NCBI RefSeq assembly: GCF_015351595.1
Contig: NZ_JADKPT010000003.1
Location: forward strand, 62,001-126,000
Direction: 5' to 3'
DNA length: 64,000 nt
From: Flavobacterium sp. LC2016-12
Lineage (GTDB): Bacteria > Bacteroidota > Bacteroidia > Flavobacteriales > Flavobacteriaceae
In this document: positions 1-64,000 of the stretch, piece after piece
How the letters are laid out: each line of letters opens with the position of its first letter
Numbering within the stretch: the first letter of the stretch is position 1
The notes under the pieces: model-generated
What the model saw: only the letters and a program-made list of their open reading frames with translations
Told to the model about the DNA's origin: nothing
Database searches by the model: none
Made by a program: the position numbers and the translations under genes

Positions 1-489
1 ATCGTTATACGGTTTACCATAATAATTAATAAGCAAAAAATAAGTCCATGCTCTGCCTGACATTGCCTCAGCCTGGAGCGATCTTTTCTGCTGATCTGTG
101 CCCTGTGTTGAGCTAAGAACACCATTAATAATAACATTATAGGCGTAAATATTCGTCATAAGACTTCCCATCTCCATAGCATCTTCGTCTGGCTGGTAAA
201 CATCTCCCTCATAACGAAAAAATCTCTGATGACGAAGCGTTGTACCATCAAAATAAGGTTTATAAGCTACTATTTCATCGCCCATAATTACTTGCGAAGC
301 ACTAACTCCAAAACCGTAGTCAATGTTAATTAAATTCTGGTTAGATAGCGCAAGGTTATAATCTGCTGTTGTTTCTAAAATTATTCTTCCTTTTGGGTTT
401 ATTTCTAAGAACTCTTCTTCACAAGAGACAAATCCTAATATCATTACTAGAAATAAAATGGATTTTATATGTAATATTCTACTTTTCAT
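1..489 (-). CDS. SusD/RagB-family surface glycan-binding lipoprotein, N-terminal part (runs off left edge)
   Basis: The first ~163 residues are present and the rest lies left of the window. The start ATG (487-489) opens a lipoprotein signal ending in LGFVSC, with Cys at about residue 23 followed by three Glu, an acidic stretch like the surface-export signals of Bacteroidota lipoproteins. The following NPKGRIILETTADYNLALSN and the later RSLQAEAMSGRAWTYFLLINYYG are typical of the SusD/RagB N-terminal and TPR region. SusD proteins cap a SusC channel and bind the glycan outside the cell. The gene starts 19 bp after the SusC-like gene ends, so they form a SusC/D pair. The substrate cannot be read from this fragment. 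Confidence 0.9.
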   Translation of the reverse strand, partial: MKSRILHIKSILFLVMILGFVSCEEEFLEINPKGRIILETTADYNLALSNQNLINIDYGFGVSASQVIMGDEIVAYKPYFDGTTLRHQRFFRYEGDVYQPDEDAMEMGSLMTNIYAYNVIINGVLSSTQGTDQQKRSLQAEAMSGRAWTYFLLINYYGKPYND

Positions 490-507
490 CTTTATTTTTT
501 TTAAGGA

Positions 508-3500
508 TTAGAACGATATGTTAGCTCCTAGTGTTAAACTTTCCTGATTCGTCTTAAGATTTCTTACACCATAATTAGCATATTGAAATTCCGGGTCAAT
601 TCCTGCATCATTTGCTTTCCATAGCATGATATTGGACATCTGAAGTCTTAAAGAAATAGCATCTGCACCAATTGATTTCATTAATATTGATGGCAAATTA
701 TAGGATAGAGTAATATCCCTTAACTTAATATAGGATGCATCCAAAACATTAATGTCAGACAAAGTATAATACGACACGTCCCTTCTGGAATCGCTTATTG
801 CTGAATTTGAGACAAAAGATGGAATATTTGTAGTTGCTTCATCACCTGGATTTCTCCATCTGCTGTCAAACTCTGAATTAACATTGCCTGTGGTAAAACC
901 ACCGTAAAGCGCACTTTGTCCATTAAGTCTTCCTGTATAAAATTGGTTTACATCTCTTCTCATTACATGACCTAAATTGTAAATTGCATTAACGCTTAAA
1001 CCAAAATCCTTATAGGTAAACGTGTTAGACAATCCACCTGCCCAAACTGGCTGATAAGTTCCATTGTATACTACATCATCTGGAGTTGTAACATTTCTAT
1101 CTTTTGTAGTTGATCCATCAGCTAAATAGACCAAAGGATCTCCCACAGCATCAAGACCTGCATTACGATAAGCAAATACTGCAAATGCTGAATAACCTTC
1201 AGCAAATGACTGTCCTATCCTTTGAGCTCCAGTAGTAATAGGATTCATATTATTTAGACTTGTAATTTCATTTTTATTGTAGGCCATCGTGAAAATAGTA
1301 GACCATGAAAAATTATTATTTCGGTAGTTTGTAGAATTAAGGGTTAATTCAATTCCTCTATTTTCCATATCTCCGTAGTTACCAATTACAGACGAATAAC
1401 CTGCGAAAGCATTTGTTGGAAGTTCTCCCAAAAGATCCTGCGTTTTTTTACGATATACATCAACAGCTCCATTCAATCGACCGTTGAACATAGAAAAATC
1501 AATTCCAATGTTTATGTTCTCTGTACTTTCCCATGTCAATTTTCTGTTGGCTGGTGTGGCTAGTGATAAACCTACTCCGCCTGGTAAAAAGGTACCTCTT
1601 ACTGGCTGATAAATATCTGATGAAGATGCTATGCCTGGAAGAGGAGAGTTACCCGTAATACCATAGGTAGCACGCAAAGCCAAATTGCCAAGGAGGCTTG
1701 ACTGGCCAATAAAGGATTCATTGCTCATAATCCACTTACCGCCTACACTCCATACGGGACGATTTTGTGCCGATTTGTCAATGCCGAATAAATTACTTTG
1801 GTCAATACGAAAACTGCCATTAAGTGCATATTTCTTATTAAACATGTAAGATCCATTAGAATAAAAAGATTCAAATCTTGAAATGCTTTCTGTTTCATTA
1901 AAACTATCATTTCGCAGAATGCTTCTGCCAAATTCATTTGGCATTACAGGATTGAAAACTCCTGTATTTTCAAGAGTTGCATAATCTACAGATCCATAAG
2001 TTAAAAGTTCCTGATTATAACCACGAACAGTACTTCTGTTTGTTCCTACTGTCCTTTCTTGGGATTCATGTCCGGCTAGAATTGTCAAATTATGTTTATC
2101 ATCAAGCCAGCTTTTATTAAAAGTCAGTTGATTTCTAATAGTCCAATTTTGCTGATTAAGATTCTCAACTGAATATCTTCCTCCTTCAGCAGGTAAGTAA
2201 TAAACAGGGGTTGATCCTACTGTCGGAGCAACAGTAAACTCTACAACTTGACTTCTAACTGCGTAACTTTGAGTATCATCGTATATTTTACTATCATTGT
2301 AACCTTTGATAAATCCGTAAACGCCTTCAAACTTTAAGTTCTTAAAAATATTGATATTTACTCCTCCAATAATTCGGTTTAATAATGAATTGGTTTTTGA
2401 ATAACCATAATCAAGCTCATTTAACGGATTATAATCTAAACTGATACGGCTGCGCTGCTCATAATCAAGTCTGTTTTCTTCACTTAAAATCCCCATGTAC
2501 GGCATAGAAATATTATTTCCGCTTGCATCTCTAAATAGCTGATATGGCAGGAAACGGCTATCAATATCTAAAGGTCTTTTAGACGATAAAACGTTATTTG
2601 TCAGATCAGTAATTAAATACATGTTGATATTATCATTGAATTTAAAATCCTGTCTAAGATTTATTTTATAGGAGTTGTTTTTGTCCCCTGGACTACTATT
2701 CTGTTCGTTGGTAGTAGAAATAGAGCCGTAAAAGGAGTGCTTGTCTCCCCCCGCTGACAGTGATATTGTGTGATTGGTAAGCATTGCGTTTCGATAAAAC
2801 AGATCTCCCATCTGCCTTACGTTATTTATGGAACCTAGACTGTCTAAGCGCGCGTTTGCCTGGCCTTCAGAAATTAGTCCTCTATTCTGATCGTATAAGA
2901 TCTGTTCGTGGGGAGAAATTCCTTTACCCGCAGTACCTGTAAATGCAGAAACCTGACTGTAAGGATATGATACAGGGTCAAATACATCTTTTGCTGCTTG
3001 AATAAACTGTTGGCTGTTTAACACGGGCAGATAATTTAAATCCGGCTTACCTTGAAAACTTGTAAATCCATCATATCTTACTTTTAATTTTTGGCTGTTT
3101 TTCCCTTTTTTTGTTGTTATAACAATAACACCATTAGAAGCTCTTGCCCCCCAGATAGAAGCTGCACTTGCATCTTTTAAAACTGTGATATCCTGAACAT
3201 CCTGAGGATTTACGAAAGAAACATCATCATAAGCAACACCATCAATTACAATTAACGGATTTCTGTTAGTTCCAATATAAGAGGTTGGATCATTTGGATC
3301 CTGAACTCCAATACTTGACAATCCTCTAATAAGGAATGGATTTTGCGAAGAACTTGGAGCATTATTAATAGTTAAACCTGCAACTAATCCATCCATTCTC
3401 TGAAGGACATTCATGCTGTAAGAGCGCTCCTGTACAATATCCATATCCGGTTTTGCAAATGAACCCGCTGCCCTGTCTTTAGATTGACTATAATAACCTG

Positions 3501-4152
3501 TAAGGACAACAGCATTTAATTCACTTACTTCTTCCGCCAGAATAATATTTAATTCCTTGGCAGTTTCAATTTTAACAGACTGGCTTTTATATCCCACAAA
3601 AGTAAATACCAGAGTCTGCCCTTTTTCTGCACTAATAGTGAAACTACCATCGAAGTCTGTGACCACAACTTTCTTCGTTTCCTTTATCATGACATTCACT
3701 GCAGGGACAGGCATTCCTTTCGAATCTACAACTTTTCCCTTAATCTTTATTGGCTCAAAAACCTTATTAGAAGAAATACTCTTAGAAGGCTCATTAATAA
3801 TAATCGTATTGTTTGCAGACTCTTCAAATTGGAAATTTCCTTTTGATAACGTCATTTCTAAAAGAGTTTTCACGTTTAAAACTCCTTTTTCGAGCTGTAC
3901 TTTTGGTACATTTTCGAACATATCAGAACGGTAGATAAATCTATAATCTGTTTGTTGTTTGATCAGTTCAAAGACCTCATCTACTGTAGCACTACGATTT
4001 TTTTTAATAACAATTTTTGCGTTTTGAGATAACATTGTATCAGGTGCAAAACTGAAAAATATTAGCGATAGGAAGAGAATCAGTGCTCGCATAATAAAAA
4101 TTTTGATGCCGTTTTTCCTATTGGAAAAAGCATTGGTTAATTTAAATTCCAT
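508..4152 (-). CDS. SusC/RagA-family TonB-dependent receptor with N-terminal STN signalling domain
   Basis: This 1214-residue outer-membrane importer has, in order, a signal peptide (about 17-42), a secretin/TonB short N-terminal (STN) domain (about 45-115), a carboxypeptidase-D-like regulatory beta-sandwich (about 137-212), a plug with IVIDGVAYDDVSF and VLKDASAASIWGARASNGVI (about 300-350), and a long beta-barrel ending NISF. The STN domain is the part of such receptors that contacts a FecR-type anti-sigma factor. A FecR gene and an ECF sigma gene lie immediately upstream on the same strand, so the three should form a trans-envelope signalling relay induced by the imported ligand. This differs from the second SusC (51992-55078), which lacks STN and sits beside a LacI gene. 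The ligand is unknown. Confidence 0.95.
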   Translation of the reverse strand: MEFKLTNAFSNRKNGIKIFIMRALILFLSLIFFSFAPDTMLSQNAKIVIKKNRSATVDEVFELIKQQTDYRFIYRSDMFENVPKVQLEKGVLNVKTLLEMTLSKGNFQFEESANNTIIINEPSKSISSNKVFEPIKIKGKVVDSKGMPVPAVNVMIKETKKVVVTDFDGSFTISAEKGQTLVFTFVGYKSQSVKIETAKELNIILAEEVSELNAVVLTGYYSQSKDRAAGSFAKPDMDIVQERSYSMNVLQRMDGLVAGLTINNAPSSSQNPFLIRGLSSIGVQDPNDPTSYIGTNRNPLIVIDGVAYDDVSFVNPQDVQDITVLKDASAASIWGARASNGVIVITTKKGKNSQKLKVRYDGFTSFQGKPDLNYLPVLNSQQFIQAAKDVFDPVSYPYSQVSAFTGTAGKGISPHEQILYDQNRGLISEGQANARLDSLGSINNVRQMGDLFYRNAMLTNHTISLSAGGDKHSFYGSISTTNEQNSSPGDKNNSYKINLRQDFKFNDNINMYLITDLTNNVLSSKRPLDIDSRFLPYQLFRDASGNNISMPYMGILSEENRLDYEQRSRISLDYNPLNELDYGYSKTNSLLNRIIGGVNINIFKNLKFEGVYGFIKGYNDSKIYDDTQSYAVRSQVVEFTVAPTVGSTPVYYLPAEGGRYSVENLNQQNWTIRNQLTFNKSWLDDKHNLTILAGHESQERTVGTNRSTVRGYNQELLTYGSVDYATLENTGVFNPVMPNEFGRSILRNDSFNETESISRFESFYSNGSYMFNKKYALNGSFRIDQSNLFGIDKSAQNRPVWSVGGKWIMSNESFIGQSSLLGNLALRATYGITGNSPLPGIASSSDIYQPVRGTFLPGGVGLSLATPANRKLTWESTENINIGIDFSMFNGRLNGAVDVYRKKTQDLLGELPTNAFAGYSSVIGNYGDMENRGIELTLNSTNYRNNNFSWSTIFTMAYNKNEITSLNNMNPITTGAQRIGQSFAEGYSAFAVFAYRNAGLDAVGDPLVYLADGSTTKDRNVTTPDDVVYNGTYQPVWAGGLSNTFTYKDFGLSVNAIYNLGHVMRRDVNQFYTGRLNGQSALYGGFTTGNVNSEFDSRWRNPGDEATTNIPSFVSNSAISDSRRDVSYYTLSDINVLDASYIKLRDITLSYNLPSILMKSIGADAISLRLQMSNIMLWKANDAGIDPEFQYANYGVRNLKTNQESLTLGANISF

Positions 4153-4254
4153 AAATTTGTTTTGGTTATTGGTTAATTTGATTAATTACTGGCCGCCTAG
4201 GGGAAAGTTAGGTTTGTATTTTGCAGATCCGAGCCGCTTTTCCCTTTACATTTT

Positions 4255-5418
4255 TTAATTAAATGTTATTGTCTTGTCTTTTATTTCATATGGGATCTTG
4301 TTAGTTTTATTTATTATTGTTAAGATTTCTTCTATTTTTTGATTTTTATCTAATATTCCATTAAATGTGATTTTCTCAAGATTCTTATTCTTGAAAACTA
4401 CATCCACGTCATACCATCTTGAGAGTACTTTCATAATATCCTTAAGCGTCATATCCTGAAAAGTAAAAACTCCTTCTTTCCAAGAAATTGCATTATACAC
4501 ATCTACCCTGTTCATAACCACATTATGACTTGAACGGTTTAAAACAGCCTGATCACTTGGCTCCAAGATTCTCGACACAACACTATTTGATAAATTAATT
4601 TTGCCTTCTACCAAAGTTGTCAAGATATTGTTTTCATCCTGATAGGCTTTTATATTAAATTCGGTTCCTAAAACTTCCACGTTTTGGCCTGCAGTTGCAA
4701 CATCGAAACGAGCTCCCTTATGTGCAGTACTTGGTGAGATATCGAAATACGCTTCTCCATACACCAGCTCAACCTGTCTTGTCTCTCCTTCTTTAAAACT
4801 GGTTGGAAATTTTAACTGTGATTCAGAATTTAACCAAACCTGCGAACCGTCAGGAAGCTTTATAAAAAATTGTCCGCCTCTTGGGATAGTAAGATAATTG
4901 AAACCAATTGTATTCTTTGAAGATGGGGCATTATCATATATTATTTCCTTGCCGTTACTATGAACATTGTTCGAATTGTATTTTTGCCCTTTTTCTAAAA
5001 TTACAGTCTGTCCATTTGCCAATACCAGTGTTGCTTTATCGGTACCTGGCACAATTGTAGCTTTCACTATTGTTGATTCTGACTTCTCAGATTCAAATGA
5101 TAATTCACCTTTGGTAAAATAAAATGTTGCACAAAATAATACGACAGATGCTGCTGCTGCATATCTCCAAAAAACCAGTTTGCGCACAGGAGTGTCTATC
5201 TTTTGTTGTATTTTTTCCCATCCTTTCTTTTTGTTAACTTTTGAAAGTTGCTGAGCACGTTCTTTAAGTAGGTCAGGCTTGGTTATATTTTGCAAAATAT
5301 AGTGCTTGTCTTTTTCCTCAAAAAGATCGGACTCATGAAGCGACTTTGGCTCTTCACCTTTTAGTAGTGACGAAGCAATCTGATTTGAAAGGTTTACTAT
5401 TTTATTAAAAATGGTCAT
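4255..5418 (-). CDS. FecR-family anti-sigma factor
   Basis: The 387-residue protein has a cytoplasmic N-terminal part (1-80), one membrane segment (about 83-101, FWRYAAAASVVLFCATFYF), a periplasmic FecR domain (about 172-280, with IPRGGQFFIKLPDGSQVWLN), and the C-terminal DUF4974-like domain usual in Bacteroidota FecR proteins (about 318-387). In this family the N-terminus holds the ECF sigma factor and the C-terminus senses the STN domain of a cognate TonB receptor. It lies between the ECF sigma gene and the STN-bearing SusC gene, all on the minus strand, which is the standard order for such a relay. No odd features are seen. Confidence 0.94.
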   Translation of the reverse strand: MTIFNKIVNLSNQIASSLLKGEEPKSLHESDLFEEKDKHYILQNITKPDLLKERAQQLSKVNKKKGWEKIQQKIDTPVRKLVFWRYAAAASVVLFCATFYFTKGELSFESEKSESTIVKATIVPGTDKATLVLANGQTVILEKGQKYNSNNVHSNGKEIIYDNAPSSKNTIGFNYLTIPRGGQFFIKLPDGSQVWLNSESQLKFPTSFKEGETRQVELVYGEAYFDISPSTAHKGARFDVATAGQNVEVLGTEFNIKAYQDENNILTTLVEGKINLSNSVVSRILEPSDQAVLNRSSHNVVMNRVDVYNAISWKEGVFTFQDMTLKDIMKVLSRWYDVDVVFKNKNLEKITFNGILDKNQKIEEILTIINKTNKIPYEIKDKTITFN

Positions 5419-5552
5419 CTTATGGAAGGTATTTTATACTAAGACGACAAAAACTAAACAGGGGGTTAAAAAAAAATGACTTTTTTTTTAAAGTATTTTA
5501 CTTAAAGGTTAAATATTCGCAACGAAATCAAAAATTACTTACACAAAAGTCA

Positions 5553-6101
5553 TTAATTTCTGATTTCAAATATAAATGCAAGCAGGACAAAATAGTCTTT
5601 TAACAGGGGTTTAAGACGTTTGTAGGCAATTTTCTTTTGAGCTTTTATTGTGTTTAGGGAAATGCTCAACTCTTCTGAAATTTCTAAACTAGTCATTCCT
5701 TTCATACTCATTTTTATAATTTGAGCACATTTTTTAGGAAGCGTACTTATGGCTTTCTCTAGTATAATTGATGTTTCTGAGATAACCACTTCACGAAGAA
5801 AAAAAGGATCTGTCTCCCAATCTGCAATATCTTCTTTTACAAGTGACTGTGTTGATTTAACATATTTACTTTTAAGGTAGTCAAGAGAGCGATTTTTTAC
5901 AGAAGTATACAAATATGATTTTACTGTATTTTCATTCTGAAATTCTACTTTATCTTCCCATATTTTAATAAAAACCTCTTGTACTATGTCTTCTGAAATC
6001 TCGAGGCTTTCTACATATTTATTGGAAAATAAACATAACGAAGAGTACATAGTATCAAATATACTTTTATACTCTTTTAATGTTAAAGCATGTATTTCCA
6101 T
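5553..6101 (-). CDS. ECF-type RNA polymerase sigma factor (FecI-like)
   Basis: The 182-residue protein has sigma region 2 in its first half (DIVQEVFIKIWEDK, about 38-52, and SYLYTSVKNRSLDYLKSKY) and region 4 near the C-terminus (LEISEELSISLNTIKAQKKIAYKRLK), a helix-turn-helix for the -35 element. Regions 1 and 3 are absent, as in ECF factors. It is first in the minus-strand order sigma, FecR, SusC, SusD, and it should switch on that SusC/D pair when the receptor is occupied. The start ATG at 6099-6101 is followed by an ordinary N-terminus, and no upstream extension looks coding. Confidence 0.94.
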   Translation of the reverse strand: MEIHALTLKEYKSIFDTMYSSLCLFSNKYVESLEISEDIVQEVFIKIWEDKVEFQNENTVKSYLYTSVKNRSLDYLKSKYVKSTQSLVKEDIADWETDPFFLREVVISETSIILEKAISTLPKKCAQIIKMSMKGMTSLEISEELSISLNTIKAQKKIAYKRLKPLLKDYFVLLAFIFEIRN

Positions 6102-7102
6102 ATTTTCCGTAGAAGTGTTTTAAAGCCTGATAAGTTATTTTAATATTAACTTTCGTTTACTTTTTTAATTAGGTGCTAAGATATTACAAAATATTAATTT
6201 CAAAATTTAAGCCCTCTAATTTAGCTCAGTGACTAAAAAAACAGATTTACATAATTATATAATTAATAAAATAACATTATCAAAATGTAGATTTTAAATT
6301 AATTACTACTCTGAATTAAGATTGTATTAAAATATCGCATCATTTTAATTTTTACTATGTCTATATTTTTTTTCTATTTTTTTCTACATTTCTTCGAATT
6401 TTAAAAAATTCCAAGTAAAATATGTGAGTAAAAGATTAAAAAAATGCCTGTTCAAATTTGAAATATCTATCCCTACTACGGATTTGTCGCGCATTTAATG
6501 TAAAAAAAATAACAGTTTAACAATATCATTTTCAACTTACATTAGCTAAAAAAACAAATTAATTGATCGAAAGCATAATTTATGTATCATTTCTCACTTA
6601 AATAAATGATTATAGAATCTAGTATTTTCAAATATATTTGTAATACAAAAAAAAGAATAATACTACTGTCTGTTAATTAGTTAGTATTTTAATTTTTGTG
6701 ATGATTTAATATTGAAAAATTGAAATTTGAATTGGGTGCAGAATCGGTGCATTAGGTTCAAGACATTTATAAAAACGTAGCAAAGACGGGATCTCAGCAC
6801 ATAAAGTTCGAATCCTGCTCTGAATCTAAATTTAAAATATAAAAAAATCTCTAAATCAAATATATTTCATAATTTTGCTACAACCACTGGATTAATGTGT
6901 TCTTAAAAAAGATGTTATACAGTTTAACAACTCCACATTCTAATTTAAAATTCAAGGTTTGTTTGTTAATATTTTGCGATATTTTGTTCAGATCTGTACC
7001 TTAATTGTACCTCAAGATCTGTGAACCTCAGTAAATACTGGACTTCTAATTTCTGCATCGGAAAATAGCAGGATATAATTAGGCAAAATAGCAACAAATA
7101 AA

Positions 7103-7137
7103 CGAGTTAAAGCATTTATATATAATACTTTAACTCG
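7103..7137 (+). terminator. Stem-loop with T-rich tail on the plus strand
   Basis: A perfect 10-bp inverted repeat (CGAGTTAAAG / CTTTAACTCG) has a 15-nt loop and is followed on the plus strand by ATTTTTAATTCCTTTTTC. This looks like a rho-independent terminator, but no plus-strand gene precedes it now, so it may be left over from a lost gene. Confidence 0.45.
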
Positions 7138-7185
7138 ATTTTTAATTCCTTTTTCTTTTGGATATTATGGAAGGTTTTGATTAAA

Positions 7186-7213
7186 TTTTTACCTCGAAAA
7201 TGTGAGGTAAAAA
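7186..7213 (-). terminator. Probable terminator of the GH76-to-GH92 operon
   Basis: A perfect 10-bp stem (TTTTTACCTC / GAGGTAAAAA) with an 8-nt loop lies about 80 bp beyond the GH92 stop codon. On the minus strand the right arm runs into AAATTTAATC, so the U-tract is weak. It is nevertheless the first strong hairpin after the operon. Confidence 0.5.
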
Positions 7214-7292
7214 TAATATTTTTTTGCCCAATTATGGTACATAGCGTATGGAATTAACAGCATAAAAATGCATTTTTTTTTGCTGAAAAAAT

Positions 7293-9644
7293 TTAGTTAG
7301 ACCATTTTTGACTTGGCTTTTCATCTACAACCATTTTTATAATTCCACCCTTTTTGATGTCTTCCAGACTTATTTTTAAATTCTTTAAATCTGCATCGTT
7401 AAACTTAGCTTCTTGCAGATAAACATTCTTTTTAGAATTATTAGCTACCTGAATTGTAAAGTCTTTTCTGTTCAATGATTTTGGTAATTTAATCGTTACC
7501 TTATCAAACATCGGACTGCTTATCTGGTAGGACGGATTTATCTCGGTAAGACCTTTAACATCAAACAAACCAATAGATGACATTACGTACCACGATCCTA
7601 ATTGTCCCTGATCTTCATCTTGCCCGTAACCATAACCATGAATTCCTTCGGTTCCATAAAATTCATCACAAATAGCATGTACCCATTTTTGAGTTAAATA
7701 GGGTTTCCCGGAAAAATTGAACAACCATGAAATATGTAAATTAGGCTGATTTCCATGATTATAGAGTCCTGACAATCCTGCAAACGCATCAATTTTAGTA
7801 CCGCCTCCGAATACATTTTTTTGAGAAGCTTCGAAAATCTTTTCTAATCGGTCATTAAAAGTATCTTTACCAAGCGTTTGTACCAATTCTTCTATATCGT
7901 GAGGAACGTAAAAAGTATATTGCCATGCATTTCCTTCCTGAAAACCTCTCCAGGGTTGCGCAGGATCAAAATTATCGACAAATTTTCCATTGGCATATTT
8001 AGGGCGTATAAATTTGCTTTCTTTATCGTACAATAATTTCCAGCCTTTGGATAATTTTATTAATTGCTCGTAGTCCTTAGTTTTTCCCAATGATTTTGCA
8101 AATTGTGCCACTGCAAAAGCACTGTAGGAATATTCTAATGTATGGGATGCTGAAAATCCTGAACCTTCCGTAATAGTATTAAAACCGATATCGTCTATTT
8201 GCGGTGAGTAGCCATGTTCTATAAATTGCTTCACATCCATTTTTCCAGCACCTTCAATCCTATCTTTCCAGGTAATTTCATTTTTTAATGCTGCTTCATA
8301 ACCTAGCGTAACATCAAAATTTTGAATACCCGAATTATAAGCCGAAGCAATTGCTAATCCTGTAAAATTTGTACCAACACCCGAAACATATTTACTGTTT
8401 GCGAGTCCGTCACCAAGCCAGCCGGCATCCTTATAAACAAGTAGCTGACCCTGTACCCAATCAGCATAATAATCCGGATATGCCAGGGCCCATAATTGTG
8501 TTAAATTCCAGAATCCTCCCCAAATTGCATCTGTATTGTAACAATTGTGCTTAGGAATTCCGTTGTTATCTAAAGGTATTTGTCCAATTTTCCCATTATT
8601 CATTGGATAAGCTCCATTGACATCATTGTATAATCCTCTTCCCAAAAGCGCATGATATAAGCCTGTATAGAATTTAATTTTATCTGTTTCATTTTTCCCT
8701 TCAACAGTAATTCTTCCTAAATATTCATTCCATGTAGATAATGCTTCTTTTTTTGCCTTATCAAAATTGGTGTTTTTAGCCTCGGAATTTAAATTTAAGC
8801 GGGCATTAGCAATTGAAGTATAAGAAAGTCCAACTTTTACCGTAATTGTTTCATTCTCTTTGGTATCAAAAGTTAAGTATAAACCAGCTCCAACTCCGGA
8901 AATCTCTTTTTTGGCAGCTTGTGTCTCTTGCTTATTAAATACACCAAAAGCTTTCGGTTTCTTATCCAGTATGGCAGAAAAATACATGGCAACTTCGGCA
9001 CCAGCCTGATATTTTTTTACATATTCAGGATTGGTAATTACATATCCTTCAATACGACCATCTTCGGTCATCATTACTTTTGATTCTTTTACTGCGCCAC
9101 TTTCACCCTGCCTGTTTCCTATATCAAAAATAATATGAGATTCACTTGATTTTGGAAAAGTATAACGCTGAAAACCTACTCTTTTTGTAGCAGTAAGTTC
9201 TGCCTTTATCTTATAATCTTTTAGTAAAACCGAATAATATCCGGAAGTCCCATATTCCTCTTTTCTGTCAAATCGGGAACGATAACCTTCATCCGGATTT
9301 TCAAGACTTCCTGGAATTGTTTGTAATTTGCCTACAGAAGGTGCAAGGACTATTCCTCCAACCTGAAATTCATGCAGACAGGCAAAGCCCTCAATAGAAG
9401 TGTCACGATCATCATAACCTGTTGCTTCCCAACCTTGCTCATTACCATAGTGAGCATTAGTAGAAGGTGCTAATTTTGCCAATCCAAAAGGCACTGCGGC
9501 CGGGGTATAAAAAAACCATCTGCTATGCGCTGTACCTATGTTTGGATTTACGTAATCGGATAGTTTTTTTTGTTCTTTTTGGCAATAAGCTGTATTGAAA
9601 ATAAAACATGTACTGATAAGCACTATTTTTAAAATCTTTTTCAT
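7293..9644 (-). CDS. GH92 exo-alpha-mannosidase
   Basis: The 783-residue protein has a Sec signal peptide (about 1-21, ending AYCQ) and then the GH92 N-terminal sandwich beginning DYVNPNIGTAHSRWFFYTPAAVPFGLAKLAP. The alpha/alpha-barrel carries EGNAWQYTFYVPHD and GYGQDEDQGQLGSWYVMSSIGLF (about 672-694), the family's catalytic and calcium-site segments. GH92 enzymes are Ca-dependent inverting alpha-mannosidases, mostly alpha-1,2 or alpha-1,3, that trim side chains in the periplasm. It is last in an operon with GH76, galM, GH127 and an esterase, starting 40 bp after the esterase. The linkage cannot be told from sequence. It is one of three GH92 genes in this window. Confidence 0.95.
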   Translation of the reverse strand: MKKILKIVLISTCFIFNTAYCQKEQKKLSDYVNPNIGTAHSRWFFYTPAAVPFGLAKLAPSTNAHYGNEQGWEATGYDDRDTSIEGFACLHEFQVGGIVLAPSVGKLQTIPGSLENPDEGYRSRFDRKEEYGTSGYYSVLLKDYKIKAELTATKRVGFQRYTFPKSSESHIIFDIGNRQGESGAVKESKVMMTEDGRIEGYVITNPEYVKKYQAGAEVAMYFSAILDKKPKAFGVFNKQETQAAKKEISGVGAGLYLTFDTKENETITVKVGLSYTSIANARLNLNSEAKNTNFDKAKKEALSTWNEYLGRITVEGKNETDKIKFYTGLYHALLGRGLYNDVNGAYPMNNGKIGQIPLDNNGIPKHNCYNTDAIWGGFWNLTQLWALAYPDYYADWVQGQLLVYKDAGWLGDGLANSKYVSGVGTNFTGLAIASAYNSGIQNFDVTLGYEAALKNEITWKDRIEGAGKMDVKQFIEHGYSPQIDDIGFNTITEGSGFSASHTLEYSYSAFAVAQFAKSLGKTKDYEQLIKLSKGWKLLYDKESKFIRPKYANGKFVDNFDPAQPWRGFQEGNAWQYTFYVPHDIEELVQTLGKDTFNDRLEKIFEASQKNVFGGGTKIDAFAGLSGLYNHGNQPNLHISWLFNFSGKPYLTQKWVHAICDEFYGTEGIHGYGYGQDEDQGQLGSWYVMSSIGLFDVKGLTEINPSYQISSPMFDKVTIKLPKSLNRKDFTIQVANNSKKNVYLQEAKFNDADLKNLKISLEDIKKGGIIKMVVDEKPSQKWSN

Positions 9645-9684
9645 TATAGAATATATTTTAGGTAATTTATTTTTTAGTTAATGA

Positions 9685-10536
9685 TTATAAAGCACTCTTT
9701 GAAAAGAAGTTATAAAAAAATAGTAATTGAAACTTTATGGCATTATTCCAATAATTCCAATCATGGGATCCAGGGCGGCTGATAAAATCATGTGGAATAT
9801 TTCTGCGCCTTAATTCTTCATCCAGATTTTTATTTACCTGATAAAAAAAATCTTCCGTTCCACAATCAATTAGCAACGATAAACCGTTTGGCTTATACAA
9901 ATTCAATAAATTTATCACTGTATTTTTTTCCCAATTTTCAGGATGTTCTGAATACTTTCCGAGACGTAAAGAGAGATCCCAATTATCAGGAAATGGGCGA
10001 ATATCAACTCCTCCACTCATGCTTCCGGCAGCGCCAAAAACATCCTGACGACGCAATGCTAAATAAAGTGCTCCGTGCCCGCCCATGCTCAAACCGCATA
10101 TGGCGCGGCCTTTACTATTTTTGATTGTTTTATAATTTTTGTCTATCCAGCTTATCAACTCGTTAGAAATATAGGTTTCATATTTCATTTTGCTATCAAC
10201 TGGACTATCAAAATACCAGCTGCTAAATCCTCCGTCAGCACATACAATTATTATGTTATAACGATCCGCCCAGTTTTCAATTCCATGCATTTTGTCAACA
10301 TACGCTTTATAGTTGTCACTAAAGCCGTGCAATAGATAAACAACCGGAAATTCTTTTCCTTTTGAATAAGTGTCAGGTGTAATTACTACAGCTTTGATCT
10401 GTTTATTCATCGAAGTGCTGAATGTCTGAACAGTATCAACAACCGCCGCTTTCAACAGACTGCTTGTACAAAGTATAAATAGGAAAAGTAAATTTTTGAG
10501 CTTCATTATTATTAATTTTAAAATGATTTTATCCAC
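9685..10536 (-). CDS. Exported alpha/beta-hydrolase esterase (esterase D / CE1-like)
   Basis: This 283-residue alpha/beta hydrolase has a nucleophile elbow GLSMGG with Ser150, preceded by the oxyanion segment VVYLLHGFSDN (about 65-75) and followed by an acid segment LIDCGTEDFF and a final His in RPGSHDWNYW. The layout matches the putative-esterase (esterase D / feruloyl or acetyl esterase) family. A second Met at residue 11 (about 10506) directly precedes the hydrophobic signal KNLLFLFILCTSSLLKA and is the more likely start. Lying between GH127 and GH92 in an exported-hydrolase operon, it probably removes acyl groups from the glycan so the glycosidases can act. The exact acyl substrate is unknown. 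Confidence 0.85.
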   Translation of the reverse strand: MDKIILKLIIMKLKNLLFLFILCTSSLLKAAVVDTVQTFSTSMNKQIKAVVITPDTYSKGKEFPVVYLLHGFSDNYKAYVDKMHGIENWADRYNIIIVCADGGFSSWYFDSPVDSKMKYETYISNELISWIDKNYKTIKNSKGRAICGLSMGGHGALYLALRRQDVFGAAGSMSGGVDIRPFPDNWDLSLRLGKYSEHPENWEKNTVINLLNLYKPNGLSLLIDCGTEDFFYQVNKNLDEELRRRNIPHDFISRPGSHDWNYWNNAIKFQLLFFYNFFSKSAL

Positions 10537-10570
10537 ATGTTTTTTAATTCAAAAACACTTCACCAGCTAC

Positions 10571-13120
10571 CTATTTGATTGCCTTTGCTTTTAAACTCAT
10601 TACTTCAATATTGTCTACCGTTGTCAATGCGTTGTAAGCTCTTAAGCCAATACAGCCTTCTGCAAATTCGCTGTCAGTAGCTGTAATAACCGGCTTTTTA
10701 TCGCCATTAACAAACACCTCAAACTTGTTACCGACAGCAGTGATTTTCAGTTTATAATTCTCCTTCAGTTTTAAGGAATATTTTGCCGAAGCAATTACAA
10801 TCCATTTCCCATTACTTGACTTCCCTAACTGAACCGTTCCCGTTTCAGCATTTAGTCCAAGGTAATATCCTTTGTAGGCTTCAGAACCTATGGCAGGATC
10901 GGTGACTCTGAATACGAATCCTGCATCGCCCGCTGTATTTACCGCTATATCCGCATTATAAACAAAGTCTGAAAATTTAGTTGCCGTCGCAATAATCATA
11001 GTGCCATTTCCAGATCGCCCGTCTTCATTTGAAGCACATTGAATGGTGTTGTCTTTATAAAACCATGCGCCTCCATAAATAACTAAATCTTTTATCGGAT
11101 GATTATCAAAGTTTTCTTTGTAACGGTCTGTTATAAAATTTGGTTTTCCGATTGTTGGAAAAATGCTTAGTCGCAAGCTTTCTGAACCAAATGGAACTAA
11201 AGTAATTTCCTTTGCAGGTTCATTGGAACTGACCGGGCTATAAGGCACATCGAACGCTGCTGTTTTATTATAATCCAAAGTCCAGAAAGGTATCTGTTTT
11301 GCCTTAACTTTCAATTTCACAGGTGTGACATCCTGAACAAATGGATTCTCAGGCATAGCGCTTTTTACTACGGCAATATTGCTATCAATTGATTGGTTAT
11401 TCAGTACTAACCCGTAATTCCACGGAGACGCCGGAGTAATCTCTGTCTCATAAAATCCTTTTACATCAAACTCCTTTACATTTTTCTGTGACTCTTGGAT
11501 TTCAAGTGCATACACAAGTGGACCACGTTCAATACTTACTGCATTGTTAACTTGTTTTTTAACAGCGATATGCATCGGAAAGTCAAGAACAATTTTATCT
11601 CCATTGCTCCAGTTTCTGTTAATTATAATCATCTTTCCGGCCTTAACATCTGATAAAAGTTTTCCATTTACTCGTATCTGTGGTTTTACACACCAGGAAG
11701 GAACTCTTAAAGTTAAAGGAAAAGAGACCGATTTATCTAAAGACATATTCAAACGAATTTGCTCTTCAAAAGGATAGTTAGTGTCTTCATCAATTTTCAC
11801 TACTGCATTATTCCCGACTTTAGCGTTAACCTCCATCGGACCATATGCTGTTACTGCTAAACCTCCGTCAGGTGTCGCAACCCAGCTATTCTTAACAAAA
11901 TAAGGCCATCCCATATGCATATTATACCTACAGCACTGAAATCCTGAGTATGGGCTGGGCACGATACCATTATGGTAATCCTGATTGAACCCATGTGGTC
12001 CCGGAAGGTTTTGCACCTGATTTGGCAACGTATAATAAGTATGATTTTTTAAGTCTTTGCCGAACTGTGCAGGAAGCGCATTAAAGGCCGCCTTTTCAAG
12101 CTGATCTCCAATTTGAGCATTGTGAATAATACGCGAAGCCGTTTCTAAGCTTTGCATCCATTCTACAACAGTACATGTTTCAATTCCCTGCACTGAGCTT
12201 TTACCTGACAAACGCTCGGTACCAGCTGCAATTCCATGTGGCTGCCCATGTTCTGATAAAAGATGTTTAATACCATTTTGCAAAGCATCTTCATAATAAG
12301 AAGAAGCATCAATCTGAGAATAGACCGGAGAAAATTTTAAGGCCTGAGCAACATTAACCATATGTTTAGGCTGATAATCATTTCCAAAATAATCAAACTG
12401 ATTTTTATTAAATATGTCCGCCCATGGATAGGACTGTTCTTTTAACTTGTTAGCAAGATCCAATAAAAACTTTTCTCCGGTTTTATTGTAAACCCATAAA
12501 GCTATTTCTATATTATCACCAGCTCTGGATTTACCCCATTCCTTTAATGGATCGGCATCCAGATTATCCAACTCATATTTTAAGTACTTTGATAAAAAAG
12601 GCAAAACTCTATTGTCATTAGTAGCTTCGTAGTAGGACTGCAGCGCATACATAAACGGCATTCTTGGCCACCAGTCTTTCATATTTTTCGGTCCAAATAA
12701 ACCATTTTCCTGCTGCTTATTCAACGTGTAATCGATCCATTTCTGCGCCTTTTTCTTTAGTGAAGCGTCATCTAAAGTATATGCCAAAGCAACAAGTCCT
12801 TTAAGATAATAAGGGGCTTTTTCCCAACTTTTGCCCGTTCCTCCAAGCCAGTCAGCATCGCTACCAAGATCATCCTTGCCGGGATACAATTCTTCTGCAT
12901 GACCAGTAAAACCATCTCTTTGCAATTCAAGCTGTTTAAGAAGCCAGCCTTTTGCTTTTATACTTCCTAAAGGCAGCTGCGCATATACATTTTGTTTTAG
13001 AGGAGCACGATTGAAGTTATATAAATCCGACTGCAGTTTTTGCGAAAAGCCATCATTTATAATAGAAGAACCTAATGATAACAGTATTAACAATAGGAAT
13101 ATAGTTTTATTATTTTTCAT
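10571..13120 (-). CDS. GH127-like (DUF1680) beta-L-arabinofuranosidase with C-terminal jelly-roll domain
   Basis: The 849-residue protein has a signal peptide (about 1-26) and a large alpha/alpha-barrel. SVQGIETCTVVEWMQSLE and GFQCCRYNMHMGWPYFVKNSW carry the Glu and the Cys cluster that characterise the zinc/cysteine-dependent GH127/GH146-type enzymes (DUF1680). The last ~180 residues (about 665-845), with NAETGTVQLGKSSNGKWIVIASAKYSLKLKENYKLKITAVGNKFEVFVNG, form a separate concanavalin-like sandwich resembling DUF1080 or CBM66 domains. Such enzymes remove beta-L-arabinofuranose or related furanosides, but the family is diverse and the substrate is uncertain. The 131-bp gap upstream holds an operator-like sequence (13141-13158). 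Confidence 0.85.
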   Translation of the reverse strand: MKNNKTIFLLLILLSLGSSIINDGFSQKLQSDLYNFNRAPLKQNVYAQLPLGSIKAKGWLLKQLELQRDGFTGHAEELYPGKDDLGSDADWLGGTGKSWEKAPYYLKGLVALAYTLDDASLKKKAQKWIDYTLNKQQENGLFGPKNMKDWWPRMPFMYALQSYYEATNDNRVLPFLSKYLKYELDNLDADPLKEWGKSRAGDNIEIALWVYNKTGEKFLLDLANKLKEQSYPWADIFNKNQFDYFGNDYQPKHMVNVAQALKFSPVYSQIDASSYYEDALQNGIKHLLSEHGQPHGIAAGTERLSGKSSVQGIETCTVVEWMQSLETASRIIHNAQIGDQLEKAAFNALPAQFGKDLKNHTYYTLPNQVQNLPGPHGFNQDYHNGIVPSPYSGFQCCRYNMHMGWPYFVKNSWVATPDGGLAVTAYGPMEVNAKVGNNAVVKIDEDTNYPFEEQIRLNMSLDKSVSFPLTLRVPSWCVKPQIRVNGKLLSDVKAGKMIIINRNWSNGDKIVLDFPMHIAVKKQVNNAVSIERGPLVYALEIQESQKNVKEFDVKGFYETEITPASPWNYGLVLNNQSIDSNIAVVKSAMPENPFVQDVTPVKLKVKAKQIPFWTLDYNKTAAFDVPYSPVSSNEPAKEITLVPFGSESLRLSIFPTIGKPNFITDRYKENFDNHPIKDLVIYGGAWFYKDNTIQCASNEDGRSGNGTMIIATATKFSDFVYNADIAVNTAGDAGFVFRVTDPAIGSEAYKGYYLGLNAETGTVQLGKSSNGKWIVIASAKYSLKLKENYKLKITAVGNKFEVFVNGDKKPVITATDSEFAEGCIGLRAYNALTTVDNIEVMSLKAKAIK

Positions 13121-13140
13121 GTTTTCAATCTTAATTTAAT

Positions 13141-13158
13141 ATCGTTTTACTAAATCGG
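13141..13158 (-). promoter_or_regulatory. LacI-type operator-like sequence upstream of GH127
   Basis: ATCGTTTTACTAAATCGG shares its ATCGTTTTACTAA core with the elements at 15655-15670 and 59719-59736, and lies 20 bp upstream of the GH127 start. CGTTTTA and TAAATCG form a near-palindrome around a central C. Because it is inside the operon, it could be an internal control point or a second regulator site. Confidence 0.45.
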
Positions 13159-13251
13159 CAGCTGTCACTATTAATCATAAAGGCACTATCAAAAAGTGAT
13201 GTACAAATTCATCATTCCAATTTGGCGTTGACAATGAAAAGACGAGGCATA

Positions 13252-14388
13252 TTACTTCCTAACAAGAAACTTATAAATGGTCTGAGACGTAAAAGTTTCA
13301 TTTGGTCGTACTACAGTATTTGGAAAAGCTGGCGTATTAATGGAATTTGGATAATGTTGTGTTTCTAAACAGAAGGCTCCATTTTTAGTATAAGGTACAC
13401 CATTACGTCCTTTTACTTTTTCACTCAGCCAATTTCCAGAATAAAAGACCACGCCCGGCTCGGTGGTGTAAACTTCTAATTCTCTTCCGCTTACTGGTTC
13501 GTAAGCTTTTGCTGCTAAAGCTAATTTGCCTGTTTGGTTTCGTAAAGTAAAAGTTACATCGTAACCGTGCGTATATTGCTGTACTTTTTCTATTTCCTTT
13601 CCTATTGTTTTGGCTGAAGTAAAATCAAATGGGGTATTTTTCACTTCCAGAATCTTTCCGGTTGGCATACTACCGTCTCCGTATTCCAAAAATTGATCCG
13701 CCAGAACGGTTAATTCTGTATTTAATGCTTTGCTGTCTTGTCCGCCAGAAAGATTGAAATAAGTGTGGTTCGTTAACACAAGCGGAGTTGCTTTATCAGT
13801 AGTTGCTTTGTAATCAATAACCAAATCATTATTATTTTTGAGTGTAAAAGTCACCGTAACCAATAAGTTACCAGGAAAACCTTCTTCTCCATCTTTGCTT
13901 AAATAAGTCATTTCAACAGCAAGTTCATTCTTTTTTGATATTTCTTTGCCTTTCCAAACGCGTTTATCAAAACCATTTACACCGCCGTGAATGTCTGATG
14001 ACAGCGTATATTCTTGACCGTCAAGCGTGAATTTCTTATTTGAAATTCGATTAGCAACACGACCAACAGTTGACCCCATCAGGGAATTATCTTTACCTGC
14101 ATATTGAGAAAGCGAATCGAAACCCAATACCACACTGCTCATTTTACCTTTTTTATCAGGTGTTACAATATTGGTAATTGCTGCTCCATACGTAATTAAT
14201 TGAACCTGCATCCCTATCTTATTTTGCAAGGTATATTGAAAAACATCTTGTCCCTGAACCTGCCCGATTTGCTCTTTACTGATAAAAGATTTTTTAGCAG
14301 CATTCGAATTTTGAGAAAATACATTCTCCGTTACTAAACAGGTTAACGATAAAAAAAACAGAAAAACAATCAATTGCAATTTATTCAT
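13252..14388 (-). CDS. galM: Exported aldose 1-epimerase (mutarotase)
   Basis: The 378-residue protein has a signal peptide (about 1-26, ending ENVFSQ) and the galactose-mutarotase fold. Family motifs include YGAAITNIVTPDKKGK, VGRVANRISNKKF (sugar-binding Asn/Arg), HGGVNGFDKRVW, LTNHTYFNLSGG (catalytic His) and a C-terminal ETQHYPNSIN (catalytic Glu). It interconverts alpha and beta anomers of free hexoses. It is encoded between GH76 and GH127, so in the periplasm it would equilibrate sugars released by exo-glycosidases, whose inverting members give one anomer only. It starts 33 bp after the GH76 stop. Confidence 0.93.
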   Translation of the reverse strand: MNKLQLIVFLFFLSLTCLVTENVFSQNSNAAKKSFISKEQIGQVQGQDVFQYTLQNKIGMQVQLITYGAAITNIVTPDKKGKMSSVVLGFDSLSQYAGKDNSLMGSTVGRVANRISNKKFTLDGQEYTLSSDIHGGVNGFDKRVWKGKEISKKNELAVEMTYLSKDGEEGFPGNLLVTVTFTLKNNNDLVIDYKATTDKATPLVLTNHTYFNLSGGQDSKALNTELTVLADQFLEYGDGSMPTGKILEVKNTPFDFTSAKTIGKEIEKVQQYTHGYDVTFTLRNQTGKLALAAKAYEPVSGRELEVYTTEPGVVFYSGNWLSEKVKGRNGVPYTKNGAFCLETQHYPNSINTPAFPNTVVRPNETFTSQTIYKFLVRK

Positions 14389-14421
14389 GATATTTTTATT
14401 TTGTATAAAACGTCTATAACA

Positions 14422-15564
14422 TTATTTTTTAGCCGCTAGATTATAGTGGTCTTGCAGATAAGCAAATCGAGCCAAAATCTCAAGCATTCCGCCGTGTTCT
14501 ACTAAATTATATACACCATCATTTCCTGTAAACAATCCTTTTTCATTTTTGTTTTCCTTCAGGACATTGTCCAGACACTTTTTAAATCCGGAGATGTATT
14601 TTAAATCTTTATTATATTTTAAAAGATGCTGATACCCACGCAATAACACGGCATTAAACCAGTAACCGTCTCTAAATTTATCACCTGAATAAAAATAGGC
14701 CAACGAACTGTCTGCAATTTTATTCGCTCTTTCCAAATACTTTTTATCACCTGTGATTTCATATAAATAAACATTTGACTGAAGCATTGTACCTGAATTA
14801 TAAGAAAACACGGCTTCGCCAATACTACCATCTTTTACTTTTATATTATCATAAAATAAACCTGTAGGTGTTTGTAGTTTTTCATACGTCCAGTTATATA
14901 TTTTTACAGCATTTTCAAGGTAAACTTTGTCTTTTGTTGCTTTGTACATTTTAAGTGCAACAATAATTCCTGGTCCGTTTGAACAGGTGTTTTTCGTTTC
15001 AAAATCATTTTCTCTCCAGTACAATCCACCTCCAAGCGCATTGTCCGATGCTGTCATCATAAAATCATACATTGACTTTCCTAAATCAAAGTAAGCTTTA
15101 TTTCCAGTTCTTTCGTAAATATCCAAACTGGTTATACCAATCCATTGGTTGTCATCATAATATCTTTGTCCTTTGCTAAGATTTACGATATACTCTCCAT
15201 ATCCCGGTTTTGGCGGAGCCGGATCGTAATACGGTTGCATACTTTTGAAAATATTATCAACTAAAGCTGCTTTCTTGTCTACTTTTTCAATTTCATTTGT
15301 AGCTTCAAACATAGCGCAAAGTGCCCATAACCAGCTATACTCTCTTTTGTGTCCAAATTTTGTTTCTCTTTTTGCACGATCTAAATCGACGAAATAATAA
15401 CCAGAAACGCTATCGTGAAAATTACTTTCAATTGCAGTATGAAGTTTTTCCATCTCACTTTTATAATAATTGTTCTTTGAATTATCACTTCTTCTTATTA
15501 CTGCAAAACTCGAAAAAAGCGCCGCTGCCACAATAAGTATTATACTCCTATTTAGTTTATTCAT
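14422..15564 (-). CDS. GH76 endo-alpha-1,6-mannanase-like hydrolase
   Basis: The 380-residue protein has an N-terminal signal (about 1-22, IILIVAAALFSSFAV) with no obvious lipobox. The GH76 alpha/alpha-barrel contains the family's adjacent catalytic aspartates in YYDDNQWIGI (Asp137-Asp138), then GGLYWRENDFETKNTCSNGPGIIVALKMY and VFSYNSGTMLQSNVYLYE. GH76 enzymes cut the alpha-1,6-mannose backbone of yeast-type mannan by retention. It is the first gene of the minus-strand operon that ends with GH92, and a promoter with an operator lies 84-105 bp upstream. It differs from the lipoprotein GH76 at 47962-49143, so one may act in the periplasm and the other on the cell surface. Confidence 0.93.
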   Translation of the reverse strand: MNKLNRSIILIVAAALFSSFAVIRRSDNSKNNYYKSEMEKLHTAIESNFHDSVSGYYFVDLDRAKRETKFGHKREYSWLWALCAMFEATNEIEKVDKKAALVDNIFKSMQPYYDPAPPKPGYGEYIVNLSKGQRYYDDNQWIGITSLDIYERTGNKAYFDLGKSMYDFMMTASDNALGGGLYWRENDFETKNTCSNGPGIIVALKMYKATKDKVYLENAVKIYNWTYEKLQTPTGLFYDNIKVKDGSIGEAVFSYNSGTMLQSNVYLYEITGDKKYLERANKIADSSLAYFYSGDKFRDGYWFNAVLLRGYQHLLKYNKDLKYISGFKKCLDNVLKENKNEKGLFTGNDGVYNLVEHGGMLEILARFAYLQDHYNLAAKK

Positions 15565-15647
15565 CTGTAAAATATTTTAATTTAGGTTTTTGATTTTATT
15601 CTTTTGACGTAAATATATAAGTACGCTTCTATTTTTAAGTTGCTGTA

Positions 15648-15670
15648 CAAACTTACTAAATCGTTTTACT
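15648..15670 (-). promoter_or_regulatory. Promoter (-7 box) with overlapping LacI-type operator for the GH76-GH92 operon
   Basis: On the minus strand the sequence AGTAAAACGATTTAGT (15655-15670) runs straight into TAAGTTTG (15648-15655), an exact match to the Flavobacterium/Bacteroides -7 consensus TAnnTTTG. The operator would therefore cover the -33/-7 spacer. The same arrangement occurs upstream of susC (55254-55278) and the GDSL gene (59455-59477). Confidence 0.6.
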
Positions 15671-16142
15671 AATTAGAATTAAAATTACAGATTTGATATA
15701 ATTTTTATTATAAATTTTAAATAAATTTATTTTTATTTATAATTTTATAACTAAACAATATCTTATAACGGTATAATTGCACATTTAGTAATGAAATGAG
15801 ATATTTTATCCTTTCGCCATAAATACGAAATCAATTTTCTTTTTATACTTAAATTAAAGAGGAAAAGATACCTATTATATAAACAATAATAATTTATGTT
15901 TTTATATGATTACTATCTCAGGTTAGGACATTTTTTATTTAGAGAAGTTTTGGACTATTCCTTAAGAGTAATCGCACTGTTTTTTTTCAAACACAGCATA
16001 AACAGTTCAATTTATTTTAAAATAATAAGATTTTTTTGATTAAAATAACATGCTTTAAGATTTGATTTAAAAAATTAAATCTTAAAATTTTGCATTTTCC
16101 TAACTTATTATCACGAGATTGAATTTGCATTAAAAAATATTT

Positions 16143-16158
16143 ACTAAAACGTTTTATT
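16143..16158 (+). promoter_or_regulatory. LacI-type operator-like palindrome upstream of the 3-keto operon
   Basis: ACTAAAACGTTTTATT matches 14 of 16 positions of the perfect palindrome ACTAAAACGTTTTAGT found upstream of susC. It lies 132 bp before the first gene of the plus-strand operon, which suggests that operon is controlled together with the mannan locus. No strong -7 box follows it. Confidence 0.5.
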
Positions 16159-16290
16159 AAATGATAATTATAAATTTTTACCATTTATTTAATATATACA
16201 ATATTAATACAACAGTTTTTTTACTATTATTGTAATTGATTGATAATTAAATTATCTTCAATAATTAATCATCCTTTTTAATATTTTATA

Positions 16291-16851
16291 ATGGAAAGAA
16301 GAGAAGCACTTAAAAAGTTTGCTTATTTGTTGGGTGGAGCACTTTCTGCCACGACAATGGGCGTTTTATTTGAAAGTTTTACTGTATTTGACCCCCTAAA
16401 CAACACGTATTCGTTTTCAGCTACAGATGAAGAAATCTTAGCTGAATTTTCAGAAATAATTTTACCAACAACTACAAACTCTCCCGGAGCGAAAGCAGCT
16501 GGAGTTGGTGCCTTTATTCCATTAGTTATAAAAGATTGTTATCCTCCGGAATTGCAACAAGTCTTTAAAAATGGATTTGATAATATGCTCGCAAAAAGTA
16601 AAACTAAATTCAACAAAGAATTCTTAAGCCTTACTAGTGAAGAAAAAAAATTATTAGTGACTGATCTGAGGCAAGAGTCTATCGATAACAACAAGGAACC
16701 TTCATTCTTTTTGATTGCCAGAGACTTAACGCTATTGGGTTATTTCTCTTCAGAAATTGGCTGTACAATCGCCAGAGAGTATTTACCGATACCGGGTAAA
16801 TATGATGGTAATGTCGATTACGTTCCGGGACAAAAAGCCTGGGCAATATAA
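16291..16851 (+). CDS. Gluconate 2-dehydrogenase subunit 3-like protein (small subunit of a glycoside/sugar dehydrogenase)
   Basis: The 186-residue protein starts MERREALKKFAYLLGGALSATTMG, a twin-arginine-like export signal, and continues with EEILAEFSEIILPTTTNSPGAKAAGVGAFIPLVIKDCY, the signature region of the gluconate 2-dehydrogenase subunit 3 family. In known flavoprotein dehydrogenases (LacC of glucoside 3-dehydrogenase, the gamma subunit of FAD-glucose dehydrogenase) this subunit chaperones the catalytic subunit through the Tat pathway. The catalytic GMC gene follows after 41 bp, and a cytochrome c gene lies further down the operon. I infer a LacABC-like glycoside 3-dehydrogenase. Confidence 0.88.
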   Translation: MERREALKKFAYLLGGALSATTMGVLFESFTVFDPLNNTYSFSATDEEILAEFSEIILPTTTNSPGAKAAGVGAFIPLVIKDCYPPELQQVFKNGFDNMLAKSKTKFNKEFLSLTSEEKKLLVTDLRQESIDNNKEPSFFLIARDLTLLGYFSSEIGCTIAREYLPIPGKYDGNVDYVPGQKAWAI

Positions 16852-16892
16852 AGACAAGCCCTTTTTAATTATTAATTACTAAAAAGACATTC

Positions 16893-18596
16893 GTGAATAT
16901 CAATACTGATCTAAAAAAGCAAAATACTTATGACGCAATTGTTATAGGTTCAGGAATAAGTGGCGGATGGGCTGCCAAAGAATTGACCCAAAAAGGCTTA
17001 AAAGTCTTAATGTTAGAACGCGGGGAAAACATCGAACACATTAAAGATTATGACTCTGCAATGAAAGCGCCTTGGGAAATTGCGTATTGCGGAAAATTGA
17101 CCGAAGAACAAAAAAGAACGCATCCTGTTCAAACCAGAGATTATCCTTATACTCAGGCAAATGAAAGCTGGTGGGTAAACGATTTGGAGTGCCCGTACAC
17201 AGAAGACAAACGTTTTGACTGGTACAGAGGTTTTCACGTTGGTGGAAAATCTTTAATGTGGGGACGTCAAAGCTACCGTTTTAGTGATCACAATTTTGAA
17301 GATAACCTCAAAGACGGTCATGGAAATGACTGGCCAATCCGATACAAAGATATTGCTCCATGGTATGATTATGTAGAAAAATTTGCCGGAATAAGTGGTC
17401 AAAATGAAGGTTGGGATTTACTGCCGGACGGTCAATTTTTACCTCCAATGGACATGAACTGCGTTGAAAAATCCGTAAAAGAACGTATTGAAAAGCACTA
17501 TAACAAATCTCGTATTTTAACCATTGGCCGTACTGCAAACCTGACGGTACCTCATGAAGGCAGAGGAAGCTGTCAATACAGAAATTTATGCAGCAGAGGC
17601 TGTCCTTTTGGAGCTTATTTCAGTACGCAGTCTTCTACGTTGCCGGCTGCTATGGCTACAAAAAAACTAACTGTTCGACCTTATTCCATTGTCAATCATA
17701 TCATTTATGATAAGGATACAAAAAAAGCTAAGGGCGTAATGGTTATTGATTCTCAGACTAACGAAACTATGGAATTTTACGCCAAAATTGTTTTTGTAAA
17801 CGGTTCCACTCTAGGTTCAACATTTGTTTTATTGAATTCGACTTCTGAGGCTCATCCTAATGGTTTAGGCAATGGAAGCGGACAACTTGGACACAATTTA
17901 ATGGATCACCATTTTAGATGTGGTGCTGAAGGAACCGTTGAGGGCTTTGAAGATAAATATACTTATGGACGAAGAGCCAACGGGATTTACATTCCGAGAT
18001 ACCAAAATTTTAAAGACGATAAAAGAGATTACTTACGTGGTTTTGGATATCAGGGAGCAGCAAGCAGAGGTAACTGGCATAAAGAAGTAGCTGAATTAGA
18101 CTTTGGTGGCGATTTCAAAGAAATTTTGTCAAGACCTGCTGATTCATGGACTATGGGACTGGGCGGTTTTGGAGAAATGCTTCCGTATTACGAAAACAAA
18201 GTATATATCGATCATTCTAAAAAAGACAAATGGGGCCAACCTGTATTGGCAATCGACTGTGAATACAAAGAGAATGAAGCTAAAATGCGTGAGGATATGA
18301 TGTATGATGCAGCTGAAATGCTGGAAGCCGCAGGTGTCAAAAATGTAAAAGCCTACGATAATGGTTGTTATCCTGGTATGACAATCCATGAAATGGGAAC
18401 AGCGCGTATGGGGAATGACCCTAAAGACTCTGTATTGAACAAATGGAACCAAATGCATGAAGTGAGCAATGTATTTGTGACTGACGGTTCCTGCATGCCT
18501 TCAAGTGCCTGCCAGAATCCTTCGTTAACCTATATGGCGCTAACGGCCAGAGCTTGCGATTACGCTGTAAAAGAATTGAAGAAAAAAAATATATAG
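16893..18596 (+). CDS. GMC-family FAD oxidoreductase, probable glycoside/sugar C3-dehydrogenase catalytic subunit
   Basis: The 567-residue protein begins at a GTG codon. It has an N-terminal FAD Rossmann motif (IVIGSGISGGWAAKEL, about 15-30), the GMC segment GGKSLMWGRQSYR (about 118), and a C-terminal GMC_oxred_C region with MHEMGTARMG-like TIHEMGTARMG and CQNPSLTYMALTARA. A cysteine cluster CQYRNLCSRGCPFGA (about 227-241) resembles the [3Fe-4S]-ligand motif of FAD-glucose dehydrogenase and glucoside 3-dehydrogenase large subunits. It has no signal of its own and would be carried out by the Tat-bearing small subunit. The surrounding genes favour oxidation at C3 of a sugar or glycoside with electrons passed to the cytochrome c. 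The substrate is unproven. Confidence 0.9.
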   Translation: MNINTDLKKQNTYDAIVIGSGISGGWAAKELTQKGLKVLMLERGENIEHIKDYDSAMKAPWEIAYCGKLTEEQKRTHPVQTRDYPYTQANESWWVNDLECPYTEDKRFDWYRGFHVGGKSLMWGRQSYRFSDHNFEDNLKDGHGNDWPIRYKDIAPWYDYVEKFAGISGQNEGWDLLPDGQFLPPMDMNCVEKSVKERIEKHYNKSRILTIGRTANLTVPHEGRGSCQYRNLCSRGCPFGAYFSTQSSTLPAAMATKKLTVRPYSIVNHIIYDKDTKKAKGVMVIDSQTNETMEFYAKIVFVNGSTLGSTFVLLNSTSEAHPNGLGNGSGQLGHNLMDHHFRCGAEGTVEGFEDKYTYGRRANGIYIPRYQNFKDDKRDYLRGFGYQGAASRGNWHKEVAELDFGGDFKEILSRPADSWTMGLGGFGEMLPYYENKVYIDHSKKDKWGQPVLAIDCEYKENEAKMREDMMYDAAEMLEAAGVKNVKAYDNGCYPGMTIHEMGTARMGNDPKDSVLNKWNQMHEVSNVFVTDGSCMPSSACQNPSLTYMALTARACDYAVKELKKKNI

Positions 18597-18614
18597 ATCC
18601 AAGGATATTCAATT

Positions 18615-19769
18615 ATGAGAAAATTAAAAATGGGAATGATTGGCGGTGGCAAAAATGCTTTTATCGGAGCTGTTCATCGTATCGCTGCCAACATGGATGG
18701 ATTAATCGAATTGCATTGCGGTGCTTTCAGTTCTAATCCTGACGTATCCCTAGAATCGGGTAAAGAATTGGGTTTATCTGAAGATAAATGCTACGAGTCT
18801 TATACTCAAATGATAGAAACGGAAGCAAAACTCGCTCCTGAACAAAGAATGGATTTCGTTTCAATAGTAACCCCAAATCATGCCCACTTTGCTCCTGCCA
18901 TGCTGGCATTAGAGAATGGTTTTCATGTTGTTTTGGACAAACCAATGACTTTAAGTCTGGCTGAAGCAAAATTATTAGAACAAAAAGTAAAAGAAACAGG
19001 GTTATATCTCTGTTTAACCCATACGTACGCCGGATATCCGATGGTAAAGCAAGCCAAAAGTCTGATAGCTGAAAATCATTTAGGAAAGATTCGAAAAATA
19101 ATGGTCGAATATCCTCAGGGCTGGTTGAGTACCGACTTTGAAAACGAAGGAAATAAGCAAGCCGCCTGGAGAACAGATCCTTCTAAAAGTGGCATTAGTG
19201 GTTGTATGGGAGATATTGGAACTCATGCTGCCCATTTAGCGGAATACATTTCAGGATTGAAAATCACTCAAATTTGTGCCGATATTAATACTGTTGTAGC
19301 GAACAGAAGATTAGATGATGACGGAAATGTATTACTGAAGTTTGATAACGGTGCTAACGGAATTTTAGTGGCAAGCCAAATTGCTGCCGGTGAAGAAAAC
19401 AGCTTAAAAATTAAAGTGTATGGAGAAAAAGGCGGTCTGGAATGGCATCAAATGGAACCTAATACTTTAATTGTAAAATGGCTGGACTCCCCTGCTCAGT
19501 TGTATCGTACCGGAAATGGTTATTTGTCGGCTGCCGCTGCTTTTAATACCCGAATTCCAAGCGGGCATCCGGAAGGATATTTAGAAGCATTTGGAAATTT
19601 ATATAAAAATTTCGCACTGACATTACAATCAAAATTAGACGGGAAAGAACCAACAGCATTAATGCTGGATTTTCCAACCGTACAAGATGGCGTTCGGGGA
19701 ATGGCTTTTATAGAAAATGTAATCGCTTCCGGAAAATCATCTGAAAAATGGACTGCTTTTAGTATCTAA
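18615..19769 (+). CDS. Gfo/Idh/MocA-family oxidoreductase (cytoplasmic)
   Basis: The 384-residue protein has an N-terminal Rossmann motif GMIGGGKNAFIGAVHR (about 7-22), the segment FHVVLDKPMTLSLAEAKLLE with the family's active-site Lys-Pro, and the C-terminal alpha/beta domain with GISGCMGDIGTHAAHLAEY supplying the catalytic Asp/His. No signal peptide is seen, unlike the other three Gfo/Idh/MocA proteins of this window. Such NAD(P)-dependent enzymes interconvert hydroxyl and keto groups on sugars. In this operon reduction of a 3-keto sugar back to the parent sugar is the likely role. It starts 18 bp after the GMC gene. Confidence 0.9.
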   Translation: MRKLKMGMIGGGKNAFIGAVHRIAANMDGLIELHCGAFSSNPDVSLESGKELGLSEDKCYESYTQMIETEAKLAPEQRMDFVSIVTPNHAHFAPAMLALENGFHVVLDKPMTLSLAEAKLLEQKVKETGLYLCLTHTYAGYPMVKQAKSLIAENHLGKIRKIMVEYPQGWLSTDFENEGNKQAAWRTDPSKSGISGCMGDIGTHAAHLAEYISGLKITQICADINTVVANRRLDDDGNVLLKFDNGANGILVASQIAAGEENSLKIKVYGEKGGLEWHQMEPNTLIVKWLDSPAQLYRTGNGYLSAAAAFNTRIPSGHPEGYLEAFGNLYKNFALTLQSKLDGKEPTALMLDFPTVQDGVRGMAFIENVIASGKSSEKWTAFSI

Positions 19770-19934
19770 GGCGCTAAGGCACTAAGATTCTGAGCTACTG
19801 ATCTAAGATACCTAAATGGTAAGGTATTCCGAAAAAAAATACCGTATAAGAACAAATTGATACTAAAATGGATGTAAAATTATATTTTCTATACTCAGTA
19901 CCTCAGTACCTTGGAACCTCAGTATCTTAAAAAC
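19770..19934. repeat. Intergenic octamer-periodic repeats in inverted orientation
   Basis: The gap between the Gfo/Idh and isomerase genes contains, on the left (19770-19818), about six units of 8 bp related to GGCACTAA or GATTCTGA. On the right (19893-19934) it contains units related to CTCAGTAC (CTCAGTAC, CTCAGTAC, CTTGGAAC, CTCAGTAT). The two halves are roughly reverse complements, so the transcript could fold on itself. A small hairpin GGTATT...AATACC lies between them. It may be an intra-operon stability element or a slippage-prone repeat. Confidence 0.5.
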
Positions 19935-19953
19935 TTAATTAAAAAAACAATAA

Positions 19954-21006
19954 ATGACCACAATGCAAGGACCTGCCGTTTTTTTGGCACAATTTATTTC
20001 TGATGAGGCACCCTTTAATTCTTTAGAAGGAATATGTCAATGGGCTGCCAATCTCGATTTTAAAGGAATCCAAATACCCACGCTGGATTCCCGTTTTATC
20101 GATTTACAAAAAGCCGCACAAAGCAAAACCTACGCTGACGAACTCACCGGAATTGTTGCTTCTTACGGATTGAAAATATCGGAACTTTCTACTCATTTAC
20201 AAGGGCAGTTAGTTGCTGTTCATCCTGCTTACGATGATTTTTTTGATGGCTTTGCTCCGCAGGCTTTGCGAGGCAATCCAAAAGCAAGACAAGAATGGGC
20301 GGTGCAGCAATTACATTATGCAGCCAAAGCTTCTCAAAATTTAGGACTTAATGCACATGCTACTTTTAGCGGCTCTTTATTATGGCAATATTTTCATCCA
20401 TGGCCTCAAAGACCACCCGGATTAATCGAAGACGGTTTCAAAGAACTGGCTAAGCGCTGGCTCCCAATCCTGAATGAATTTGATAAAAACGGTGTGGATG
20501 TTTGTTACGAAATTCATCCGGGAGAGGATTTATTTGATGGTGAAACGTATGAAATGTTTCTTAAAGCAGTAAACAATCACGAGCGTGCCTGTATCCTTTA
20601 TGATCCTTCGCATTTTGTTTTGCAACAGTTGGATTATATTCAGTATATCGATTTTTATCACGAACGAATCAAAGCTTTCCACGTGAAGGATGCAGAGTTT
20701 AACCCAACAGGAAAACAAGGCACTTTTGGCGGATATCAAAGTTGGGTAAATCGTGCTGGGCGTTATCGTTCGCCAGGTGATGGCCAAATTGATTTTAAAA
20801 CCATTTTTAGCAAATTGGCACAATACGATTATAAAGGCTGGGCCGTAATGGAATGGGAATGCTGTTTAAAAAATCAGGACGATGGTGCTCGTGAGGGTGC
20901 TGAATTTATAAAAAAACACATTATCAAAGTGACGGATAAGGCTTTTGATGATTTTGCAGCAGTAGAAACAAACACACAGCTGAATAGAAAAAATTTAGGA
21001 ATATAA
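19954..21006 (+). CDS. Sugar phosphate isomerase/epimerase (xylose-isomerase-like TIM barrel)
   Basis: The 350-residue cytoplasmic protein belongs to the AP-endonuclease-2/xylose-isomerase-like TIM barrels. Putative metal ligands are the Glu of VCYEIHPGED (about 190), the Asp and His of ILYDPSHFVLQ (about 217), the His of KAFHVKDAEF and the Glu of AVMEWECC near the C-terminus. A close layout occurs in sugar-catabolic clusters together with Gfo/Idh/MocA dehydrogenases. The 184-bp gap upstream holds the octamer repeats, but the gene remains in the same strand block. An isomerase or epimerase acting on a keto-sugar, or a lyase of a 3-keto-glycoside, are both possible. Confidence 0.86.
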   Translation: MTTMQGPAVFLAQFISDEAPFNSLEGICQWAANLDFKGIQIPTLDSRFIDLQKAAQSKTYADELTGIVASYGLKISELSTHLQGQLVAVHPAYDDFFDGFAPQALRGNPKARQEWAVQQLHYAAKASQNLGLNAHATFSGSLLWQYFHPWPQRPPGLIEDGFKELAKRWLPILNEFDKNGVDVCYEIHPGEDLFDGETYEMFLKAVNNHERACILYDPSHFVLQQLDYIQYIDFYHERIKAFHVKDAEFNPTGKQGTFGGYQSWVNRAGRYRSPGDGQIDFKTIFSKLAQYDYKGWAVMEWECCLKNQDDGAREGAEFIKKHIIKVTDKAFDDFAAVETNTQLNRKNLGI

Positions 21007-21024
21007 GACAAATACATCACTATA

Positions 21025-21384
21025 ATGAAAATTAAAATTTTAACCGCCATTATAACCCTGACTAGCTTAAGCTCATTTACAAAGTATGAATCAGCTTCAG
21101 GATATAGCGCCGTAACAGAAATCCAGTCATCTGAAGGAGAGGCACTAATAAAGAAAGAAGATTGCGCTACCTGCCATAAAATAGACAAAAAAGTTGTTGG
21201 GCCATCTTATCTGGATATTGCCAAAAAATATCCAATGAATGATAAAAATATCAAATATTTATCTGAAAAAATCACAAAAGGAGGTTCAGGAGTTTGGGGC
21301 GCCGTACCCATGTCTGCTCATACTGCAATGAAAAAAGACGATGCCAAAAAGATCGCAACTTACATTCTATCATTGAAAAAATAA
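21025..21384 (+). CDS. Small c-type cytochrome
   Basis: The 119-residue protein has a signal sequence (about 1-17) and one haem-binding motif, CATCHK (Cys47, Cys50, His51). It is followed by KVVGPSYLDIAKKYP, typical of class I cytochromes c, and a likely distal ligand Met in AVPMSAH. It would accept electrons in the periplasm. Its place between a sugar isomerase and Gfo/Idh genes, and in one operon with a GMC dehydrogenase and its small subunit, suggests it is the electron acceptor of that dehydrogenase, as in LacB of glucoside 3-dehydrogenase. It lies 18 bp after the isomerase. Confidence 0.92.
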   Translation: MKIKILTAIITLTSLSSFTKYESASGYSAVTEIQSSEGEALIKKEDCATCHKIDKKVVGPSYLDIAKKYPMNDKNIKYLSEKITKGGSGVWGAVPMSAHTAMKKDDAKKIATYILSLKK

Positions 21385-21391
21385 ATAACCT

Positions 21392-22855
21392 ATGGATAAA
21401 GATTTAAATAAAAATAAAGAACCAGAATCTAATGATCGAAGGGATTTCCTGAAAAAAGGAGTATTAGCTACTGCTGCTTTTATGATTATTCCAAGACACG
21501 TCATGGGAAGAGGTTTTACAGCACCAAGTGACAAACTACTAGTTGCCGGTATTGGTGTTGGTGGAAAAGGAAGTTCAGACCTTTCAGCATTTCACAATAG
21601 CGGTATCGCCAATATAGCGTACTTATGTGATGTTGATACCCGAAGAGCTGCTAATAGTGTAAAAGCGTATCCTAAAGCAAAATTCTACAAAGACTGGCGT
21701 GAAATGCTGGACAAAGAACACAAAAATTTCGATGCTGTTTCCGTTTCTACACCCGATCATAATCATGCTATTCAGGCATTTTCGGCTATGCAGTTAGGTA
21801 AACATGTGTATGTGCAAAAACCTTTGGCACATGATATTTACGAAGCACATATGATGACGCAAGCCGCAGCAAGATATAAAGTGGTAACACAAATGGGAAA
21901 TCAGGGATCATCTAATGATGGTACCCGACTTCTAAAAGAATGGTACGATGCCGATTTAATTGGTGATGTCCACACGGTATATGCCTGGACTGACAGGCCT
22001 GTTTGGCCTCAGGGAATTCCGTGGCCTTCAGCAAAAACAGAAATCCCAAAAGAATTAGATTGGGATTTATGGCTTGGAACTGCTCCTAATAAAAACTATG
22101 TTGACAAGTTAGTGCCCTTCAACTGGCGTGGCTGGTGGGATTATGGAACCGGTGCTTTAGGAGATATGGGATGCCATTTGATGGAAGCCCCTTTTTCGGT
22201 CTTAAATCTAAAATATGCCAAAGATGTACAATGCAGTGTTGGTTCCGTTTATGTAGATGAGTTCAAAAAAGGATATTTTCCTGACAGCTGCCCTCCTTCA
22301 AGCCACGTTACCTTAACTTTCCCGAAAACGAATAAAACAAAAGGCGATGTGAAAGTGCATTGGATGGATGGTGGTATTCAGCCGGACCGTCCGGAAGAAT
22401 TAGGTGCGAACGAAATTTTTGGTGATGGAGGAAATGGTACACTATTCATTGGAACAAAAGGAAAAATGCTTTGTGATACCTATAGCGAAAATCCAAGATT
22501 ATTGCCTTTAAGCCGTAATGAAAATCTAAAAATAGCAGAGAAATATCCGCGTGTAAAAGACGGCGCCAACGGACATTACAAACAATGGATAGAAGGCTGT
22601 ATTGCCGGTTACGGTAAAAAAGAATTAAGTTCTCCTTTTGAAATTGCCGGTCCTTTAACCGAAGCTTTGCTAATGGCGAATCTTGCCGTAAGAGGTTATG
22701 ACCTACACAAGGAGGTATTAGGCGAAGATGTATATCCGGGACGTTCGGTTAAATTGCTTTGGGATAATGATGCCAAAAAAGTAACCAATGTCGATGATGT
22801 AAATCAATTTGTAAAACGCAATTATAGAGAAGGCTGGAAAAACCTAAGTTTTTAA
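21392..22855 (+). CDS. Exported Gfo/Idh/MocA-family oxidoreductase with twin-arginine signal
   Basis: The 487-residue protein has a Tat signal NDRRDFLKKGVLATAAFMIIP (about 15-35). The Rossmann motif AGIGVGGKGSSDLSAF, VSVSTPDHNHAIQAFSAM and HVYVQKPLAHD (active-site Lys-Pro) follow, then the Bacteroidota-type Gfo/Idh C-terminal half with LDWDLWLGTAP and FNWRGWWDYGTGALGDMGCHLM. Exported members of this group carry tightly bound NAD and act without free cofactor on glycosides, so oxidation or reduction at C3 in the periplasm is plausible. It starts 7 bp after the cytochrome gene and is followed by DUF1080, a common pair in 3-keto-glycoside clusters. Confidence 0.9.
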   Translation: MDKDLNKNKEPESNDRRDFLKKGVLATAAFMIIPRHVMGRGFTAPSDKLLVAGIGVGGKGSSDLSAFHNSGIANIAYLCDVDTRRAANSVKAYPKAKFYKDWREMLDKEHKNFDAVSVSTPDHNHAIQAFSAMQLGKHVYVQKPLAHDIYEAHMMTQAAARYKVVTQMGNQGSSNDGTRLLKEWYDADLIGDVHTVYAWTDRPVWPQGIPWPSAKTEIPKELDWDLWLGTAPNKNYVDKLVPFNWRGWWDYGTGALGDMGCHLMEAPFSVLNLKYAKDVQCSVGSVYVDEFKKGYFPDSCPPSSHVTLTFPKTNKTKGDVKVHWMDGGIQPDRPEELGANEIFGDGGNGTLFIGTKGKMLCDTYSENPRLLPLSRNENLKIAEKYPRVKDGANGHYKQWIEGCIAGYGKKELSSPFEIAGPLTEALLMANLAVRGYDLHKEVLGEDVYPGRSVKLLWDNDAKKVTNVDDVNQFVKRNYREGWKNLSF

Positions 22856-22878
22856 ATTATAAAATTAAACACAAAATC

Positions 22879-23589
22879 ATGAAAAAAATAATCACAATAG
22901 TAGCAGTATTCGCATTTTTACAAACCATAAACGCTCAGAAAGGTTTTAAACCTATTTTTGATGGAAAAACTACAACAGGCTGGCATACTTACGGCAAAGC
23001 TTCGGCTAGTTCCGCATGGAAAGTCGAAGACGGAGTATTGCATTTTGATCCCGAAGCGGCGAAAAATGGTCAGGGAGGTGATTTGGTAACCGATGCTGAA
23101 TATGAAAACTTCCATTTAAAATTAGACTGGAAAGTAGCTCCCAATGCTAATAGCGGAATCATTTTTTATGTTAATGACAATCCGACAAAATATAAAAATA
23201 CGTACGAAACGGGTCTTGAAATGCAGGTTTTAGACAATGATGGTCACCCTGATGGAAAAATAACCAAACACCGTGCAGGAGATTTGTATGATTTAATCCA
23301 AAGCAAATCTGAACCGGTTAAGCCTGTTGGCGAATGGAATACAGCTGAAGTTGTTTGTAAAAACGGAAAACTTACTTTAGTTTTAAACGGTGTTATTATT
23401 GTTGAAACGGTACTTTGGGACGATAACTTTAAAGCACTAGTTGCAGGAAGTAAATTCGCAGGATGGCCAGGTTTTGGAACTTTCAAGAAAGGTCATATTG
23501 CTTTACAGGATCACGGTAATAGTGTATGGTACCGTAACATTTCCATCAAAGAATGGAATACCATGGAAACTACAACAGGCTGTAAATAA
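22879..23589 (+). CDS. DUF1080 (3-keto-disaccharide hydrolase) protein, single domain
   Basis: The 236-residue protein has a signal peptide (about 1-19, ending TINAQ) and one DUF1080 jelly-roll. Family motifs are FKPIFDGKTTTGWHTYG, WKVEDGVLHFDP, NFHLKLDWKVAPNANSGIIFYV, GLEMQVLDNDGHPD, HRAGDLYDLI and GEWNTAEVV. Some members of this family hydrolyse or eliminate the glycosidic bond of 3-keto-glycosides produced by C3-dehydrogenases. It sits 23 bp after the exported Gfo/Idh gene. Others in the family have no shown activity, so the exact reaction is inferred from context. Confidence 0.9.
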   Translation: MKKIITIVAVFAFLQTINAQKGFKPIFDGKTTTGWHTYGKASASSAWKVEDGVLHFDPEAAKNGQGGDLVTDAEYENFHLKLDWKVAPNANSGIIFYVNDNPTKYKNTYETGLEMQVLDNDGHPDGKITKHRAGDLYDLIQSKSEPVKPVGEWNTAEVVCKNGKLTLVLNGVIIVETVLWDDNFKALVAGSKFAGWPGFGTFKKGHIALQDHGNSVWYRNISIKEWNTMETTTGCK

Positions 23590-23630
23590 TTGCTCCTAAA
23601 AACTAAATAACCAAAAACCAACCACACTTT

Positions 23631-24860
23631 ATGAATACAACAATCCGCATTAAATTATCCCTAATGATGTTTCTCGAATTTTTTATCTGGGGGGCATGGT
23701 TTGTCACGCTGGGTACTTTTTTAGGAAACAATTTAAAGGCCTCAGGATCTGAAACTGCTGCCGTTTTTTCTACGCAATCCTGGGGGGCTATCATCGCACC
23801 TTTTATCATTGGTTTAATTGCAGACCGTTATTTTAATGCAGAGAAAATTTTAGGCATTCTGCATATCGCAGGCGCCTTTTTAATGTATCAAATGTATCAG
23901 TCAACAGATATCGGATTGTTTTATATCTATGTTTTGAGTTATATGGTTTTGTATATGCCGACACTGGCTTTGGTAAATTCAGTTGCTTTTAACCAGATGA
24001 AAGATCCGGAAAAAGAGTTTGCCAACATTAGAGTTTGGGGAACAATAGGCTGGATTTTAGCTGGTTTAGCCATCAGCTTCTTGTTTCATTGGGATTCTGC
24101 TGAAGCTGTTTCTACCGGATTACTTAAAAACACCTTTCTTTTGGCTGGAATTGCAGCTTTGACTTTAGGTTTATTGAGTTTTACATTACCGAAAACACCA
24201 CCAAAAGTTAGTGAGGAAAAAATTAAAATTGGGGATATTATTGGCCTTGATGCCTTAAAGCTTTTAAAGGACAAAAATTTCCTTATCTTTTTTATTTCCT
24301 CTATTTTGATCTGCATTCCATTGGCTTTTTATTACCAAAATGCACATCCTTTTCTGACTGCTGCCGGAGTTGAAAATCCGACAGGAAAAATGGCTATTGG
24401 TCAAATATCCGAAGCTTTATTTTTATTATTTATTCCGGTCTTTTTTGCCCGTTTTGGATTTAAGAAAACCATTTTGGTCGGAATGCTTGCCTGGGCCGTT
24501 CGTTATGTTTTATTTGCCTATGGAAATGGTGGCGATTTGAGTTTTATGCTCATTACCGGAATTGCTTTGCACGGAATATGTTATGATTTTTTCTTTGTTT
24601 CAGGACAAATTTATACGAATTCAAAAGCAGGAGAAAAATACAAAAGTGCTGCTCAGGGCTTGATAACATTAGCGACCTACGGTATCGGAATGCTGATTGG
24701 TTTTGCAGTGGCGGGCTGGATTACTGATAATTACAAAACTGTCGAAGGAGCGATCAACTGGTTAATGGTTTGGATCATTCCAGCCGGAATCGCCTTTGCT
24801 GTCTTCTTAATTTTTGCACTTTTATTTAAGGATAAAAATAAGCTGGCAAATGAAATTTAA
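23631..24860 (+). CDS. MFS permease of the nucleoside:H+ symporter (NupG/XapB-like) family
   Basis: The 409-residue integral membrane protein has about 12 predicted membrane segments. The N-terminus LSLMMFLEFFIWGAWFVTLGTFLG and PFIIGLIADRYFNAEKILGILH (MFS loop 2-3 motif) match the NupG-like nucleoside permease family. Many Bacteroidota members sit in sugar-catabolic clusters rather than nucleoside ones. Here it lies between DUF1080 and two exported TIM-barrel proteins and probably imports a (keto-)sugar produced in the periplasm. It starts 41 bp after DUF1080. The cargo is inferred only from context. Confidence 0.87.
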   Translation: MNTTIRIKLSLMMFLEFFIWGAWFVTLGTFLGNNLKASGSETAAVFSTQSWGAIIAPFIIGLIADRYFNAEKILGILHIAGAFLMYQMYQSTDIGLFYIYVLSYMVLYMPTLALVNSVAFNQMKDPEKEFANIRVWGTIGWILAGLAISFLFHWDSAEAVSTGLLKNTFLLAGIAALTLGLLSFTLPKTPPKVSEEKIKIGDIIGLDALKLLKDKNFLIFFISSILICIPLAFYYQNAHPFLTAAGVENPTGKMAIGQISEALFLLFIPVFFARFGFKKTILVGMLAWAVRYVLFAYGNGGDLSFMLITGIALHGICYDFFFVSGQIYTNSKAGEKYKSAAQGLITLATYGIGMLIGFAVAGWITDNYKTVEGAINWLMVWIIPAGIAFAVFLIFALLFKDKNKLANEI

Positions 24861-24881
24861 GTACTTTAATAAACAAAGGAA

Positions 24882-25775
24882 ATGAGTACAACTTTTGATA
24901 GAAGAACGGCCATAAAAGGTATTCTTGCAGGAACAGTAACTTTTGGAATTCCATCCGATTTATTGGCTTTCGCCGATTCTCCGAAAGCATTTAAATTAAA
25001 TTTGAATACGTTGAAAGGAAAAATTAATCATTCAGTAGCCCGTTGGTGCTTTAGCGATTTTGATATTGAAACGCTTTGTGTGGAAGCTAAAAAAATTGGC
25101 ATTACCGGTATTGATCTGGTGGGTCCAAATGACTGGCCCATACTAAAGAAACACAATCTTGTTTCGACTATGTGCAATGGTGCCGAATTAAATCTTGTGG
25201 ATGGTTTCAATGATCAAAAATTTCACGAGCAGCTGATTAAAAATTATACAGAAATGATTCCACTTGTTGCAAAAGCAGGCTACAAAAACCTGATTTGCTT
25301 TAGTGGAAACAAAAGAGGCAAAACAGATGAAGAAGGCTGGAACAATTGTGTACTTGGTCTGCAAAAATTAATTCCGATAGCCGAAAAACATCAGGTAACC
25401 CTGGTTATGGAATTGCTAAACAGCAAGATTGACCACAAAGATTACCAATGTGATAAAACCTCCTGGGGAGTTGAATTAGCCAAACGAATCAATTCGGAAA
25501 ACTTTAAACTGCTTTATGATATTTACCATATGCAAATTGATGAAGGTGATGTAATCAGAACAATCAGAGAAAATCACAAATACATTGCACATTATCATAC
25601 TGGCGGAGTTCCCGGACGCAATGAAATTGATGAAACGCAGGAACTCAATTACAGCACTATAATGAAAGCAATTGCTGCTACGGGTTTTACTGGTTTTGTT
25701 GGTCAGGAATTTATTCCGAAACAAAAAGACAAAATAGCATCCTTAAAAAAGGCAATTGAGATTTGTGATATTTAA
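24882..25775 (+). CDS. Exported TIM-barrel sugar isomerase/epimerase (hydroxypyruvate-isomerase-like)
   Basis: The 297-residue protein starts with a twin-arginine-like signal, DRRTAIKGILAGTVTFGIPSDLLAFA (about 5-31). Its TIM barrel carries putative metal ligands in LVMELLNSK, LLYDIYHMQIDEGD, AHYHTGGVPGRNEIDE and GFVGQEFIP, the pattern of hydroxypyruvate isomerase and related epimerases. It is the ninth gene of the operon, 21 bp after the permease. Together with its paralogue 15 bp downstream it adds two exported isomerase-like proteins, which suggests that keto-sugar rearrangement also takes place in the periplasm. Confidence 0.87.
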   Translation: MSTTFDRRTAIKGILAGTVTFGIPSDLLAFADSPKAFKLNLNTLKGKINHSVARWCFSDFDIETLCVEAKKIGITGIDLVGPNDWPILKKHNLVSTMCNGAELNLVDGFNDQKFHEQLIKNYTEMIPLVAKAGYKNLICFSGNKRGKTDEEGWNNCVLGLQKLIPIAEKHQVTLVMELLNSKIDHKDYQCDKTSWGVELAKRINSENFKLLYDIYHMQIDEGDVIRTIRENHKYIAHYHTGGVPGRNEIDETQELNYSTIMKAIAATGFTGFVGQEFIPKQKDKIASLKKAIEICDI

Positions 25776-25790
25776 TAAAAAATAAAAATT

Positions 25791-26663
25791 ATGATAAAGA
25801 GAAGAGATTTTATAATAAGCAGCGGTTTGGCGTTAGGTGCATTAGCAATTGCTCCTTCCCTTGCCTTTTCGGCTAAGCCAAAAAATATTGGCCTTCAATT
25901 GTATACGTTAAGAGATGAATTTTCTAAAAACGTAAAAGGCGTTTTAGAGCATGTAGCCAAGACCGGTTACAAAGACGTTGAAACATATGGATACTCAGCC
26001 GAAAAAGGCTTTTTTGGCACCTCTGCAAAAGATTTCAAAAAAATAATTAGCGATAATGGCCTAAAAGCTTCTAGCGGACATTATGATTTTAATTCTTTTA
26101 TAAAAGACAATAATGCTGATTTTCTAAAGTCTGCTATTGAATGTGCCAATCAATTAGGAAGCGAATATATTACGGTTCCTTATTTAGATGAAAAATTAAG
26201 AAGTGATTTGGATGCCTTTAAAAGAATCGCTCAAAAAATAAATGAAGCAGCAGTTTTATGCCAAAAGTCAGGTTTGAAATTGGCTTATCATAATCATGAT
26301 TTTGAATTTAAAAAATTTGGAAATCAAACAGGATATGATATTCTGTTGCAGGAAACAGATAAAAAATTAGTAGATTTTGAATTGGATTTATATTGGGCTG
26401 TTCGCTCCGGAAACGATCCGTTAGCCTTATTTAAAGCTAATCCAGGCCGATTCACGATGTGGCATGTAAAAGATATGGATAAATCAAAAGCAGAATGGAA
26501 TACCGAGATTGGTGAAGGAAGTATCAATTTCAAAGCTATTTTTGCTGAAGCTAAACTTTCCGGAATGAAACATTTCTTTGTAGAGCAAGAAACAAATTAC
26601 TCTCCAAATCCAATGGAATCTATTAAAACAAGCTTGGATTTTGTTTCTAAACAATTAGTTTAA
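25791..26663 (+). CDS. Exported TIM-barrel sugar isomerase/epimerase
   Basis: The 290-residue protein has a twin-arginine-like signal MIKRRDFIISSGLALGALAIAPSLAFSA (about 1-28) and a xylose-isomerase-like TIM barrel. Metal-binding segments are LAYHNHDFEF (about 166), VDFELDLYWAVRSG (about 195), MWHVKDMD and HFFVEQE. It is the last gene of the 3-keto operon, followed by a strong terminator. Similar proteins with 3-keto-glycoside hydrolase or 3-keto-glucose isomerase roles have been reported in other bacteria. Which applies here is unknown. Confidence 0.88.
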   Translation: MIKRRDFIISSGLALGALAIAPSLAFSAKPKNIGLQLYTLRDEFSKNVKGVLEHVAKTGYKDVETYGYSAEKGFFGTSAKDFKKIISDNGLKASSGHYDFNSFIKDNNADFLKSAIECANQLGSEYITVPYLDEKLRSDLDAFKRIAQKINEAAVLCQKSGLKLAYHNHDFEFKKFGNQTGYDILLQETDKKLVDFELDLYWAVRSGNDPLALFKANPGRFTMWHVKDMDKSKAEWNTEIGEGSINFKAIFAEAKLSGMKHFFVEQETNYSPNPMESIKTSLDFVSKQLV

Positions 26664-26690
26664 AATATTTTAGACAATATATTAATTACA

Positions 26691-26718
26691 AAAGAGACTT
26701 TCGAGTCTCTTTATTTTT
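26691..26718 (+). terminator. Rho-independent terminator of the 3-keto operon
   Basis: A perfect 9-bp stem AAAGAGACT / AGTCTCTTT with a TTCG tetraloop is followed by ATTTTT on the plus strand. It lies 28 bp after the last stop codon of the operon and marks the left border of the cassette array. Confidence 0.88.
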
Positions 26719-26721
26719 GGA

Positions 26722-26834
26722 AATATAACGGGTTTAAGACTAAACTAAGCTCCTAAGTTTTGAATTTACCAACTCATTTCAAAGATAAAATCAAGCCAAT
26801 TGTCCAAACTTGGTGTAGTAGCTACTAGCTGTAG
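26722..26834 (-). repeat. attC-like repeat A (degenerate, array end)
   Basis: This is the most diverged copy: GGGTTTAAGACTAAACTAAG, then AAGCCAATTG and CCAAACTTGGTGTAGTAGCT in place of the usual arms, and the GTT/AAC cores have been lost (CTACAGCTAG). It still carries the cassette-specific TAGCTGTA shared with the upstream edge of the same gene (27526-27536). It closes the array next to the operon terminator. Confidence 0.6.
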
Positions 26835-27514
26835 TTTTTTTTATTTATTATTATTAGCAAGTCAGAAATTGGATACGCTAAACCTACAATGATTGCAAAT
26901 ATTCCTTCTATAATTTTCCCTTCTGGTATCATAAGTGTAACCGATAACCATATAAGAATTACACAAAATGGATAAATTAGAATCCTTGACATTATCTTTG
27001 AAAAAGACCATTCATTAACTTTTTCATTTTCTAAATTTTGGTCTTTTTTCTGTTTGGAATTATTTAATCCTTCTAAATTATTTATTGTTGTTTTTAATTC
27101 TTCAATCAAAATTTTAGTTTCAAATATTTTAGATTTTGAAAGAAGTAATCGCATTAAAAATCCAATTAAAGTAATCGCAAGAATTGCAAAAATTGTAGTT
27201 ATCAAGTTAGTTGAAATAAATACTGTTACAATTAATATAATTAATACCACGATAGTTACTCTGTCCAAAAAAATATTAAATGGATTTTTTTCCATTTTGA
27301 TTTCCTTCAATTTATTATTTTGGTCAAAAGTTAAATGAAATATTGGGTAGACACCTCTAATAAAGTATGCAGATCTCCAAATTAATATTTCATTATTTCT
27401 AATTTCTCCACTGTATTTGGTAGTATTATACGATTGCGAATCTTTAAAGTGAGTTATAAGATTGCTTTTTTTACTTTGAATAATTAATTTTTCAATATCT
27501 TTCTTATCTACCAT
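26825..27514 (-). CDS. Four-helix membrane protein of unknown function (cassette 7)
   Basis: The 229-residue protein has a soluble N-terminal ~80 residues and two hydrophobic segments (about 84-105, VTIVVLIILIVTVFISTNL; about 107-122). A charged, Lys-rich middle (about 125-170) follows, then two more segments (about 176-196 and 199-222) and a basic tail. I recognise no family. The stop codon TAG lies inside the right edge of repeat A, so the gene fills its cassette completely, as is usual for cassette genes. It is very A+T-rich. It has no link to the neighbouring sugar operons other than position. Confidence 0.7.
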   Translation of the reverse strand: MVDKKDIEKLIIQSKKSNLITHFKDSQSYNTTKYSGEIRNNEILIWRSAYFIRGVYPIFHLTFDQNNKLKEIKMEKNPFNIFLDRVTIVVLIILIVTVFISTNLITTIFAILAITLIGFLMRLLLSKSKIFETKILIEELKTTINNLEGLNNSKQKKDQNLENEKVNEWSFSKIMSRILIYPFCVILIWLSVTLMIPEGKIIEGIFAIIVGLAYPISDLLIIINKKNYS

Positions 27515-27525
27515 TTTTTCTAAAA

Positions 27526-27660
27526 TTACAGCTAATGTCTTGGTACGACAGCGGGTTTTGGACTAAATTAAGCCCATTCTTCGGATTTGCCAAATCATTC
27601 AAATGCAAAACCAACTTTCCATTAAGCCAATTGCTCAAATCCGTTGTATCTGTTAGACGA
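27526..27660 (-). repeat. attC-like repeat B
   Basis: The outer right core GTTAGAC (27652-27658) fits the attC R' consensus GTTRRRY. The inner arms ACGACAGCGGGTTTTGG and CTCAAATCCGTTGTAT pair imperfectly, around a centre containing GGATTTGCCAAATC and TTAAGCC. The left edge (TTACAGCTAAT) belongs to cassette 7. Confidence 0.7.
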
Positions 27661-27778
27661 CGTTGTGACACTTGATGCAGGCAAGTATTGAAATTCGACA
27701 ATAACTCGACTAAGAGATTTTAATATTAATTTCTGTCATAGATTCCGATTTTTTGGCTTCCCATTTTTGCAGGCGCTT

Positions 27779-28234
27779 TTATATTTTGTTTTTACACATC
27801 AAGTATTTACAGATTTCCTCTTTCTTTTCAATAATAATCTTGTCTGTTTCCAAACTTTCCAGCGTATCTGGAGGTAAATTATTGTCTGAACGATATTTTA
27901 TTATTTGTTTTAAAAACTTATCAATTATTTTCTTGTCGACTTCTGAAGCATTTTTCTGATTGAAATCAGTTATTCCTAATATCCAAACATCTGTATATTC
28001 CTGTTTTGCTTTGTATAAAATTGATAATTTATCCGAAAGTTCAAATGATAAATCTTTATTAGTTAAAATGACTAAAGTTGGTCTTGAAGAGCTATAACTT
28101 GCACAAACAAATTGATATGTTGCATATGCTTTCCCATCAAGCTCACGATAGTGATCAGAAATCTCTATACTAACATTTTGCCCGAAAGAAATTTGGAATT
28201 GAAAAATCAAACAGATAAATAATATTTTTTTCAT
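27779..28234 (-). CDS. Small exported protein of unknown function (cassette 6)
   Basis: The 151-residue protein has a clear Sec signal (MKKILFICLIFQFQISFGQ, cleavage near residue 19). It is otherwise a soluble alpha/beta-type sequence (ATYQFVCASYSSSRPTLVILTNKDLSFELSDKL) with a charged C-terminal helix (SLETDKIIIEKKEEICKYLMCKNK). I do not recognise a family. It has its own ~118-bp 3' leader before repeat B. The cassette is bounded by TTCTAAC (28271-28277) and GTTAGAC (27652). Confidence 0.65.
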   Translation of the reverse strand: MKKILFICLIFQFQISFGQNVSIEISDHYRELDGKAYATYQFVCASYSSSRPTLVILTNKDLSFELSDKLSILYKAKQEYTDVWILGITDFNQKNASEVDKKIIDKFLKQIIKYRSDNNLPPDTLESLETDKIIIEKKEEICKYLMCKNKI

Positions 28235-28269
28235 AGTTTTTTTTTAAAAGTCCAATTTCGGAACAATCA

Positions 28270-28403
28270 CTTCTAACTCTTTAACAGTCAATATATTTAA
28301 GATTAAACTAAAGACCATTCTTCGGATTTGCCAAATCATCCCAAATACAAAACCAACTTTCAATTAAGCCAATTGCCTAAATCCGTTGTAGCTGTTATAC
28401 CAC
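28270..28403 (-). repeat. attC-like repeat C (left arm decayed)
   Basis: The right half is intact (TTCGGATTTGCCAAATC, ATTAAGCCAATTGCC, AATCCGTTGTAGCT, core GTTATAC at 28394-28400). The left arm is diverged, with only GATTAAACTAAAG and CTTCTAAC recognisable. The right core overlaps the stop codon of the cassette-5 gene. Confidence 0.65.
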
Positions 28404-28901
28404 GTTTTTCTTTATTTTTCTTTCGTATTCTGTATCAAAACCGAGATAACTAATATCACTTAGTTTTATAATTTCGTTTTCACTCCAATTCGAATCTTCG
28501 TCAATTAAATGTAATTCAACTGAATCATTTGTAGCCCATAATATTTTACCAACAAGAAATGAATCATCATCATCATATGTAAAAATTGACACTATTTCTG
28601 AAACTAAGCTTTTCAATGATTTCTCTAAATCTTTAAATTCATTCAAATTAATGTTAGCTATCAAACTTTCTGAATTGTCTTTTTTCAACTCTGCGTAATT
28701 TTTTTCTTCCCAAGTTCTATATTTTTCAACGTCACTATTTTTTACAATAGTATATCCGTCAAACTCTCCGTTTTCTTCATCAAAATTTAGAAGCATAACT
28801 ATTTCAGAGTTTGCTACAAGACACTTTCCTGTGTAAACATCGTCTACATTTGGCGCAAGCTCAATATCGATTATTAATCTTTGTTCTGCTATTTCTTCCA
28901 T
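28395..28901 (-). CDS. Acidic two-fold repeat protein of unknown function (cassette 5)
   Basis: The 168-residue cytoplasmic protein is strongly acidic. It appears to be an internal duplication: residues ~23-75 (TGKCLVANSEIVMLLNFDEENGEFDGY, IVKNSDVEKYRTWEEK) and ~115-165 (VGKILWATNDSVELHLIDEDSNWSEN, IKLSDISYLGFDTEYERK) align as two similar beta-rich modules ending in a Tyr/charged helix. I recognise no named family, though similar two-module beta proteins are common as lone immunity-type proteins. The TAA stop lies within the cassette's AAC core, leaving no spare sequence. Confidence 0.68.
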   Translation of the reverse strand: MEEIAEQRLIIDIELAPNVDDVYTGKCLVANSEIVMLLNFDEENGEFDGYTIVKNSDVEKYRTWEEKNYAELKKDNSESLIANINLNEFKDLEKSLKSLVSEIVSIFTYDDDDSFLVGKILWATNDSVELHLIDEDSNWSENEIIKLSDISYLGFDTEYERKIKKNVV

Positions 28902-28922
28902 TTGCAGTTACGTGTTTAAAAT

Positions 28923-29060
28923 ATGGTATAACATTCTGGTAATAAGCGGGTTTTGGACTAAATTAAGCCCATTCTTCGGATTTGCCAAATCATCCCAAAT
29001 ACAAAAACAACTTTCCATTAAGCCAATTGCTCAAATCCGTTGTAGTAGCTGTTAGTGGCT
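28923..29060 (-). repeat. attC-like repeat D
   Basis: The left core ATGGTATAAC matches the opposite edge of cassette 5 (GTTATACCA at 28394). The right core GTTAGTGGC (29051-29059) matches the upstream edge of cassette 4. Inner arms AAGCGGGTTTTGG and CTCAAATCCGTTGTA pair, around GGATTTGCCAAATC. Confidence 0.75.
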
Positions 29061-29062
29061 GG

Positions 29063-29866
29063 CTATTTTCCATTTCGTTTAATTAATTCTTTTACAAATT
29101 CAAGTGAAAATTCCGCTTGCTGTTTAGTGTGTTCTATGTCTGTATGAGCAGTAGCGTTTCTCATTCCGCGTATATCATTTATTGCAGGAATATCTTCTTG
29201 GGTAATGATGTTTTCTTTTATCGCAATCTTTATAATATCATTTATTTTATGACGTGGTATTCTGTAATCTTTATCAGTAAGTTTTTTGTAAAGATGAGTT
29301 TCTAATACTTTGAATGATTCTAAAATTGAATTTGAATAATAACCATCGCTAAAAAGTTTGTTTGCATTGTCAAGCTCTATGATTTCTTGATTTTCAATAC
29401 TTTGTTGAGTTTTTATTTTCCGCTCTTTTCTATATGTTATAGCTGTTGCGATTGCAATAACCAATTGTATACTAAGAGTGATTATTGAAGAAATTTTACT
29501 AAAACTTTCTGCTTTAATATTATTTTGGTTAATATAATTAACGTACAATTTAAAAGCAATTATATTAAAAAGAAGTAAAATAGGAGTGATTAGAATAAAG
29601 GCGAATAAAACATAAGCAATCCATAAAAAATAATTAAAAATCTTCCAACTTCCAATTTTAGTTTCTCTTACGACTAGTTCGATTGTATACAAATACAAAC
29701 AAATAGAGAAACCATAAACTGAATATAATAAGTATTTTGCTAATGTTATAGTAGAATAACCTAATTCAATTTCAACGAGTGCTAATTCATCTTTAAATGC
29801 ACTTAAAGAAACCACAAGAGTAACGAAACCTAAAATGACTTCGAATTTTCCTCTAATTTTGTCCAT
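29063..29866 (-). CDS. Membrane-anchored HEPN-like domain protein (cassette 4)
   Basis: The 267-residue protein has four to five hydrophobic segments in its first ~165 residues (for example KYLLYSVYGFSICLYLYTIEL, FNYFLWIAYVLFAFILITPILLLFNIIAF, ISSIITLSIQLVIAIATAI). A cytoplasmic helical domain (about 185-263) follows. There ANKLFSDGYYSNSILESFKVLETHLYKKL and DIRGMRNATAHTD resemble HEPN domains, with Arg236-Asn237 and His241 in the Rx4H arrangement of the HEPN RNase motif. Proteins with membrane segments plus HEPN are often found in phage defence or toxin systems. Activity is inferred only. Confidence 0.7.
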   Translation of the reverse strand: MDKIRGKFEVILGFVTLVVSLSAFKDELALVEIELGYSTITLAKYLLYSVYGFSICLYLYTIELVVRETKIGSWKIFNYFLWIAYVLFAFILITPILLLFNIIAFKLYVNYINQNNIKAESFSKISSIITLSIQLVIAIATAITYRKERKIKTQQSIENQEIIELDNANKLFSDGYYSNSILESFKVLETHLYKKLTDKDYRIPRHKINDIIKIAIKENIITQEDIPAINDIRGMRNATAHTDIEHTKQQAEFSLEFVKELIKRNGK

Positions 29867-29904
29867 AAATATGATTTTTATTTATTCAATTCTGCCGTTA
29901 GCTT

Positions 29905-30040
29905 GCCACTAACGTTCTCGCGCTACAAGTAGTTTGGGACTAAATTAAGCCCTATTCTCGGATTTGCCAAATCTTCTAAATACAAAACCAATTTCAAATT
30001 AAGCCTAATCCCCAAATTGCTTGTAGCGTGTGTTAGTGGC
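29905..30040 (-). repeat. attC-like repeat E (CGCTACAAG type)
   Basis: Outer edges GCCACTAAC and GTTAGTGGC are exact reverse complements. Arms CGCTACAAG and CTTGTAGCG are perfectly complementary, followed by AGTTTGGG paired with CCCAAATT. The centre holds GGATTTGCCAAATC. It is the best-preserved palindrome of the set. Confidence 0.8.
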
Positions 30041-30049
30041 TGGTTTTTT

Positions 30050-30829
30050 TTACGAGCGTTTCAGTTTCATTTCATTTTTGTTTAACGACATAATTAAAAA
30101 TCTGTGACCATAAACAAATTCTTCGCCATTTTTTTTTCCGTCCCCAAACATGCTTAAATATTTTTTTCCATCGAGAAAATCAATTCTATATTCATAAAAA
30201 ACAGTTTTCTGATTTAGATGAAGCAACAATTTATTGTTTTTTTTGAACTCAAAATATTCTTCTTTAGAATTAATATTTTGAATTTTTTCTACTTTGTATT
30301 CTGGCCCATTGTCTACTTTGTCAAATCGTATGTTTCCTTTCCAATAACCGTTGAGAAAAGTGAAAAGTTCATTATTTAAGACTTCTTTTTTCTTTTCAAG
30401 GTTTTTAAGATATTCTCCAAAAATATTTTGTTTAATATCAGAATATTTTAGATTTTCCCAGTTACAAAACTTATATATTTTTATTTCCTTTCCGTCTTTA
30501 GTTATTGTATAGTATTGTACAAAAGAGCTTGTGAATTTTTCTTGGCAATTATTTTGGTATTTATCAACTAATTGCAAAAAAGAGTTTAAAGTTTTAATAT
30601 CGTTTTCGTTTAGTTTAGTTTCAGAATTTAATAAAGCATCCTTATTAGGATTGGTAATTTTACCATAAATTTTTCCATTTCTAATTTCAAACTTCATTTC
30701 TTCTGCTACATAACTTTCATCTCCATAAATATGTTCTATTTTAAGAGTTTTTTCAAAGTTAATTTTTGTCTGTGCTTTTAAGGTAAAAGACAACAATATG
30801 AAAGTCGTAATATAAATGAGTTTATTCAT
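30050..30829 (-). CDS. Exported protein of unknown function (cassette 3)
   Basis: The 259-residue protein has a Sec signal (MNKLIYITTFILLSFTLKAQ, about 1-20). Its soluble part alternates beta strands and Lys-rich loops (VQYYTITKDGKEIKIYKFCNWENLKYSDIKQ). The C-terminal ~110 residues (FLNGYWKGNIRFDKVDNG, FEFKKNNKLLLHL, YEYRIDFLDGKKYLSMFG) look like a small beta-barrel of lipocalin type, but I cannot name the family. The gene fills its cassette between repeats E and F, whose facing edges GTTAGTGGCT and AGCCACTAAC are exact reverse complements. Confidence 0.68.
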   Translation of the reverse strand: MNKLIYITTFILLSFTLKAQTKINFEKTLKIEHIYGDESYVAEEMKFEIRNGKIYGKITNPNKDALLNSETKLNENDIKTLNSFLQLVDKYQNNCQEKFTSSFVQYYTITKDGKEIKIYKFCNWENLKYSDIKQNIFGEYLKNLEKKKEVLNNELFTFLNGYWKGNIRFDKVDNGPEYKVEKIQNINSKEEYFEFKKNNKLLLHLNQKTVFYEYRIDFLDGKKYLSMFGDGKKNGEEFVYGHRFLIMSLNKNEMKLKRS

Positions 30830-30864
30830 TTAAGTTCTGTTTTTATGCGATTTATGTGAAACTA

Positions 30865-31004
30865 GCCACTAACCTCTTGGCACTACAGCGGGTTTGGGAC
30901 TAAATTAAGCCCATTCTTCGGATTTGCCAAATCATCCCAAATACAAAACCAACTTTCCATTGAGCCTATTGCCCAAATCCGTTGTAGTGGCTGTTATGGG
31001 TAGC
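30865..31004 (-). repeat. attC-like repeat F
   Basis: The left core GCCACTAAC belongs to cassette 3 and the right core GTTATGGGTA (30993-31002) to cassette 2. Arms GCACTACAGCGGGTTTGGG and GCCCAAATCCGTTGTAGTG pair with two mismatches over 18 bp, around GGATTTGCCAAATC and two TTAAGCC/TTGAGCC copies. Confidence 0.8.
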
Positions 31005-31067
31005 TTTTATTTCTTTGATTTTTGATATTCTTTTTCAATCTCTTTGTAGATTTCAGAGTTTTTTCCT

Positions 31068-31496
31068 TTAGCAAATATTTGTTCGGAAAGACTTTCCAGA
31101 ATAAGCTTCAAACTTATAAAATAAAAGTATTAAAGGATTTGTTATTTGATTGTAGAATAATGAATTTTGGTCTAAATAAAAAACAACAAATGGTGACTTG
31201 TTTTCCTCAAATGAAAGTAGTTTTATATCTTTCCATTTTACATTTACACCGTTAAAATTATCAATATACTCTTCTTTAGTAAACACAATCATTGGTTTAT
31301 TAATGATTATATGAAGAAAAGCTTTTGTGATTCTAAAATAGAAATAACCTCCAATTAATATCAAAATTATTGGTGGAATAAAACTAAGGGATTTAGTTGC
31401 ATTTAAAAATAATAAAACTGTAGGTGCAACGTAAAATAATATTCCGCCAGTAAAGTATAGTATAACATTAAACTTATTGTAATTTATTCTGTGCAT
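31068..31496 (-). CDS. Two-helix membrane protein, STM3941-like, probably frameshifted near its 3' end (cassette 2)
   Basis: The 142-residue reading frame has two hydrophobic segments (about 11-30 and 37-56) and a beta-rich PH-like part (IVFTKEEYIDNFNGVNVKWKDIKLLSFEE, about 70-98). This resembles the STM3941 group of small membrane proteins. It stops at ...SFRTNIC, but the next frame continues without a break to 31007 as IFAKGKNSEIYKEIEKEYQK plus SKK, a natural-looking C-terminal helix ending right beside the cassette core at 31004. A one-base insertion (or two-base deletion) near 31078-31085 would explain this. The intact product would be about 164 residues. It may be real decay or a sequencing error. 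Confidence 0.65.
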   Translation of the reverse strand: MHRINYNKFNVILYFTGGILFYVAPTVLLFLNATKSLSFIPPIILILIGGYFYFRITKAFLHIIINKPMIVFTKEEYIDNFNGVNVKWKDIKLLSFEENKSPFVVFYLDQNSLFYNQITNPLILLFYKFEAYSGKSFRTNIC

Positions 31497-31525
31497 TTTC
31501 TTTATTTGTACGTTTTCCTAAAGTT

Positions 31526-31658
31526 ACCCATAACGTTCTCGCGCTACAAGCAGTTTGGGATTAATTAAGCCTTATCTTCGGATTTGCCAAATTTGCCAAA
31601 TACAAACCAATTTTTCCATTATGTCAACTGCCCAAATTGCTTGTAGCGTGTGTTGGGC
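31526..31658 (-). repeat. attC-like repeat G (CGCTACAAG type)
   Basis: The left core ACCCATAAC belongs to cassette 2. The right core GTTGGGC (31652-31658) fits GTTRRRY exactly and matches GCCCAAC at 33567-33573, the far edge of cassette 1. Arms CGCTACAAGCAGTTTGGG and CCCAAATTGCTTGTAGCG pair with one mismatch over 18 bp. Confidence 0.8.
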
Positions 31659-31668
31659 ATAGTTTTTT

Positions 31669-32313
31669 TTACATCATCGCATCATAAATTGATTTTGCAC
31701 ACAATGAGTAAGGTTTCTCGTAACCTACTTCAAATTCTATTTCCGACCTAATTGCATTTTTCAAGGTCGGATTAGTTTCTGCGTGGTATCTTTCAATTAA
31801 TCGTATTATCGATTCTAGTCGTTCCTGACGTCTTTCTAATAATTCAGGTCTGTTTAATTTTAATTGTCTTTTAGTTAATTCTCCTTTAGTATTGGCGGGT
31901 TTATTATATATAAAATGACCGAGTGCAAAAATAAAGTCAGAAGGATTTTCTAAATATGGATTTATAAACGGAAGGTTCAAATCGTATTCATCTCCTTTAT
32001 TCATATTGCAAATTTGGCAGGAAAGACCCAAATTCATCCATTCATATGTAAGCTCAGGAAACTTTGTTTTAGCTTTTGGTTTTATATGTTCAATATGTTC
32101 ATATGAAACGTGTGCAATTGTACTTTCGCAGTACATACACTTATTATTGCATTCATCCCTTAATGTTTTTTTGATATCATCTTGATTATATCTACTAGAA
32201 ACGTTTGGTGGTACTTTTTCATTTCTATTTATAAAACCTAAAAGGTCTGTTGTCCAATTAACTTTATTTAAAGTTAATATATTTGGTTCTGCTGATTTAT
32301 TAATTTTTACCAT
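31669..32313 (-). CDS. HNH endonuclease of a Septu-like defence pair (PtuB-like)
   Basis: The 214-residue protein has an HNH core CMYCESTIAHVSYEHIEHIKPK (about 59-80, catalytic His73/His76 region). Asn94 in TYEWMNLGLSC comes next, then a second CxxC, CQICNMNKGD (Cys99, Cys102), giving the zinc-ribbon HNH layout seen in PtuB and retron-associated HNH proteins (TIGR02646-like). It overlaps the upstream ATPase gene by 14 bp, so the two are translated together. In Septu systems this protein is the nuclease effector controlled by the ATPase. Both genes share one cassette bounded by GTTGGGCATA copies. Confidence 0.85.
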   Translation of the reverse strand: MVKINKSAEPNILTLNKVNWTTDLLGFINRNEKVPPNVSSRYNQDDIKKTLRDECNNKCMYCESTIAHVSYEHIEHIKPKAKTKFPELTYEWMNLGLSCQICNMNKGDEYDLNLPFINPYLENPSDFIFALGHFIYNKPANTKGELTKRQLKLNRPELLERRQERLESIIRLIERYHAETNPTLKNAIRSEIEFEVGYEKPYSLCAKSIYDAMM

Positions 32314-33538
32314 CTAACTTCTCAATTGTTTTATCCATTGCAGTAGGCATTAAATTCTCAAGTCCAAGTTCTCTTAATTCTGTTCTCATTGCTTTAAAAA
32401 TATCTGGTGAAATTTCAGAATTACTATATTTTTCTACAATATCGTTCAAAGAGTTTTCAACCCAAATAGGCATAGAAAATGGTACACCAAGAACCTCATT
32501 CAAAATTTCATTCGCATTTTTTGCTTTATTAATTAAGTCTAAATATTCGTTGTAGATTTTGTTATTTTGATTATACCTAAATGCATAAACGTTCGAATCT
32601 TTAACTGAACCAACAATTAAGGGGCTATGAGTAGAAACTATAAACTGAACATTTGGAAAAGCTTCAATTATGGAAGGTAAAATTGAACGTTGAAGAGTAG
32701 CGTGTAAATGATTCTCAATTTCGTCTATTAGCACAGTTATTTGTTGGTTTTCTTTGCCCGAGTAATTAAATATTTGCCAACCTAAATCAATTATTGCACT
32801 AATACCGCCAGAAACAGCATCTAACATAAATTCTCCCGTTTTAGTTATTAAAACTATTTCATAATTCCTAATTGATATTTTCTCAAATCCAATAGATTCT
32901 GGAAGTATTTTTAAAAGTATTTTTTCAAAACCTATGAAGTGTTCCCTCAATTCATGGTCAGGTTCTATGAATTCATTTCCATTACCACCCATTGCCCAAT
33001 TTAATAGGGTTTCTTTAATATAATAATTTGTAGTTTTCATTCCTGAATTTTCAGAATAGTTTTTATAAAACGAGCTTTGATAAGCGAGTTGATATGCCTG
33101 TTCTTTAGTTCTTTTTTGAGTTGATATATGAGGCACAGGTTGATAAAAAAATACTGGCCTATGTGAAGGAATATTCAACCCTTTCATTTCCTGCATATTT
33201 GTTATTTGAATATTGTATTGTGCCTGATCATTATTTGTGGGCAAAACTAATGAGCTTTTTACATCATTTGAATAAGTAATTAGACCAAGTTCATTAGATG
33301 ATTTTTCATTATCAGTTTTAAACCATCTACTAAAAAATCTAAAAAAACCAGTTTTTTCATCTTTCGCTGGTGTTGCTAATTCATTAATTGTCCATCCAAA
33401 ATGTCTAGCTAGAAGGTTTAAAACTGTTGTTTTTCCAGAACCATTTGCTCCAGTTAAAACTGTTAAATTGGGATGGAAATCTATTTCAATTTTCTCAAAT
33501 TGTTTCCAATCGTTAATTATTAATTTATTGAATTTCAT
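32300..33538 (-). CDS. AAA/ABC-type ATPase of a Septu-like defence pair (PtuA-like)
   Basis: The 412-residue protein starts KLIINDWKQFEKIEIDFHPNLTVLTGANGSGKTT, with Walker A at residues 30-38. Walker B follows in TVLIDEIENHLHATLQRS (Asp271, Glu272) and a switch His in STHSPLIVGS (His304). This is the SMC/RecF-like ATPase fold with a long insertion between the motifs (about 70-230), as in OLD, retron and PtuA ATPases. The downstream HNH gene overlaps it. By analogy with Septu the ATPase senses infection or nucleotide depletion and frees the nuclease. It is the first gene of the array's largest cassette. Confidence 0.86.
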   Translation of the reverse strand: MKFNKLIINDWKQFEKIEIDFHPNLTVLTGANGSGKTTVLNLLARHFGWTINELATPAKDEKTGFFRFFSRWFKTDNEKSSNELGLITYSNDVKSSLVLPTNNDQAQYNIQITNMQEMKGLNIPSHRPVFFYQPVPHISTQKRTKEQAYQLAYQSSFYKNYSENSGMKTTNYYIKETLLNWAMGGNGNEFIEPDHELREHFIGFEKILLKILPESIGFEKISIRNYEIVLITKTGEFMLDAVSGGISAIIDLGWQIFNYSGKENQQITVLIDEIENHLHATLQRSILPSIIEAFPNVQFIVSTHSPLIVGSVKDSNVYAFRYNQNNKIYNEYLDLINKAKNANEILNEVLGVPFSMPIWVENSLNDIVEKYSNSEISPDIFKAMRTELRELGLENLMPTAMDKTIEKLDGKN

Positions 33539-33583
33539 TATGTTGTCTGTGTGTTTTTAAAATTATGCCCAACTAGTATATAT

Positions 33584-33642
33584 GTATGACCAAATCATAC
33601 AAAGCCACCCAATCGTGGATAGATATGAATGACAAACGTCAT
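33584..33642. other. Cluster of short inverted repeats at the array's promoter-proximal edge (attI candidate)
   Basis: GTATGA...TCATAC (33584-33600), CCAC...GTGG (about 33606-33618) and ATGAC...GTCAT (33629-33642) lie within 60 bp immediately outside the first cassette core. An integron attI site would be expected here, but no integrase gene and no direct match to a known attI are visible, so this is only a candidate. Confidence 0.25.
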
Positions 33643-33747
33643 ACTTTATTTATTTTCAAATATATATTTTTTTTGACTATAAAATATCCAAAAGACTTTT
33701 AATTTGATTGATGTTTTTTAGCATTTACAGGAAGGAGTGGCTATGCA

Positions 33748-33784
33748 AAAAAAGCTCCAAATCAATTGATTTTGGAGCTTTTAC
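33748..33784 (-). terminator. Rho-independent terminator of the mannan-locus operon
   Basis: AAAGCTCCAAATCAA pairs with TTGATTTTGGAGCTTT (one bulged base, stem about 15 bp). On the minus strand it is followed by a run of seven T. It lies about 110 bp beyond the symporter stop, at the end of the ~21-kb operon. Confidence 0.85.
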
Positions 33785-33829
33785 TTTAAGATACAATAAG
33801 CTAATGTTATTTATTATTGATATTGCTAT

Positions 33830-33899
33830 TTTACATTGCCATTGTTATTGCCGTTGTCATTGTAATTGTCATTGTTATTGTAATTGTCATTGTTATTGC
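33830..33899. repeat. Hexanucleotide tandem repeat overlapping the symporter stop codon
   Basis: About eleven 6-bp units of the form ATTGTT, ATTGTC, ATTGTA or ATTGCC follow one another. Read on the minus strand they are CAATAA, CAATGA, CAATTA and so on. The final Gln codon and TAA stop of the symporter are the first unit, so the repeat starts inside the gene. Unit-length slippage would keep in-frame stops and leave the protein unchanged. Confidence 0.75.
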
Positions 33900-35218
33900 T
33901 TTTTAAATACAGTTTCCTGCAGTTCTTCTAAAGATTTTCCTTTTGTCTCCGGCATTATAAAAATTACAAAAAGTAATTGAAACACCATCATTATAGCAAA
34001 AACCAAAAACACAACGCCGGCACCAATTGTAGAAAACAGAAACGGAATCATTGATGGAATAATAGCAGCCAACACCCAATGTGTGGAAGAGCCGAAAGCC
34101 TGACCACTGGCTCTTAAATGATTCGGGAAAATTTCTGAAATAAAAACCCAGATCACGGCACCCTGCCCTATTGCATGTGAAGCTATAAACAAGAATAAAA
34201 AAATAGGAACCTGCATTCCTTCCCATTTTAGAAAAAAAGCTGCTGATACAAGTCCTAATGAAATAATGTAGCCAATTGAACCAATATACATAAGGACTTT
34301 TCTTCCCAGGACATCAATTAGAAACACACCAAAAAGCGTAAATACCAGATTGGTTATTCCAATTCCTACACTGCTCATTAAGGCAGCACTTTCGCCTAAT
34401 CCTGCTTCGGCAAAAATTCTTGGCGCATAATATAAAAAGGCATTGATTCCTGAAAACTGATTGAATAATGCAATTAAAAAAGCGAGCATTAAAGGAAATC
34501 TATACTTTTTTAAAAATATGGTTTCTCCTTTTTTATCTTCATTTTCACCTGCTCCTAAATGCATTTCCTGCATTAGATCCTCAATTTTTGCCTGTGGATC
34601 TATTTTTTCTAAAACCGTTTTAGCTTCTGCTATCCTTGCTTTTGATAATAGCCATCTTGGACTTTCCGGAATTGTAAAGACGATAATGGTGTAAAAAAAG
34701 GCCGGAAAAGCCATTATACCAATCATCCATCTCCAGGCGTTTTCACCTGCATCTCTCAACAAATAATTCGATAAAAAGGCTATCAAAATTCCTAAGACAA
34801 TATTAAACTGATACAGGGAAACCAATCTTCCACGGTCTTTTGCGGGAGCAATTTCAGAGACATAAGCCGGCGCAGCTATAGTGGATGCACCAATTCCGAG
34901 TCCGCCGAGAAAACGAAAAAAGGCAAACGTCAAGGGACCTTCAGCGAAAGCGGAACCAATAGCAGATCCTAAAAACAAAACACCAATCCAAATAAGCGTT
35001 TTTTTCCTCCCTAAGGCATTCGTTGGAATTCCGCCAAAAATGGCTCCTACAACCGTCCCCCATAAGGCCATCGCCATTACGACTGATCCATGAAAAACAT
35101 CGGATGTATGCCATATTTCCTGTAATTTTTTATCGGCACCGGAAATTACAACCGTGTCAAATCCAAATAAAAACCCGGCTAAAGCAGCAGTGACAGACCA
35201 TAATAATATTTTATTCAT
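33893..35218 (-). CDS. Sugar porter family MFS transporter (sugar:H+ symporter)
   Basis: The 441-residue protein has about 12 membrane segments and the sugar-porter signatures GFLFGFDTVVISGA (TM1), ALGRKKTLIWIGVLF (loop 2-3), RFLGGLGIGASTIAAPAYVSEIAPAKDRGR (about 101-133), PESPRWLL (end of TM6) and ETKGKSLEEL at the C-terminus. It belongs with XylE/GalP/GLUT-type symporters and would bring free hexose (here probably mannose) through the inner membrane. It is the last gene of the locus, 57 bp after GH78. The stop codon lies in a hexamer repeat. Confidence 0.94.
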   Translation of the reverse strand: MNKILLWSVTAALAGFLFGFDTVVISGADKKLQEIWHTSDVFHGSVVMAMALWGTVVGAIFGGIPTNALGRKKTLIWIGVLFLGSAIGSAFAEGPLTFAFFRFLGGLGIGASTIAAPAYVSEIAPAKDRGRLVSLYQFNIVLGILIAFLSNYLLRDAGENAWRWMIGIMAFPAFFYTIIVFTIPESPRWLLSKARIAEAKTVLEKIDPQAKIEDLMQEMHLGAGENEDKKGETIFLKKYRFPLMLAFLIALFNQFSGINAFLYYAPRIFAEAGLGESAALMSSVGIGITNLVFTLFGVFLIDVLGRKVLMYIGSIGYIISLGLVSAAFFLKWEGMQVPIFLFLFIASHAIGQGAVIWVFISEIFPNHLRASGQAFGSSTHWVLAAIIPSMIPFLFSTIGAGVVFLVFAIMMVFQLLFVIFIMPETKGKSLEELQETVFKKQ

Positions 35219-35275
35219 AATACGTTTTTTAAAAGTTAAGTAATAGAACGATTTGGCTAAGCAGAACCTAAGAAA

Positions 35276-37963
35276 TTATTCTGTGGCAATTTTGAAGGAA
35301 TACGTACCTGATTTAAGTTGAATAACTTTATTTAATCCTTCTTCGCTAGTGCCGTTTATAGCATTGAAATTATAACTAACAGTACTATTCTTTTCTAAAT
35401 ACAGCGTTGCGGTAGCATTTGGCGGAACAGTTACTTTGTAAATTATTTTTTTCTTTTTTCTTTTCCAGTTGGATACAATCTTTCCATAAGGCGATGTATG
35501 CTCTGATTCAAAATAATCAAGTCCTTTTACAAAATTTGGTTTTAAAATAATATGTTTAAAGCCCGGTACATTTTCGTCAGGAAAAATCCCTCCTATTCCT
35601 TTATACATCCATGCGCCTATTTCTCCAAACATAATATGATTCATCGAAGCGTCATTTTTCTCCACATTTAGTGGCCAATTTTCAAATAAGGTAGTAGCTC
35701 CATTTTTTATCCAATAACCCCAGGACGGAAAATCTTCTTGTGAAGCCATTTTATAAGCGGCATCTGCATAGCCGTTTTCGCTTAATGCATTCAGTATCGC
35801 TTTAGTTCCGAGTAAACCAACGTCAAGATGAAAATTAGTTTCCTGAACTTTTTTATATAAATTATCGGCTACTTTTTGCCTGAATTCGTCGGGAACCAAT
35901 CCCCAATAAAGCGGACCGGATAATTCTGTCTGAGTGCCGCTGCAGTACAAATAAGTTGATTTATTCAAAAACTGCTCGTTGAACATATTTTTGATTTTGT
36001 CTGCCAATTTAAAATAGTGATCTGCATCGCTTGTTTTTCCTAACAGTTTTGCTGTTTTGGCCAAAATCATCACATCTGTATAATAATACATGGTAGAAGT
36101 AAGCGGTTTAGAACTTGTGCTTTTGACAGGAACCCAATCTCCTAATCCCCAGTCGGTGATTCCGGTTGGATACCGTTTATCAATCAAATCTACATATTGC
36201 TTTATATTCGGATACATTTTTGATAAAAGGCTGTCATCTCCATAAAACTCATATATTTTCCATGGAATAATAGCAATCGAACTGGTCCAATCCGGACCTG
36301 TCGCAAATTCATAACCAAATGCTCCCGGATTCGGAATAATATTTGAAATTCCACCATCACTTTGCTGCTCGTCCTGATGATCTGCAAGCCATTTTTCGTA
36401 AATGGTAATTCCGTCAAAATTATACAATCCAGTTTCAACATTCGTATGGGCGTCTCCTGTCCATCCGTTTTTTTCGCGTTGCGGGCAATCGGTTGGATAA
36501 CCAAATAAATTGGCGAGGTAACTGCTGTTTGTAGCTTCCCATATTTTATTAAAAACGGGATTAGAAGTTTTAATTTTCCCCACAGCCGGAACGTCACTGT
36601 GCATTTCTAATGCCAATAGATTATCCTCATCCAATTTAAAAGGCTTGCTTGATGTTACTTCTACAAACTGAAATCCTTTATAATTAAACTTTGGAGAAAA
36701 ACTCTCTTTCGCATTACCTTTTGCAATAAAAATATCCGTTTGAAAAGGATCTGAATTGTCGGTAGGTCGATAATGTAAATCGATATTGGAAAGGTCGACC
36801 ATGCCGTTTTTATACAAACGTTCAGCGTGTTTTATTCTGAAAACAGTTCCGGGAAGCGCCTTTTTTATTAAAATTTCAACCGTTCCCGCAATATTTCGTG
36901 GGAATGTATAAACACTTAAAGTATCGTTTATTCTGTTGATTTTAACGGGTTTTAACTTCGCAACTACCCGAATAGGATGCAATTGTTGTGACACTAGTTT
37001 GGAGGAAGGAGATGTGACAAGTATCGCTTTATTCCAATTGTGATCGTCAAAATTAGGTTTGTTCCAGTCCTTTATTTCTTTTCGGGCATCATAATGCTCG
37101 CCCGTATAAATGCTATTGAAAATTACAGGACTATCTGCTGTTTTCCAGGTTTCATCTGTTACTATCGTTTCAGTAGTGTTATCCGAATAGGTAATTCTGA
37201 TATTGACCAGACAACCCGGACGGTTTCGCCAATTTGTTTTATCAAAATTCCAAACCGCGGTCGATTGATGATTGTACCAACCGTTTCCTAATAACAATCC
37301 AAAAGCGTTTTTCCCTTGTTGCAAATAAGCTGTAATGTCTAGAGAAGCATACAAATTTCGACGATCATATCTTGTAAACATCGGATCCAGCATTCGGTTT
37401 CCAACTTTTTTTCCATTGATATAAAACTCATATAATCCACCTGCCGTGACATACACACGAGCCTTTTTAATCGTTTTTGCTGTTGTAATTTCCTTTCTAA
37501 AGTACGGTGCCGGCTTATAATTCTTATCATGAGAATCTGATATCCAGTTTCCTTTCCAGTCACTAGCTTGCAACATGGCGGTTTCAAAACGATTTATTTT
37601 TGAAACTTCCATCTTGTTTTTATTGCTCCAGACTTTTACTCTCCAGAAATAAGTTGTAAAAGATTGAAGAACTGCTCCATTATACGAAATTAACATAGCT
37701 TCTGAAGCTACTTTTCCAGAAGTCCAAACCAATGCCTTTTCTTTAATAAGAGCGATCGAATCCGTTGCTATCTCTATTTGATAGGCCGTTTGCACTACGT
37801 CATCTTTATTGCTTTTTAATTGCCATGAAAATCTGGGTTGCGGCACATCAATTCCCAATGGATTTACAAGATGTTCGCAATTGAGATTTACAGGCGTTTG
37901 AGAAAAGCCCACTAAATTTATTAATAGAAAAAGGAAAAATATAGTGCGTTTGTGTTGTATCAT
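35276..37963 (-). CDS. GH78 alpha-L-rhamnosidase
   Basis: The 895-residue protein has a Sec signal (about 1-21, ending LVGFSQ) and the usual order of GH78 domains. These are a Fn3-like N-domain (VNLNCEHLVNPLGIDVPQPRFSWQLKS), beta-sandwich modules with YVTAGGLYEFYINGKKVG, and a catalytic alpha/alpha-barrel with FPTDCPQREKNGWTGDAH and GITDWGLGDWVPV carrying the acidic residues. A C-terminal sandwich ends the protein. It hydrolyses terminal alpha-L-rhamnose by inversion. In a locus otherwise aimed at mannan it implies a rhamnose-decorated glycan. It lies 42 bp after GH97. Confidence 0.93.
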   Translation of the reverse strand: MIQHKRTIFFLFLLINLVGFSQTPVNLNCEHLVNPLGIDVPQPRFSWQLKSNKDDVVQTAYQIEIATDSIALIKEKALVWTSGKVASEAMLISYNGAVLQSFTTYFWRVKVWSNKNKMEVSKINRFETAMLQASDWKGNWISDSHDKNYKPAPYFRKEITTAKTIKKARVYVTAGGLYEFYINGKKVGNRMLDPMFTRYDRRNLYASLDITAYLQQGKNAFGLLLGNGWYNHQSTAVWNFDKTNWRNRPGCLVNIRITYSDNTTETIVTDETWKTADSPVIFNSIYTGEHYDARKEIKDWNKPNFDDHNWNKAILVTSPSSKLVSQQLHPIRVVAKLKPVKINRINDTLSVYTFPRNIAGTVEILIKKALPGTVFRIKHAERLYKNGMVDLSNIDLHYRPTDNSDPFQTDIFIAKGNAKESFSPKFNYKGFQFVEVTSSKPFKLDEDNLLALEMHSDVPAVGKIKTSNPVFNKIWEATNSSYLANLFGYPTDCPQREKNGWTGDAHTNVETGLYNFDGITIYEKWLADHQDEQQSDGGISNIIPNPGAFGYEFATGPDWTSSIAIIPWKIYEFYGDDSLLSKMYPNIKQYVDLIDKRYPTGITDWGLGDWVPVKSTSSKPLTSTMYYYTDVMILAKTAKLLGKTSDADHYFKLADKIKNMFNEQFLNKSTYLYCSGTQTELSGPLYWGLVPDEFRQKVADNLYKKVQETNFHLDVGLLGTKAILNALSENGYADAAYKMASQEDFPSWGYWIKNGATTLFENWPLNVEKNDASMNHIMFGEIGAWMYKGIGGIFPDENVPGFKHIILKPNFVKGLDYFESEHTSPYGKIVSNWKRKKKKIIYKVTVPPNATATLYLEKNSTVSYNFNAINGTSEEGLNKVIQLKSGTYSFKIATE

Positions 37964-38005
37964 TATTAAATTTTATTCTTTTGAATTGTAATGCAATATT
38001 TCCAT

Positions 38006-39976
38006 TTAAATTTCTTCTAAAACAGCGGCCCAACCGCCATTTTTCACCATTTTAACTTCAATACTTTCATTACTTTTAATAGTAAAGTTCTTTTTTCTGT
38101 AATCCATGGCCTGATATCCTGCATTGATACCGTCTTCAAATGAAGTTACTTTATACGATTTTCCAGCTTTTAAGAAGTTTAGATTTAATTTGAAATTTCG
38201 TTCTTTTTCAGCGTTGTTGGTTATTCCGCCAATAAACCATTTTGAACCTTTTCTTTTGGCTACAATGGCATATTGACCGGCTTGCGCTTCCAGAGCAACC
38301 GTTTCATCCCAGGTTGTTGGAACTGAGGTTATAAATTCGGTACATTCTTTTTCGCGGTAATAATTGGTTGGATTATCAGCAAGCATTTGCAAACCACTTT
38401 CAAAAACTACAAACAAAGCAAGCTGATACGCACGTGTTCCTATACTCGCAGAATTAGGTCGTTCAGACCTGTAAACCTCAGGCTGCATGCTGATCATAGC
38501 TCCGGGTGTATAATCCATCGGGCCAACGGCGTTGCGCATAAAAGGAAGATATACACTGTTATCTGGTTTACAGCCTCCCATTTGCTCCATTCCTCTTACG
38601 CCTTCATACGAAATCAGGTTTGGGTATTTATATTCTAAACCAGCCGGTTTAAACGCACCATGAAAATCAACCAATATTTGATATTTTGCCGCTTCTTTAG
38701 CTACCTTTTCATAATAATTAACCATCACCTGATCACTGCGATCCATGAAATCAATTTTTACTCCGGCTACTCCCCATTCTTTAAAAGTTTTAAAAAGTTC
38801 CATGTTTTTTTCTACCGTCAACCATGTTAACCATAATACGATTCCAACCTTTTTTTCTTTCCCATATCGAATCAATTCCTGAACATCAACATTTGGATTA
38901 GGCGAATAAGGATCTTCTGTACTTTTAGCCCAGCCTTCATCCATAATGATGTATTCAATACCGAATTTTGAAGCAAAGTCAATAAAATATTTATAGGTAT
39001 TTAAGTTATAACCAGACACAAAATTCACATCCGGACCATATGGTGTTGCACCGTTCCACCATTCCCAGCTGGCTTGTCCCGGTTTTATCCAGGAAGGATC
39101 CTGAACCTGACTTTTTGGAGCCAATTTTAAAGTCATTGTGTTTTCAATAAGTTGTTTGTCATTTTTAGTAATGACAAAATAACGCCACGGAAAATGTCGC
39201 GTTCCGGTCGTTTTTGCAATATAATCTGCTTCTTTTAAAATTTTAAGACTTCTGTCGCCGTCTGGTCCAAAATCTAAAGGTGCTTTTGGAAATGTTGATA
39301 CAACGCCGCTTCCGGTTCCTTTTAAAAACATTCCAGGATAGTCAGACAAATCCGATTCGCTGATTAATATTTTGTATTGTTTTTTTGAATCTGCCAAAAC
39401 AGGAAGTGTTGACATTTTATCAGAAGATTTCCAATCACTTGCATTAATATGTGAATATTCTTCTTCATAAGAAGTTTTAAAACTTCCTGCCTGTTGCAAA
39501 TGAAGCAGATAATTTGTTGGGAAATTAACCGTAAAATCTTCATTTAGTATTTCAATTTCTCCTCTTTTGGCCGTTATAAATCGATACGCCACACCTTCAT
39601 CAAAAGCACGAAATTCAACTGAATATCCTCCTTTAAAATTCAGCAGCAAATAATTATAAACATTTGCTACGGTTGAAAATTTAAGCGGAATGGCCGGTTT
39701 TATAACTTCATTTACTTTTCCGGTTTTGCTTCCTGCTAACTTCGGATTTAGTCCTAAAGTTTCATTTTTAAGTACTAAGCCCAAATGATTCTTTGTGGCT
39801 AATTCTTCATTTCCTGCTGCAATCGAATAATAGATTTTATCTCTTAAAGTGATGGCTATTTTTAATTCACCATTTGGTGATGCAACTTCAAAATTTGTTT
39901 TCTGCGAATAGGTATTAGAAAGCCCAAAAAGCAAAAATAAACAAGCAAATAATTTTAAATTTTTCATCAAAAACAT
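38006..39976 (-). CDS. GH97 alpha-glycosidase, retaining (alpha-galactosidase-like) type
   Basis: The 656-residue protein has a signal peptide (about 5-24, LFACLFLLFGLSNTYSQ; a second Met at residue 5 may be the real start) and a GH97 N-terminal sandwich. The TIM barrel contains YIIMDEGWAKS, VGIVLWLTW, GVAGVKIDFMDRSDQ and DFHGAFKPAGLEYKYPNLISYEGVRGMEQ. The Asp in KIDFMD and Gly in DFHGAF, where the inverting SusB type has Glu, indicate the retaining branch known for alpha-galactosidases. It probably removes alpha-galactose or another alpha-linked decoration. A perfect hairpin lies in the 54 bp before its start. Confidence 0.93.
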   Translation of the reverse strand: MFLMKNLKLFACLFLLFGLSNTYSQKTNFEVASPNGELKIAITLRDKIYYSIAAGNEELATKNHLGLVLKNETLGLNPKLAGSKTGKVNEVIKPAIPLKFSTVANVYNYLLLNFKGGYSVEFRAFDEGVAYRFITAKRGEIEILNEDFTVNFPTNYLLHLQQAGSFKTSYEEEYSHINASDWKSSDKMSTLPVLADSKKQYKILISESDLSDYPGMFLKGTGSGVVSTFPKAPLDFGPDGDRSLKILKEADYIAKTTGTRHFPWRYFVITKNDKQLIENTMTLKLAPKSQVQDPSWIKPGQASWEWWNGATPYGPDVNFVSGYNLNTYKYFIDFASKFGIEYIIMDEGWAKSTEDPYSPNPNVDVQELIRYGKEKKVGIVLWLTWLTVEKNMELFKTFKEWGVAGVKIDFMDRSDQVMVNYYEKVAKEAAKYQILVDFHGAFKPAGLEYKYPNLISYEGVRGMEQMGGCKPDNSVYLPFMRNAVGPMDYTPGAMISMQPEVYRSERPNSASIGTRAYQLALFVVFESGLQMLADNPTNYYREKECTEFITSVPTTWDETVALEAQAGQYAIVAKRKGSKWFIGGITNNAEKERNFKLNLNFLKAGKSYKVTSFEDGINAGYQAMDYRKKNFTIKSNESIEVKMVKNGGWAAVLEEI

Positions 39977-39985
39977 TTTTTATAT

Positions 39986-40018
39986 AAATAACGTCCCACG
40001 AAAAATGGGACGTTATTT
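39986..40018 (-). terminator. Perfect hairpin between GH92 and GH97 genes (attenuator or RNA-processing element)
   Basis: A 13-bp perfect stem AAATAACGTCCCA / TGGGACGTTATTT with a 7-nt loop fills the gap between the GH92 stop and the GH97 start. The downstream tail on the minus strand is A/T-rich (ATATAAAAAATG) without a clean U-run. It may only partly terminate, or protect the upstream message end. Confidence 0.6.
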
Positions 40019-40030
40019 TATTACTATCTA

Positions 40031-42211
40031 TTACTTCGTTATGACTTGTATTTCGCCACCATTTTTAAACAAATCGTGTGAAATGAAATAGCCATCAATT
40101 TTAGCGTTGTTTACTTTAATGGCTTCTAAATCTCTTTTTCCGTTAGGATTTTTTATTGTTACTTTTTTTCCTGCAGGAGTTGTCCACGCTACTTCCTTAA
40201 AAATAGGAACGGTAACAATATATTCAGGATCGGCAGGCGATAACGGGTAAAGTCCTAATGCACCAAACACATACCACGAGGACATTTCACCCGCATCATC
40301 CATACCACTCATAGCCAGTTTTTCTGGCCCAATTCCGTACATTGTATCTAAAATTTCGTCTATTCTTTTTTGCGATTTTTCAGGTTTGTTTACAAAATAA
40401 TAAGAAAACGGCGCTTCATGATCCGGCTGGTTTCCGTGGCAATATTGACCAATAAATCCAGAGATATTCCACGCAATATAACTTGGATTCCAAGGTTTTG
40501 TAAAGAACTCGTCTAATTTTGCTTCAAAAGGTTTTGCCCCTCCATAAAGCTGCACTAAGCCTGGCATATCATGAGGAACAAAAAAGGATAACTGCCATGC
40601 ATTTGCTTCTCTGTACATATATTCATAATATGGAAACTCAGGATTAAAAGGCGTTATCCATGAACCGTCTGCTAATCTTCCTCTCATAAAAGTGGTTGAT
40701 TTATCAAAAACGTTTGCATAATTTTTAGAACGTTTAACCAAGTCATTATAATGTTCTGTATCATTCAACTCTTTGGCCAATAGTGAAAGTGCGTGATCGT
40801 CGTAAGCATATTCTAAGGTTTTAGTAACAGCGGCATTTGCTACTGTTTCTACTTTTGGATCTTTAATATCTTGTTCCGGAACATAACCTTTAGCAATATA
40901 TTCCGCAATATGAGGCCTTGTTCCGCCTTCTTTGTAAGCGTTGTTCAATAATAACTGATACGCTTTTTTAACATCATAATTCCTGATTCCTCGCATATAC
41001 GAACCTGCAATAAAAGAGGCTGCGTGATCTCCATGAAAGAATGTCGGAATAAAACCTTTTATTTCACCTTCGTTAATAATCGAACTGATTACATCAGCCG
41101 TAACATCCGGAGAAAAAATGCTTAGCAGAACCAGTTTATTTCTGTAATCATCCCATAAGGAAGGTAATGTGTAATAGTGGTAATTTTCTTTACGTACTTT
41201 ACCGGCATCATCTATAAACTGGCCATTTACATCGCTTCGTAAAGCAGGCCATAAAAATGATCTGTACAACATGCTGTAAAACATAACATTTTGTTGTTCT
41301 GTTCCGCCTTTGACTTGAATTTTAGAAAGCATGTTTTCCCACTTGGTACTTCCCTCATCAAAAACTTTTGCCAGTGTTTTATCTCCTACCTCAGTTTTTA
41401 GATTTTCAGCTGCATTTTCTGTACTTACAAATGACAGTGCGATTTTAACCGTAACCGGTTTAGTATCGCCGTCTTTAATATTTACTAAAGTATAACCGCC
41501 GCTTTTTGCGATATCTTTGGTATCTAATTTTTCAATTGGACTGCTCAAAGTCGCATAAAAATATATTTTTTCGCCTCCGGTTCTTTGAAAACCACTTACC
41601 GCATTGGCGCCTTCCATCTTAATTTGCCAGTCGTCTACACGATTGTTTGCTTTTCCGAGATCAAAAAGCACTTTTCTGCCTTTGTTGTTTTTAAAAGTAT
41701 ATTCGTGTACACCACAACGTAGCGTTGAAGTCAGTTTTACCTGAACATCATACTCTTTTAAATATACTTCATAATAAGCCGGACTTGCTTTTTCCTGATC
41801 ATGGCTAAAGGATGATTTATAAGGAAAAGAAGCGCCATCCGAAACTGGTAAAAGCGGAATATGACACAAATTCCAATGTCCTTTGTTGGTATGCGTAAAA
41901 CCTAAAATTTCTGTATCTTCATATTCGTATCCCGCACCGGATCTGTATTTTGTCATTGGACTTAGCTGTACCATTGCGTTTGGAACAGAAGATCCCGGAA
42001 ATACCAAACCTGCCCAGACACGCATATTTGCTGGTGGTGTATAACCAATTATTTTAGTGTCCAGTAAAGGCGCAGTTCCAATAAACGGATTTACCAAAGC
42101 TGTGTATTTTCCTTTTGAAAGACCTCCTCCAGATTTCTGAGCTGCCGCATTAAAGCCAAAAATTGACATAGACAGTGCCGCAAGAACTATATTCTTGTTA
42201 AATTTTATCAT
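40031..42211 (-). CDS. GH92 alpha-mannosidase, divergent catalytic segment
   Basis: The 726-residue protein has a signal peptide (about 1-24) and the GH92 fold (YTALVNPFIGTAPLLDTKIIGYTPPANMRVWAGLVFPGSSVPNAMVQLSP). The helical core has EANAWQLSFFVPHDMPGL. Near the C-terminus the usual DEDxGQxSxWY segment reads GMDDAGEMSSWYVFGALGLYP, with Glu in place of the common Gln. This points to a distinct GH92 subgroup, perhaps with another linkage or acceptor preference. It lies between GH125 and GH97 with gaps of 28 and 54 bp. Specificity is not readable from sequence. Confidence 0.93.
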   Translation of the reverse strand: MIKFNKNIVLAALSMSIFGFNAAAQKSGGGLSKGKYTALVNPFIGTAPLLDTKIIGYTPPANMRVWAGLVFPGSSVPNAMVQLSPMTKYRSGAGYEYEDTEILGFTHTNKGHWNLCHIPLLPVSDGASFPYKSSFSHDQEKASPAYYEVYLKEYDVQVKLTSTLRCGVHEYTFKNNKGRKVLFDLGKANNRVDDWQIKMEGANAVSGFQRTGGEKIYFYATLSSPIEKLDTKDIAKSGGYTLVNIKDGDTKPVTVKIALSFVSTENAAENLKTEVGDKTLAKVFDEGSTKWENMLSKIQVKGGTEQQNVMFYSMLYRSFLWPALRSDVNGQFIDDAGKVRKENYHYYTLPSLWDDYRNKLVLLSIFSPDVTADVISSIINEGEIKGFIPTFFHGDHAASFIAGSYMRGIRNYDVKKAYQLLLNNAYKEGGTRPHIAEYIAKGYVPEQDIKDPKVETVANAAVTKTLEYAYDDHALSLLAKELNDTEHYNDLVKRSKNYANVFDKSTTFMRGRLADGSWITPFNPEFPYYEYMYREANAWQLSFFVPHDMPGLVQLYGGAKPFEAKLDEFFTKPWNPSYIAWNISGFIGQYCHGNQPDHEAPFSYYFVNKPEKSQKRIDEILDTMYGIGPEKLAMSGMDDAGEMSSWYVFGALGLYPLSPADPEYIVTVPIFKEVAWTTPAGKKVTIKNPNGKRDLEAIKVNNAKIDGYFISHDLFKNGGEIQVITK

Positions 42212-42239
42212 TTTATAAAAAATTAAAATCGGTTAAAAA

Positions 42240-43670
42240 CTATAACTCAAGTAATTTTGGATTCTTTTTATAGGTGTCCCACAACAATTCCCCAAATAAG
42301 GTATTTGTCCATGCAAACCAGGATCTGGTGAAATTTTTAGGATCATCTTTATGAAAAGATTCATGCATAAAACCGGTATCGCCATGTGAGCCTTTCAACA
42401 TTCTGATACATTCTTTTATTTCATTTTGGTCAGAAGTGGTGTACGCTCGCATGACAAGCGACATAGGCCAAATCATATCCATACCAACGTGTGGTCCGCC
42501 AACTCCCTCTGCTGCTTTTCCTTTAAAGAAAAACGGATTATCTTCTGAGAAAATAAATTTTCGGGTATTTTGATACGTCGGGTCATTAACATCAATCGCA
42601 TCTAAATACGGTAAACTTAATAAACTCGGCACATTAGAATCATCCATTAATAAATGACCTCCAAAACCATCCACTTCAAATGCAAAAATATCTCCGTATT
42701 TAGGGTGTTTAACTACTGCATGTTCTTTAATAGCTTTTGAAACCTCTGCTCCTAAATCTCTTAATTCTTTTGCAGTTGCATTGTCTTTTTTAATGGTGTC
42801 CAACATTTCTGCAGCCTGATTCATACTGGCTACAAGAAAAAAGTTTGACGGAATCAGGAAAGAAAAAACAGTTGCGTCATCGCTCGGTCTGAAAGCCGAA
42901 CAAACCAGGCCAACCGGTTTAACCGGATAACCATAACCTTTTAAAGGTCGTGTATCAGTAGCAAACTGTGTCGTTCTTTGAAATGTATAAGGATTCTTTC
43001 CGTCTTTTTGCTGTTGGTCTCTAAAAACCTTTAAAGTGCTTTTAATTGCCCTTACCCAGTTTTCATCAAATGGAGCAACATCTCCGGTATTTTTCCAATA
43101 ATTGTATGCCAGTCTGATTGGGTAGCAAAGCGAATCGATTTCGTATTTTCTTTCGTGAACACCCGGTTTCATATCGGTATGATCTGTTGTCCACTCCCCT
43201 TTTTTATTTGGATCGTTATAAAATGCATTCGCATACGGATCTTTCAAAATGTATTCTGTCTGCCTGTTTATTACACCGACAATAAGATTCTTCAGTTTGG
43301 CATCTTTTCCGGCGAAAGCCATATAAGGCCAAACCTGGGCAGAACTATCCCTTAACCACATGGCATCAATATCACCCGTTATAACATAAGTGTCTGGTCG
43401 CCCACTTTTTTGCGAATACGTTACGGTAGTATCAAGGGTATTTGGAAAACAGTTATTGAATAACCATCCTAATTCTTTGTCTTTTACATTTTTTTGAAAC
43501 TCAACGATTGTTTTTTCAATAAAATCGCTTTCAAAATTTCTTTTGTCTTTAGCAACCCTGACAATAGGGAACTCTTTAATCGCTTTTGTACCAGCAACTA
43601 TTTCCATAGGATCTATGAGCGCTAAACTGCTAAATAAAACGGTGTTTTGGATAAATTTTCTTCTTTCCAT
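42240..43670 (-). CDS. GH125 exo-alpha-1,6-mannosidase
   Basis: The 476-residue protein starts MERRKFIQNTVLFSSLALIDPMEIVAGTK, a twin-arginine-like signal, and contains the GH125 (DUF1237) signatures YVITGDIDAMWLRDSSAQVWPYM (about 89-111), VCSAFRPSDDATVFSFLIPSN, DDSNVPSLLSLPYLDA and GPHVGMDMIWPMSLVMRA. GH125 enzymes are metal-independent inverting exo-alpha-1,6-mannosidases. Set between two GH92 genes, it would shorten the alpha-1,6 backbone after GH92 has removed the branches, which is the classical division of labour in yeast-mannan degradation. Confidence 0.94.
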   Translation of the reverse strand: MERRKFIQNTVLFSSLALIDPMEIVAGTKAIKEFPIVRVAKDKRNFESDFIEKTIVEFQKNVKDKELGWLFNNCFPNTLDTTVTYSQKSGRPDTYVITGDIDAMWLRDSSAQVWPYMAFAGKDAKLKNLIVGVINRQTEYILKDPYANAFYNDPNKKGEWTTDHTDMKPGVHERKYEIDSLCYPIRLAYNYWKNTGDVAPFDENWVRAIKSTLKVFRDQQQKDGKNPYTFQRTTQFATDTRPLKGYGYPVKPVGLVCSAFRPSDDATVFSFLIPSNFFLVASMNQAAEMLDTIKKDNATAKELRDLGAEVSKAIKEHAVVKHPKYGDIFAFEVDGFGGHLLMDDSNVPSLLSLPYLDAIDVNDPTYQNTRKFIFSEDNPFFFKGKAAEGVGGPHVGMDMIWPMSLVMRAYTTSDQNEIKECIRMLKGSHGDTGFMHESFHKDDPKNFTRSWFAWTNTLFGELLWDTYKKNPKLLEL

Positions 43671-43699
43671 TTTGTGTATTTTAAAAGATTAGCTTTTCG

Positions 43700-46003
43700 T
43701 TATTCATTTGATAATGAATACGGAAAGTCTTCTTTGTTTATTCCTCTTTTCTTGTTTGGTGTTTCTGACATGTCAAAATCAAGTGTCGCACCTTTCATTA
43801 ATTCAGAATGGCTCAGCCAGTTTTTTGTATACGGCTGTCCGTTCAATTTCATGTCTTTAATATATCTATTCTGATCGCTATTGGCAGCAGCATTAATTGT
43901 TATGGTTTTACCGTTTTCAAGCTGAATTGTAACTTTTTTAAACAGTGGTGCCCCCAATGCATATTGATCTGAAGCCGGAGTAACCGGATAAAATCCTAAA
44001 GAGGAAAAAACATACCATGCTGAAGTCTGGCCATTATCTTCATCACCGCAATAGCCATCTGGTGTCGCATGATACATTCTGTTCATCGTTTCTCTAACCC
44101 AATATTGTGCTTTCCACGGTTCTCCTCCATAATTATAAAGGTAAATCATATGCTGAATAGGCTGGTTTCCGTGTGCATATTGTCCCATGTTTGCAATTTG
44201 CATTTCTCTCATTTCGTGAACCATACCGCCTGTAAAATTTTTTTCAGCAAAAATGGGTGGCAAAGAAAAAACGTTGTCTAATTGAGAAATAAAGCTCTCT
44301 TTTCCTCCCATCAAATCAACTAAACCCTGTACATCATGAAAAACTGACCATGAATACTGCCAGCTATTACCTTCTGTAAATCCATTAAACCATTGAAAAG
44401 GATCGAAAGGTTCCATAAATTTCCCATCCTTATTTTTAGGATGCATTAATTTGTATTTCGGATCAAAAAGGTTTTTATAATTTAAACTGCGTTTTTTGTA
44501 TAAATCAATTTCTGCCTGTGGTTTATTTAACGCTTTTGCCAATTGATAGATAGCAAAATCGTCATAGGCATATTCCAGGGTTCTGGCGCCGCTTTCGTTG
44601 ATTTCGTCATGAGGCACATAACCCAGAGAATTGTAAGACGCAACACCGGCGCGTCCCACCGCTTTTAGCGGACCTGCATTGTTCGCGCCATGTATAACCG
44701 CTTTATACAAATTTTCGATATCATAATTCTTTACTTTACCGCTTTTTAAATACGCTTCAGATACAATTGATGCCGAATTATTTCCTACCATAATATCTCG
44801 TAATCCAGGACTTGACCATTCCGGAAGCCAGCCGCTCTCATTAAAAGCATTTGACAGGCCTTCCTGCATTTGAGTGTTCAATTCCGGATACATCAAATTA
44901 AGAAATGGATATAAAGCTCTAAAAGTGTCCCAAAAACCGGTATCGACAAACATATAGCCAGGCAAAACTTTTCCGTTGTACGGACTGTAATGCACTACTT
45001 TTTTGTTTTTATCGAATTCATAAAATTTTCTTGGGAAAAGAAGTGATCTGTACAAACAGGAATAAAAAGTTCCCATTTGATCCGGTGTTCCTCCATCTAC
45101 TTTAATTCTTCCTAATTCTTTGTTCCAGACTGCTTTTCCTTTTTCTTTTAACTCATCAAAATTGTCTTTACCAATCTCTTTCAAATTCAGTTCAGCCTGA
45201 TCATGGCTTATAAAAGAAGAGGCAACTTTAGCATTTACTTTTTCGCCTGCTTTTGTTTTAAAACCAATTACGGCTCCGGCATGATCAGCTTTCATTTCCA
45301 GAGCTGCTCCTAAAACATTCCCGTTAAAAGTTGAATTTATCTGGAAATCTTTATCAAAAACGATAACAAAATAGTTTTTAAAATTCTCTGGAACTCCACC
45401 GCTATTTTTAGTTGTGTAGCCGATAATTTTTCTTTCAGAAGGAATAATTTTCACGTAAGATCCTTTGTCAAAAGCGTCGATAACAACGTATGCTTTATCC
45501 GTTTCCGGAAAAGTAAATCTAAATCTTGCAGCTCTTTCAGTTGGAGTGATTTCAGTTGTAACATTATGATCAGCCAAATAGACACTGTAATAATAAGGTG
45601 TCACTGTCTCCGATTTATGCGAAAACCAACTTTGTCTTTCTTCTTCCTTAAATTTTAATTCACCTGTTACGGGCATAATCGAAAACTGACCGTAATCATT
45701 CATCCATGGTGATGGCTGATGTGTTTGCTTAAATCCTTTAATTCTCGTTGATTTATAAGTATAAGCCCAACCATCACCCATACCGGCAGTTTGTGGTGTC
45801 CAGAAATTCATTCCCCATGGCATTGCAATGGCAGGATAGGTATTACCATTTGATACTCCATAATCTGAATCTGTTCCTACTAATGGATTGACCCAGTCAA
45901 CAGGCTGCTGTGGCGTTATTATTTCTGAGTTTTGCGCATTTACCGAACCAAAAGCCAGTAATACTGCAATCTTAATAACGCTGATGTACTTAGTTTTTAT
46001 CAA
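43700..46003 (-). CDS. GH92 exo-alpha-mannosidase
   Basis: The 767-residue protein has a signal peptide (about 1-23, ending SVNAQ). GH92 segments include DWVNPLVGTDSDYGVSNGNTYPAIAMPWGMNFWTPQTAG, EGNSWQYSWSVFHDVQGL (catalytic Glu region) and GYCGDEDNGQTSAWYVFSSLGFYPVTP (canonical calcium/catalytic Asp segment). It starts 7 bp after the GH2 stop and ends 29 bp before GH125. Of the three GH92 proteins here it looks closest to the common periplasmic alpha-1,2/alpha-1,3-mannosidases, though this is only an impression from motif conservation. Confidence 0.95.
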   Translation of the reverse strand: MIKTKYISVIKIAVLLAFGSVNAQNSEIITPQQPVDWVNPLVGTDSDYGVSNGNTYPAIAMPWGMNFWTPQTAGMGDGWAYTYKSTRIKGFKQTHQPSPWMNDYGQFSIMPVTGELKFKEEERQSWFSHKSETVTPYYYSVYLADHNVTTEITPTERAARFRFTFPETDKAYVVIDAFDKGSYVKIIPSERKIIGYTTKNSGGVPENFKNYFVIVFDKDFQINSTFNGNVLGAALEMKADHAGAVIGFKTKAGEKVNAKVASSFISHDQAELNLKEIGKDNFDELKEKGKAVWNKELGRIKVDGGTPDQMGTFYSCLYRSLLFPRKFYEFDKNKKVVHYSPYNGKVLPGYMFVDTGFWDTFRALYPFLNLMYPELNTQMQEGLSNAFNESGWLPEWSSPGLRDIMVGNNSASIVSEAYLKSGKVKNYDIENLYKAVIHGANNAGPLKAVGRAGVASYNSLGYVPHDEINESGARTLEYAYDDFAIYQLAKALNKPQAEIDLYKKRSLNYKNLFDPKYKLMHPKNKDGKFMEPFDPFQWFNGFTEGNSWQYSWSVFHDVQGLVDLMGGKESFISQLDNVFSLPPIFAEKNFTGGMVHEMREMQIANMGQYAHGNQPIQHMIYLYNYGGEPWKAQYWVRETMNRMYHATPDGYCGDEDNGQTSAWYVFSSLGFYPVTPASDQYALGAPLFKKVTIQLENGKTITINAAANSDQNRYIKDMKLNGQPYTKNWLSHSELMKGATLDFDMSETPNKKRGINKEDFPYSLSNE

Positions 46004-46010
46004 AATTCAA

Positions 46011-47816
46011 TTATTTAATAGAATTAATTACTTCTTGGTTTATTTTATTTACTTCAGAAAAATTCATTTTGTCTACTTTGCGATCGTAGGTCATAAAACC
46101 GTTTACTTCTCCTTCAACATCAGTTGTTTGTGTATACACAGCTGCCGAAAATCCTACTTTAGCCAATTTAATTAACTGATCAGCGTACTCTTTATATTTA
46201 GCCGTTGTTTCATCTGTATTTTTAAACTGAGTATATCCCCAATTTTTATCGGTTTGCCAAAGATGATCTTTTACAGGAAGGCCTATACCGCCATATTCTC
46301 CTAAAACCGTAATTCTTCGGGCATCGTATAATTTCAATTCCGGTCCCGGATAATGATGAATGTCTAAAATATCTCCGGTTTGAAAGTGATTTCCTCCACT
46401 TGAAGAATTTACTAATCTGCTCGGATCGTGGTTTTTTGTCCATTCTGTAATTTCAACCGTTTTGAATTGTCCCCAGGCTTCGTTAAATGGAACCCAGACT
46501 ACTATACTTGGATAAGAATATAAATTATCCATAATCTCGCGCCATTCTTTTTTGTATGTCTCCTCAGATTGAGCTGTTCTTTTTAGTTCAGTGCCTTCAA
46601 AATATTTATGCATTTGCCAAATTGGACCTTCATCACCGCTTGGCATATCCTGCCAAACCATAATTCCGAGTTTGTCGCAGTGTGTATACCATCTTGCAGG
46701 CTCTACTTTTACGTGTTTACGAATCATATTAAAACCTAGTTCTTTAGTTCGAACTATGTCATATTTTAAAGCTTCATCAGTCGGAGCAGTGTATAATCCA
46801 TCAGGCCACCATCCCTGGTCAAGAGGCCCAAACTGAAAACAGTCTTTATTGTTGAGCTGCATTCTTACAATACCATTAGCATCACGTTTAGAAGATATCT
46901 TACGCATTGCAAAATAACTTTTCACTTCATCCACAATTTTTCCTTTGCTGCTAAATTTTACTTTAACATCATATAAAAACGGACTATCCGGTGACCATAA
47001 TTTTGGATTGTTCAGGACAATATCCAACGTTTGACCTGCAACCGCTTTTTCAGAAGCAACTACATTTGTTCCGTCCAATACGGTAACTTCAACGATATCT
47101 TCGGCTGTATTTCCTTCTAATTCTGCATTAATACTAATTGTATTACGATCAATATCCGGAGTTGTTCTTAAATTGGTGATGTGTTTTTTATTTACGGGCT
47201 CTAACCAAACTGTTTGCCAGATACCAGAAACTGGTGTGTACCAAATCGATTCCGGGTTTTTAACTTGTTTGCCTCGTGGTTGTGTTCCGTCACTTGTTGG
47301 ATCCCAAACTTTAATAACCAATTTTTGCGATTTACCATTTAAAAATGGTGTTATATTAAATGTAAAAGGTGTAAAACCTCCTGTATGCGTACCAATTTTT
47401 ACATTATTGATCCATACTTCTGTTTTCCAGTCTACTGCACCAAAATGCAATAAAATATCCTGATTTTTCCAATTACTATCAATTGTGAAATTGGTTTCAT
47501 ACCAAACTTCTTTTTCTGATCCTACAGATTTCATTACTCCCGAAAGGCTTGATTCAACAGCAAACGGAACGAGTATTTTTCCATCGTATCCTTTTGGTGC
47601 TGTTTGTCCTACTGGCTGTATTGAATAATTCCATAAACCATTAAGATTTTTCCATTGATTCCTTTCCATTATAGGTCTTGGATATTCAGGCAACGTATGA
47701 TTTGGGTCTACCTGTTCTGCCCATTTGGTTTTTATTTTATCTCCCTGTGGTTTCCATTGTGCAAAAGAGGTAAATCCAACAAAAAGACAAAGTATAACTA
47801 TTAATTTATTCTTCAT
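46011..47816 (-). CDS. GH2 beta-glycosidase
   Basis: The 601-residue protein has a signal peptide (about 1-19, ending TSFAQ), a sugar-binding N-domain (PRPIMERNQWKNLNGLWNYSI), an immunoglobulin-like middle domain and a TIM barrel. The acid/base Glu sits in VVWVPFNEAWGQF and the nucleophile Glu in TVLGEYGGIGLP. It is short for GH2 and lacks the C-terminal domains of beta-galactosidases. GH2 includes beta-mannosidases, beta-galactosidases and beta-glucuronidases. In this locus a beta-mannosidase acting on the N-glycan core is attractive but unproven. It begins after a terminator-like hairpin that separates it from GH76. Confidence 0.92.
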   Translation of the reverse strand: MKNKLIVILCLFVGFTSFAQWKPQGDKIKTKWAEQVDPNHTLPEYPRPIMERNQWKNLNGLWNYSIQPVGQTAPKGYDGKILVPFAVESSLSGVMKSVGSEKEVWYETNFTIDSNWKNQDILLHFGAVDWKTEVWINNVKIGTHTGGFTPFTFNITPFLNGKSQKLVIKVWDPTSDGTQPRGKQVKNPESIWYTPVSGIWQTVWLEPVNKKHITNLRTTPDIDRNTISINAELEGNTAEDIVEVTVLDGTNVVASEKAVAGQTLDIVLNNPKLWSPDSPFLYDVKVKFSSKGKIVDEVKSYFAMRKISSKRDANGIVRMQLNNKDCFQFGPLDQGWWPDGLYTAPTDEALKYDIVRTKELGFNMIRKHVKVEPARWYTHCDKLGIMVWQDMPSGDEGPIWQMHKYFEGTELKRTAQSEETYKKEWREIMDNLYSYPSIVVWVPFNEAWGQFKTVEITEWTKNHDPSRLVNSSSGGNHFQTGDILDIHHYPGPELKLYDARRITVLGEYGGIGLPVKDHLWQTDKNWGYTQFKNTDETTAKYKEYADQLIKLAKVGFSAAVYTQTTDVEGEVNGFMTYDRKVDKMNFSEVNKINQEVINSIK

Positions 47817-47898
47817 TATGAAATTATGTTTTTGAATTTTTAGAAGTATCCTAAAAATGTGTTTTTTCTTAGCAAATAATAAGGCAAAATAATATAAA

Positions 47899-47926
47899 AC
47901 CTGAAGGATGTTTATTTCCTTCAGGT
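47899..47926 (-). terminator. Terminator-like hairpin between GH76 and GH2 (transcript attenuation)
   Basis: A perfect 9-bp stem ACCTGAAGG / CCTTCAGGT with a 10-nt loop is followed on the minus strand by TTTTATATTATTTT. It lies 36 bp after the GH76 stop. It should lower expression of the periplasmic enzymes relative to the SusC/D/E/GH76 surface proteins. Confidence 0.78.
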
Positions 47927-47961
47927 GTTACAAAAATTACTAAACAAACAAACTTACTTAC

Positions 47962-49143
47962 TTAATCAAAATATCCATCTTTATCAAGCTTAGCTGCAGC
48001 TTCGATAAGCATTACGCCGCTTAATTGAGTGGTAAGATCTACATTGGCACCAGCTGCAGGCGCAACTTTCCAATTATTTCCTGAAAGCATAGCTGGTCTT
48101 AAAATTCCTTTTTTATAGAATGTTTCAGCATTGAACTTCATGAAATCAGCAAATTTTTCTTTATCGGTAGAGTTGATAGTTTCTTGTTGTGTCAACTCAG
48201 TAAAATATCTTACCAGGATACCTTTAAACAAACCACCATCTCCCTGGCCTTCATCTTTTAAAATACCTTCTGAAACTAATTTTGGGCTTGTTAAAACGGA
48301 TCTTCCAGATTTAACTGCATCATCAAGATACGTCTGATCATTTGTTGCTTTATACAATCTTAATCCAGCACCAATCCAGGTTCCCATATTGTAGGTAAAT
48401 ACCCAGTCTTTATTAGTGGTAATTACACCATTAGTTTCTGAAATATTATCCCAAACCAATCCGGAAACAGGATCAACAAGGTTCTTCTTCTGCCAGGCAT
48501 AAATTTTCTTGGCCCATTCTAAATCTTCAGGATCTTTGTCAATTTCATACAGTCTCATGGCAAGAATAGCAGCAGGACCATTAGAAACTGCATTTTTTTG
48601 CATTGGAGTATCTTGTTTCCATGTGATACCACCTCCAAAAACATCGCTCCAGCTTAATTTTATTCGTTCCCATAAAAAATCAGCAACTTCTTTATATTCT
48701 GCGTCTTTTGTTGCATCATAGGCACGAAGACTAGAATTGGCAAGCCAAAGCATATCATCGTTAAAAACGTTATTATACGTGTTTCCGTTTTTTACTTTAA
48801 TTCCTTGTAGCAAAGCTTTCATTTTAGGAATGTAACTTTCATTACCCGTTCTTAAATATCCATCAACAAGAACATCCAATACGTGAGCATTAGGCCAATA
48901 ATGGAAAGTGCTATTACCGGTATTATTCTGGATATAAGTTCCGTTAGAACCTAAATAAGTATTAGTAGTAGCAAGCTGTAAAGAATCTGCTGTTTTCGCC
49001 CATGTATATTCGAATTCAGGAGCAACGACCCCATTAGGATCACGTAACGGAATTGGATCATCATCACAAGATGCAGTCAATAACCCCAATCCGGCAATAG
49101 ACAAAAACAGGATACTATAACTTTTTGAAAAAAATCTTTTCAT
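47962..49143 (-). CDS. GH76 endo-alpha-1,6-mannanase, surface lipoprotein
   Basis: The 393-residue protein has a lipoprotein signal with lipobox TASC (Cys26) followed by three Asp, matching the acidic surface-export signal of Flavobacteria. The GH76 barrel has catalytic Asp129-Asp130 in YNNVFNDDMLWLANSS, then FGGGITWKQDTPMQKNAVSNGPAAILAMRLYE and WVFTYNMGTWIGAGLRLY. It directly follows the SusE-like gene, so it would cut alpha-1,6-mannan chains at the cell surface before SusC/D import. This is the best single clue to the locus substrate. Confidence 0.94.
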   Translation of the reverse strand: MKRFFSKSYSILFLSIAGLGLLTASCDDDPIPLRDPNGVVAPEFEYTWAKTADSLQLATTNTYLGSNGTYIQNNTGNSTFHYWPNAHVLDVLVDGYLRTGNESYIPKMKALLQGIKVKNGNTYNNVFNDDMLWLANSSLRAYDATKDAEYKEVADFLWERIKLSWSDVFGGGITWKQDTPMQKNAVSNGPAAILAMRLYEIDKDPEDLEWAKKIYAWQKKNLVDPVSGLVWDNISETNGVITTNKDWVFTYNMGTWIGAGLRLYKATNDQTYLDDAVKSGRSVLTSPKLVSEGILKDEGQGDGGLFKGILVRYFTELTQQETINSTDKEKFADFMKFNAETFYKKGILRPAMLSGNNWKVAPAAGANVDLTTQLSGVMLIEAAAKLDKDGYFD

Positions 49144-49200
49144 ACTATTATTATTTAAAAAAGTCTCTCAAAGACAATCCCTGAGAGACGTCTTGATTAT

Positions 49201-50325
49201 TTATAAAATTGTAAAACTGTGTGTGTATGCTGTTGCAGCTGCGCTAAAATTAATTTCTGCATTTACATCACTATTATCAATTGCAGTAGCAAATTTGAAA
49301 CAGTTGTTCCAGAAATCATTAGTAACCGGTACCATATACCAGTATGATGCCGCAGTACTGGCATCTGGTCTGTTATTGTCTCCATTAACACTGCCATACC
49401 ATTCTTCTGATGTTGTATCACCGTTTACAACTGTAAACTTAAATTTATAACGCTCATCTTTACCCCATGATTCTACTTTGAAATCAATGTGCTTGTTAGC
49501 CGCTTTCCAAATACCTCCACCAGAATAAGTATATTCAAATAAATAAGAACTAAGTGGCGGGAACCACAATTCAATTTTTTTAATTTCGGTCATAGTTGTT
49601 GACCCATCGCTGAAATCAACTTTTATTTTATACACTTTACTTTCTCCGGCATACGTTGTAGCTCCATCTTGTTTTAATTTAGCTTCGCTGATATAAAATA
49701 CTTCAGGAGTTCCATTTTTTCTTGTTATAAATTTGTAGCTACCTGCCTTTAGTTTTGTGTAAATTTCAAATGAAGTAGCGCCAGTTTTTTTGAAAGCCTG
49801 TGCATCTGCAACAGTTTCTCCATTTTCAGAAGCTGTACCTGTAATAAACAACTGGTCCGGAGTTGGGAAACCGCCTGGTCTCTGAACTTCGATAATACCT
49901 GATACTGAAGATTTTTGAACATTTAATCCTTTGGTAGAATAAACCGTCCATTTTAATTTTCCAATACTTTCAGATTGAATTCCAGCCATTTCAGCAATTT
50001 TGTTCAGCTCAGTAAATGAAATGTTCAATTTATTTTGGAATCCTTTTCCATCTGAAGGGATTGTGTAAACCGGTTTAGAGAAATCGCCACTTTCACGATC
50101 AAAAACTACATCGTAAAGTACCGCTCCGTTATCTTCTGCCTTTGCAGCTTCCCACTCAAAAATAGCAGAACTTTGCGCTCCAAGATCAAAAAATTTATTA
50201 TCAGCTGGTGAATAAAGAGCATTAACTGCACTTACATTCGTGTGGCTCATTGTTTCGTCGTTGTCGCAGCTTACAAGAAATATTGCGCAAATAACTATTA
50301 ATAGTTTTGAATATATATTTTTCAT
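49201..50325 (-). CDS. SusE/SusF-like surface glycan-binding lipoprotein
   Basis: The 374-residue protein has a lipobox ending FLVSC (Cys20) with acidic residues just after it. A SusE-type N-terminal immunoglobulin-like domain (NALYSPADNKFFDLGAQSSAIFEWEAAKAEDNGAVLYDVVFD) is followed by one or two carbohydrate-binding beta-sandwiches (QLFITGTASENGETVADAQAFKKTG, FPPLSSYLFEYTYSGGGIWKAANKHIDFK). It lies between SusD and GH76 and should hold glycan on the cell surface. The sequence of SusE-like proteins varies greatly, so the ligand cannot be inferred directly. Confidence 0.9.
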   Translation of the reverse strand: MKNIYSKLLIVICAIFLVSCDNDETMSHTNVSAVNALYSPADNKFFDLGAQSSAIFEWEAAKAEDNGAVLYDVVFDRESGDFSKPVYTIPSDGKGFQNKLNISFTELNKIAEMAGIQSESIGKLKWTVYSTKGLNVQKSSVSGIIEVQRPGGFPTPDQLFITGTASENGETVADAQAFKKTGATSFEIYTKLKAGSYKFITRKNGTPEVFYISEAKLKQDGATTYAGESKVYKIKVDFSDGSTTMTEIKKIELWFPPLSSYLFEYTYSGGGIWKAANKHIDFKVESWGKDERYKFKFTVVNGDTTSEEWYGSVNGDNNRPDASTAASYWYMVPVTNDFWNNCFKFATAIDNSDVNAEINFSAAATAYTHSFTIL

Positions 50326-50353
50326 GTTATTGTTTTTTTAGATTGATATTATT

Positions 50354-51979
50354 TTACCAGTTTGGATTTTGAGTTAAATTTGAATTAATCAAACGTTCGT
50401 CTCTTGGTATTGGCCATAAGTAGTGTTTATCCGGATCAAAAGTTCTTAAATTAACTCTTAAGTATCCATTATCTACTGAAGAAACACCAAATTGTGCTCC
50501 ATGCGCATAACCATTTAAAACATCTTCAGCTATCTTCCATCTTCTGATATCAAATATTCTAAGACCTTCCATTCCAAATTCTGTACGGCGTTCATTTCTA
50601 ATCACTTCACGAAGTCCTGTTTGTCCTAGTGAAGCATTATAGGATAAAGCTGCACCATCTGTAAATCCTGCTCGCGTTCTTAAAGCCTTAATGGTTTGAT
50701 CCCAAACTGTACTGTTCATTTGGTTCAACTCATTTTTAGCTTCAGCATGCATCAACAAAATATCAGCATAACGGAAAAGCATTAAATTTAAACCAGAATT
50801 TAAAGAGGTTGTATGCTGTAAATCATAGTATTTACGCGTATAATATCCTGTAGCCGTTTTTGATGATCCTTGTGCATATTCATCAGGCGCAGCAGTATTT
50901 GGATCAGAACCCGGTTTAATATAAATAGTTTTAGAGCTTCCATCTGCTTCTTTCCAGTTGTATTGATCATACACTACTGTTCCGGTAAGTCTTGGATCTC
51001 TGTTTGCATAAGGATTATTTTCATCATAACCTGAACCAGCTTCATTAATTCTTTTTCCGTTAGTCATTATGTAACTATCAACTAATTCCTGAGTTGGTGC
51101 TAAGCCATTTAATCTTGCACCGGCAGAAATTGGTGCCATATCAAAAAACTCTCCCCACATTCTATCAATTGGTACATATTGCAAACTCAAGATATCTTCG
51201 CTACTGTATTCGTTTTGTGTTGCAAACAAACCTTCATAAGAACCAAATAATGCATATTGACCATAGGTGTTCGCCATAAACTGTTCTGTCACCTGTGCCA
51301 CTTCTGCCCATCTGCTTTCATACAAAAGGACTCTTGCTTTTAAGGCCACTGCAGCTCCTACAGTAATTCTTCCTCTTTCAGCAGGAACTAACTGCGTATT
51401 TTTAGGAAGCGCTGGAATTGCAGCATCAAGTTCATCTAATATAAACTCAACCACTTCAGCATGTGGCGTTCTGCTAATAGTGGAAGCCTCTTCAAGAGAA
51501 GGATCTTTCTTTACTAACGGAATATCTCCAAACCACGTAGTTAACTGAAAATGTTGAAATGCACGAATAAAACGCGCTTCAGCAGTCATTCTGGCAATTA
51601 CAGCAGGATCTGCATCTGGTACGCGTCCGATATTTTCTATAATTAAATTACAGGTTTTAATTCCTGAATATCGATCGTTCCATTCGCCTTTTATTCTTCC
51701 TAAAGAAGGATCATAAATTCCTGCCGCAATAGATGCCGCTCCTTCGTTATCTCCTCTTCCGTTATAAGCATTATCAGAAAGTGCTTCATTGTAAAAGAAT
51801 CTCGAACTGTTCTGCATTTGTGAATAAGCAGTGTTCAAAAAAGTCTGAGCCTTGTTTACACTTGTCCAATAATTAGAATCTGTAAATCTATCCTCTGGTG
51901 CAAGATCCAGGCTTTCACAACTTACCAGCAATAATAATACAGCCGGTATAAATTTTATGTGTTTAAGTATATTTTTCAT
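50354..51979 (-). CDS. SusD/RagB-family surface glycan-binding lipoprotein
   Basis: The 541-residue protein has lipobox LLLVSC (Cys21). SusD-family segments are LDLAPEDRFTDSNYWTSVNKAQTFLNTAYSQ, ARFIRAFQHFQLTTWFGDIPLV, RADILLMHAEAKNELNQ (RADVLLMYAEA-type motif) and a C-terminal LWPIPRDERLINSNLTQNPNW. It starts 12 bp after SusC and forms the lid of the SusC channel. With the surface GH76 it should bind mannan fragments. Confidence 0.95.
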   Translation of the reverse strand: MKNILKHIKFIPAVLLLLVSCESLDLAPEDRFTDSNYWTSVNKAQTFLNTAYSQMQNSSRFFYNEALSDNAYNGRGDNEGAASIAAGIYDPSLGRIKGEWNDRYSGIKTCNLIIENIGRVPDADPAVIARMTAEARFIRAFQHFQLTTWFGDIPLVKKDPSLEEASTISRTPHAEVVEFILDELDAAIPALPKNTQLVPAERGRITVGAAVALKARVLLYESRWAEVAQVTEQFMANTYGQYALFGSYEGLFATQNEYSSEDILSLQYVPIDRMWGEFFDMAPISAGARLNGLAPTQELVDSYIMTNGKRINEAGSGYDENNPYANRDPRLTGTVVYDQYNWKEADGSSKTIYIKPGSDPNTAAPDEYAQGSSKTATGYYTRKYYDLQHTTSLNSGLNLMLFRYADILLMHAEAKNELNQMNSTVWDQTIKALRTRAGFTDGAALSYNASLGQTGLREVIRNERRTEFGMEGLRIFDIRRWKIAEDVLNGYAHGAQFGVSSVDNGYLRVNLRTFDPDKHYLWPIPRDERLINSNLTQNPNW

Positions 51980-51991
51980 TTTCGTTTTTTT

Positions 51992-54900
51992 TTAAAAGCT
52001 AATATCAAGACCCATTCCGTAATAAGCCTGCGTTGGAAAGGCTCTTCCGCTGTTAGCCCCAGAAGGCGACATACTACTATTGAACTCAGAAAGTTCAGGA
52101 TCAACAAATTTCACTTTAGATAACGTAAGAAGATTTTGCCCTGATATATACATACGGAATCTGCTCATGCCTAATTTTTCTGCAACATCAGCTGGTAATG
52201 AATAACCAAACTGTACGTTTTTAAGCCTGGCGTAAGCACCATCATATAAATACATATCTGAACCTCTTCTAAAGTTATTCGTATTAGACTGGGTACCATT
52301 ATTTGCCAAACGCGGGTAACGTGCATCAGGATTTTGAGGTGTCCAGTAATCAAGCTGATGTGTATACATCGTCATACCATAATTATAGTGAAATGGCTCA
52401 ACCAATTCTCCTCTGATCATCATGGTTCTTTTTCCAACACCCTGTATAAAAATACTCAGATCAAAATTTTTGTAATCTGCAGTGTAGGTCGCTCCAAATG
52501 TATATCGTGGAAAAGGGTTTCCAAAAATAAATTTATCGTTATCGTCAATCTTACCGTCCTTATTGGCATCTACATAGCGGTTATCACCAGGCTGTACAGT
52601 TAAACCTTCAGGAACAGCAGCTCCTTCAATTTCCTGCCAATTTTGAAAGTATCCGTCTCTTTTTAAACCAACATAAGAATTAAATGGCATACCTTCTCTA
52701 AGCAGAACTTGTAACTCTTCTACTCCGGTTAATCTTTCTTCACCACCGCTATATTCTAGTACTTTGTTTTTAGAGTCTCCAACATTTACTGTTAAACTTT
52801 GGGTTAAATCTTTGCCTTTATGTGTATAAGTGGCGCTTATTTCCCATCCTCTATTACCCACTTTACCATCATTAAAATCAGGAAGATCTGTTCCAAATAC
52901 TCCTGGCACTTGTGGTGGAATAAGAATATCTGAAGTTACTTTATCAAAGTAATCAAATGAGAAATTTAAAGCTCCTTTAAAGAAATCAGCTTCAAGACCA
53001 ATATTAAATGTTGCCGCTTTTTCCCATTGGAGATCAGCATTTGCAAAATCATATCCCGTTCCGCTTACGCCAGAATTATTAAATCCGTATCCATTCTGAA
53101 AAGTAAAGTAAGTGGTCTGATATTGAAAATTGTTAACGTTTTGATTTCCTACAATTCCATAAGATGCCTTAAACTTCAGGTTACCCACTTTATCCCTGTA
53201 ATTTTCCATAAAGTTTTCTTTGGTAAGCGCATAACCAACGGTTCCTGATGGAAAGAATCCCCATCTAATTTCTTCTCTGAATTTGGATGAACCATCATAT
53301 CTAAAAGTAAATTCAGCAAAATATTTATCATTGTAATCGTATGTTGCACGGCCTAAAACAGAGTTTAAACTATTCTTACCTGCTCCACTATTCGAATTAT
53401 ATGTGTTATCTCCTATTACCGTTTCACTCGTTGGAGTTCCTAAATCGGGATCAGTAAATTTCTTGTATACACCAACTCCTCTGTCTGAATGATTTTCATT
53501 TGTGACACCAACCATGGCACCAACGTTATGAACTCCTGCAAAAGTTTTATTAAACTCAACCAAAAATTGCGTATTTAAGTCAAGAGCTTTTCTGGTTTCG
53601 TCATTGGTATCACGATCAGCTCCATAAACGCCTTGTGGCAAAAAATTTACTTGTTTTGTTCTGCTGTACATACTTCCGTTCCACAAGCGTCCTCCAAAAA
53701 TACCTTTTAGTTTTAGGAAACTAGTAAGCTTGAATTCAGCATTTAAAGATCCAAAAAGGTCATCATTGTCATATTTTCTAAAACCGCCCTGCTCTAATAT
53801 CCCTAAAGAGTTAAATTGCTGCAGTACATCATTTGTCAGGTAATTGCCATTTTCATCTTTTTGTTTATAATAAAGTGGAACCCTGAAAGCATCTACCATT
53901 AATGTACCGGTACTGGACGAATGATCTGAAATTTTTTGTTTTGCATAGGCAAGACTGGAAGTCAATTTGAATTTACCGTATTCATTGGTAAGATTAATTC
54001 TGAAATTGTAACGCTCCAGACCTTTTTTTGGTCCTACAAAATTACTTTCCTGATCTACATATCCTAATGAAACCAAATAAGTAGAGTTTTCATTACCTCC
54101 TGAAACAGAAAGATTCTGATTTAATTGCAGTGCCGGTCTTACAATTTCTTCAGCAAACCATTCTGTATCTCCATCTGCTTTTAATTTAGCAATTTGTTCT
54201 GCAGTAAAAACTGCGTTTGCCTCACCTGAATTGTATGCAGCTTCATTTCTTAGCATTGCATTTTCATAACCATGTACAGGTTTAGTAAAGAAAAATGGAT
54301 TGTTGTATCCAACCAAACTACTATACTGTACAGTCATCGGTTTTCCTTTACTTCCTTTTTTAGTTGTAATTAAAACAACACCATTATTAGCTCGCGAACC
54401 GTAAATAGCGGCACTACCTGCATCTTTAAGCACGGAAACACTTTCAATATCCGCAGGATTTAAGGTATTAATATCCCCTCCCACAATTCCATCAATTACA
54501 ATCAATGGGCTATTATTTCCCAATGTGCTTATACCCCTAATATTAAGATTTATACCAGCACCCGGTTCAGAGTTGTTTTGCTGAATAATTAAGCTGGGAG
54601 CTTTTCCCTGTAAAGCCTGAGTTGCATTAACACTTGGCCTGCCTTTAAAAGCGTCGCTGCCAACCTGATCAATAGCACTAATTACTTTACGCTTCTTTTG
54701 TGTACCGTAACCTACAACAACTACTTCGTCTAAAGCCGATACATCCAGATCTAAAGAAACATTAATAGTACTTCTATTGTTTACTTTAACCTCTACTGAT
54801 TTATACCCAATCATAGAGAATCTCAAAGTTGCATTGGGATTGGTTACTGCTATAGTATAGTGTCCATCAAAATCAGCACTAACTGCGCTTTTAGGATTAC

Positions 54901-55078
54901 TCACATCGACTACGGTAGCTCCAGGAAGAGATAAGTTATCGGAAACACCGATGATAACTCCAGTGACCTGGATTTTTTGAGTCTGGGCGTACATATGCCC
55001 CGAACAAATGAGAATAATTAGGAAAAAGAAATGCGTATACAGCATTTTTTTCTTTTTGAAATCTGATTGTTTCATCAT
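51992..55078 (-). CDS. SusC/RagA-family TonB-dependent glycan importer
   Basis: The 1028-residue outer-membrane protein has a signal peptide (about 12-32), a carboxypeptidase-D-like domain (about 36-110), a TonB-box-like LDEVVVVGYGTQ (about 113-124), a plug with RGISTLGNNSPLIVIDGIVGGD and VLKDAGSAAIYGSRANNGV, and a beta-barrel ending GLDISF. It lacks the STN domain found in the other SusC (508-4152), so it should not signal to a FecR protein. Regulation is instead likely through the LacI gene downstream of its promoter region. It is the first gene of the ~21-kb mannan locus. Confidence 0.95.
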   Translation of the reverse strand: MMKQSDFKKKKMLYTHFFFLIILICSGHMYAQTQKIQVTGVIIGVSDNLSLPGATVVDVSNPKSAVSADFDGHYTIAVTNPNATLRFSMIGYKSVEVKVNNRSTINVSLDLDVSALDEVVVVGYGTQKKRKVISAIDQVGSDAFKGRPSVNATQALQGKAPSLIIQQNNSEPGAGINLNIRGISTLGNNSPLIVIDGIVGGDINTLNPADIESVSVLKDAGSAAIYGSRANNGVVLITTKKGSKGKPMTVQYSSLVGYNNPFFFTKPVHGYENAMLRNEAAYNSGEANAVFTAEQIAKLKADGDTEWFAEEIVRPALQLNQNLSVSGGNENSTYLVSLGYVDQESNFVGPKKGLERYNFRINLTNEYGKFKLTSSLAYAKQKISDHSSSTGTLMVDAFRVPLYYKQKDENGNYLTNDVLQQFNSLGILEQGGFRKYDNDDLFGSLNAEFKLTSFLKLKGIFGGRLWNGSMYSRTKQVNFLPQGVYGADRDTNDETRKALDLNTQFLVEFNKTFAGVHNVGAMVGVTNENHSDRGVGVYKKFTDPDLGTPTSETVIGDNTYNSNSGAGKNSLNSVLGRATYDYNDKYFAEFTFRYDGSSKFREEIRWGFFPSGTVGYALTKENFMENYRDKVGNLKFKASYGIVGNQNVNNFQYQTTYFTFQNGYGFNNSGVSGTGYDFANADLQWEKAATFNIGLEADFFKGALNFSFDYFDKVTSDILIPPQVPGVFGTDLPDFNDGKVGNRGWEISATYTHKGKDLTQSLTVNVGDSKNKVLEYSGGEERLTGVEELQVLLREGMPFNSYVGLKRDGYFQNWQEIEGAAVPEGLTVQPGDNRYVDANKDGKIDDNDKFIFGNPFPRYTFGATYTADYKNFDLSIFIQGVGKRTMMIRGELVEPFHYNYGMTMYTHQLDYWTPQNPDARYPRLANNGTQSNTNNFRRGSDMYLYDGAYARLKNVQFGYSLPADVAEKLGMSRFRMYISGQNLLTLSKVKFVDPELSEFNSSMSPSGANSGRAFPTQAYYGMGLDISF

Positions 55079-55253
55079 AAAAAATTTTGGTTAGTTACTA
55101 CTTAGTAAAATAATAAGTGAAATTTAAAAGTCATTGAAATCGAATTTCTCAAACTTTTATGGTAATGAATTAAATAAGCTTTTATCCCTTAAAATGCTCC
55201 GGAAAATCTCAATTGATAAAAATTATACAGTTACTATATTATTTAATTCCTAA

Positions 55254-55278
55254 CAAACATACTAAAACGTTTTAGTAT
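55254..55278 (-). promoter_or_regulatory. susC promoter with overlapping 20-bp perfect palindromic operator
   Basis: ATACTAAAACGTTTTAGTAT (55259-55278) is a perfect palindrome of LacI-family type with central CG. On the minus strand it runs into TATGTTTG (55254-55261), an exact TAnnTTTG -7 box. A repressor here would block the -33/-7 spacer. The adjacent lacI gene is the obvious candidate. Confidence 0.78.
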
Positions 55279-55478
55279 AAAAAAATTTTTTTTACTATGT
55301 ATAATTTTAATGTTAATTTTATAAGAAATGAATTTAATTGAAGTAGTTTTTTAAATATAATGCAATTTATTTTCACGAAAACGTTATAAAACGATGCAAA
55401 ATAAAAAGAATGATAAAATTGACCAATAAACAAATTGTCAGAAAAATTGGTGTAATATATTTAAGAAACGTCTAAAAA

Positions 55479-55527
55479 AAAACTAATCTGAATGTCAATT
55501 GAAAGTATTGACATTCAGATTAGTTTT
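55479..55527 (-). terminator. Strong terminator of the lacI transcript
   Basis: A perfect 21-bp stem (left arm 55479-55499, starting AAAACTAATCTGAATG) with a 7-nt loop is followed on the minus strand by a T-run. It lies 49 bp after the lacI stop and stops read-through into the susC promoter. Confidence 0.92.
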
Positions 55528-55533
55528 AAGAAG

Positions 55534-55550
55534 ATAAAACGTTTTAGTAT
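55534..55550. promoter_or_regulatory. Second LacI-type operator near lacI 3' end
   Basis: ATAAAACGTTTTAGTAT matches the susC palindrome except for its left end. It lies about 270 bp from that operator, between the lacI stop and the lacI terminator, a spacing compatible with a repression loop. Confidence 0.5.
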
Positions 55551-55575
55551 TTATCGATAAAATATAGAGTAATTT

Positions 55576-56601
55576 TTATTTAGGCAATGAAGATTCCCGT
55601 ACAATTAATTCTGTTTTTAACACAATTTGATGTGTAATTTCTGCTACATCTTTTTTCTTTAAAAGCGGCAACATTACGTCCATTAAAGCAGTACTTATTT
55701 CATTTAAAGGCTGATAAACAGAAGTAATAGCCGGGTCGTAGATTTTGAACATATCATTATCGTCAAATGCGATAATACCGATCTCATTAATTAATTTTGG
55801 GTTTTTTACCTTAAAAACTTCCAGTCCGCTCTGCGCAAGATAATTAGTAGCGAAAAAGACGGCGTCTAAGTCAGGATTTTGATCAAGGAACTCCTTAATA
55901 TATTCTTTGCTTTTTCCTTTATTGATTTCACTATAAGGAATTTGAAGCGTAATCGATTTTAGATTATTTTGAGAAACTGCCTTATCGTAGCCGGAAAGAC
56001 GACCTAACATCTGTGTTTGATCAGATGCTGTTGTAATAAAACCAATGTTTTTAAATTTATTTTGTATCAAATGTAATGTTGCATCAAAAGAAGCCTGTTC
56101 ATTGTCAATAACAACACTATTACAATCTAATCCTTCAAAAAAACGGTCTAATAAAATTACAGGTATATTGTCATTTATTAAATTTTCGATGGTATCTTTT
56201 ATCCCAGGCGACGGTACAATTATAAAACCGTCAACTTGCCGAAAGTTAAACAAAGTGATTAGTTCATTCGATTTCTCATCGTCATTTTCGTTACTGCAGA
56301 AAATAACTTTGTAACCTTTATCGTACGCAATATCTTCAAAGATACGAGCCAGTTTTGAAAAGAAATTATTAGAAATATCTTCCATCATAAAAACCAGGAT
56401 TTTTGATTTTCCGGTTCGCAGACTTTGTGCAATTTGGTTAGGTCTGTAATTTATTAATTTTGCATAATCTAAAACCTTTTTTGTAAGTTCTTTAGAAATG
56501 TGTTTTTCTTTTGCTTTGCCATTTAATACAAAAGATACTGTAGTTACAGATATCTTTAATTCATCAGCAATATTTCTAATCGAAACAGGTTTTTTTTTCA
56601 T
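55576..56601 (-). CDS. LacI-family transcriptional regulator
   Basis: The 341-residue protein has an N-terminal LacI helix-turn-helix (VSIRNIADELKISVTTVSFVLNGKAKEKHISKELTKKVLDYAKLINYRPN, about 5-55) with the hinge helix ARSL-like QIAQSLRTGKS. A periplasmic-binding-protein-like effector domain follows (FVMMEDISNNFFSKLARIFEDIAYDKGYKVIFCS, PVILLDRFFEGLDCNSVVIDN, IGIIAFDDNDMFKIYDPAITSVYQPLNEI). It probably binds the ACTAAAACGTTTTAGT palindromes around this locus and responds to a mono- or disaccharide. It is encoded downstream of the ROK kinase and cupin genes on the same strand. Confidence 0.93.
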   Translation of the reverse strand: MKKKPVSIRNIADELKISVTTVSFVLNGKAKEKHISKELTKKVLDYAKLINYRPNQIAQSLRTGKSKILVFMMEDISNNFFSKLARIFEDIAYDKGYKVIFCSNENDDEKSNELITLFNFRQVDGFIIVPSPGIKDTIENLINDNIPVILLDRFFEGLDCNSVVIDNEQASFDATLHLIQNKFKNIGFITTASDQTQMLGRLSGYDKAVSQNNLKSITLQIPYSEINKGKSKEYIKEFLDQNPDLDAVFFATNYLAQSGLEVFKVKNPKLINEIGIIAFDDNDMFKIYDPAITSVYQPLNEISTALMDVMLPLLKKKDVAEITHQIVLKTELIVRESSLPK

Positions 56602-56818
56602 TTGAAAATCAATTTAATTTACACTCACAAATTTTCGTCAAATATAGTAAAGTTATTATTGTAGCCTAAAATTAGGGCAATCATCTTTTGATATTTTAGT
56701 GTATTTTTTACATTTAATACTCATTGAATCAGATAATAAAGATAAAAACCCTTTTTAGAATTGGATCTTTTACAATAAAACGTTTACAAAATAATTTTAA
56801 GCAACATACACTTCAATT

Positions 56819-57334
56819 TTAACGACCAAAATCATCCTGAAGACGAACAATATCTTCTTCGTCAGAAGGGTTGTTCTGATCTGTGTGCTGCCATATTTCA
56901 GCAATAACACCCCATGAGTCTAAACCAATTAAGCGATGGCGTTCTCCTATTTCCATCTTTATAAAATCCTGATCATGAAGCGTTTTTAATTCTCCTTCAA
57001 CATCTGTATCACTAATTTTTACTCCTACCGGACCTTTAACAACTTTCCAAATTTCAGATCTTCTAAAATGATACTGCCAGGAAAGCCTACGTTCTGGGGC
57101 TACCACTAATATTTTTGGACTTAACTTATTTGTGATTTGAACTTCGTCAAGTTTTAAATGCGAAAAAAAGGTTTTTATAAACTCATTTGCCTGATCTTCA
57201 TCAATTACAAAAAAACCACCCCATGGTCTGGTTTGGTCCTCATTTATAATAGTAAAATTGTGTTTTTCTATTTCACTTCTAACCTTTTCAAAAACGTCGG
57301 CTTTGCTATCTGTATCAGATATTTGTATACTCAT
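56819..57334 (-). CDS. Cupin protein, phosphomannose-isomerase (type II)-like
   Basis: The 171-residue protein has a small N-terminal helix part and a cupin barrel. RPWGGFFVIDE (about 41-51) resembles the KPWG motif of mannose-6-phosphate isomerases, and LSWQYHFRRSEIWKVVKGPVGV (about 93-114) and DFIKMEIGERHRLIGLDSW match the PMI-type cupin metal site. Relatives are often labelled phosphoheptose isomerase. With the upstream ROK kinase (37-bp gap) it would convert mannose-6-phosphate to fructose-6-phosphate, completing entry of mannose into glycolysis. The activity is inferred from motifs and context. Confidence 0.8.
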   Translation of the reverse strand: MSIQISDTDSKADVFEKVRSEIEKHNFTIINEDQTRPWGGFFVIDEDQANEFIKTFFSHLKLDEVQITNKLSPKILVVAPERRLSWQYHFRRSEIWKVVKGPVGVKISDTDVEGELKTLHDQDFIKMEIGERHRLIGLDSWGVIAEIWQHTDQNNPSDEEDIVRLQDDFGR

Positions 57335-57370
57335 TTGTTATATATTTTAAAATAATAAATTATCTATAAT

Positions 57371-58309
57371 CTAAAAATATGGCAATTCTGCTTTTAACTT
57401 TTCCCAAAAAACTTCGTTAAAAAGATAGCTTGAACCTAAAATACTGGTTTCTTCTGTATTTTCTATAATACTTATTGGTAAACTAATGTTCTGCTTCTTA
57501 AAATTTTCTTCCAGTTTATTCAAAAACAAACGATTAGATTTGGCAATATTTCCGCCTATTACTAACAAATCGGCTTCAAATTCAACAATATACGGAGTTA
57601 GGAATTCGCTTAAATTATTTGCAAAATCATCAAATATTTTTGCTGTTGCATAATTCTCAATACTCGCAATTTCTTTTACGCCATCTGTAAGTTTTTCACC
57701 TGTGCTCTTTTCGTACTGATTTAAAAACCATCTTGTCGAAAAATAATTATCTGCAATATTATCCTTATATTTTTTATCCCATAAACAACCGTTATGAGGA
57801 ACATTACTTCCTTGTGTTACAGGCAATTTATTATCTAAAAAAGCCGCCCCAAAACCAGTTCCTAAAGTAATTGCAATCACTTTATTTGTATCTGCGTTTG
57901 ATTCTTGTTTTAGTGCTCCGCCTACTCCAAAACAGCTGGCATCATTTAGAAATCTAAAACTAACATCCTTTTTACTTAAATACCTTAAAAGCTCATCTGA
58001 TACAGAAACTTTATACAAAGCTTCATATTTATCATTTCCTTCAAACATTGCAATTCCACTTTGGTATTGAAAAGGTCCGGGCATGGAAAAGGCAATTCCA
58101 ACTGTTCCATTTAATTCCTGTGTTTCCCCGATCGCCTGAATAGTTTGATTAATTATTTCGGCCCACTTTTTAATAATTATTTCTTTAGAAGCTTTACTGT
58201 CTACAGCACCGCTAAAATACGTTCCTGAAATTACCTTAAAATTATCACCATTTACTGCAGCACTACTAATATGACTCCCTCCTATATCTACCCCTATTGT
58301 TATTGCCAT
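57371..58309 (-). CDS. ROK-family sugar kinase
   Basis: The 312-residue protein begins ITIGVDIGGSHISSAAVNG (ATP-phosphate loop DxGG). It contains VGIAFSMPGPF, RFLNDASCFGVGGAL (sugar-binding Asn-Asp), VIAITLGTGFGAAFLDN and DLLVIGGNIAKSN (adenosine loop). The Cys-rich zinc motif of classic ROK regulators and glucokinases is missing, so it is a divergent member. No DNA-binding domain is present, so it is a kinase rather than a repressor. Beside a PMI-like cupin and a mannan locus it is best read as a mannose kinase (mannokinase). Confidence 0.87.
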   Translation of the reverse strand: MAITIGVDIGGSHISSAAVNGDNFKVISGTYFSGAVDSKASKEIIIKKWAEIINQTIQAIGETQELNGTVGIAFSMPGPFQYQSGIAMFEGNDKYEALYKVSVSDELLRYLSKKDVSFRFLNDASCFGVGGALKQESNADTNKVIAITLGTGFGAAFLDNKLPVTQGSNVPHNGCLWDKKYKDNIADNYFSTRWFLNQYEKSTGEKLTDGVKEIASIENYATAKIFDDFANNLSEFLTPYIVEFEADLLVIGGNIAKSNRLFLNKLEENFKKQNISLPISIIENTEETSILGSSYLFNEVFWEKLKAELPYF

Positions 58310-58488
58310 TTTTTATTCCTTTTAAATATTTTTTATTTAATAATCAATTCATTAAATTCATTATCACTTACACTCTAAGCTGATTATGGGTTCTTCGTTT
58401 TTCGGATTTAAAATAATATTCAAACCTAAAAAGAAAGATTTTCGACATCCAATACTATATTGTCAAAAGACAATACTTTTATCCTAAC

Positions 58489-58506
58489 TGGTAAAACATT
58501 TTACCA
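58489..58506 (-). promoter_or_regulatory. Palindromic operator upstream of the ROK-cupin-lacI unit
   Basis: TGGTAAAACATTTTACCA has perfect 8-bp arms around CA. It lies about 180 bp upstream of the ROK start and differs from the ACTAAAACGTTTTAGT sites, so it may bind a second regulator. The remainder of 58310-58599 shows nothing else recognisable. Confidence 0.55.
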
Positions 58507-58599
58507 TTATACTACAAACTCCCTGTAAGACTCTAAAAAAAGCCTCTTTTATATTAAAAATAAATAGCTGATTATGTTTTAATTGAGAAGAATATCACA

Positions 58600-59286
58600 T
58601 TACTTTTTGAGTGCCTTTGAAATAGCCTTTTGTAAAATTGGCTCCATTATAGCATACCCGGCTTCATTAGGATGTACACCATCTGTTCCTAATTCTTCTT
58701 TTAAACCCCATTTTTCATTAACCATAGCTGAAAAATAATCGACATACAAAAGTTTGTTTTTTTCTGCATACTCTTTTAAAACTTTATTTAGCTCAATAAC
58801 TTTTTGAGCGGGCTCTAAACCACGTTTCCACGGAAAATCTGCTGCAGGAAGAACAGAGCAAATAATAACTTTTATACCATTTTGTTTTGCCAGCTCATAC
58901 ATCGAGAATAAATTTCCTGATGTTGCCCCAAGAGAGTAAGGCCCCGTATTTTGTGCTATATCATTTATTCCTGCTAAAATAACCACTACTGAAGGTTTTA
59001 ACGCGATTACATCTTGTCTAAATCGCAATAGCATTTGCGGGGTAGTCTGTCCGCTTATACCTCTGTTAATATATTTATTGGCAGAAAAAAAGTCAGGTCT
59101 TTTACTTAGCCAGCCTTCCGTTATTGAATTTCCCATAAAAACCACTCGACTATGATCTTTAGAATTTAGAACCTGCATCTTTGCGTTTTCTTCTTTATAC
59201 CGATTTAAATTTGGCCAATCCTGGCCGTATGAAATACTACATAAAGAAATGAGAAAGGCTAAATAAAAGGATTTCTTGATTTTCAT
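58600..59286 (-). CDS. Exported GDSL/SGNH-family esterase
   Basis: The 228-residue protein has a signal peptide (about 1-21, ending ISYGQ) and SGNH-hydrolase blocks: VVFMGNSITEGW (block I, with Ser in GNSIT), NRGISGQTTPQMLLRF (block II Gly), VVVILAGINDIAQNTG (block III Asn) and LGTDGVHPNEAGYAIM (block V Asp and His). Such proteins in glycan loci are acetyl-esterases or acetyl-xylan/mannan esterases. The same operator/-7 arrangement as susC lies 169-191 bp upstream, so it is probably induced together with the mannan locus. Confidence 0.92.
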   Translation of the reverse strand: MKIKKSFYLAFLISLCSISYGQDWPNLNRYKEENAKMQVLNSKDHSRVVFMGNSITEGWLSKRPDFFSANKYINRGISGQTTPQMLLRFRQDVIALKPSVVVILAGINDIAQNTGPYSLGATSGNLFSMYELAKQNGIKVIICSVLPAADFPWKRGLEPAQKVIELNKVLKEYAEKNKLLYVDYFSAMVNEKWGLKEELGTDGVHPNEAGYAIMEPILQKAISKALKK

Positions 59287-59454
59287 TATAAAACTAAAAA
59301 GATTAAATTAAAATATAGATTTAAGATTCACACACTAATATTGTATTCAAAATATTTTTGTGTTAATAAAAAATTATTATTTAAAATTTTAACGATATAA
59401 ATAACAATCGATAAAACAATTACAAAATAATAATAAGAATGTGTAATTTCGAAG

Positions 59455-59477
59455 CAAATATACTAAAACGTTTTAGC
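59455..59477 (-). promoter_or_regulatory. GDSL-gene promoter with overlapping LacI-type operator
   Basis: ACTAAAACGTTTTAGC (59462-59477) differs from the perfect palindrome at one end base. On the minus strand it is followed directly by TATATTTG (59455-59462), an exact TAnnTTTG -7 box. The geometry is identical to the susC promoter. Confidence 0.7.
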
Positions 59478-59718
59478 AAAAAAAACATTTTCGCTTTTTT
59501 TTACTGTCTATTTTGTGAAAAATATAATTCTTTTATTTATCAATAATTTAGCATTCAACTATTTCCGGAAATAATACTATAAAATCTGCTATATTTATTT
59601 TGAAAAATCATTTCGGATTACTAAATTATTATTGCTCTTTTTAGTTTTTAACAATTAGATACCCTGTTGTCAAAAAAAGAACATCAAAAATCGCATTAAA
59701 GATGTATTTTAGTAAATC

Positions 59719-59748
59719 TAAATCGTTTTACTAATTCTTTTATCTTTA
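59719..59748 (+). promoter_or_regulatory. Operator and possible -7 box for the tandem DUF1080 gene
   Basis: CTAAATCGTTTTACTAATT (59719-59737) is identical over 19 bp to 15656-15674 upstream of the GH76-GH92 operon. It is followed on the plus strand by TATCTTTA (59741-59748), close to TAnnTTTG. Confidence 0.5.
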
Positions 59749-59814
59749 AACAGTATGTTCTAGTAAATTATACCGCTATACTATTAACCTTTTCAGTAAC
59801 TAAACCACAGAAGA

Positions 59815-61182
59815 ATGAAACAAATCACAACACTCTTTATTTTATTGATCGCACTTAATTCTGGTGCGCAATCAAATAACTGGCAATCCTTATTTGATGG
59901 AAAAACGCTTAAGGGATGGAAACAGCTCACCGGATCGGCTATTTATACAGCAGAAAACGGAATGATCGTTGGCACAACGGTAGATAAATCACCTAATTCT
60001 TTTCTTGTAAGTGACCAACGCTTAACCAGTGATTTTGTATTGGAAATGGAAACCATGATGACAGATGCAAACACCAACTCAGGTATACAATTTAAAAGTA
60101 ATTTTGATACAAAAGCCAATGATGGCAAAGGACGTGTCTACGGTTATCAGTACGAATTAGATCCTTCTGATCGTAAATGGAGTGGTGGAATCTATGATGA
60201 AGGAAGAAGAGAATGGTTATATCCCGCATCAAACAATCCAAAAGGTCAGCTACTTTTCACCCCAAATGTGTTTCACAAAGTCCGTATAGAATGTATTGGC
60301 AATACGGTAAAAACATGGTTAGACGGAACTCCGGTTTCTTATCTCGCAGATTCTATAACAAGCAACGAAGGTATCCTTGCCTTACAAGTACATTCTATTG
60401 GCAAAGCTAAAGATGCAGGTATTAAAATATTCTGGAAGAATATCAGAGTTCAGACAAAGAATATTAAACCACTTGCCTTTCCGGAAGGTATTTATGTTGC
60501 TAACTTTATCCCAAATAAACTTACCCCGTATGAAGAAAAGAGCGATTGGAAATTATTGTTTGATGGAAAAACTTCAACAGGATGGGTTGGCGCTTACAAA
60601 AACTCTTTTCCTGATAAAGGATGGGAATTGAAAGACGGCCTTTTAAAAGTATTGTCTTCAAACGGAAGTGAATCGACAAATGGCGGTGATATTGTCACTC
60701 AAAAAGAGTATGCTGCATTTGATTTGTCATTTGATTTTAAATTGACAGATGGTGCCAATAGCGGTATCAAATATTTCGTAACATTGAGCGAGAAAAACAG
60801 TGGCTCTGCTATAGGTTTAGAATATCAATTGCTTGATGATGTGCTACATCCGGATGCAAAATTAGGCAGAGATGGTAATCGTACACTTGGTTCATTATAT
60901 GATTTAATCAAAGCGCAAAAAACAGAACGTTTCTTCCGTAAACCTGGAAACTGGAATACGGGTCGTGTTATTGTTTATCCCAATAACCATGTTGAACATT
61001 ATCTAAATGGTGTAAAAGTATTGGAGTATGACAGAGGTTCACAAGCATTCCGTGACTTAGTTGCCCAAAGCAAATACAAAGTCTGGCCAAACTTTGGTGA
61101 AGCAGAAAAAGGGCATATTTTGATACAAGATCACGGTAATGAAGTGAGCTTTAGAAGTATTAAAATCAGAGAATTGAAATAG
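59815..61182 (+). CDS. Tandem DUF1080 (3-keto-disaccharide hydrolase) protein, two domains
   Basis: The 455-residue protein has a signal peptide (about 1-19, ending NSGAQ) followed by two DUF1080 jelly-rolls. Domain 1 (about 22-220) has NWQSLFDGKTLKGWKQLTG, DFVLEMETMMTDANTNSGIQF and GYQYELDPSDRKWSGGIYDE. Domain 2 (about 240-455) has DWKLLFDGKTSTGWVGAYKN, LSFDFKLTDGANSGIKYFV, GLEYQLLDDVLHPDA and GSLYDLIKAQKTERF, closer to the single-domain DUF1080 at 22879. Domain 2 keeps the H/D motif and may be the hydrolase, with domain 1 a binding module. It is the only plus-strand gene in the right part of the window. Confidence 0.9.
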   Translation: MKQITTLFILLIALNSGAQSNNWQSLFDGKTLKGWKQLTGSAIYTAENGMIVGTTVDKSPNSFLVSDQRLTSDFVLEMETMMTDANTNSGIQFKSNFDTKANDGKGRVYGYQYELDPSDRKWSGGIYDEGRREWLYPASNNPKGQLLFTPNVFHKVRIECIGNTVKTWLDGTPVSYLADSITSNEGILALQVHSIGKAKDAGIKIFWKNIRVQTKNIKPLAFPEGIYVANFIPNKLTPYEEKSDWKLLFDGKTSTGWVGAYKNSFPDKGWELKDGLLKVLSSNGSESTNGGDIVTQKEYAAFDLSFDFKLTDGANSGIKYFVTLSEKNSGSAIGLEYQLLDDVLHPDAKLGRDGNRTLGSLYDLIKAQKTERFFRKPGNWNTGRVIVYPNNHVEHYLNGVKVLEYDRGSQAFRDLVAQSKYKVWPNFGEAEKGHILIQDHGNEVSFRSIKIRELK

Positions 61183-61212
61183 TACTTCGACTGAAACTAA
61201 ATTGTAAATAAT

Positions 61213-61254
61213 AAAAAAGAAACCCAATCCGTTTAAGATTGGGTTTCTTTTTTA
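61213..61254. terminator. Bidirectional terminator between convergent DUF1080 and Gfo/Idh genes
   Basis: A perfect 16-bp stem AAAAAAGAAACCCAAT / ATTGGGTTTCTTTTTT with a 9-nt loop has A/T-runs on both sides, so it can stop transcription from either direction. It lies 31 bp after the DUF1080 stop and 19 bp after the Gfo/Idh stop. Confidence 0.92.
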
Positions 61255-61271
61255 TCAAATTATGTGAAAAA

Positions 61272-62699
61272 TTATACTTTATAATATTGTTCCCATCCTT
61301 TGCGTGGTGGCGGCCCCACTAATAATTCATTTGCATTTTTACTACTGGTAATTATTTTTTTACTTCTGTCAAAAACAATTTTTTCGCCTGTCCATTGCGC
61401 TAAAACTCCAAGGCAAAAAACCTGGCTTAAAGGCCCCGCAATCTCAAAAGGAGAACGTGTTTTTTCTTGTCCTTTACATGCTTTTAGAAAATTAGCGAAG
61501 TGATTCGATGTACTTTCCGGAACAACAGGTAAACGAGAAGCCATCTCTTTTGCTTTTTCTTCAGGAATAATTGACAATGTACTCCCGTGTGAACCTCCTT
61601 TAAAAGTCAAATCCTTGCTGTAAATAATTTTGCCTGGATTTAATTTTGCAGGAGCAATTGCTCCATTGCTTGGTGGCGGAATATTAGGATCAAGTCCCTG
61701 TACTCCATATCCTGCCGGTATTGGCGGAAGATTATCTACTCCGTCATACCATTTAATTTCGACCGGCGGCATACTGTCGCGTTTAGGGAATTTGAATGAC
61801 AGTGTTGTAGACATAGGATAAAAAAAGTCGTTATGCCCTTCTAATTTAATTGGATCAACTTCATAAGGAAGACCGAGGTCAAGAAACTGGTGAGCTGTAT
61901 CCAAAATATGCGCTCCCCAATCGCCTAATGCCCCCATGCCAAAGTCGTACCAACAACGCCACTGACCATTTACAAAGTCTTTGTTATACTGATGTCCCTG
62001 GGTTTGCATTTGCCACATCTCCCAATCAAGTGTGCTTGGTATAGGTTGCGCTGGTGGAAATGAAGTAATTTTCGGGTTCCAGCTGTGCCAGCGTCTCGGA
62101 GAATTCATGTGTGCCGTAATAGCGGTTACATCTTTTATTATTCCAGCGTCAACCCAGGACTTAAACTGAAAATAATTAGCTTCAGAATGTCCTTGATTTC
62201 CCATTTGGGTAACCACTTTTGGATGTTTTCTGGCCGCTTTTATCATCAGCTCTACTTCGTTGAAGCTGCGGGCCATTGGTTTTTCTACATATACGTGTTT
62301 GCCAAGTCCAATCGCCATCATTGTAATTGGAAAATGAGAAAAATCAGGTGTACCAATAGAAACTGCTTCTATCTGATTGCCCATTTTATCAAACATTTGT
62401 CTAAAATCTTTAAACCGGGGTACATTTGGAAACTCTTTTAATATTTCTAAAGTGTGAGGTGCTTCCATATCTACATCGCACAGTGCTACAATATTGGCTA
62501 ATCCTGTTTTGTAGAGCTCACGAATAATCTCTCCACCTCTGTTGCCAATTCCAACACAGGCAAGATTTACTTTTTCAGCACTTCCAAAACCAGAAAACTT
62601 TAGCTCATTGGCAAACAAAAAACCAGGTGTTGCAACTGCCGCTGATGCCAAAATGGCTTGCGTTAAAAACTTTCTTCTTGAATAATTATTGTCAGACAT
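61272..62699 (-). CDS. Exported Gfo/Idh/MocA-family oxidoreductase with twin-arginine signal
   Basis: The 475-residue protein has a Tat signal YSRRKFLTQAILASAAVATPGFLFA (about 6-30). The Rossmann motif CVGIGNRGGEIIREL, HVYVEKPMARSFNEVELM (active-site Lys-Pro) and the C-terminal half with LDWEMWQMQT and RCWYDFGMGALGDWGAHILD follow. It resembles the exported protein at 21392-22855 in layout (about 475 versus 487 residues). Given the DUF1080 protein convergent to it, it probably oxidises or reduces glycosides at C3 in the periplasm. It lies 109 bp after the next Gfo/Idh gene. Confidence 0.9.
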   Translation of the reverse strand: MSDNNYSRRKFLTQAILASAAVATPGFLFANELKFSGFGSAEKVNLACVGIGNRGGEIIRELYKTGLANIVALCDVDMEAPHTLEILKEFPNVPRFKDFRQMFDKMGNQIEAVSIGTPDFSHFPITMMAIGLGKHVYVEKPMARSFNEVELMIKAARKHPKVVTQMGNQGHSEANYFQFKSWVDAGIIKDVTAITAHMNSPRRWHSWNPKITSFPPAQPIPSTLDWEMWQMQTQGHQYNKDFVNGQWRCWYDFGMGALGDWGAHILDTAHQFLDLGLPYEVDPIKLEGHNDFFYPMSTTLSFKFPKRDSMPPVEIKWYDGVDNLPPIPAGYGVQGLDPNIPPPSNGAIAPAKLNPGKIIYSKDLTFKGGSHGSTLSIIPEEKAKEMASRLPVVPESTSNHFANFLKACKGQEKTRSPFEIAGPLSQVFCLGVLAQWTGEKIVFDRSKKIITSSKNANELLVGPPPRKGWEQYYKV

Positions 62700-62808
62700 A
62701 TAAAAGTGATTTTTTTAAAATATAAAAATTAAACAAACTCAATATCAAATAAAAAGCATCGTAGTACTACAAACTTAATAAAAAAAATGCCCGTTGTTTT
62801 TTAGCTTT

Positions 62809-64000
62809 TTAAACCAGATTAAATTCAGGCTGCCATTTTTCAATGCCATTCTTATAAATTGCTTTATTCATAAGATGCACGCAACAAGCTGTTTTGGCAC
62901 CAGTTATAACATTAGATACGGGCGTAGCATTTGTTGTGATGCTTTTATAAAATTCTTGTAAGGCATACCAGCTTCCATCTTTTGATTTTTCTTTTAGAAT
63001 AGGAGTACCACCATCCTTGTTCCATTCAATTTTTGAAGCGCCGGTAACACCATCAACTGTTTCAAGTTCCTTCCTCGTTTGCTTTTCTGGATAAAATAGT
63101 CCTTCATCCATCAACAATTCAATGGTACCTTTAGTTCCTTTTAATTTAAAAAGATAGCCGTCTTTTTCATTAGCGCAGGTAGCACCAAAATTTCCGATCA
63201 TTCCTTCTTTATTGTAACGAAGAATGGTTTGTACATTATCAAAAGTTTCTCTTCCGTCTTTGTAAAAATCAATTCCGCCGGTTCCCAATATTTCATCAGG
63301 ATGGGTATTAAAAGCCCAGTTAATAAAATCAACCTGATGGGATAATAATTCCGCCGGCAAACCGCCTGAATATTCCTTGTACATTCGCCAGTTTATTTGT
63401 TGATCTGTATAACCTGCAGGTACAGTTCTTCTCCAGTTTGCGTTACGATCCCATCGACAATCAATCTGTGTCACCTTACCAAGATAACCGCTATCAATCA
63501 TTTGTTTTACTTTAAAATAAAGTGGTGTGTAGCGATATTGATGACCAACCTGCAAAATCAGATTGGGATTTTCCTTTGTCAGCGCAACAAGTTCAAGAGC
63601 CTGTTTTGCATTATACGTCATTGTTTTTTCTAAATATACATGCTTTCCGGCTTTGATAGCGGCGGCTGCAATTTCGTAATGATTGTAAAGAGGCGTCGCA
63701 ATAATTACCGCATCAATTGTTTTATCATCCAGCAATCTTCGGTAATCTTTCTCGTAACGGATATTATTTTGTTTATCCAATGTCTTAGCCTGCTCCAAAC
63801 GAAATGGCAATACATCGCAAACCGATTTCAATTGAAACTCTTCTGGCATATTATTAATTACACTCCCCAGACCTTTGCCCCTGTCTCCACAGCCAATTAT
63901 TCCAATTGAAATAATTTTTGCTGTTTCTGTAAAAGAGTATGCCTGCAGCATTTGCTGATGCAATAAAAGTCCAGCTGTAAATAAACCTGATTGGCGAATA
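62809..64000 (-). CDS. Exported Gfo/Idh/MocA-family oxidoreductase (5' end beyond the right edge)
   Basis: The reading frame is open to the window edge. The codons before residue MHQQM read IRQSGLFTAGLLL, which with the missing start would be a twin-arginine signal (RRxFIRQSG...), so translation starts outside the window and not at the TTG at 63961-63963. The visible part has the Rossmann motif IGIIGCGDRGKGLGSV, VIIATPLYNHYEIAAAAIKAGKHVYLEKTMTYN (Lys kept, the usual Pro is Thr), and SGGLPAELLSHQVDFINWAF. It is about 395 visible residues. It is likely cotranscribed with the gene at 61272-62699. Confidence 0.9.
   Translation of the reverse strand, partial: IRQSGLFTAGLLLHQQMLQAYSFTETAKIISIGIIGCGDRGKGLGSVINNMPEEFQLKSVCDVLPFRLEQAKTLDKQNNIRYEKDYRRLLDDKTIDAVIIATPLYNHYEIAAAAIKAGKHVYLEKTMTYNAKQALELVALTKENPNLILQVGHQYRYTPLYFKVKQMIDSGYLGKVTQIDCRWDRNANWRRTVPAGYTDQQINWRMYKEYSGGLPAELLSHQVDFINWAFNTHPDEILGTGGIDFYKDGRETFDNVQTILRYNKEGMIGNFGATCANEKDGYLFKLKGTKGTIELLMDEGLFYPEKQTRKELETVDGVTGASKIEWNKDGGTPILKEKSKDGSWYALQEFYKSITTNATPVSNVITGAKTACCVHLMNKAIYKNGIEKWQPEFNLV

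Follow-up and report, generated by a model that had tools for sequence, protein, structure and literature searches.

A putative LacI-controlled locus for decorated alpha-mannan, probably fungal galactomannan, in Flavobacterium

Results

A Sus-like locus of 11 genes

We analysed a 64,000-nt window of the Flavobacterium sp. LC2016-12 genome and found in it a single run of 11 genes, separated by small gaps and all on the minus strand (33893–55078). The gene order is SusC–SusD–SusE–GH76–GH2–GH92–GH125–GH92–GH97–GH78–sugar porter. Every family named in an earlier note on this DNA was recovered where the note had placed it, on the minus strand and as a long open frame free of internal stops. The note had overlooked that GH92 occurs twice and that the GH2 groups with furanosidases and not with ordinary beta-galactosidases. 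A SusC-like TonB-dependent outer-membrane transporter (51992–55078; 1028 aa; Pfam Plug 64.6 bits, CarbopepD_reg_2 49.8 bits) lies next to a SusD-like surface glycan-binding lipoprotein (50354–51979; 541 aa; SusD_RagB 182.3 bits), and this adjacency of SusC and SusD homologues marks a Sus-like polysaccharide utilization locus. A SusE-like surface lipoprotein follows (49201–50325; 374 aa; SusE 62.9 bits), and the run ends in a sugar porter of the major facilitator superfamily (33893–35218; Sugar_tr 354.8 bits; TIGR00879 329.9 against a cut-off of 237.8).

The alpha-mannan core

The GH76 endo-alpha-1,6-mannanase (47962–49143; Pfam 141.7 bits) has as its best PDB match the alpha-1,6-mannanase 6shd (442 bits), keeps the catalytic Asp pair (residues 129–130), and by eye has a lipoprotein-like N-terminus (LTASCDDD). 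The first GH92 (43700–46003; Pfam 573.9 bits) is an alpha-mannosidase, probably alpha-1,2: it matches 2wzs/2wvx, labelled putative alpha-1,2-mannosidase, at 1132 bits and retains the His-Glu motif (596–597). Its start is TTG in a mechanical list of open reading frames, and under the same rule orthologues from three relatives begin with TTG, TTG and GTG. The GH125 exo-alpha-1,6-mannosidase (42240–43670; Pfam 585.8 bits; 3p2c, 619 bits) is close to BT3781 of Bacteroides thetaiotaomicron (2p0v, 606 bits), with an N-terminus that looks twin-arginine-like by eye (MERRKFIQN). The second GH92 alpha-mannosidase (40031–42211; Pfam 439.5 bits; 6f8z, 382 bits) lacks the His-Glu motif and probably acts on another linkage. 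A GH76 with its Asp-Asp pair thus stands beside GH92 and GH125 exo-mannosidases, and both the families and their catalytic residues bear out the note's reading of these genes as an alpha-mannan core. GH76, GH92 and GH125 make up the known alpha-mannan enzyme set, as described in the available text of two papers (PMC9213526, PMC6298971).

A GH2 of the furanosidase group

The GH2 (46011–47816; 601 aa; Pfam domains of 64.3 and 58.4 bits) matches 7sf2 best (927 bits), an entry that names no activity. Among PDB entries that state a specific activity, the nearest is the beta-D-galactofuranosidase 9j6n (470 bits), followed by 7xyr (313 bits), which the PDB labels beta-glucuronidase and an accessible part of the literature lists as an uncharacterised GH2_19 (PMC12243196). 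The remaining matches reach at most 86 bits, with LacZ at 51–53 bits. Among characterised enzymes it thus resembles a furanosidase more than LacZ, a glucuronidase or a mannosidase, and on these scores we rejected an ordinary beta-galactosidase or glucuronidase. Galactofuranosidase and arabinofuranosidase activity are both described for GH2 subfamilies 18 and 19, with 9J6M assigned to GH2_18, in the same portion of that source (PMC12243196).

By alignment the GH2 retains D390, E446 and E507. In the Streptomyces enzyme, mutations of D423 and E464 are given as the most damaging, and the enzyme released galactose from Aspergillus galactomannan, according to the available text (PMC4560423). These two residues map to the kept D390 and E446 (counted, with a constant offset of 23). 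We regard the GH2 as a probable exo-beta-D-galactofuranosidase on the strength of these alignments. Alpha-L-arabinofuranosidases also belong to GH2 group III. A second copy of this GH2 in the genome (77%) belongs to a GH43-rich locus, a context that would also fit an arabinose specificity. The loci of F. beibuense (L115) and of genome G520 (L097) have no GH97 and carry an aldose-1-epimerase gene directly after the second GH92, so that GH2 is the sole candidate galactose-releasing enzyme within the scanned gene run; this context would favour galactose. GH76, GH92 or GH125 appeared in only five of 91 GH2 neighbourhoods outside syntenic Flavobacterium loci (several contigs were cut short and possible duplicates kept), and we found no link of this GH2 with mannan enzymes in general.

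GH97 and GH78 are optional modules

The GH97 (38006–39976; Pfam 342.8 bits) is of the retaining alpha-galactosidase type. It matches 3a24, a retaining alpha-galactosidase of Bacteroides, and 5e1q at 471 and 469 bits, compared with ~148 bits for a SusB-type inverting alpha-glucosidase, a candidate we rejected. Against the NCBIfam equivalog for retaining alpha-galactosidases (NF053844) it scores 649.6 bits, below the cut-off of 800. The motifs on which the note had based its retaining-type assignment hold: DFMDRSD (residues 409–415) aligns with DFMDRDD of 3a24, and DFHGAF with DLHGTH. KIDFMDRSD and YEGVRGMEQM together align with the 3a24 positions that we take to be the Asp nucleophile and the Glu acid/base, both kept here. 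The GH78 alpha-L-rhamnosidase (35276–37963; Pfam 359.5 bits; 6i60, 570 bits) has the full set of five rhamnosidase-type Pfam domains. REKNGWTGDA (shifted by one residue) and TTLFENW align with the motifs of 3w5m that presumably hold the catalytic Glu pair.

The same gene order occurs, uncharacterised, in other Flavobacterium genomes. In F. saccharophilum DSM 1811 (GH2 98%) the order also agrees, except that the first GH92 is missing. Among 30 relatives' loci, 11 carried both GH97 and GH78, seven GH97 only and 11 neither, with one unscored; no locus showed GH78 without GH97. The note had placed both enzymes in the mannan operon, and they are indeed there, but these counts reject them as a fixed part of the enzyme set: GH97 and GH78 are optional modules outside its defining set. 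In F. hydrocarbonoxydans a gene of 912 aa lying between GH97 and the porter had been suspected to be another rhamnosidase; it proved to be a hybrid two-component regulator.

A conserved palindrome beside a LacI gene

A palindrome, CTAAAACGTTTTAG, lies 183 bp before the SusC start (55262–55275) and is a candidate LacI operator. A one-mismatch copy stands between the lacI end and SusC (55534–55547), and a second exact copy 176 bp before a GDSL gene (59463–59476). At up to two mismatches the window holds six sites against 0.76 expected, a count reached by none of 100 shuffles. The site upstream of SusC is exact in 20 of 22 relatives and has one mismatch in the other two. The 12 carrier genomes hold 29 exact copies, of which 24 fall no more than 20 kb from the locus; the backwards pattern used as a control occurs three times in all. 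Two of the five stray copies are in one genome (G688); the other three (3-kb loci L203, L205 and L208) gave no tblastn match to C7 or window locus proteins. Exact sites are near a regulator gene, conserved and locus-specific, as in a LacI regulon. Single-mismatch sites hardly exceed the control in this genome (15 versus 11), where one precedes a GH92 elsewhere; a third exact copy precedes another SusC, where a scan of four genes showed no glycosidase. The adjacent LacI-family gene (55576–56601, minus strand; Peripla_BP_3 61.2 bits, LacI 33.2 bits) probably encodes the palindrome's regulator.

Beyond it, also on the minus strand, lie a cupin resembling the C-terminal part of mannose-6-phosphate isomerases (56819–57334; MannoseP_isomer 39.5 bits), a ROK-family sugar kinase, possibly a mannokinase (57371–58309; ROK 58.3 bits), and a GDSL hydrolase, possibly a deacetylase (58600–59286; Lipase_GDSL_2 107.4 bits). 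The ROK protein reaches no NCBIfam cut-off and the cupin falls far below the equivalog cut-offs, which identifies neither as a mannose enzyme. A GDSL homologue (61–63%) sits between GH76 and GH2 in five of the 30 relatives' loci. A satellite cluster on the minus strand (7293–15564: GH92, esterase, GH127-like, aldose epimerase and GH76) has palindrome-like sites nearby at 15656 (two mismatches) and 16144 (one mismatch), and we infer a link to the main locus.

Discussion

We favour, with some reservation, a LacI-controlled utilization locus whose target is a decorated alpha-mannan, most probably galactomannan or peptidogalactomannan of fungal cell walls. The earlier note's mannose-rich glycan with galactose and rhamnose stands in outline, but the best evidence for galactose is the galactofuranosidase-like GH2 and not the GH97; the nearness of GH2 to a beta-D-galactofuranosidase indicates a galactofuranose-bearing fungal mannan more directly.

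The surface lipoprotein GH76 would cut alpha-1,6-mannan, and SusCD(E) would bind and import the fragments. In the periplasm, GH2 is predicted to take off beta-galactofuranose, GH97 terminal alpha-galactopyranose and GH78 terminal alpha-rhamnose, while the presumed alpha-1,2-specific GH92, the second GH92 and the alpha-1,6-specific GH125 would degrade the mannan to mannose. The porter would import this sugar, which may then be phosphorylated by the ROK kinase and isomerised by the cupin. The LacI protein, by binding the palindrome upstream of SusC and of the GDSL–ROK–cupin genes, would hold the operon off until an inducer arrives. GH97 and GH78 would fit the conserved core to particular side chains.

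The enzyme core being the known alpha-mannan set, the target could instead be yeast-type alpha-mannan or an N-glycan outer chain, with GH2, GH97 and GH78 as co-regulated passengers for other glycans. Speaking against the fungal galactomannan reading, single alpha-1,6 links join the alpha-1,2-tetramannosides of Aspergillus fungal-type galactomannan, as the accessible text has it (PMC7712326), so an endo-alpha-1,6-mannanase fits that polymer worse than a yeast-like backbone. GH97 and GH78 are both missing from 11, and GH2 from four, of 29 scorable relatives' loci. However, a search on GH92 that set no condition on GH2 recovered 18 scorable relatives, 14 of which have GH2, and GH97 and GH78 lie inside the gene run, GH78 in no case without GH97; we consider this alternative rather unlikely.

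A specialist for alpha-rhamnose-capped fungal mannan of the Scedosporium/Pseudallescheria peptidorhamnomannan type, with GH78 central, is much less probable. Rhamnomannans with terminal alpha-rhamnose are described there (PMC4196476, available portion), and this GH78 is the genome's only strong one (363 bits in a genome scan; next match 38 bits), but no other enzyme of the set is kept so rarely (11 of 30 relatives' loci). A family search for RhaA found nothing here or in 12 relatives, and this genome has no TIGR02635 match. TIGR02632 matches were confined to the dehydrogenase part and below cut-off, and all 14 controls matched too, making them uninformative. As neither tested rhamnose isomerase family was found in the genome, rhamnose removal may unblock the polymer rather than feed the cell.

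Galactofuranose and rhamnose are found in bacterial polymers too, but a bacterial or algal heteropolysaccharide with mannose, galactose and rhamnose is similarly improbable: above cut-off the locus genes match neither a sulfatase nor a uronic-acid enzyme, and 6shd, nearest to our GH76, is presumably the GH76 of the fungal alpha-mannan consumer Salegentibacter sp. Hel_I_6. On its side is galactofuranose in mycobacterial galactan and LPS (PMC10115798, in part).

The fungal galactomannan reading has partial precedents. Salegentibacter Hel_I_6 is reported to consume fungal alpha-mannan, and its alpha-mannan-inducible locus shares GH76, GH92, GH125 and a GH2 that the authors placed nearest a GH2 arabinofuranosidase; unlike ours, it has six GH92, one GH43 and about 30 genes, according to the accessible text, and the terms GH97, GH78 and galactofuran are absent from the main text (PMC9213526). 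The yeast-mannan loci of B. thetaiotaomicron share GH76/GH92/GH125, surface cutting and periplasmic digestion, but also use GH38 and, by implication, GH99, with GH97 and GH78 unmentioned in the available text (PMC9213526, PMC6298971). The GH2 beta-D-galactofuranosidase of Streptomyces sp. JHA19 (9j6m/9j6n) aligns over nearly the whole protein, but has 786 aa and an AbfB domain, with no mannan locus mentioned in the accessible portion (PMC4560423). Bacteroides loci with GH43_31 and GH182 also remove beta-galactofuranose in Bacteroidota, from mycobacterial galactan (available text), but with other enzyme families on another polymer; GH2 is absent from the main text (PMC10115798). As the note had claimed, we found no characterised locus with exactly this enzyme order, nor a Bacteroidota locus for galactofuranose mannan, in searches of the open-licence PMC literature.

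More tentatively, Bacteroidota could have here a pathway dedicated to fungal mannan that bears galactofuranose, governed by a single LacI repressor and a single 14-bp operator. Side-chain modules (GH97, GH78, GH31, LacZ-type GH2 with GH3, GDSL, aldose epimerase), and the SusCD import pair itself, would be swapped between species around a fixed mannan core, with some modules, such as the rhamnosidase, uncapping the polymer but not nourishing the cell. Mould walls contain galactofuranose mannan, which also serves as a diagnostic marker of aspergillosis (PMC7712326, in part), and the gene set offers a testable enzyme series for dismantling it, with the palindrome as a reporter handle for an inducer search. 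The Flavobacterium locus combines a conserved mannan core with side-chain enzymes that vary between related species, and from such optional modules comparative genomics could predict the mannan decorations that each species handles.

Gene content of the mannan locus

The eleven open frames read on the minus strand from 55,078 to 33,893 (SusC, SusD, SusE, GH76, GH2, GH92a, GH125, GH92b, GH97, GH78, and a sugar porter) form a predicted alpha-mannan utilization locus, a kind already known. The family list in an earlier note on this DNA proved correct; all named families were found, with GH92 present twice. The window covers positions 62,001–126,000 of contig C3 in a genome of 5.01 Mb. Excerpts from the open-licence PMC literature yielded no published Flavobacterium locus of this type; the nearest example found there, in Salegentibacter Hel_I_6, comprises six GH92 genes, GH43, GH125, GH2, and GH76, and its GH2 was likened by its authors to an arabinofuranosidase (excerpts of PMC9213526). 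What is apparently new is a galactofuranosidase reading of GH2 inside a mannan locus, the optional GH97 and GH78 modules, and a locus-specific putative LacI site.

The nearest solved structure to GH76 was the alpha-1,6-mannanase 6shd (442 bits), and the Asp pair that the mutants 6shm and 6y8f have altered is kept at residues 129–130. GH92a matched 2wzs/2wvx, both labeled putative alpha-1,2-mannosidase, at 1132 bits, and GH125 matched 3p2c at 619 bits. A His-Glu pair, reportedly identified as the alpha-1,2 determinant by Zhu and colleagues in 2010, is kept in GH92a and absent from GH92b. In a mechanical list of open frames GH92a starts with TTG, and its orthologs in three relatives start, by the same rule, with TTG, TTG, and GTG. 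N-termini, judged by eye, were lipoprotein-like in GH76, SusD, and SusE, of twin-arginine type in GH125, and of secretion type in the remaining glycosidases, suggesting three lipoproteins, export of GH125 through a twin-arginine signal, and secretion of the others. A CATTGT-type tandem repeat (18-base period, 3.6 copies; 33,822–33,899) overlaps the 3′ end of the porter gene, and a Septu-type anti-phage pair (31,669–33,538; PtuA ATPase, 544 bits; PtuB HNH, 248 bits) lies directly downstream from the locus.

A galactofuranosidase-like GH2

The main correction to the earlier note concerns GH2, which by its PDB sequence matches is galactofuranosidase-like rather than LacZ-type. Its top PDB match, 7sf2 (927 bits), names no activity; beta-D-galactofuranosidase 9j6n/9j6m ranked second (470 and 468 bits) and 7xyr, labeled beta-glucuronidase, third (313 bits), compared with ∼51–53 bits for LacZ-type entries of E. 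coli size. Excerpts of a 2025 subfamily study assign 9J6M to GH2_18 and 7xyr, as uncharacterized, to GH2_19, and report beta-D-galactofuranosidase and alpha-L-arabinofuranosidase activities for GH2_18/19 (PMC12243196). The Streptomyces JHA19 enzyme releases galactose from Aspergillus fumigatus galactomannan, and its most damaging mutations were D423A and E464A (excerpts of PMC4560423). These positions correspond to chain residues 400/441 (offset 23, counted on the printed alignment) and align with D390/E446 of our GH2.

Arabinofuranose is a tenable alternative specificity for GH2. The genome's second GH2 copy (77%) sits in a GH43-rich SusCD locus (L042, contig C1: 654,001–674,000) beside GH43 matches (two clear, one weak) and an aldose epimerase; six further loci (L043–L047, L117) show a comparable gene arrangement. 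Arguing for galactose instead, the syntenic loci of F. beibuense and genome G520 carry GH2 and an aldose-1-epimerase gene, directly after GH92b, without GH97; the F. beibuense epimerase scored 337 bits against galactose-1-epimerase NF008277 (cut-off 240) and 348 against TIGR02636, below its cut-off of 398. Bacteroides galactofuranosidases belonging to other families have been described in work on mycobacterial galactan (excerpts of PMC10115798).

Side activities, sugar fate, and substrate

GH97 matched the retaining alpha-galactosidase 3a24 at 471 bits, against ∼148 bits for SusB, and scored 649.6 against the NCBIfam retaining alpha-galactosidase cut-off of 800. It keeps the Asp altered in 5e1q, presumably the nucleophile. 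GH78 has five rhamnosidase-type Pfam domains (570 bits vs. 6i60). RhaA (PF06134) had no match in this genome or in 12 relatives (seven with GH78 in the locus), nor TIGR02635 in this genome, so rhamnose removal may serve to uncap the polymer. Genes elsewhere in the window (16,291–18,596 and 59,815–63,963) encode a gluconate-dehydrogenase-like subunit, a GMC oxidoreductase, a 3-keto-disaccharide hydrolase, and GFO/IDH oxidoreductases, suggestive of a 3-keto-sugar pathway.

Available excerpts describe Aspergillus galactomannan as an alpha-1,2/1,6-mannan carrying side chains of beta-galactofuranose (PMC7712326; PMC6240093); another account gives an alpha-1,6 main chain with galactose as furanose and pyranose, and reports terminal alpha-rhamnose on the rhamnomannans of Scedosporium/Pseudallescheria (PMC4196476). 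The enzyme set is a better match to galactofuranose- or rhamnose-bearing fungal mannans than to plain yeast mannan; excerpts of the literature searched held no single polymer with galactofuranose, galactopyranose, and rhamnose together.

A palindrome associated with the locus

A perfect 14-bp palindrome, CTAAAACGTTTTAG, a candidate LacI operator, lies 183 bp before SusC (55,262–55,275) and again 176 bp before a GDSL gene (59,463–59,476) that heads the run GDSL-ROK-cupin-lacI. The ROK kinase and mannose-phosphate-isomerase-like cupin both score under every curated NCBIfam cut-off; their position adjoining the regulator gene would suggest mannose use. When up to two mismatches are allowed, the window contains six sites (0.76 expected), a number reached in 0 of 100 shuffles. 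Upstream of SusC the palindrome is exact in 20 of 22 relatives' loci, beginning 78–210 bp before the called start, and has one mismatch in the other two (62–64 bp). Twelve carrier genomes, which we chose among locus-bearing genomes, held 29 exact copies, 24 of which lie no more than 20 kb from the locus (distances computed by hand from coordinates), against three copies of a backwards control pattern; a degenerate form of the palindrome had no match in the 1.47 Mb of non-syntenic loci that were fetched. Sites in relatives' fetched stretches also precede GH125, GH92a, LacZ-type GH2, GDSL, GH31, another SusC, and a GH97 fragment, with no called start within 450 bp of three of the 15 listed.

This genome has just three exact sites. 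The third lies 67 bp before a SusC accompanied by SusD and an F5/8 type C protein (L189, contig C7: 210,001–227,000); the four genes scanned at that place include no glycosidase. Sites with one mismatch carry little weight, since the control count is close (15 vs. 11); one of them precedes a GH92 by 53 bp, and another is close to a second mannan-type cluster at 7293–15,564 (GH92, esterase, GH127-like protein with a 3-keto-disaccharide hydrolase domain, aldose epimerase, GH76).

Variation among relatives

Searching 398 Flavobacterium genomes for GH92b gave 20 matches including this genome. The 19 relatives plus 11 from GH2 searches, which skew the set to GH2 carriers, gave 30 syntenic loci, with duplicate records of one species counted once and absence meaning absence from the fetched stretch. 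GH97 and GH78 occur together in 11 loci, GH97 without GH78 in seven (including Root901, at 65% identity, whose stretch ends within the porter), neither in 11, and GH78 without GH97 in none; F. aquicola, whose stretch is cut at a 53% fragment of GH97, was left unscored. Among the 19 alone, GH2 was present in 14 of 18 scorable loci, GH97 in 10 of 19, and GH78 in seven of 19. A quick GH125+GH92b tree (31 rows) requires at least eight changes for GH97 and five for GH78, counts that cannot separate gain from loss; for the GH97+GH78 group, well-supported branches force just two changes, and five or fewer arose in two of 500 label shuffles.

F. saccharophilum DSM 1811 is a relative whose GH2 is 98% identical in protein. 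Most shared locus genes are 92%–96% identical in DNA and the SusC upstream region 90.5%; the first GH92 is absent there. One lineage seems to have swapped its SusC/SusD import pair, whose DNA identity (81.5% and 83%; 50,500–54,900) is below that of the other genes.

Relatives carry other extras at or beside the locus: GH31 (G170, G700), LacZ-type GH2 (in F. panici, together with GH3, and in F. piscis), a GDSL gene that separates GH76 from GH2 (five loci), and GH76 with aldose epimerase after the porter (F. chungbukense). The unusual side activities claimed earlier are thus present, but not as a fixed set, since GH97 and GH78 come and go among the 30 relatives; with these differing extras, they appear to be exchangeable adaptations of a shared mannan core.
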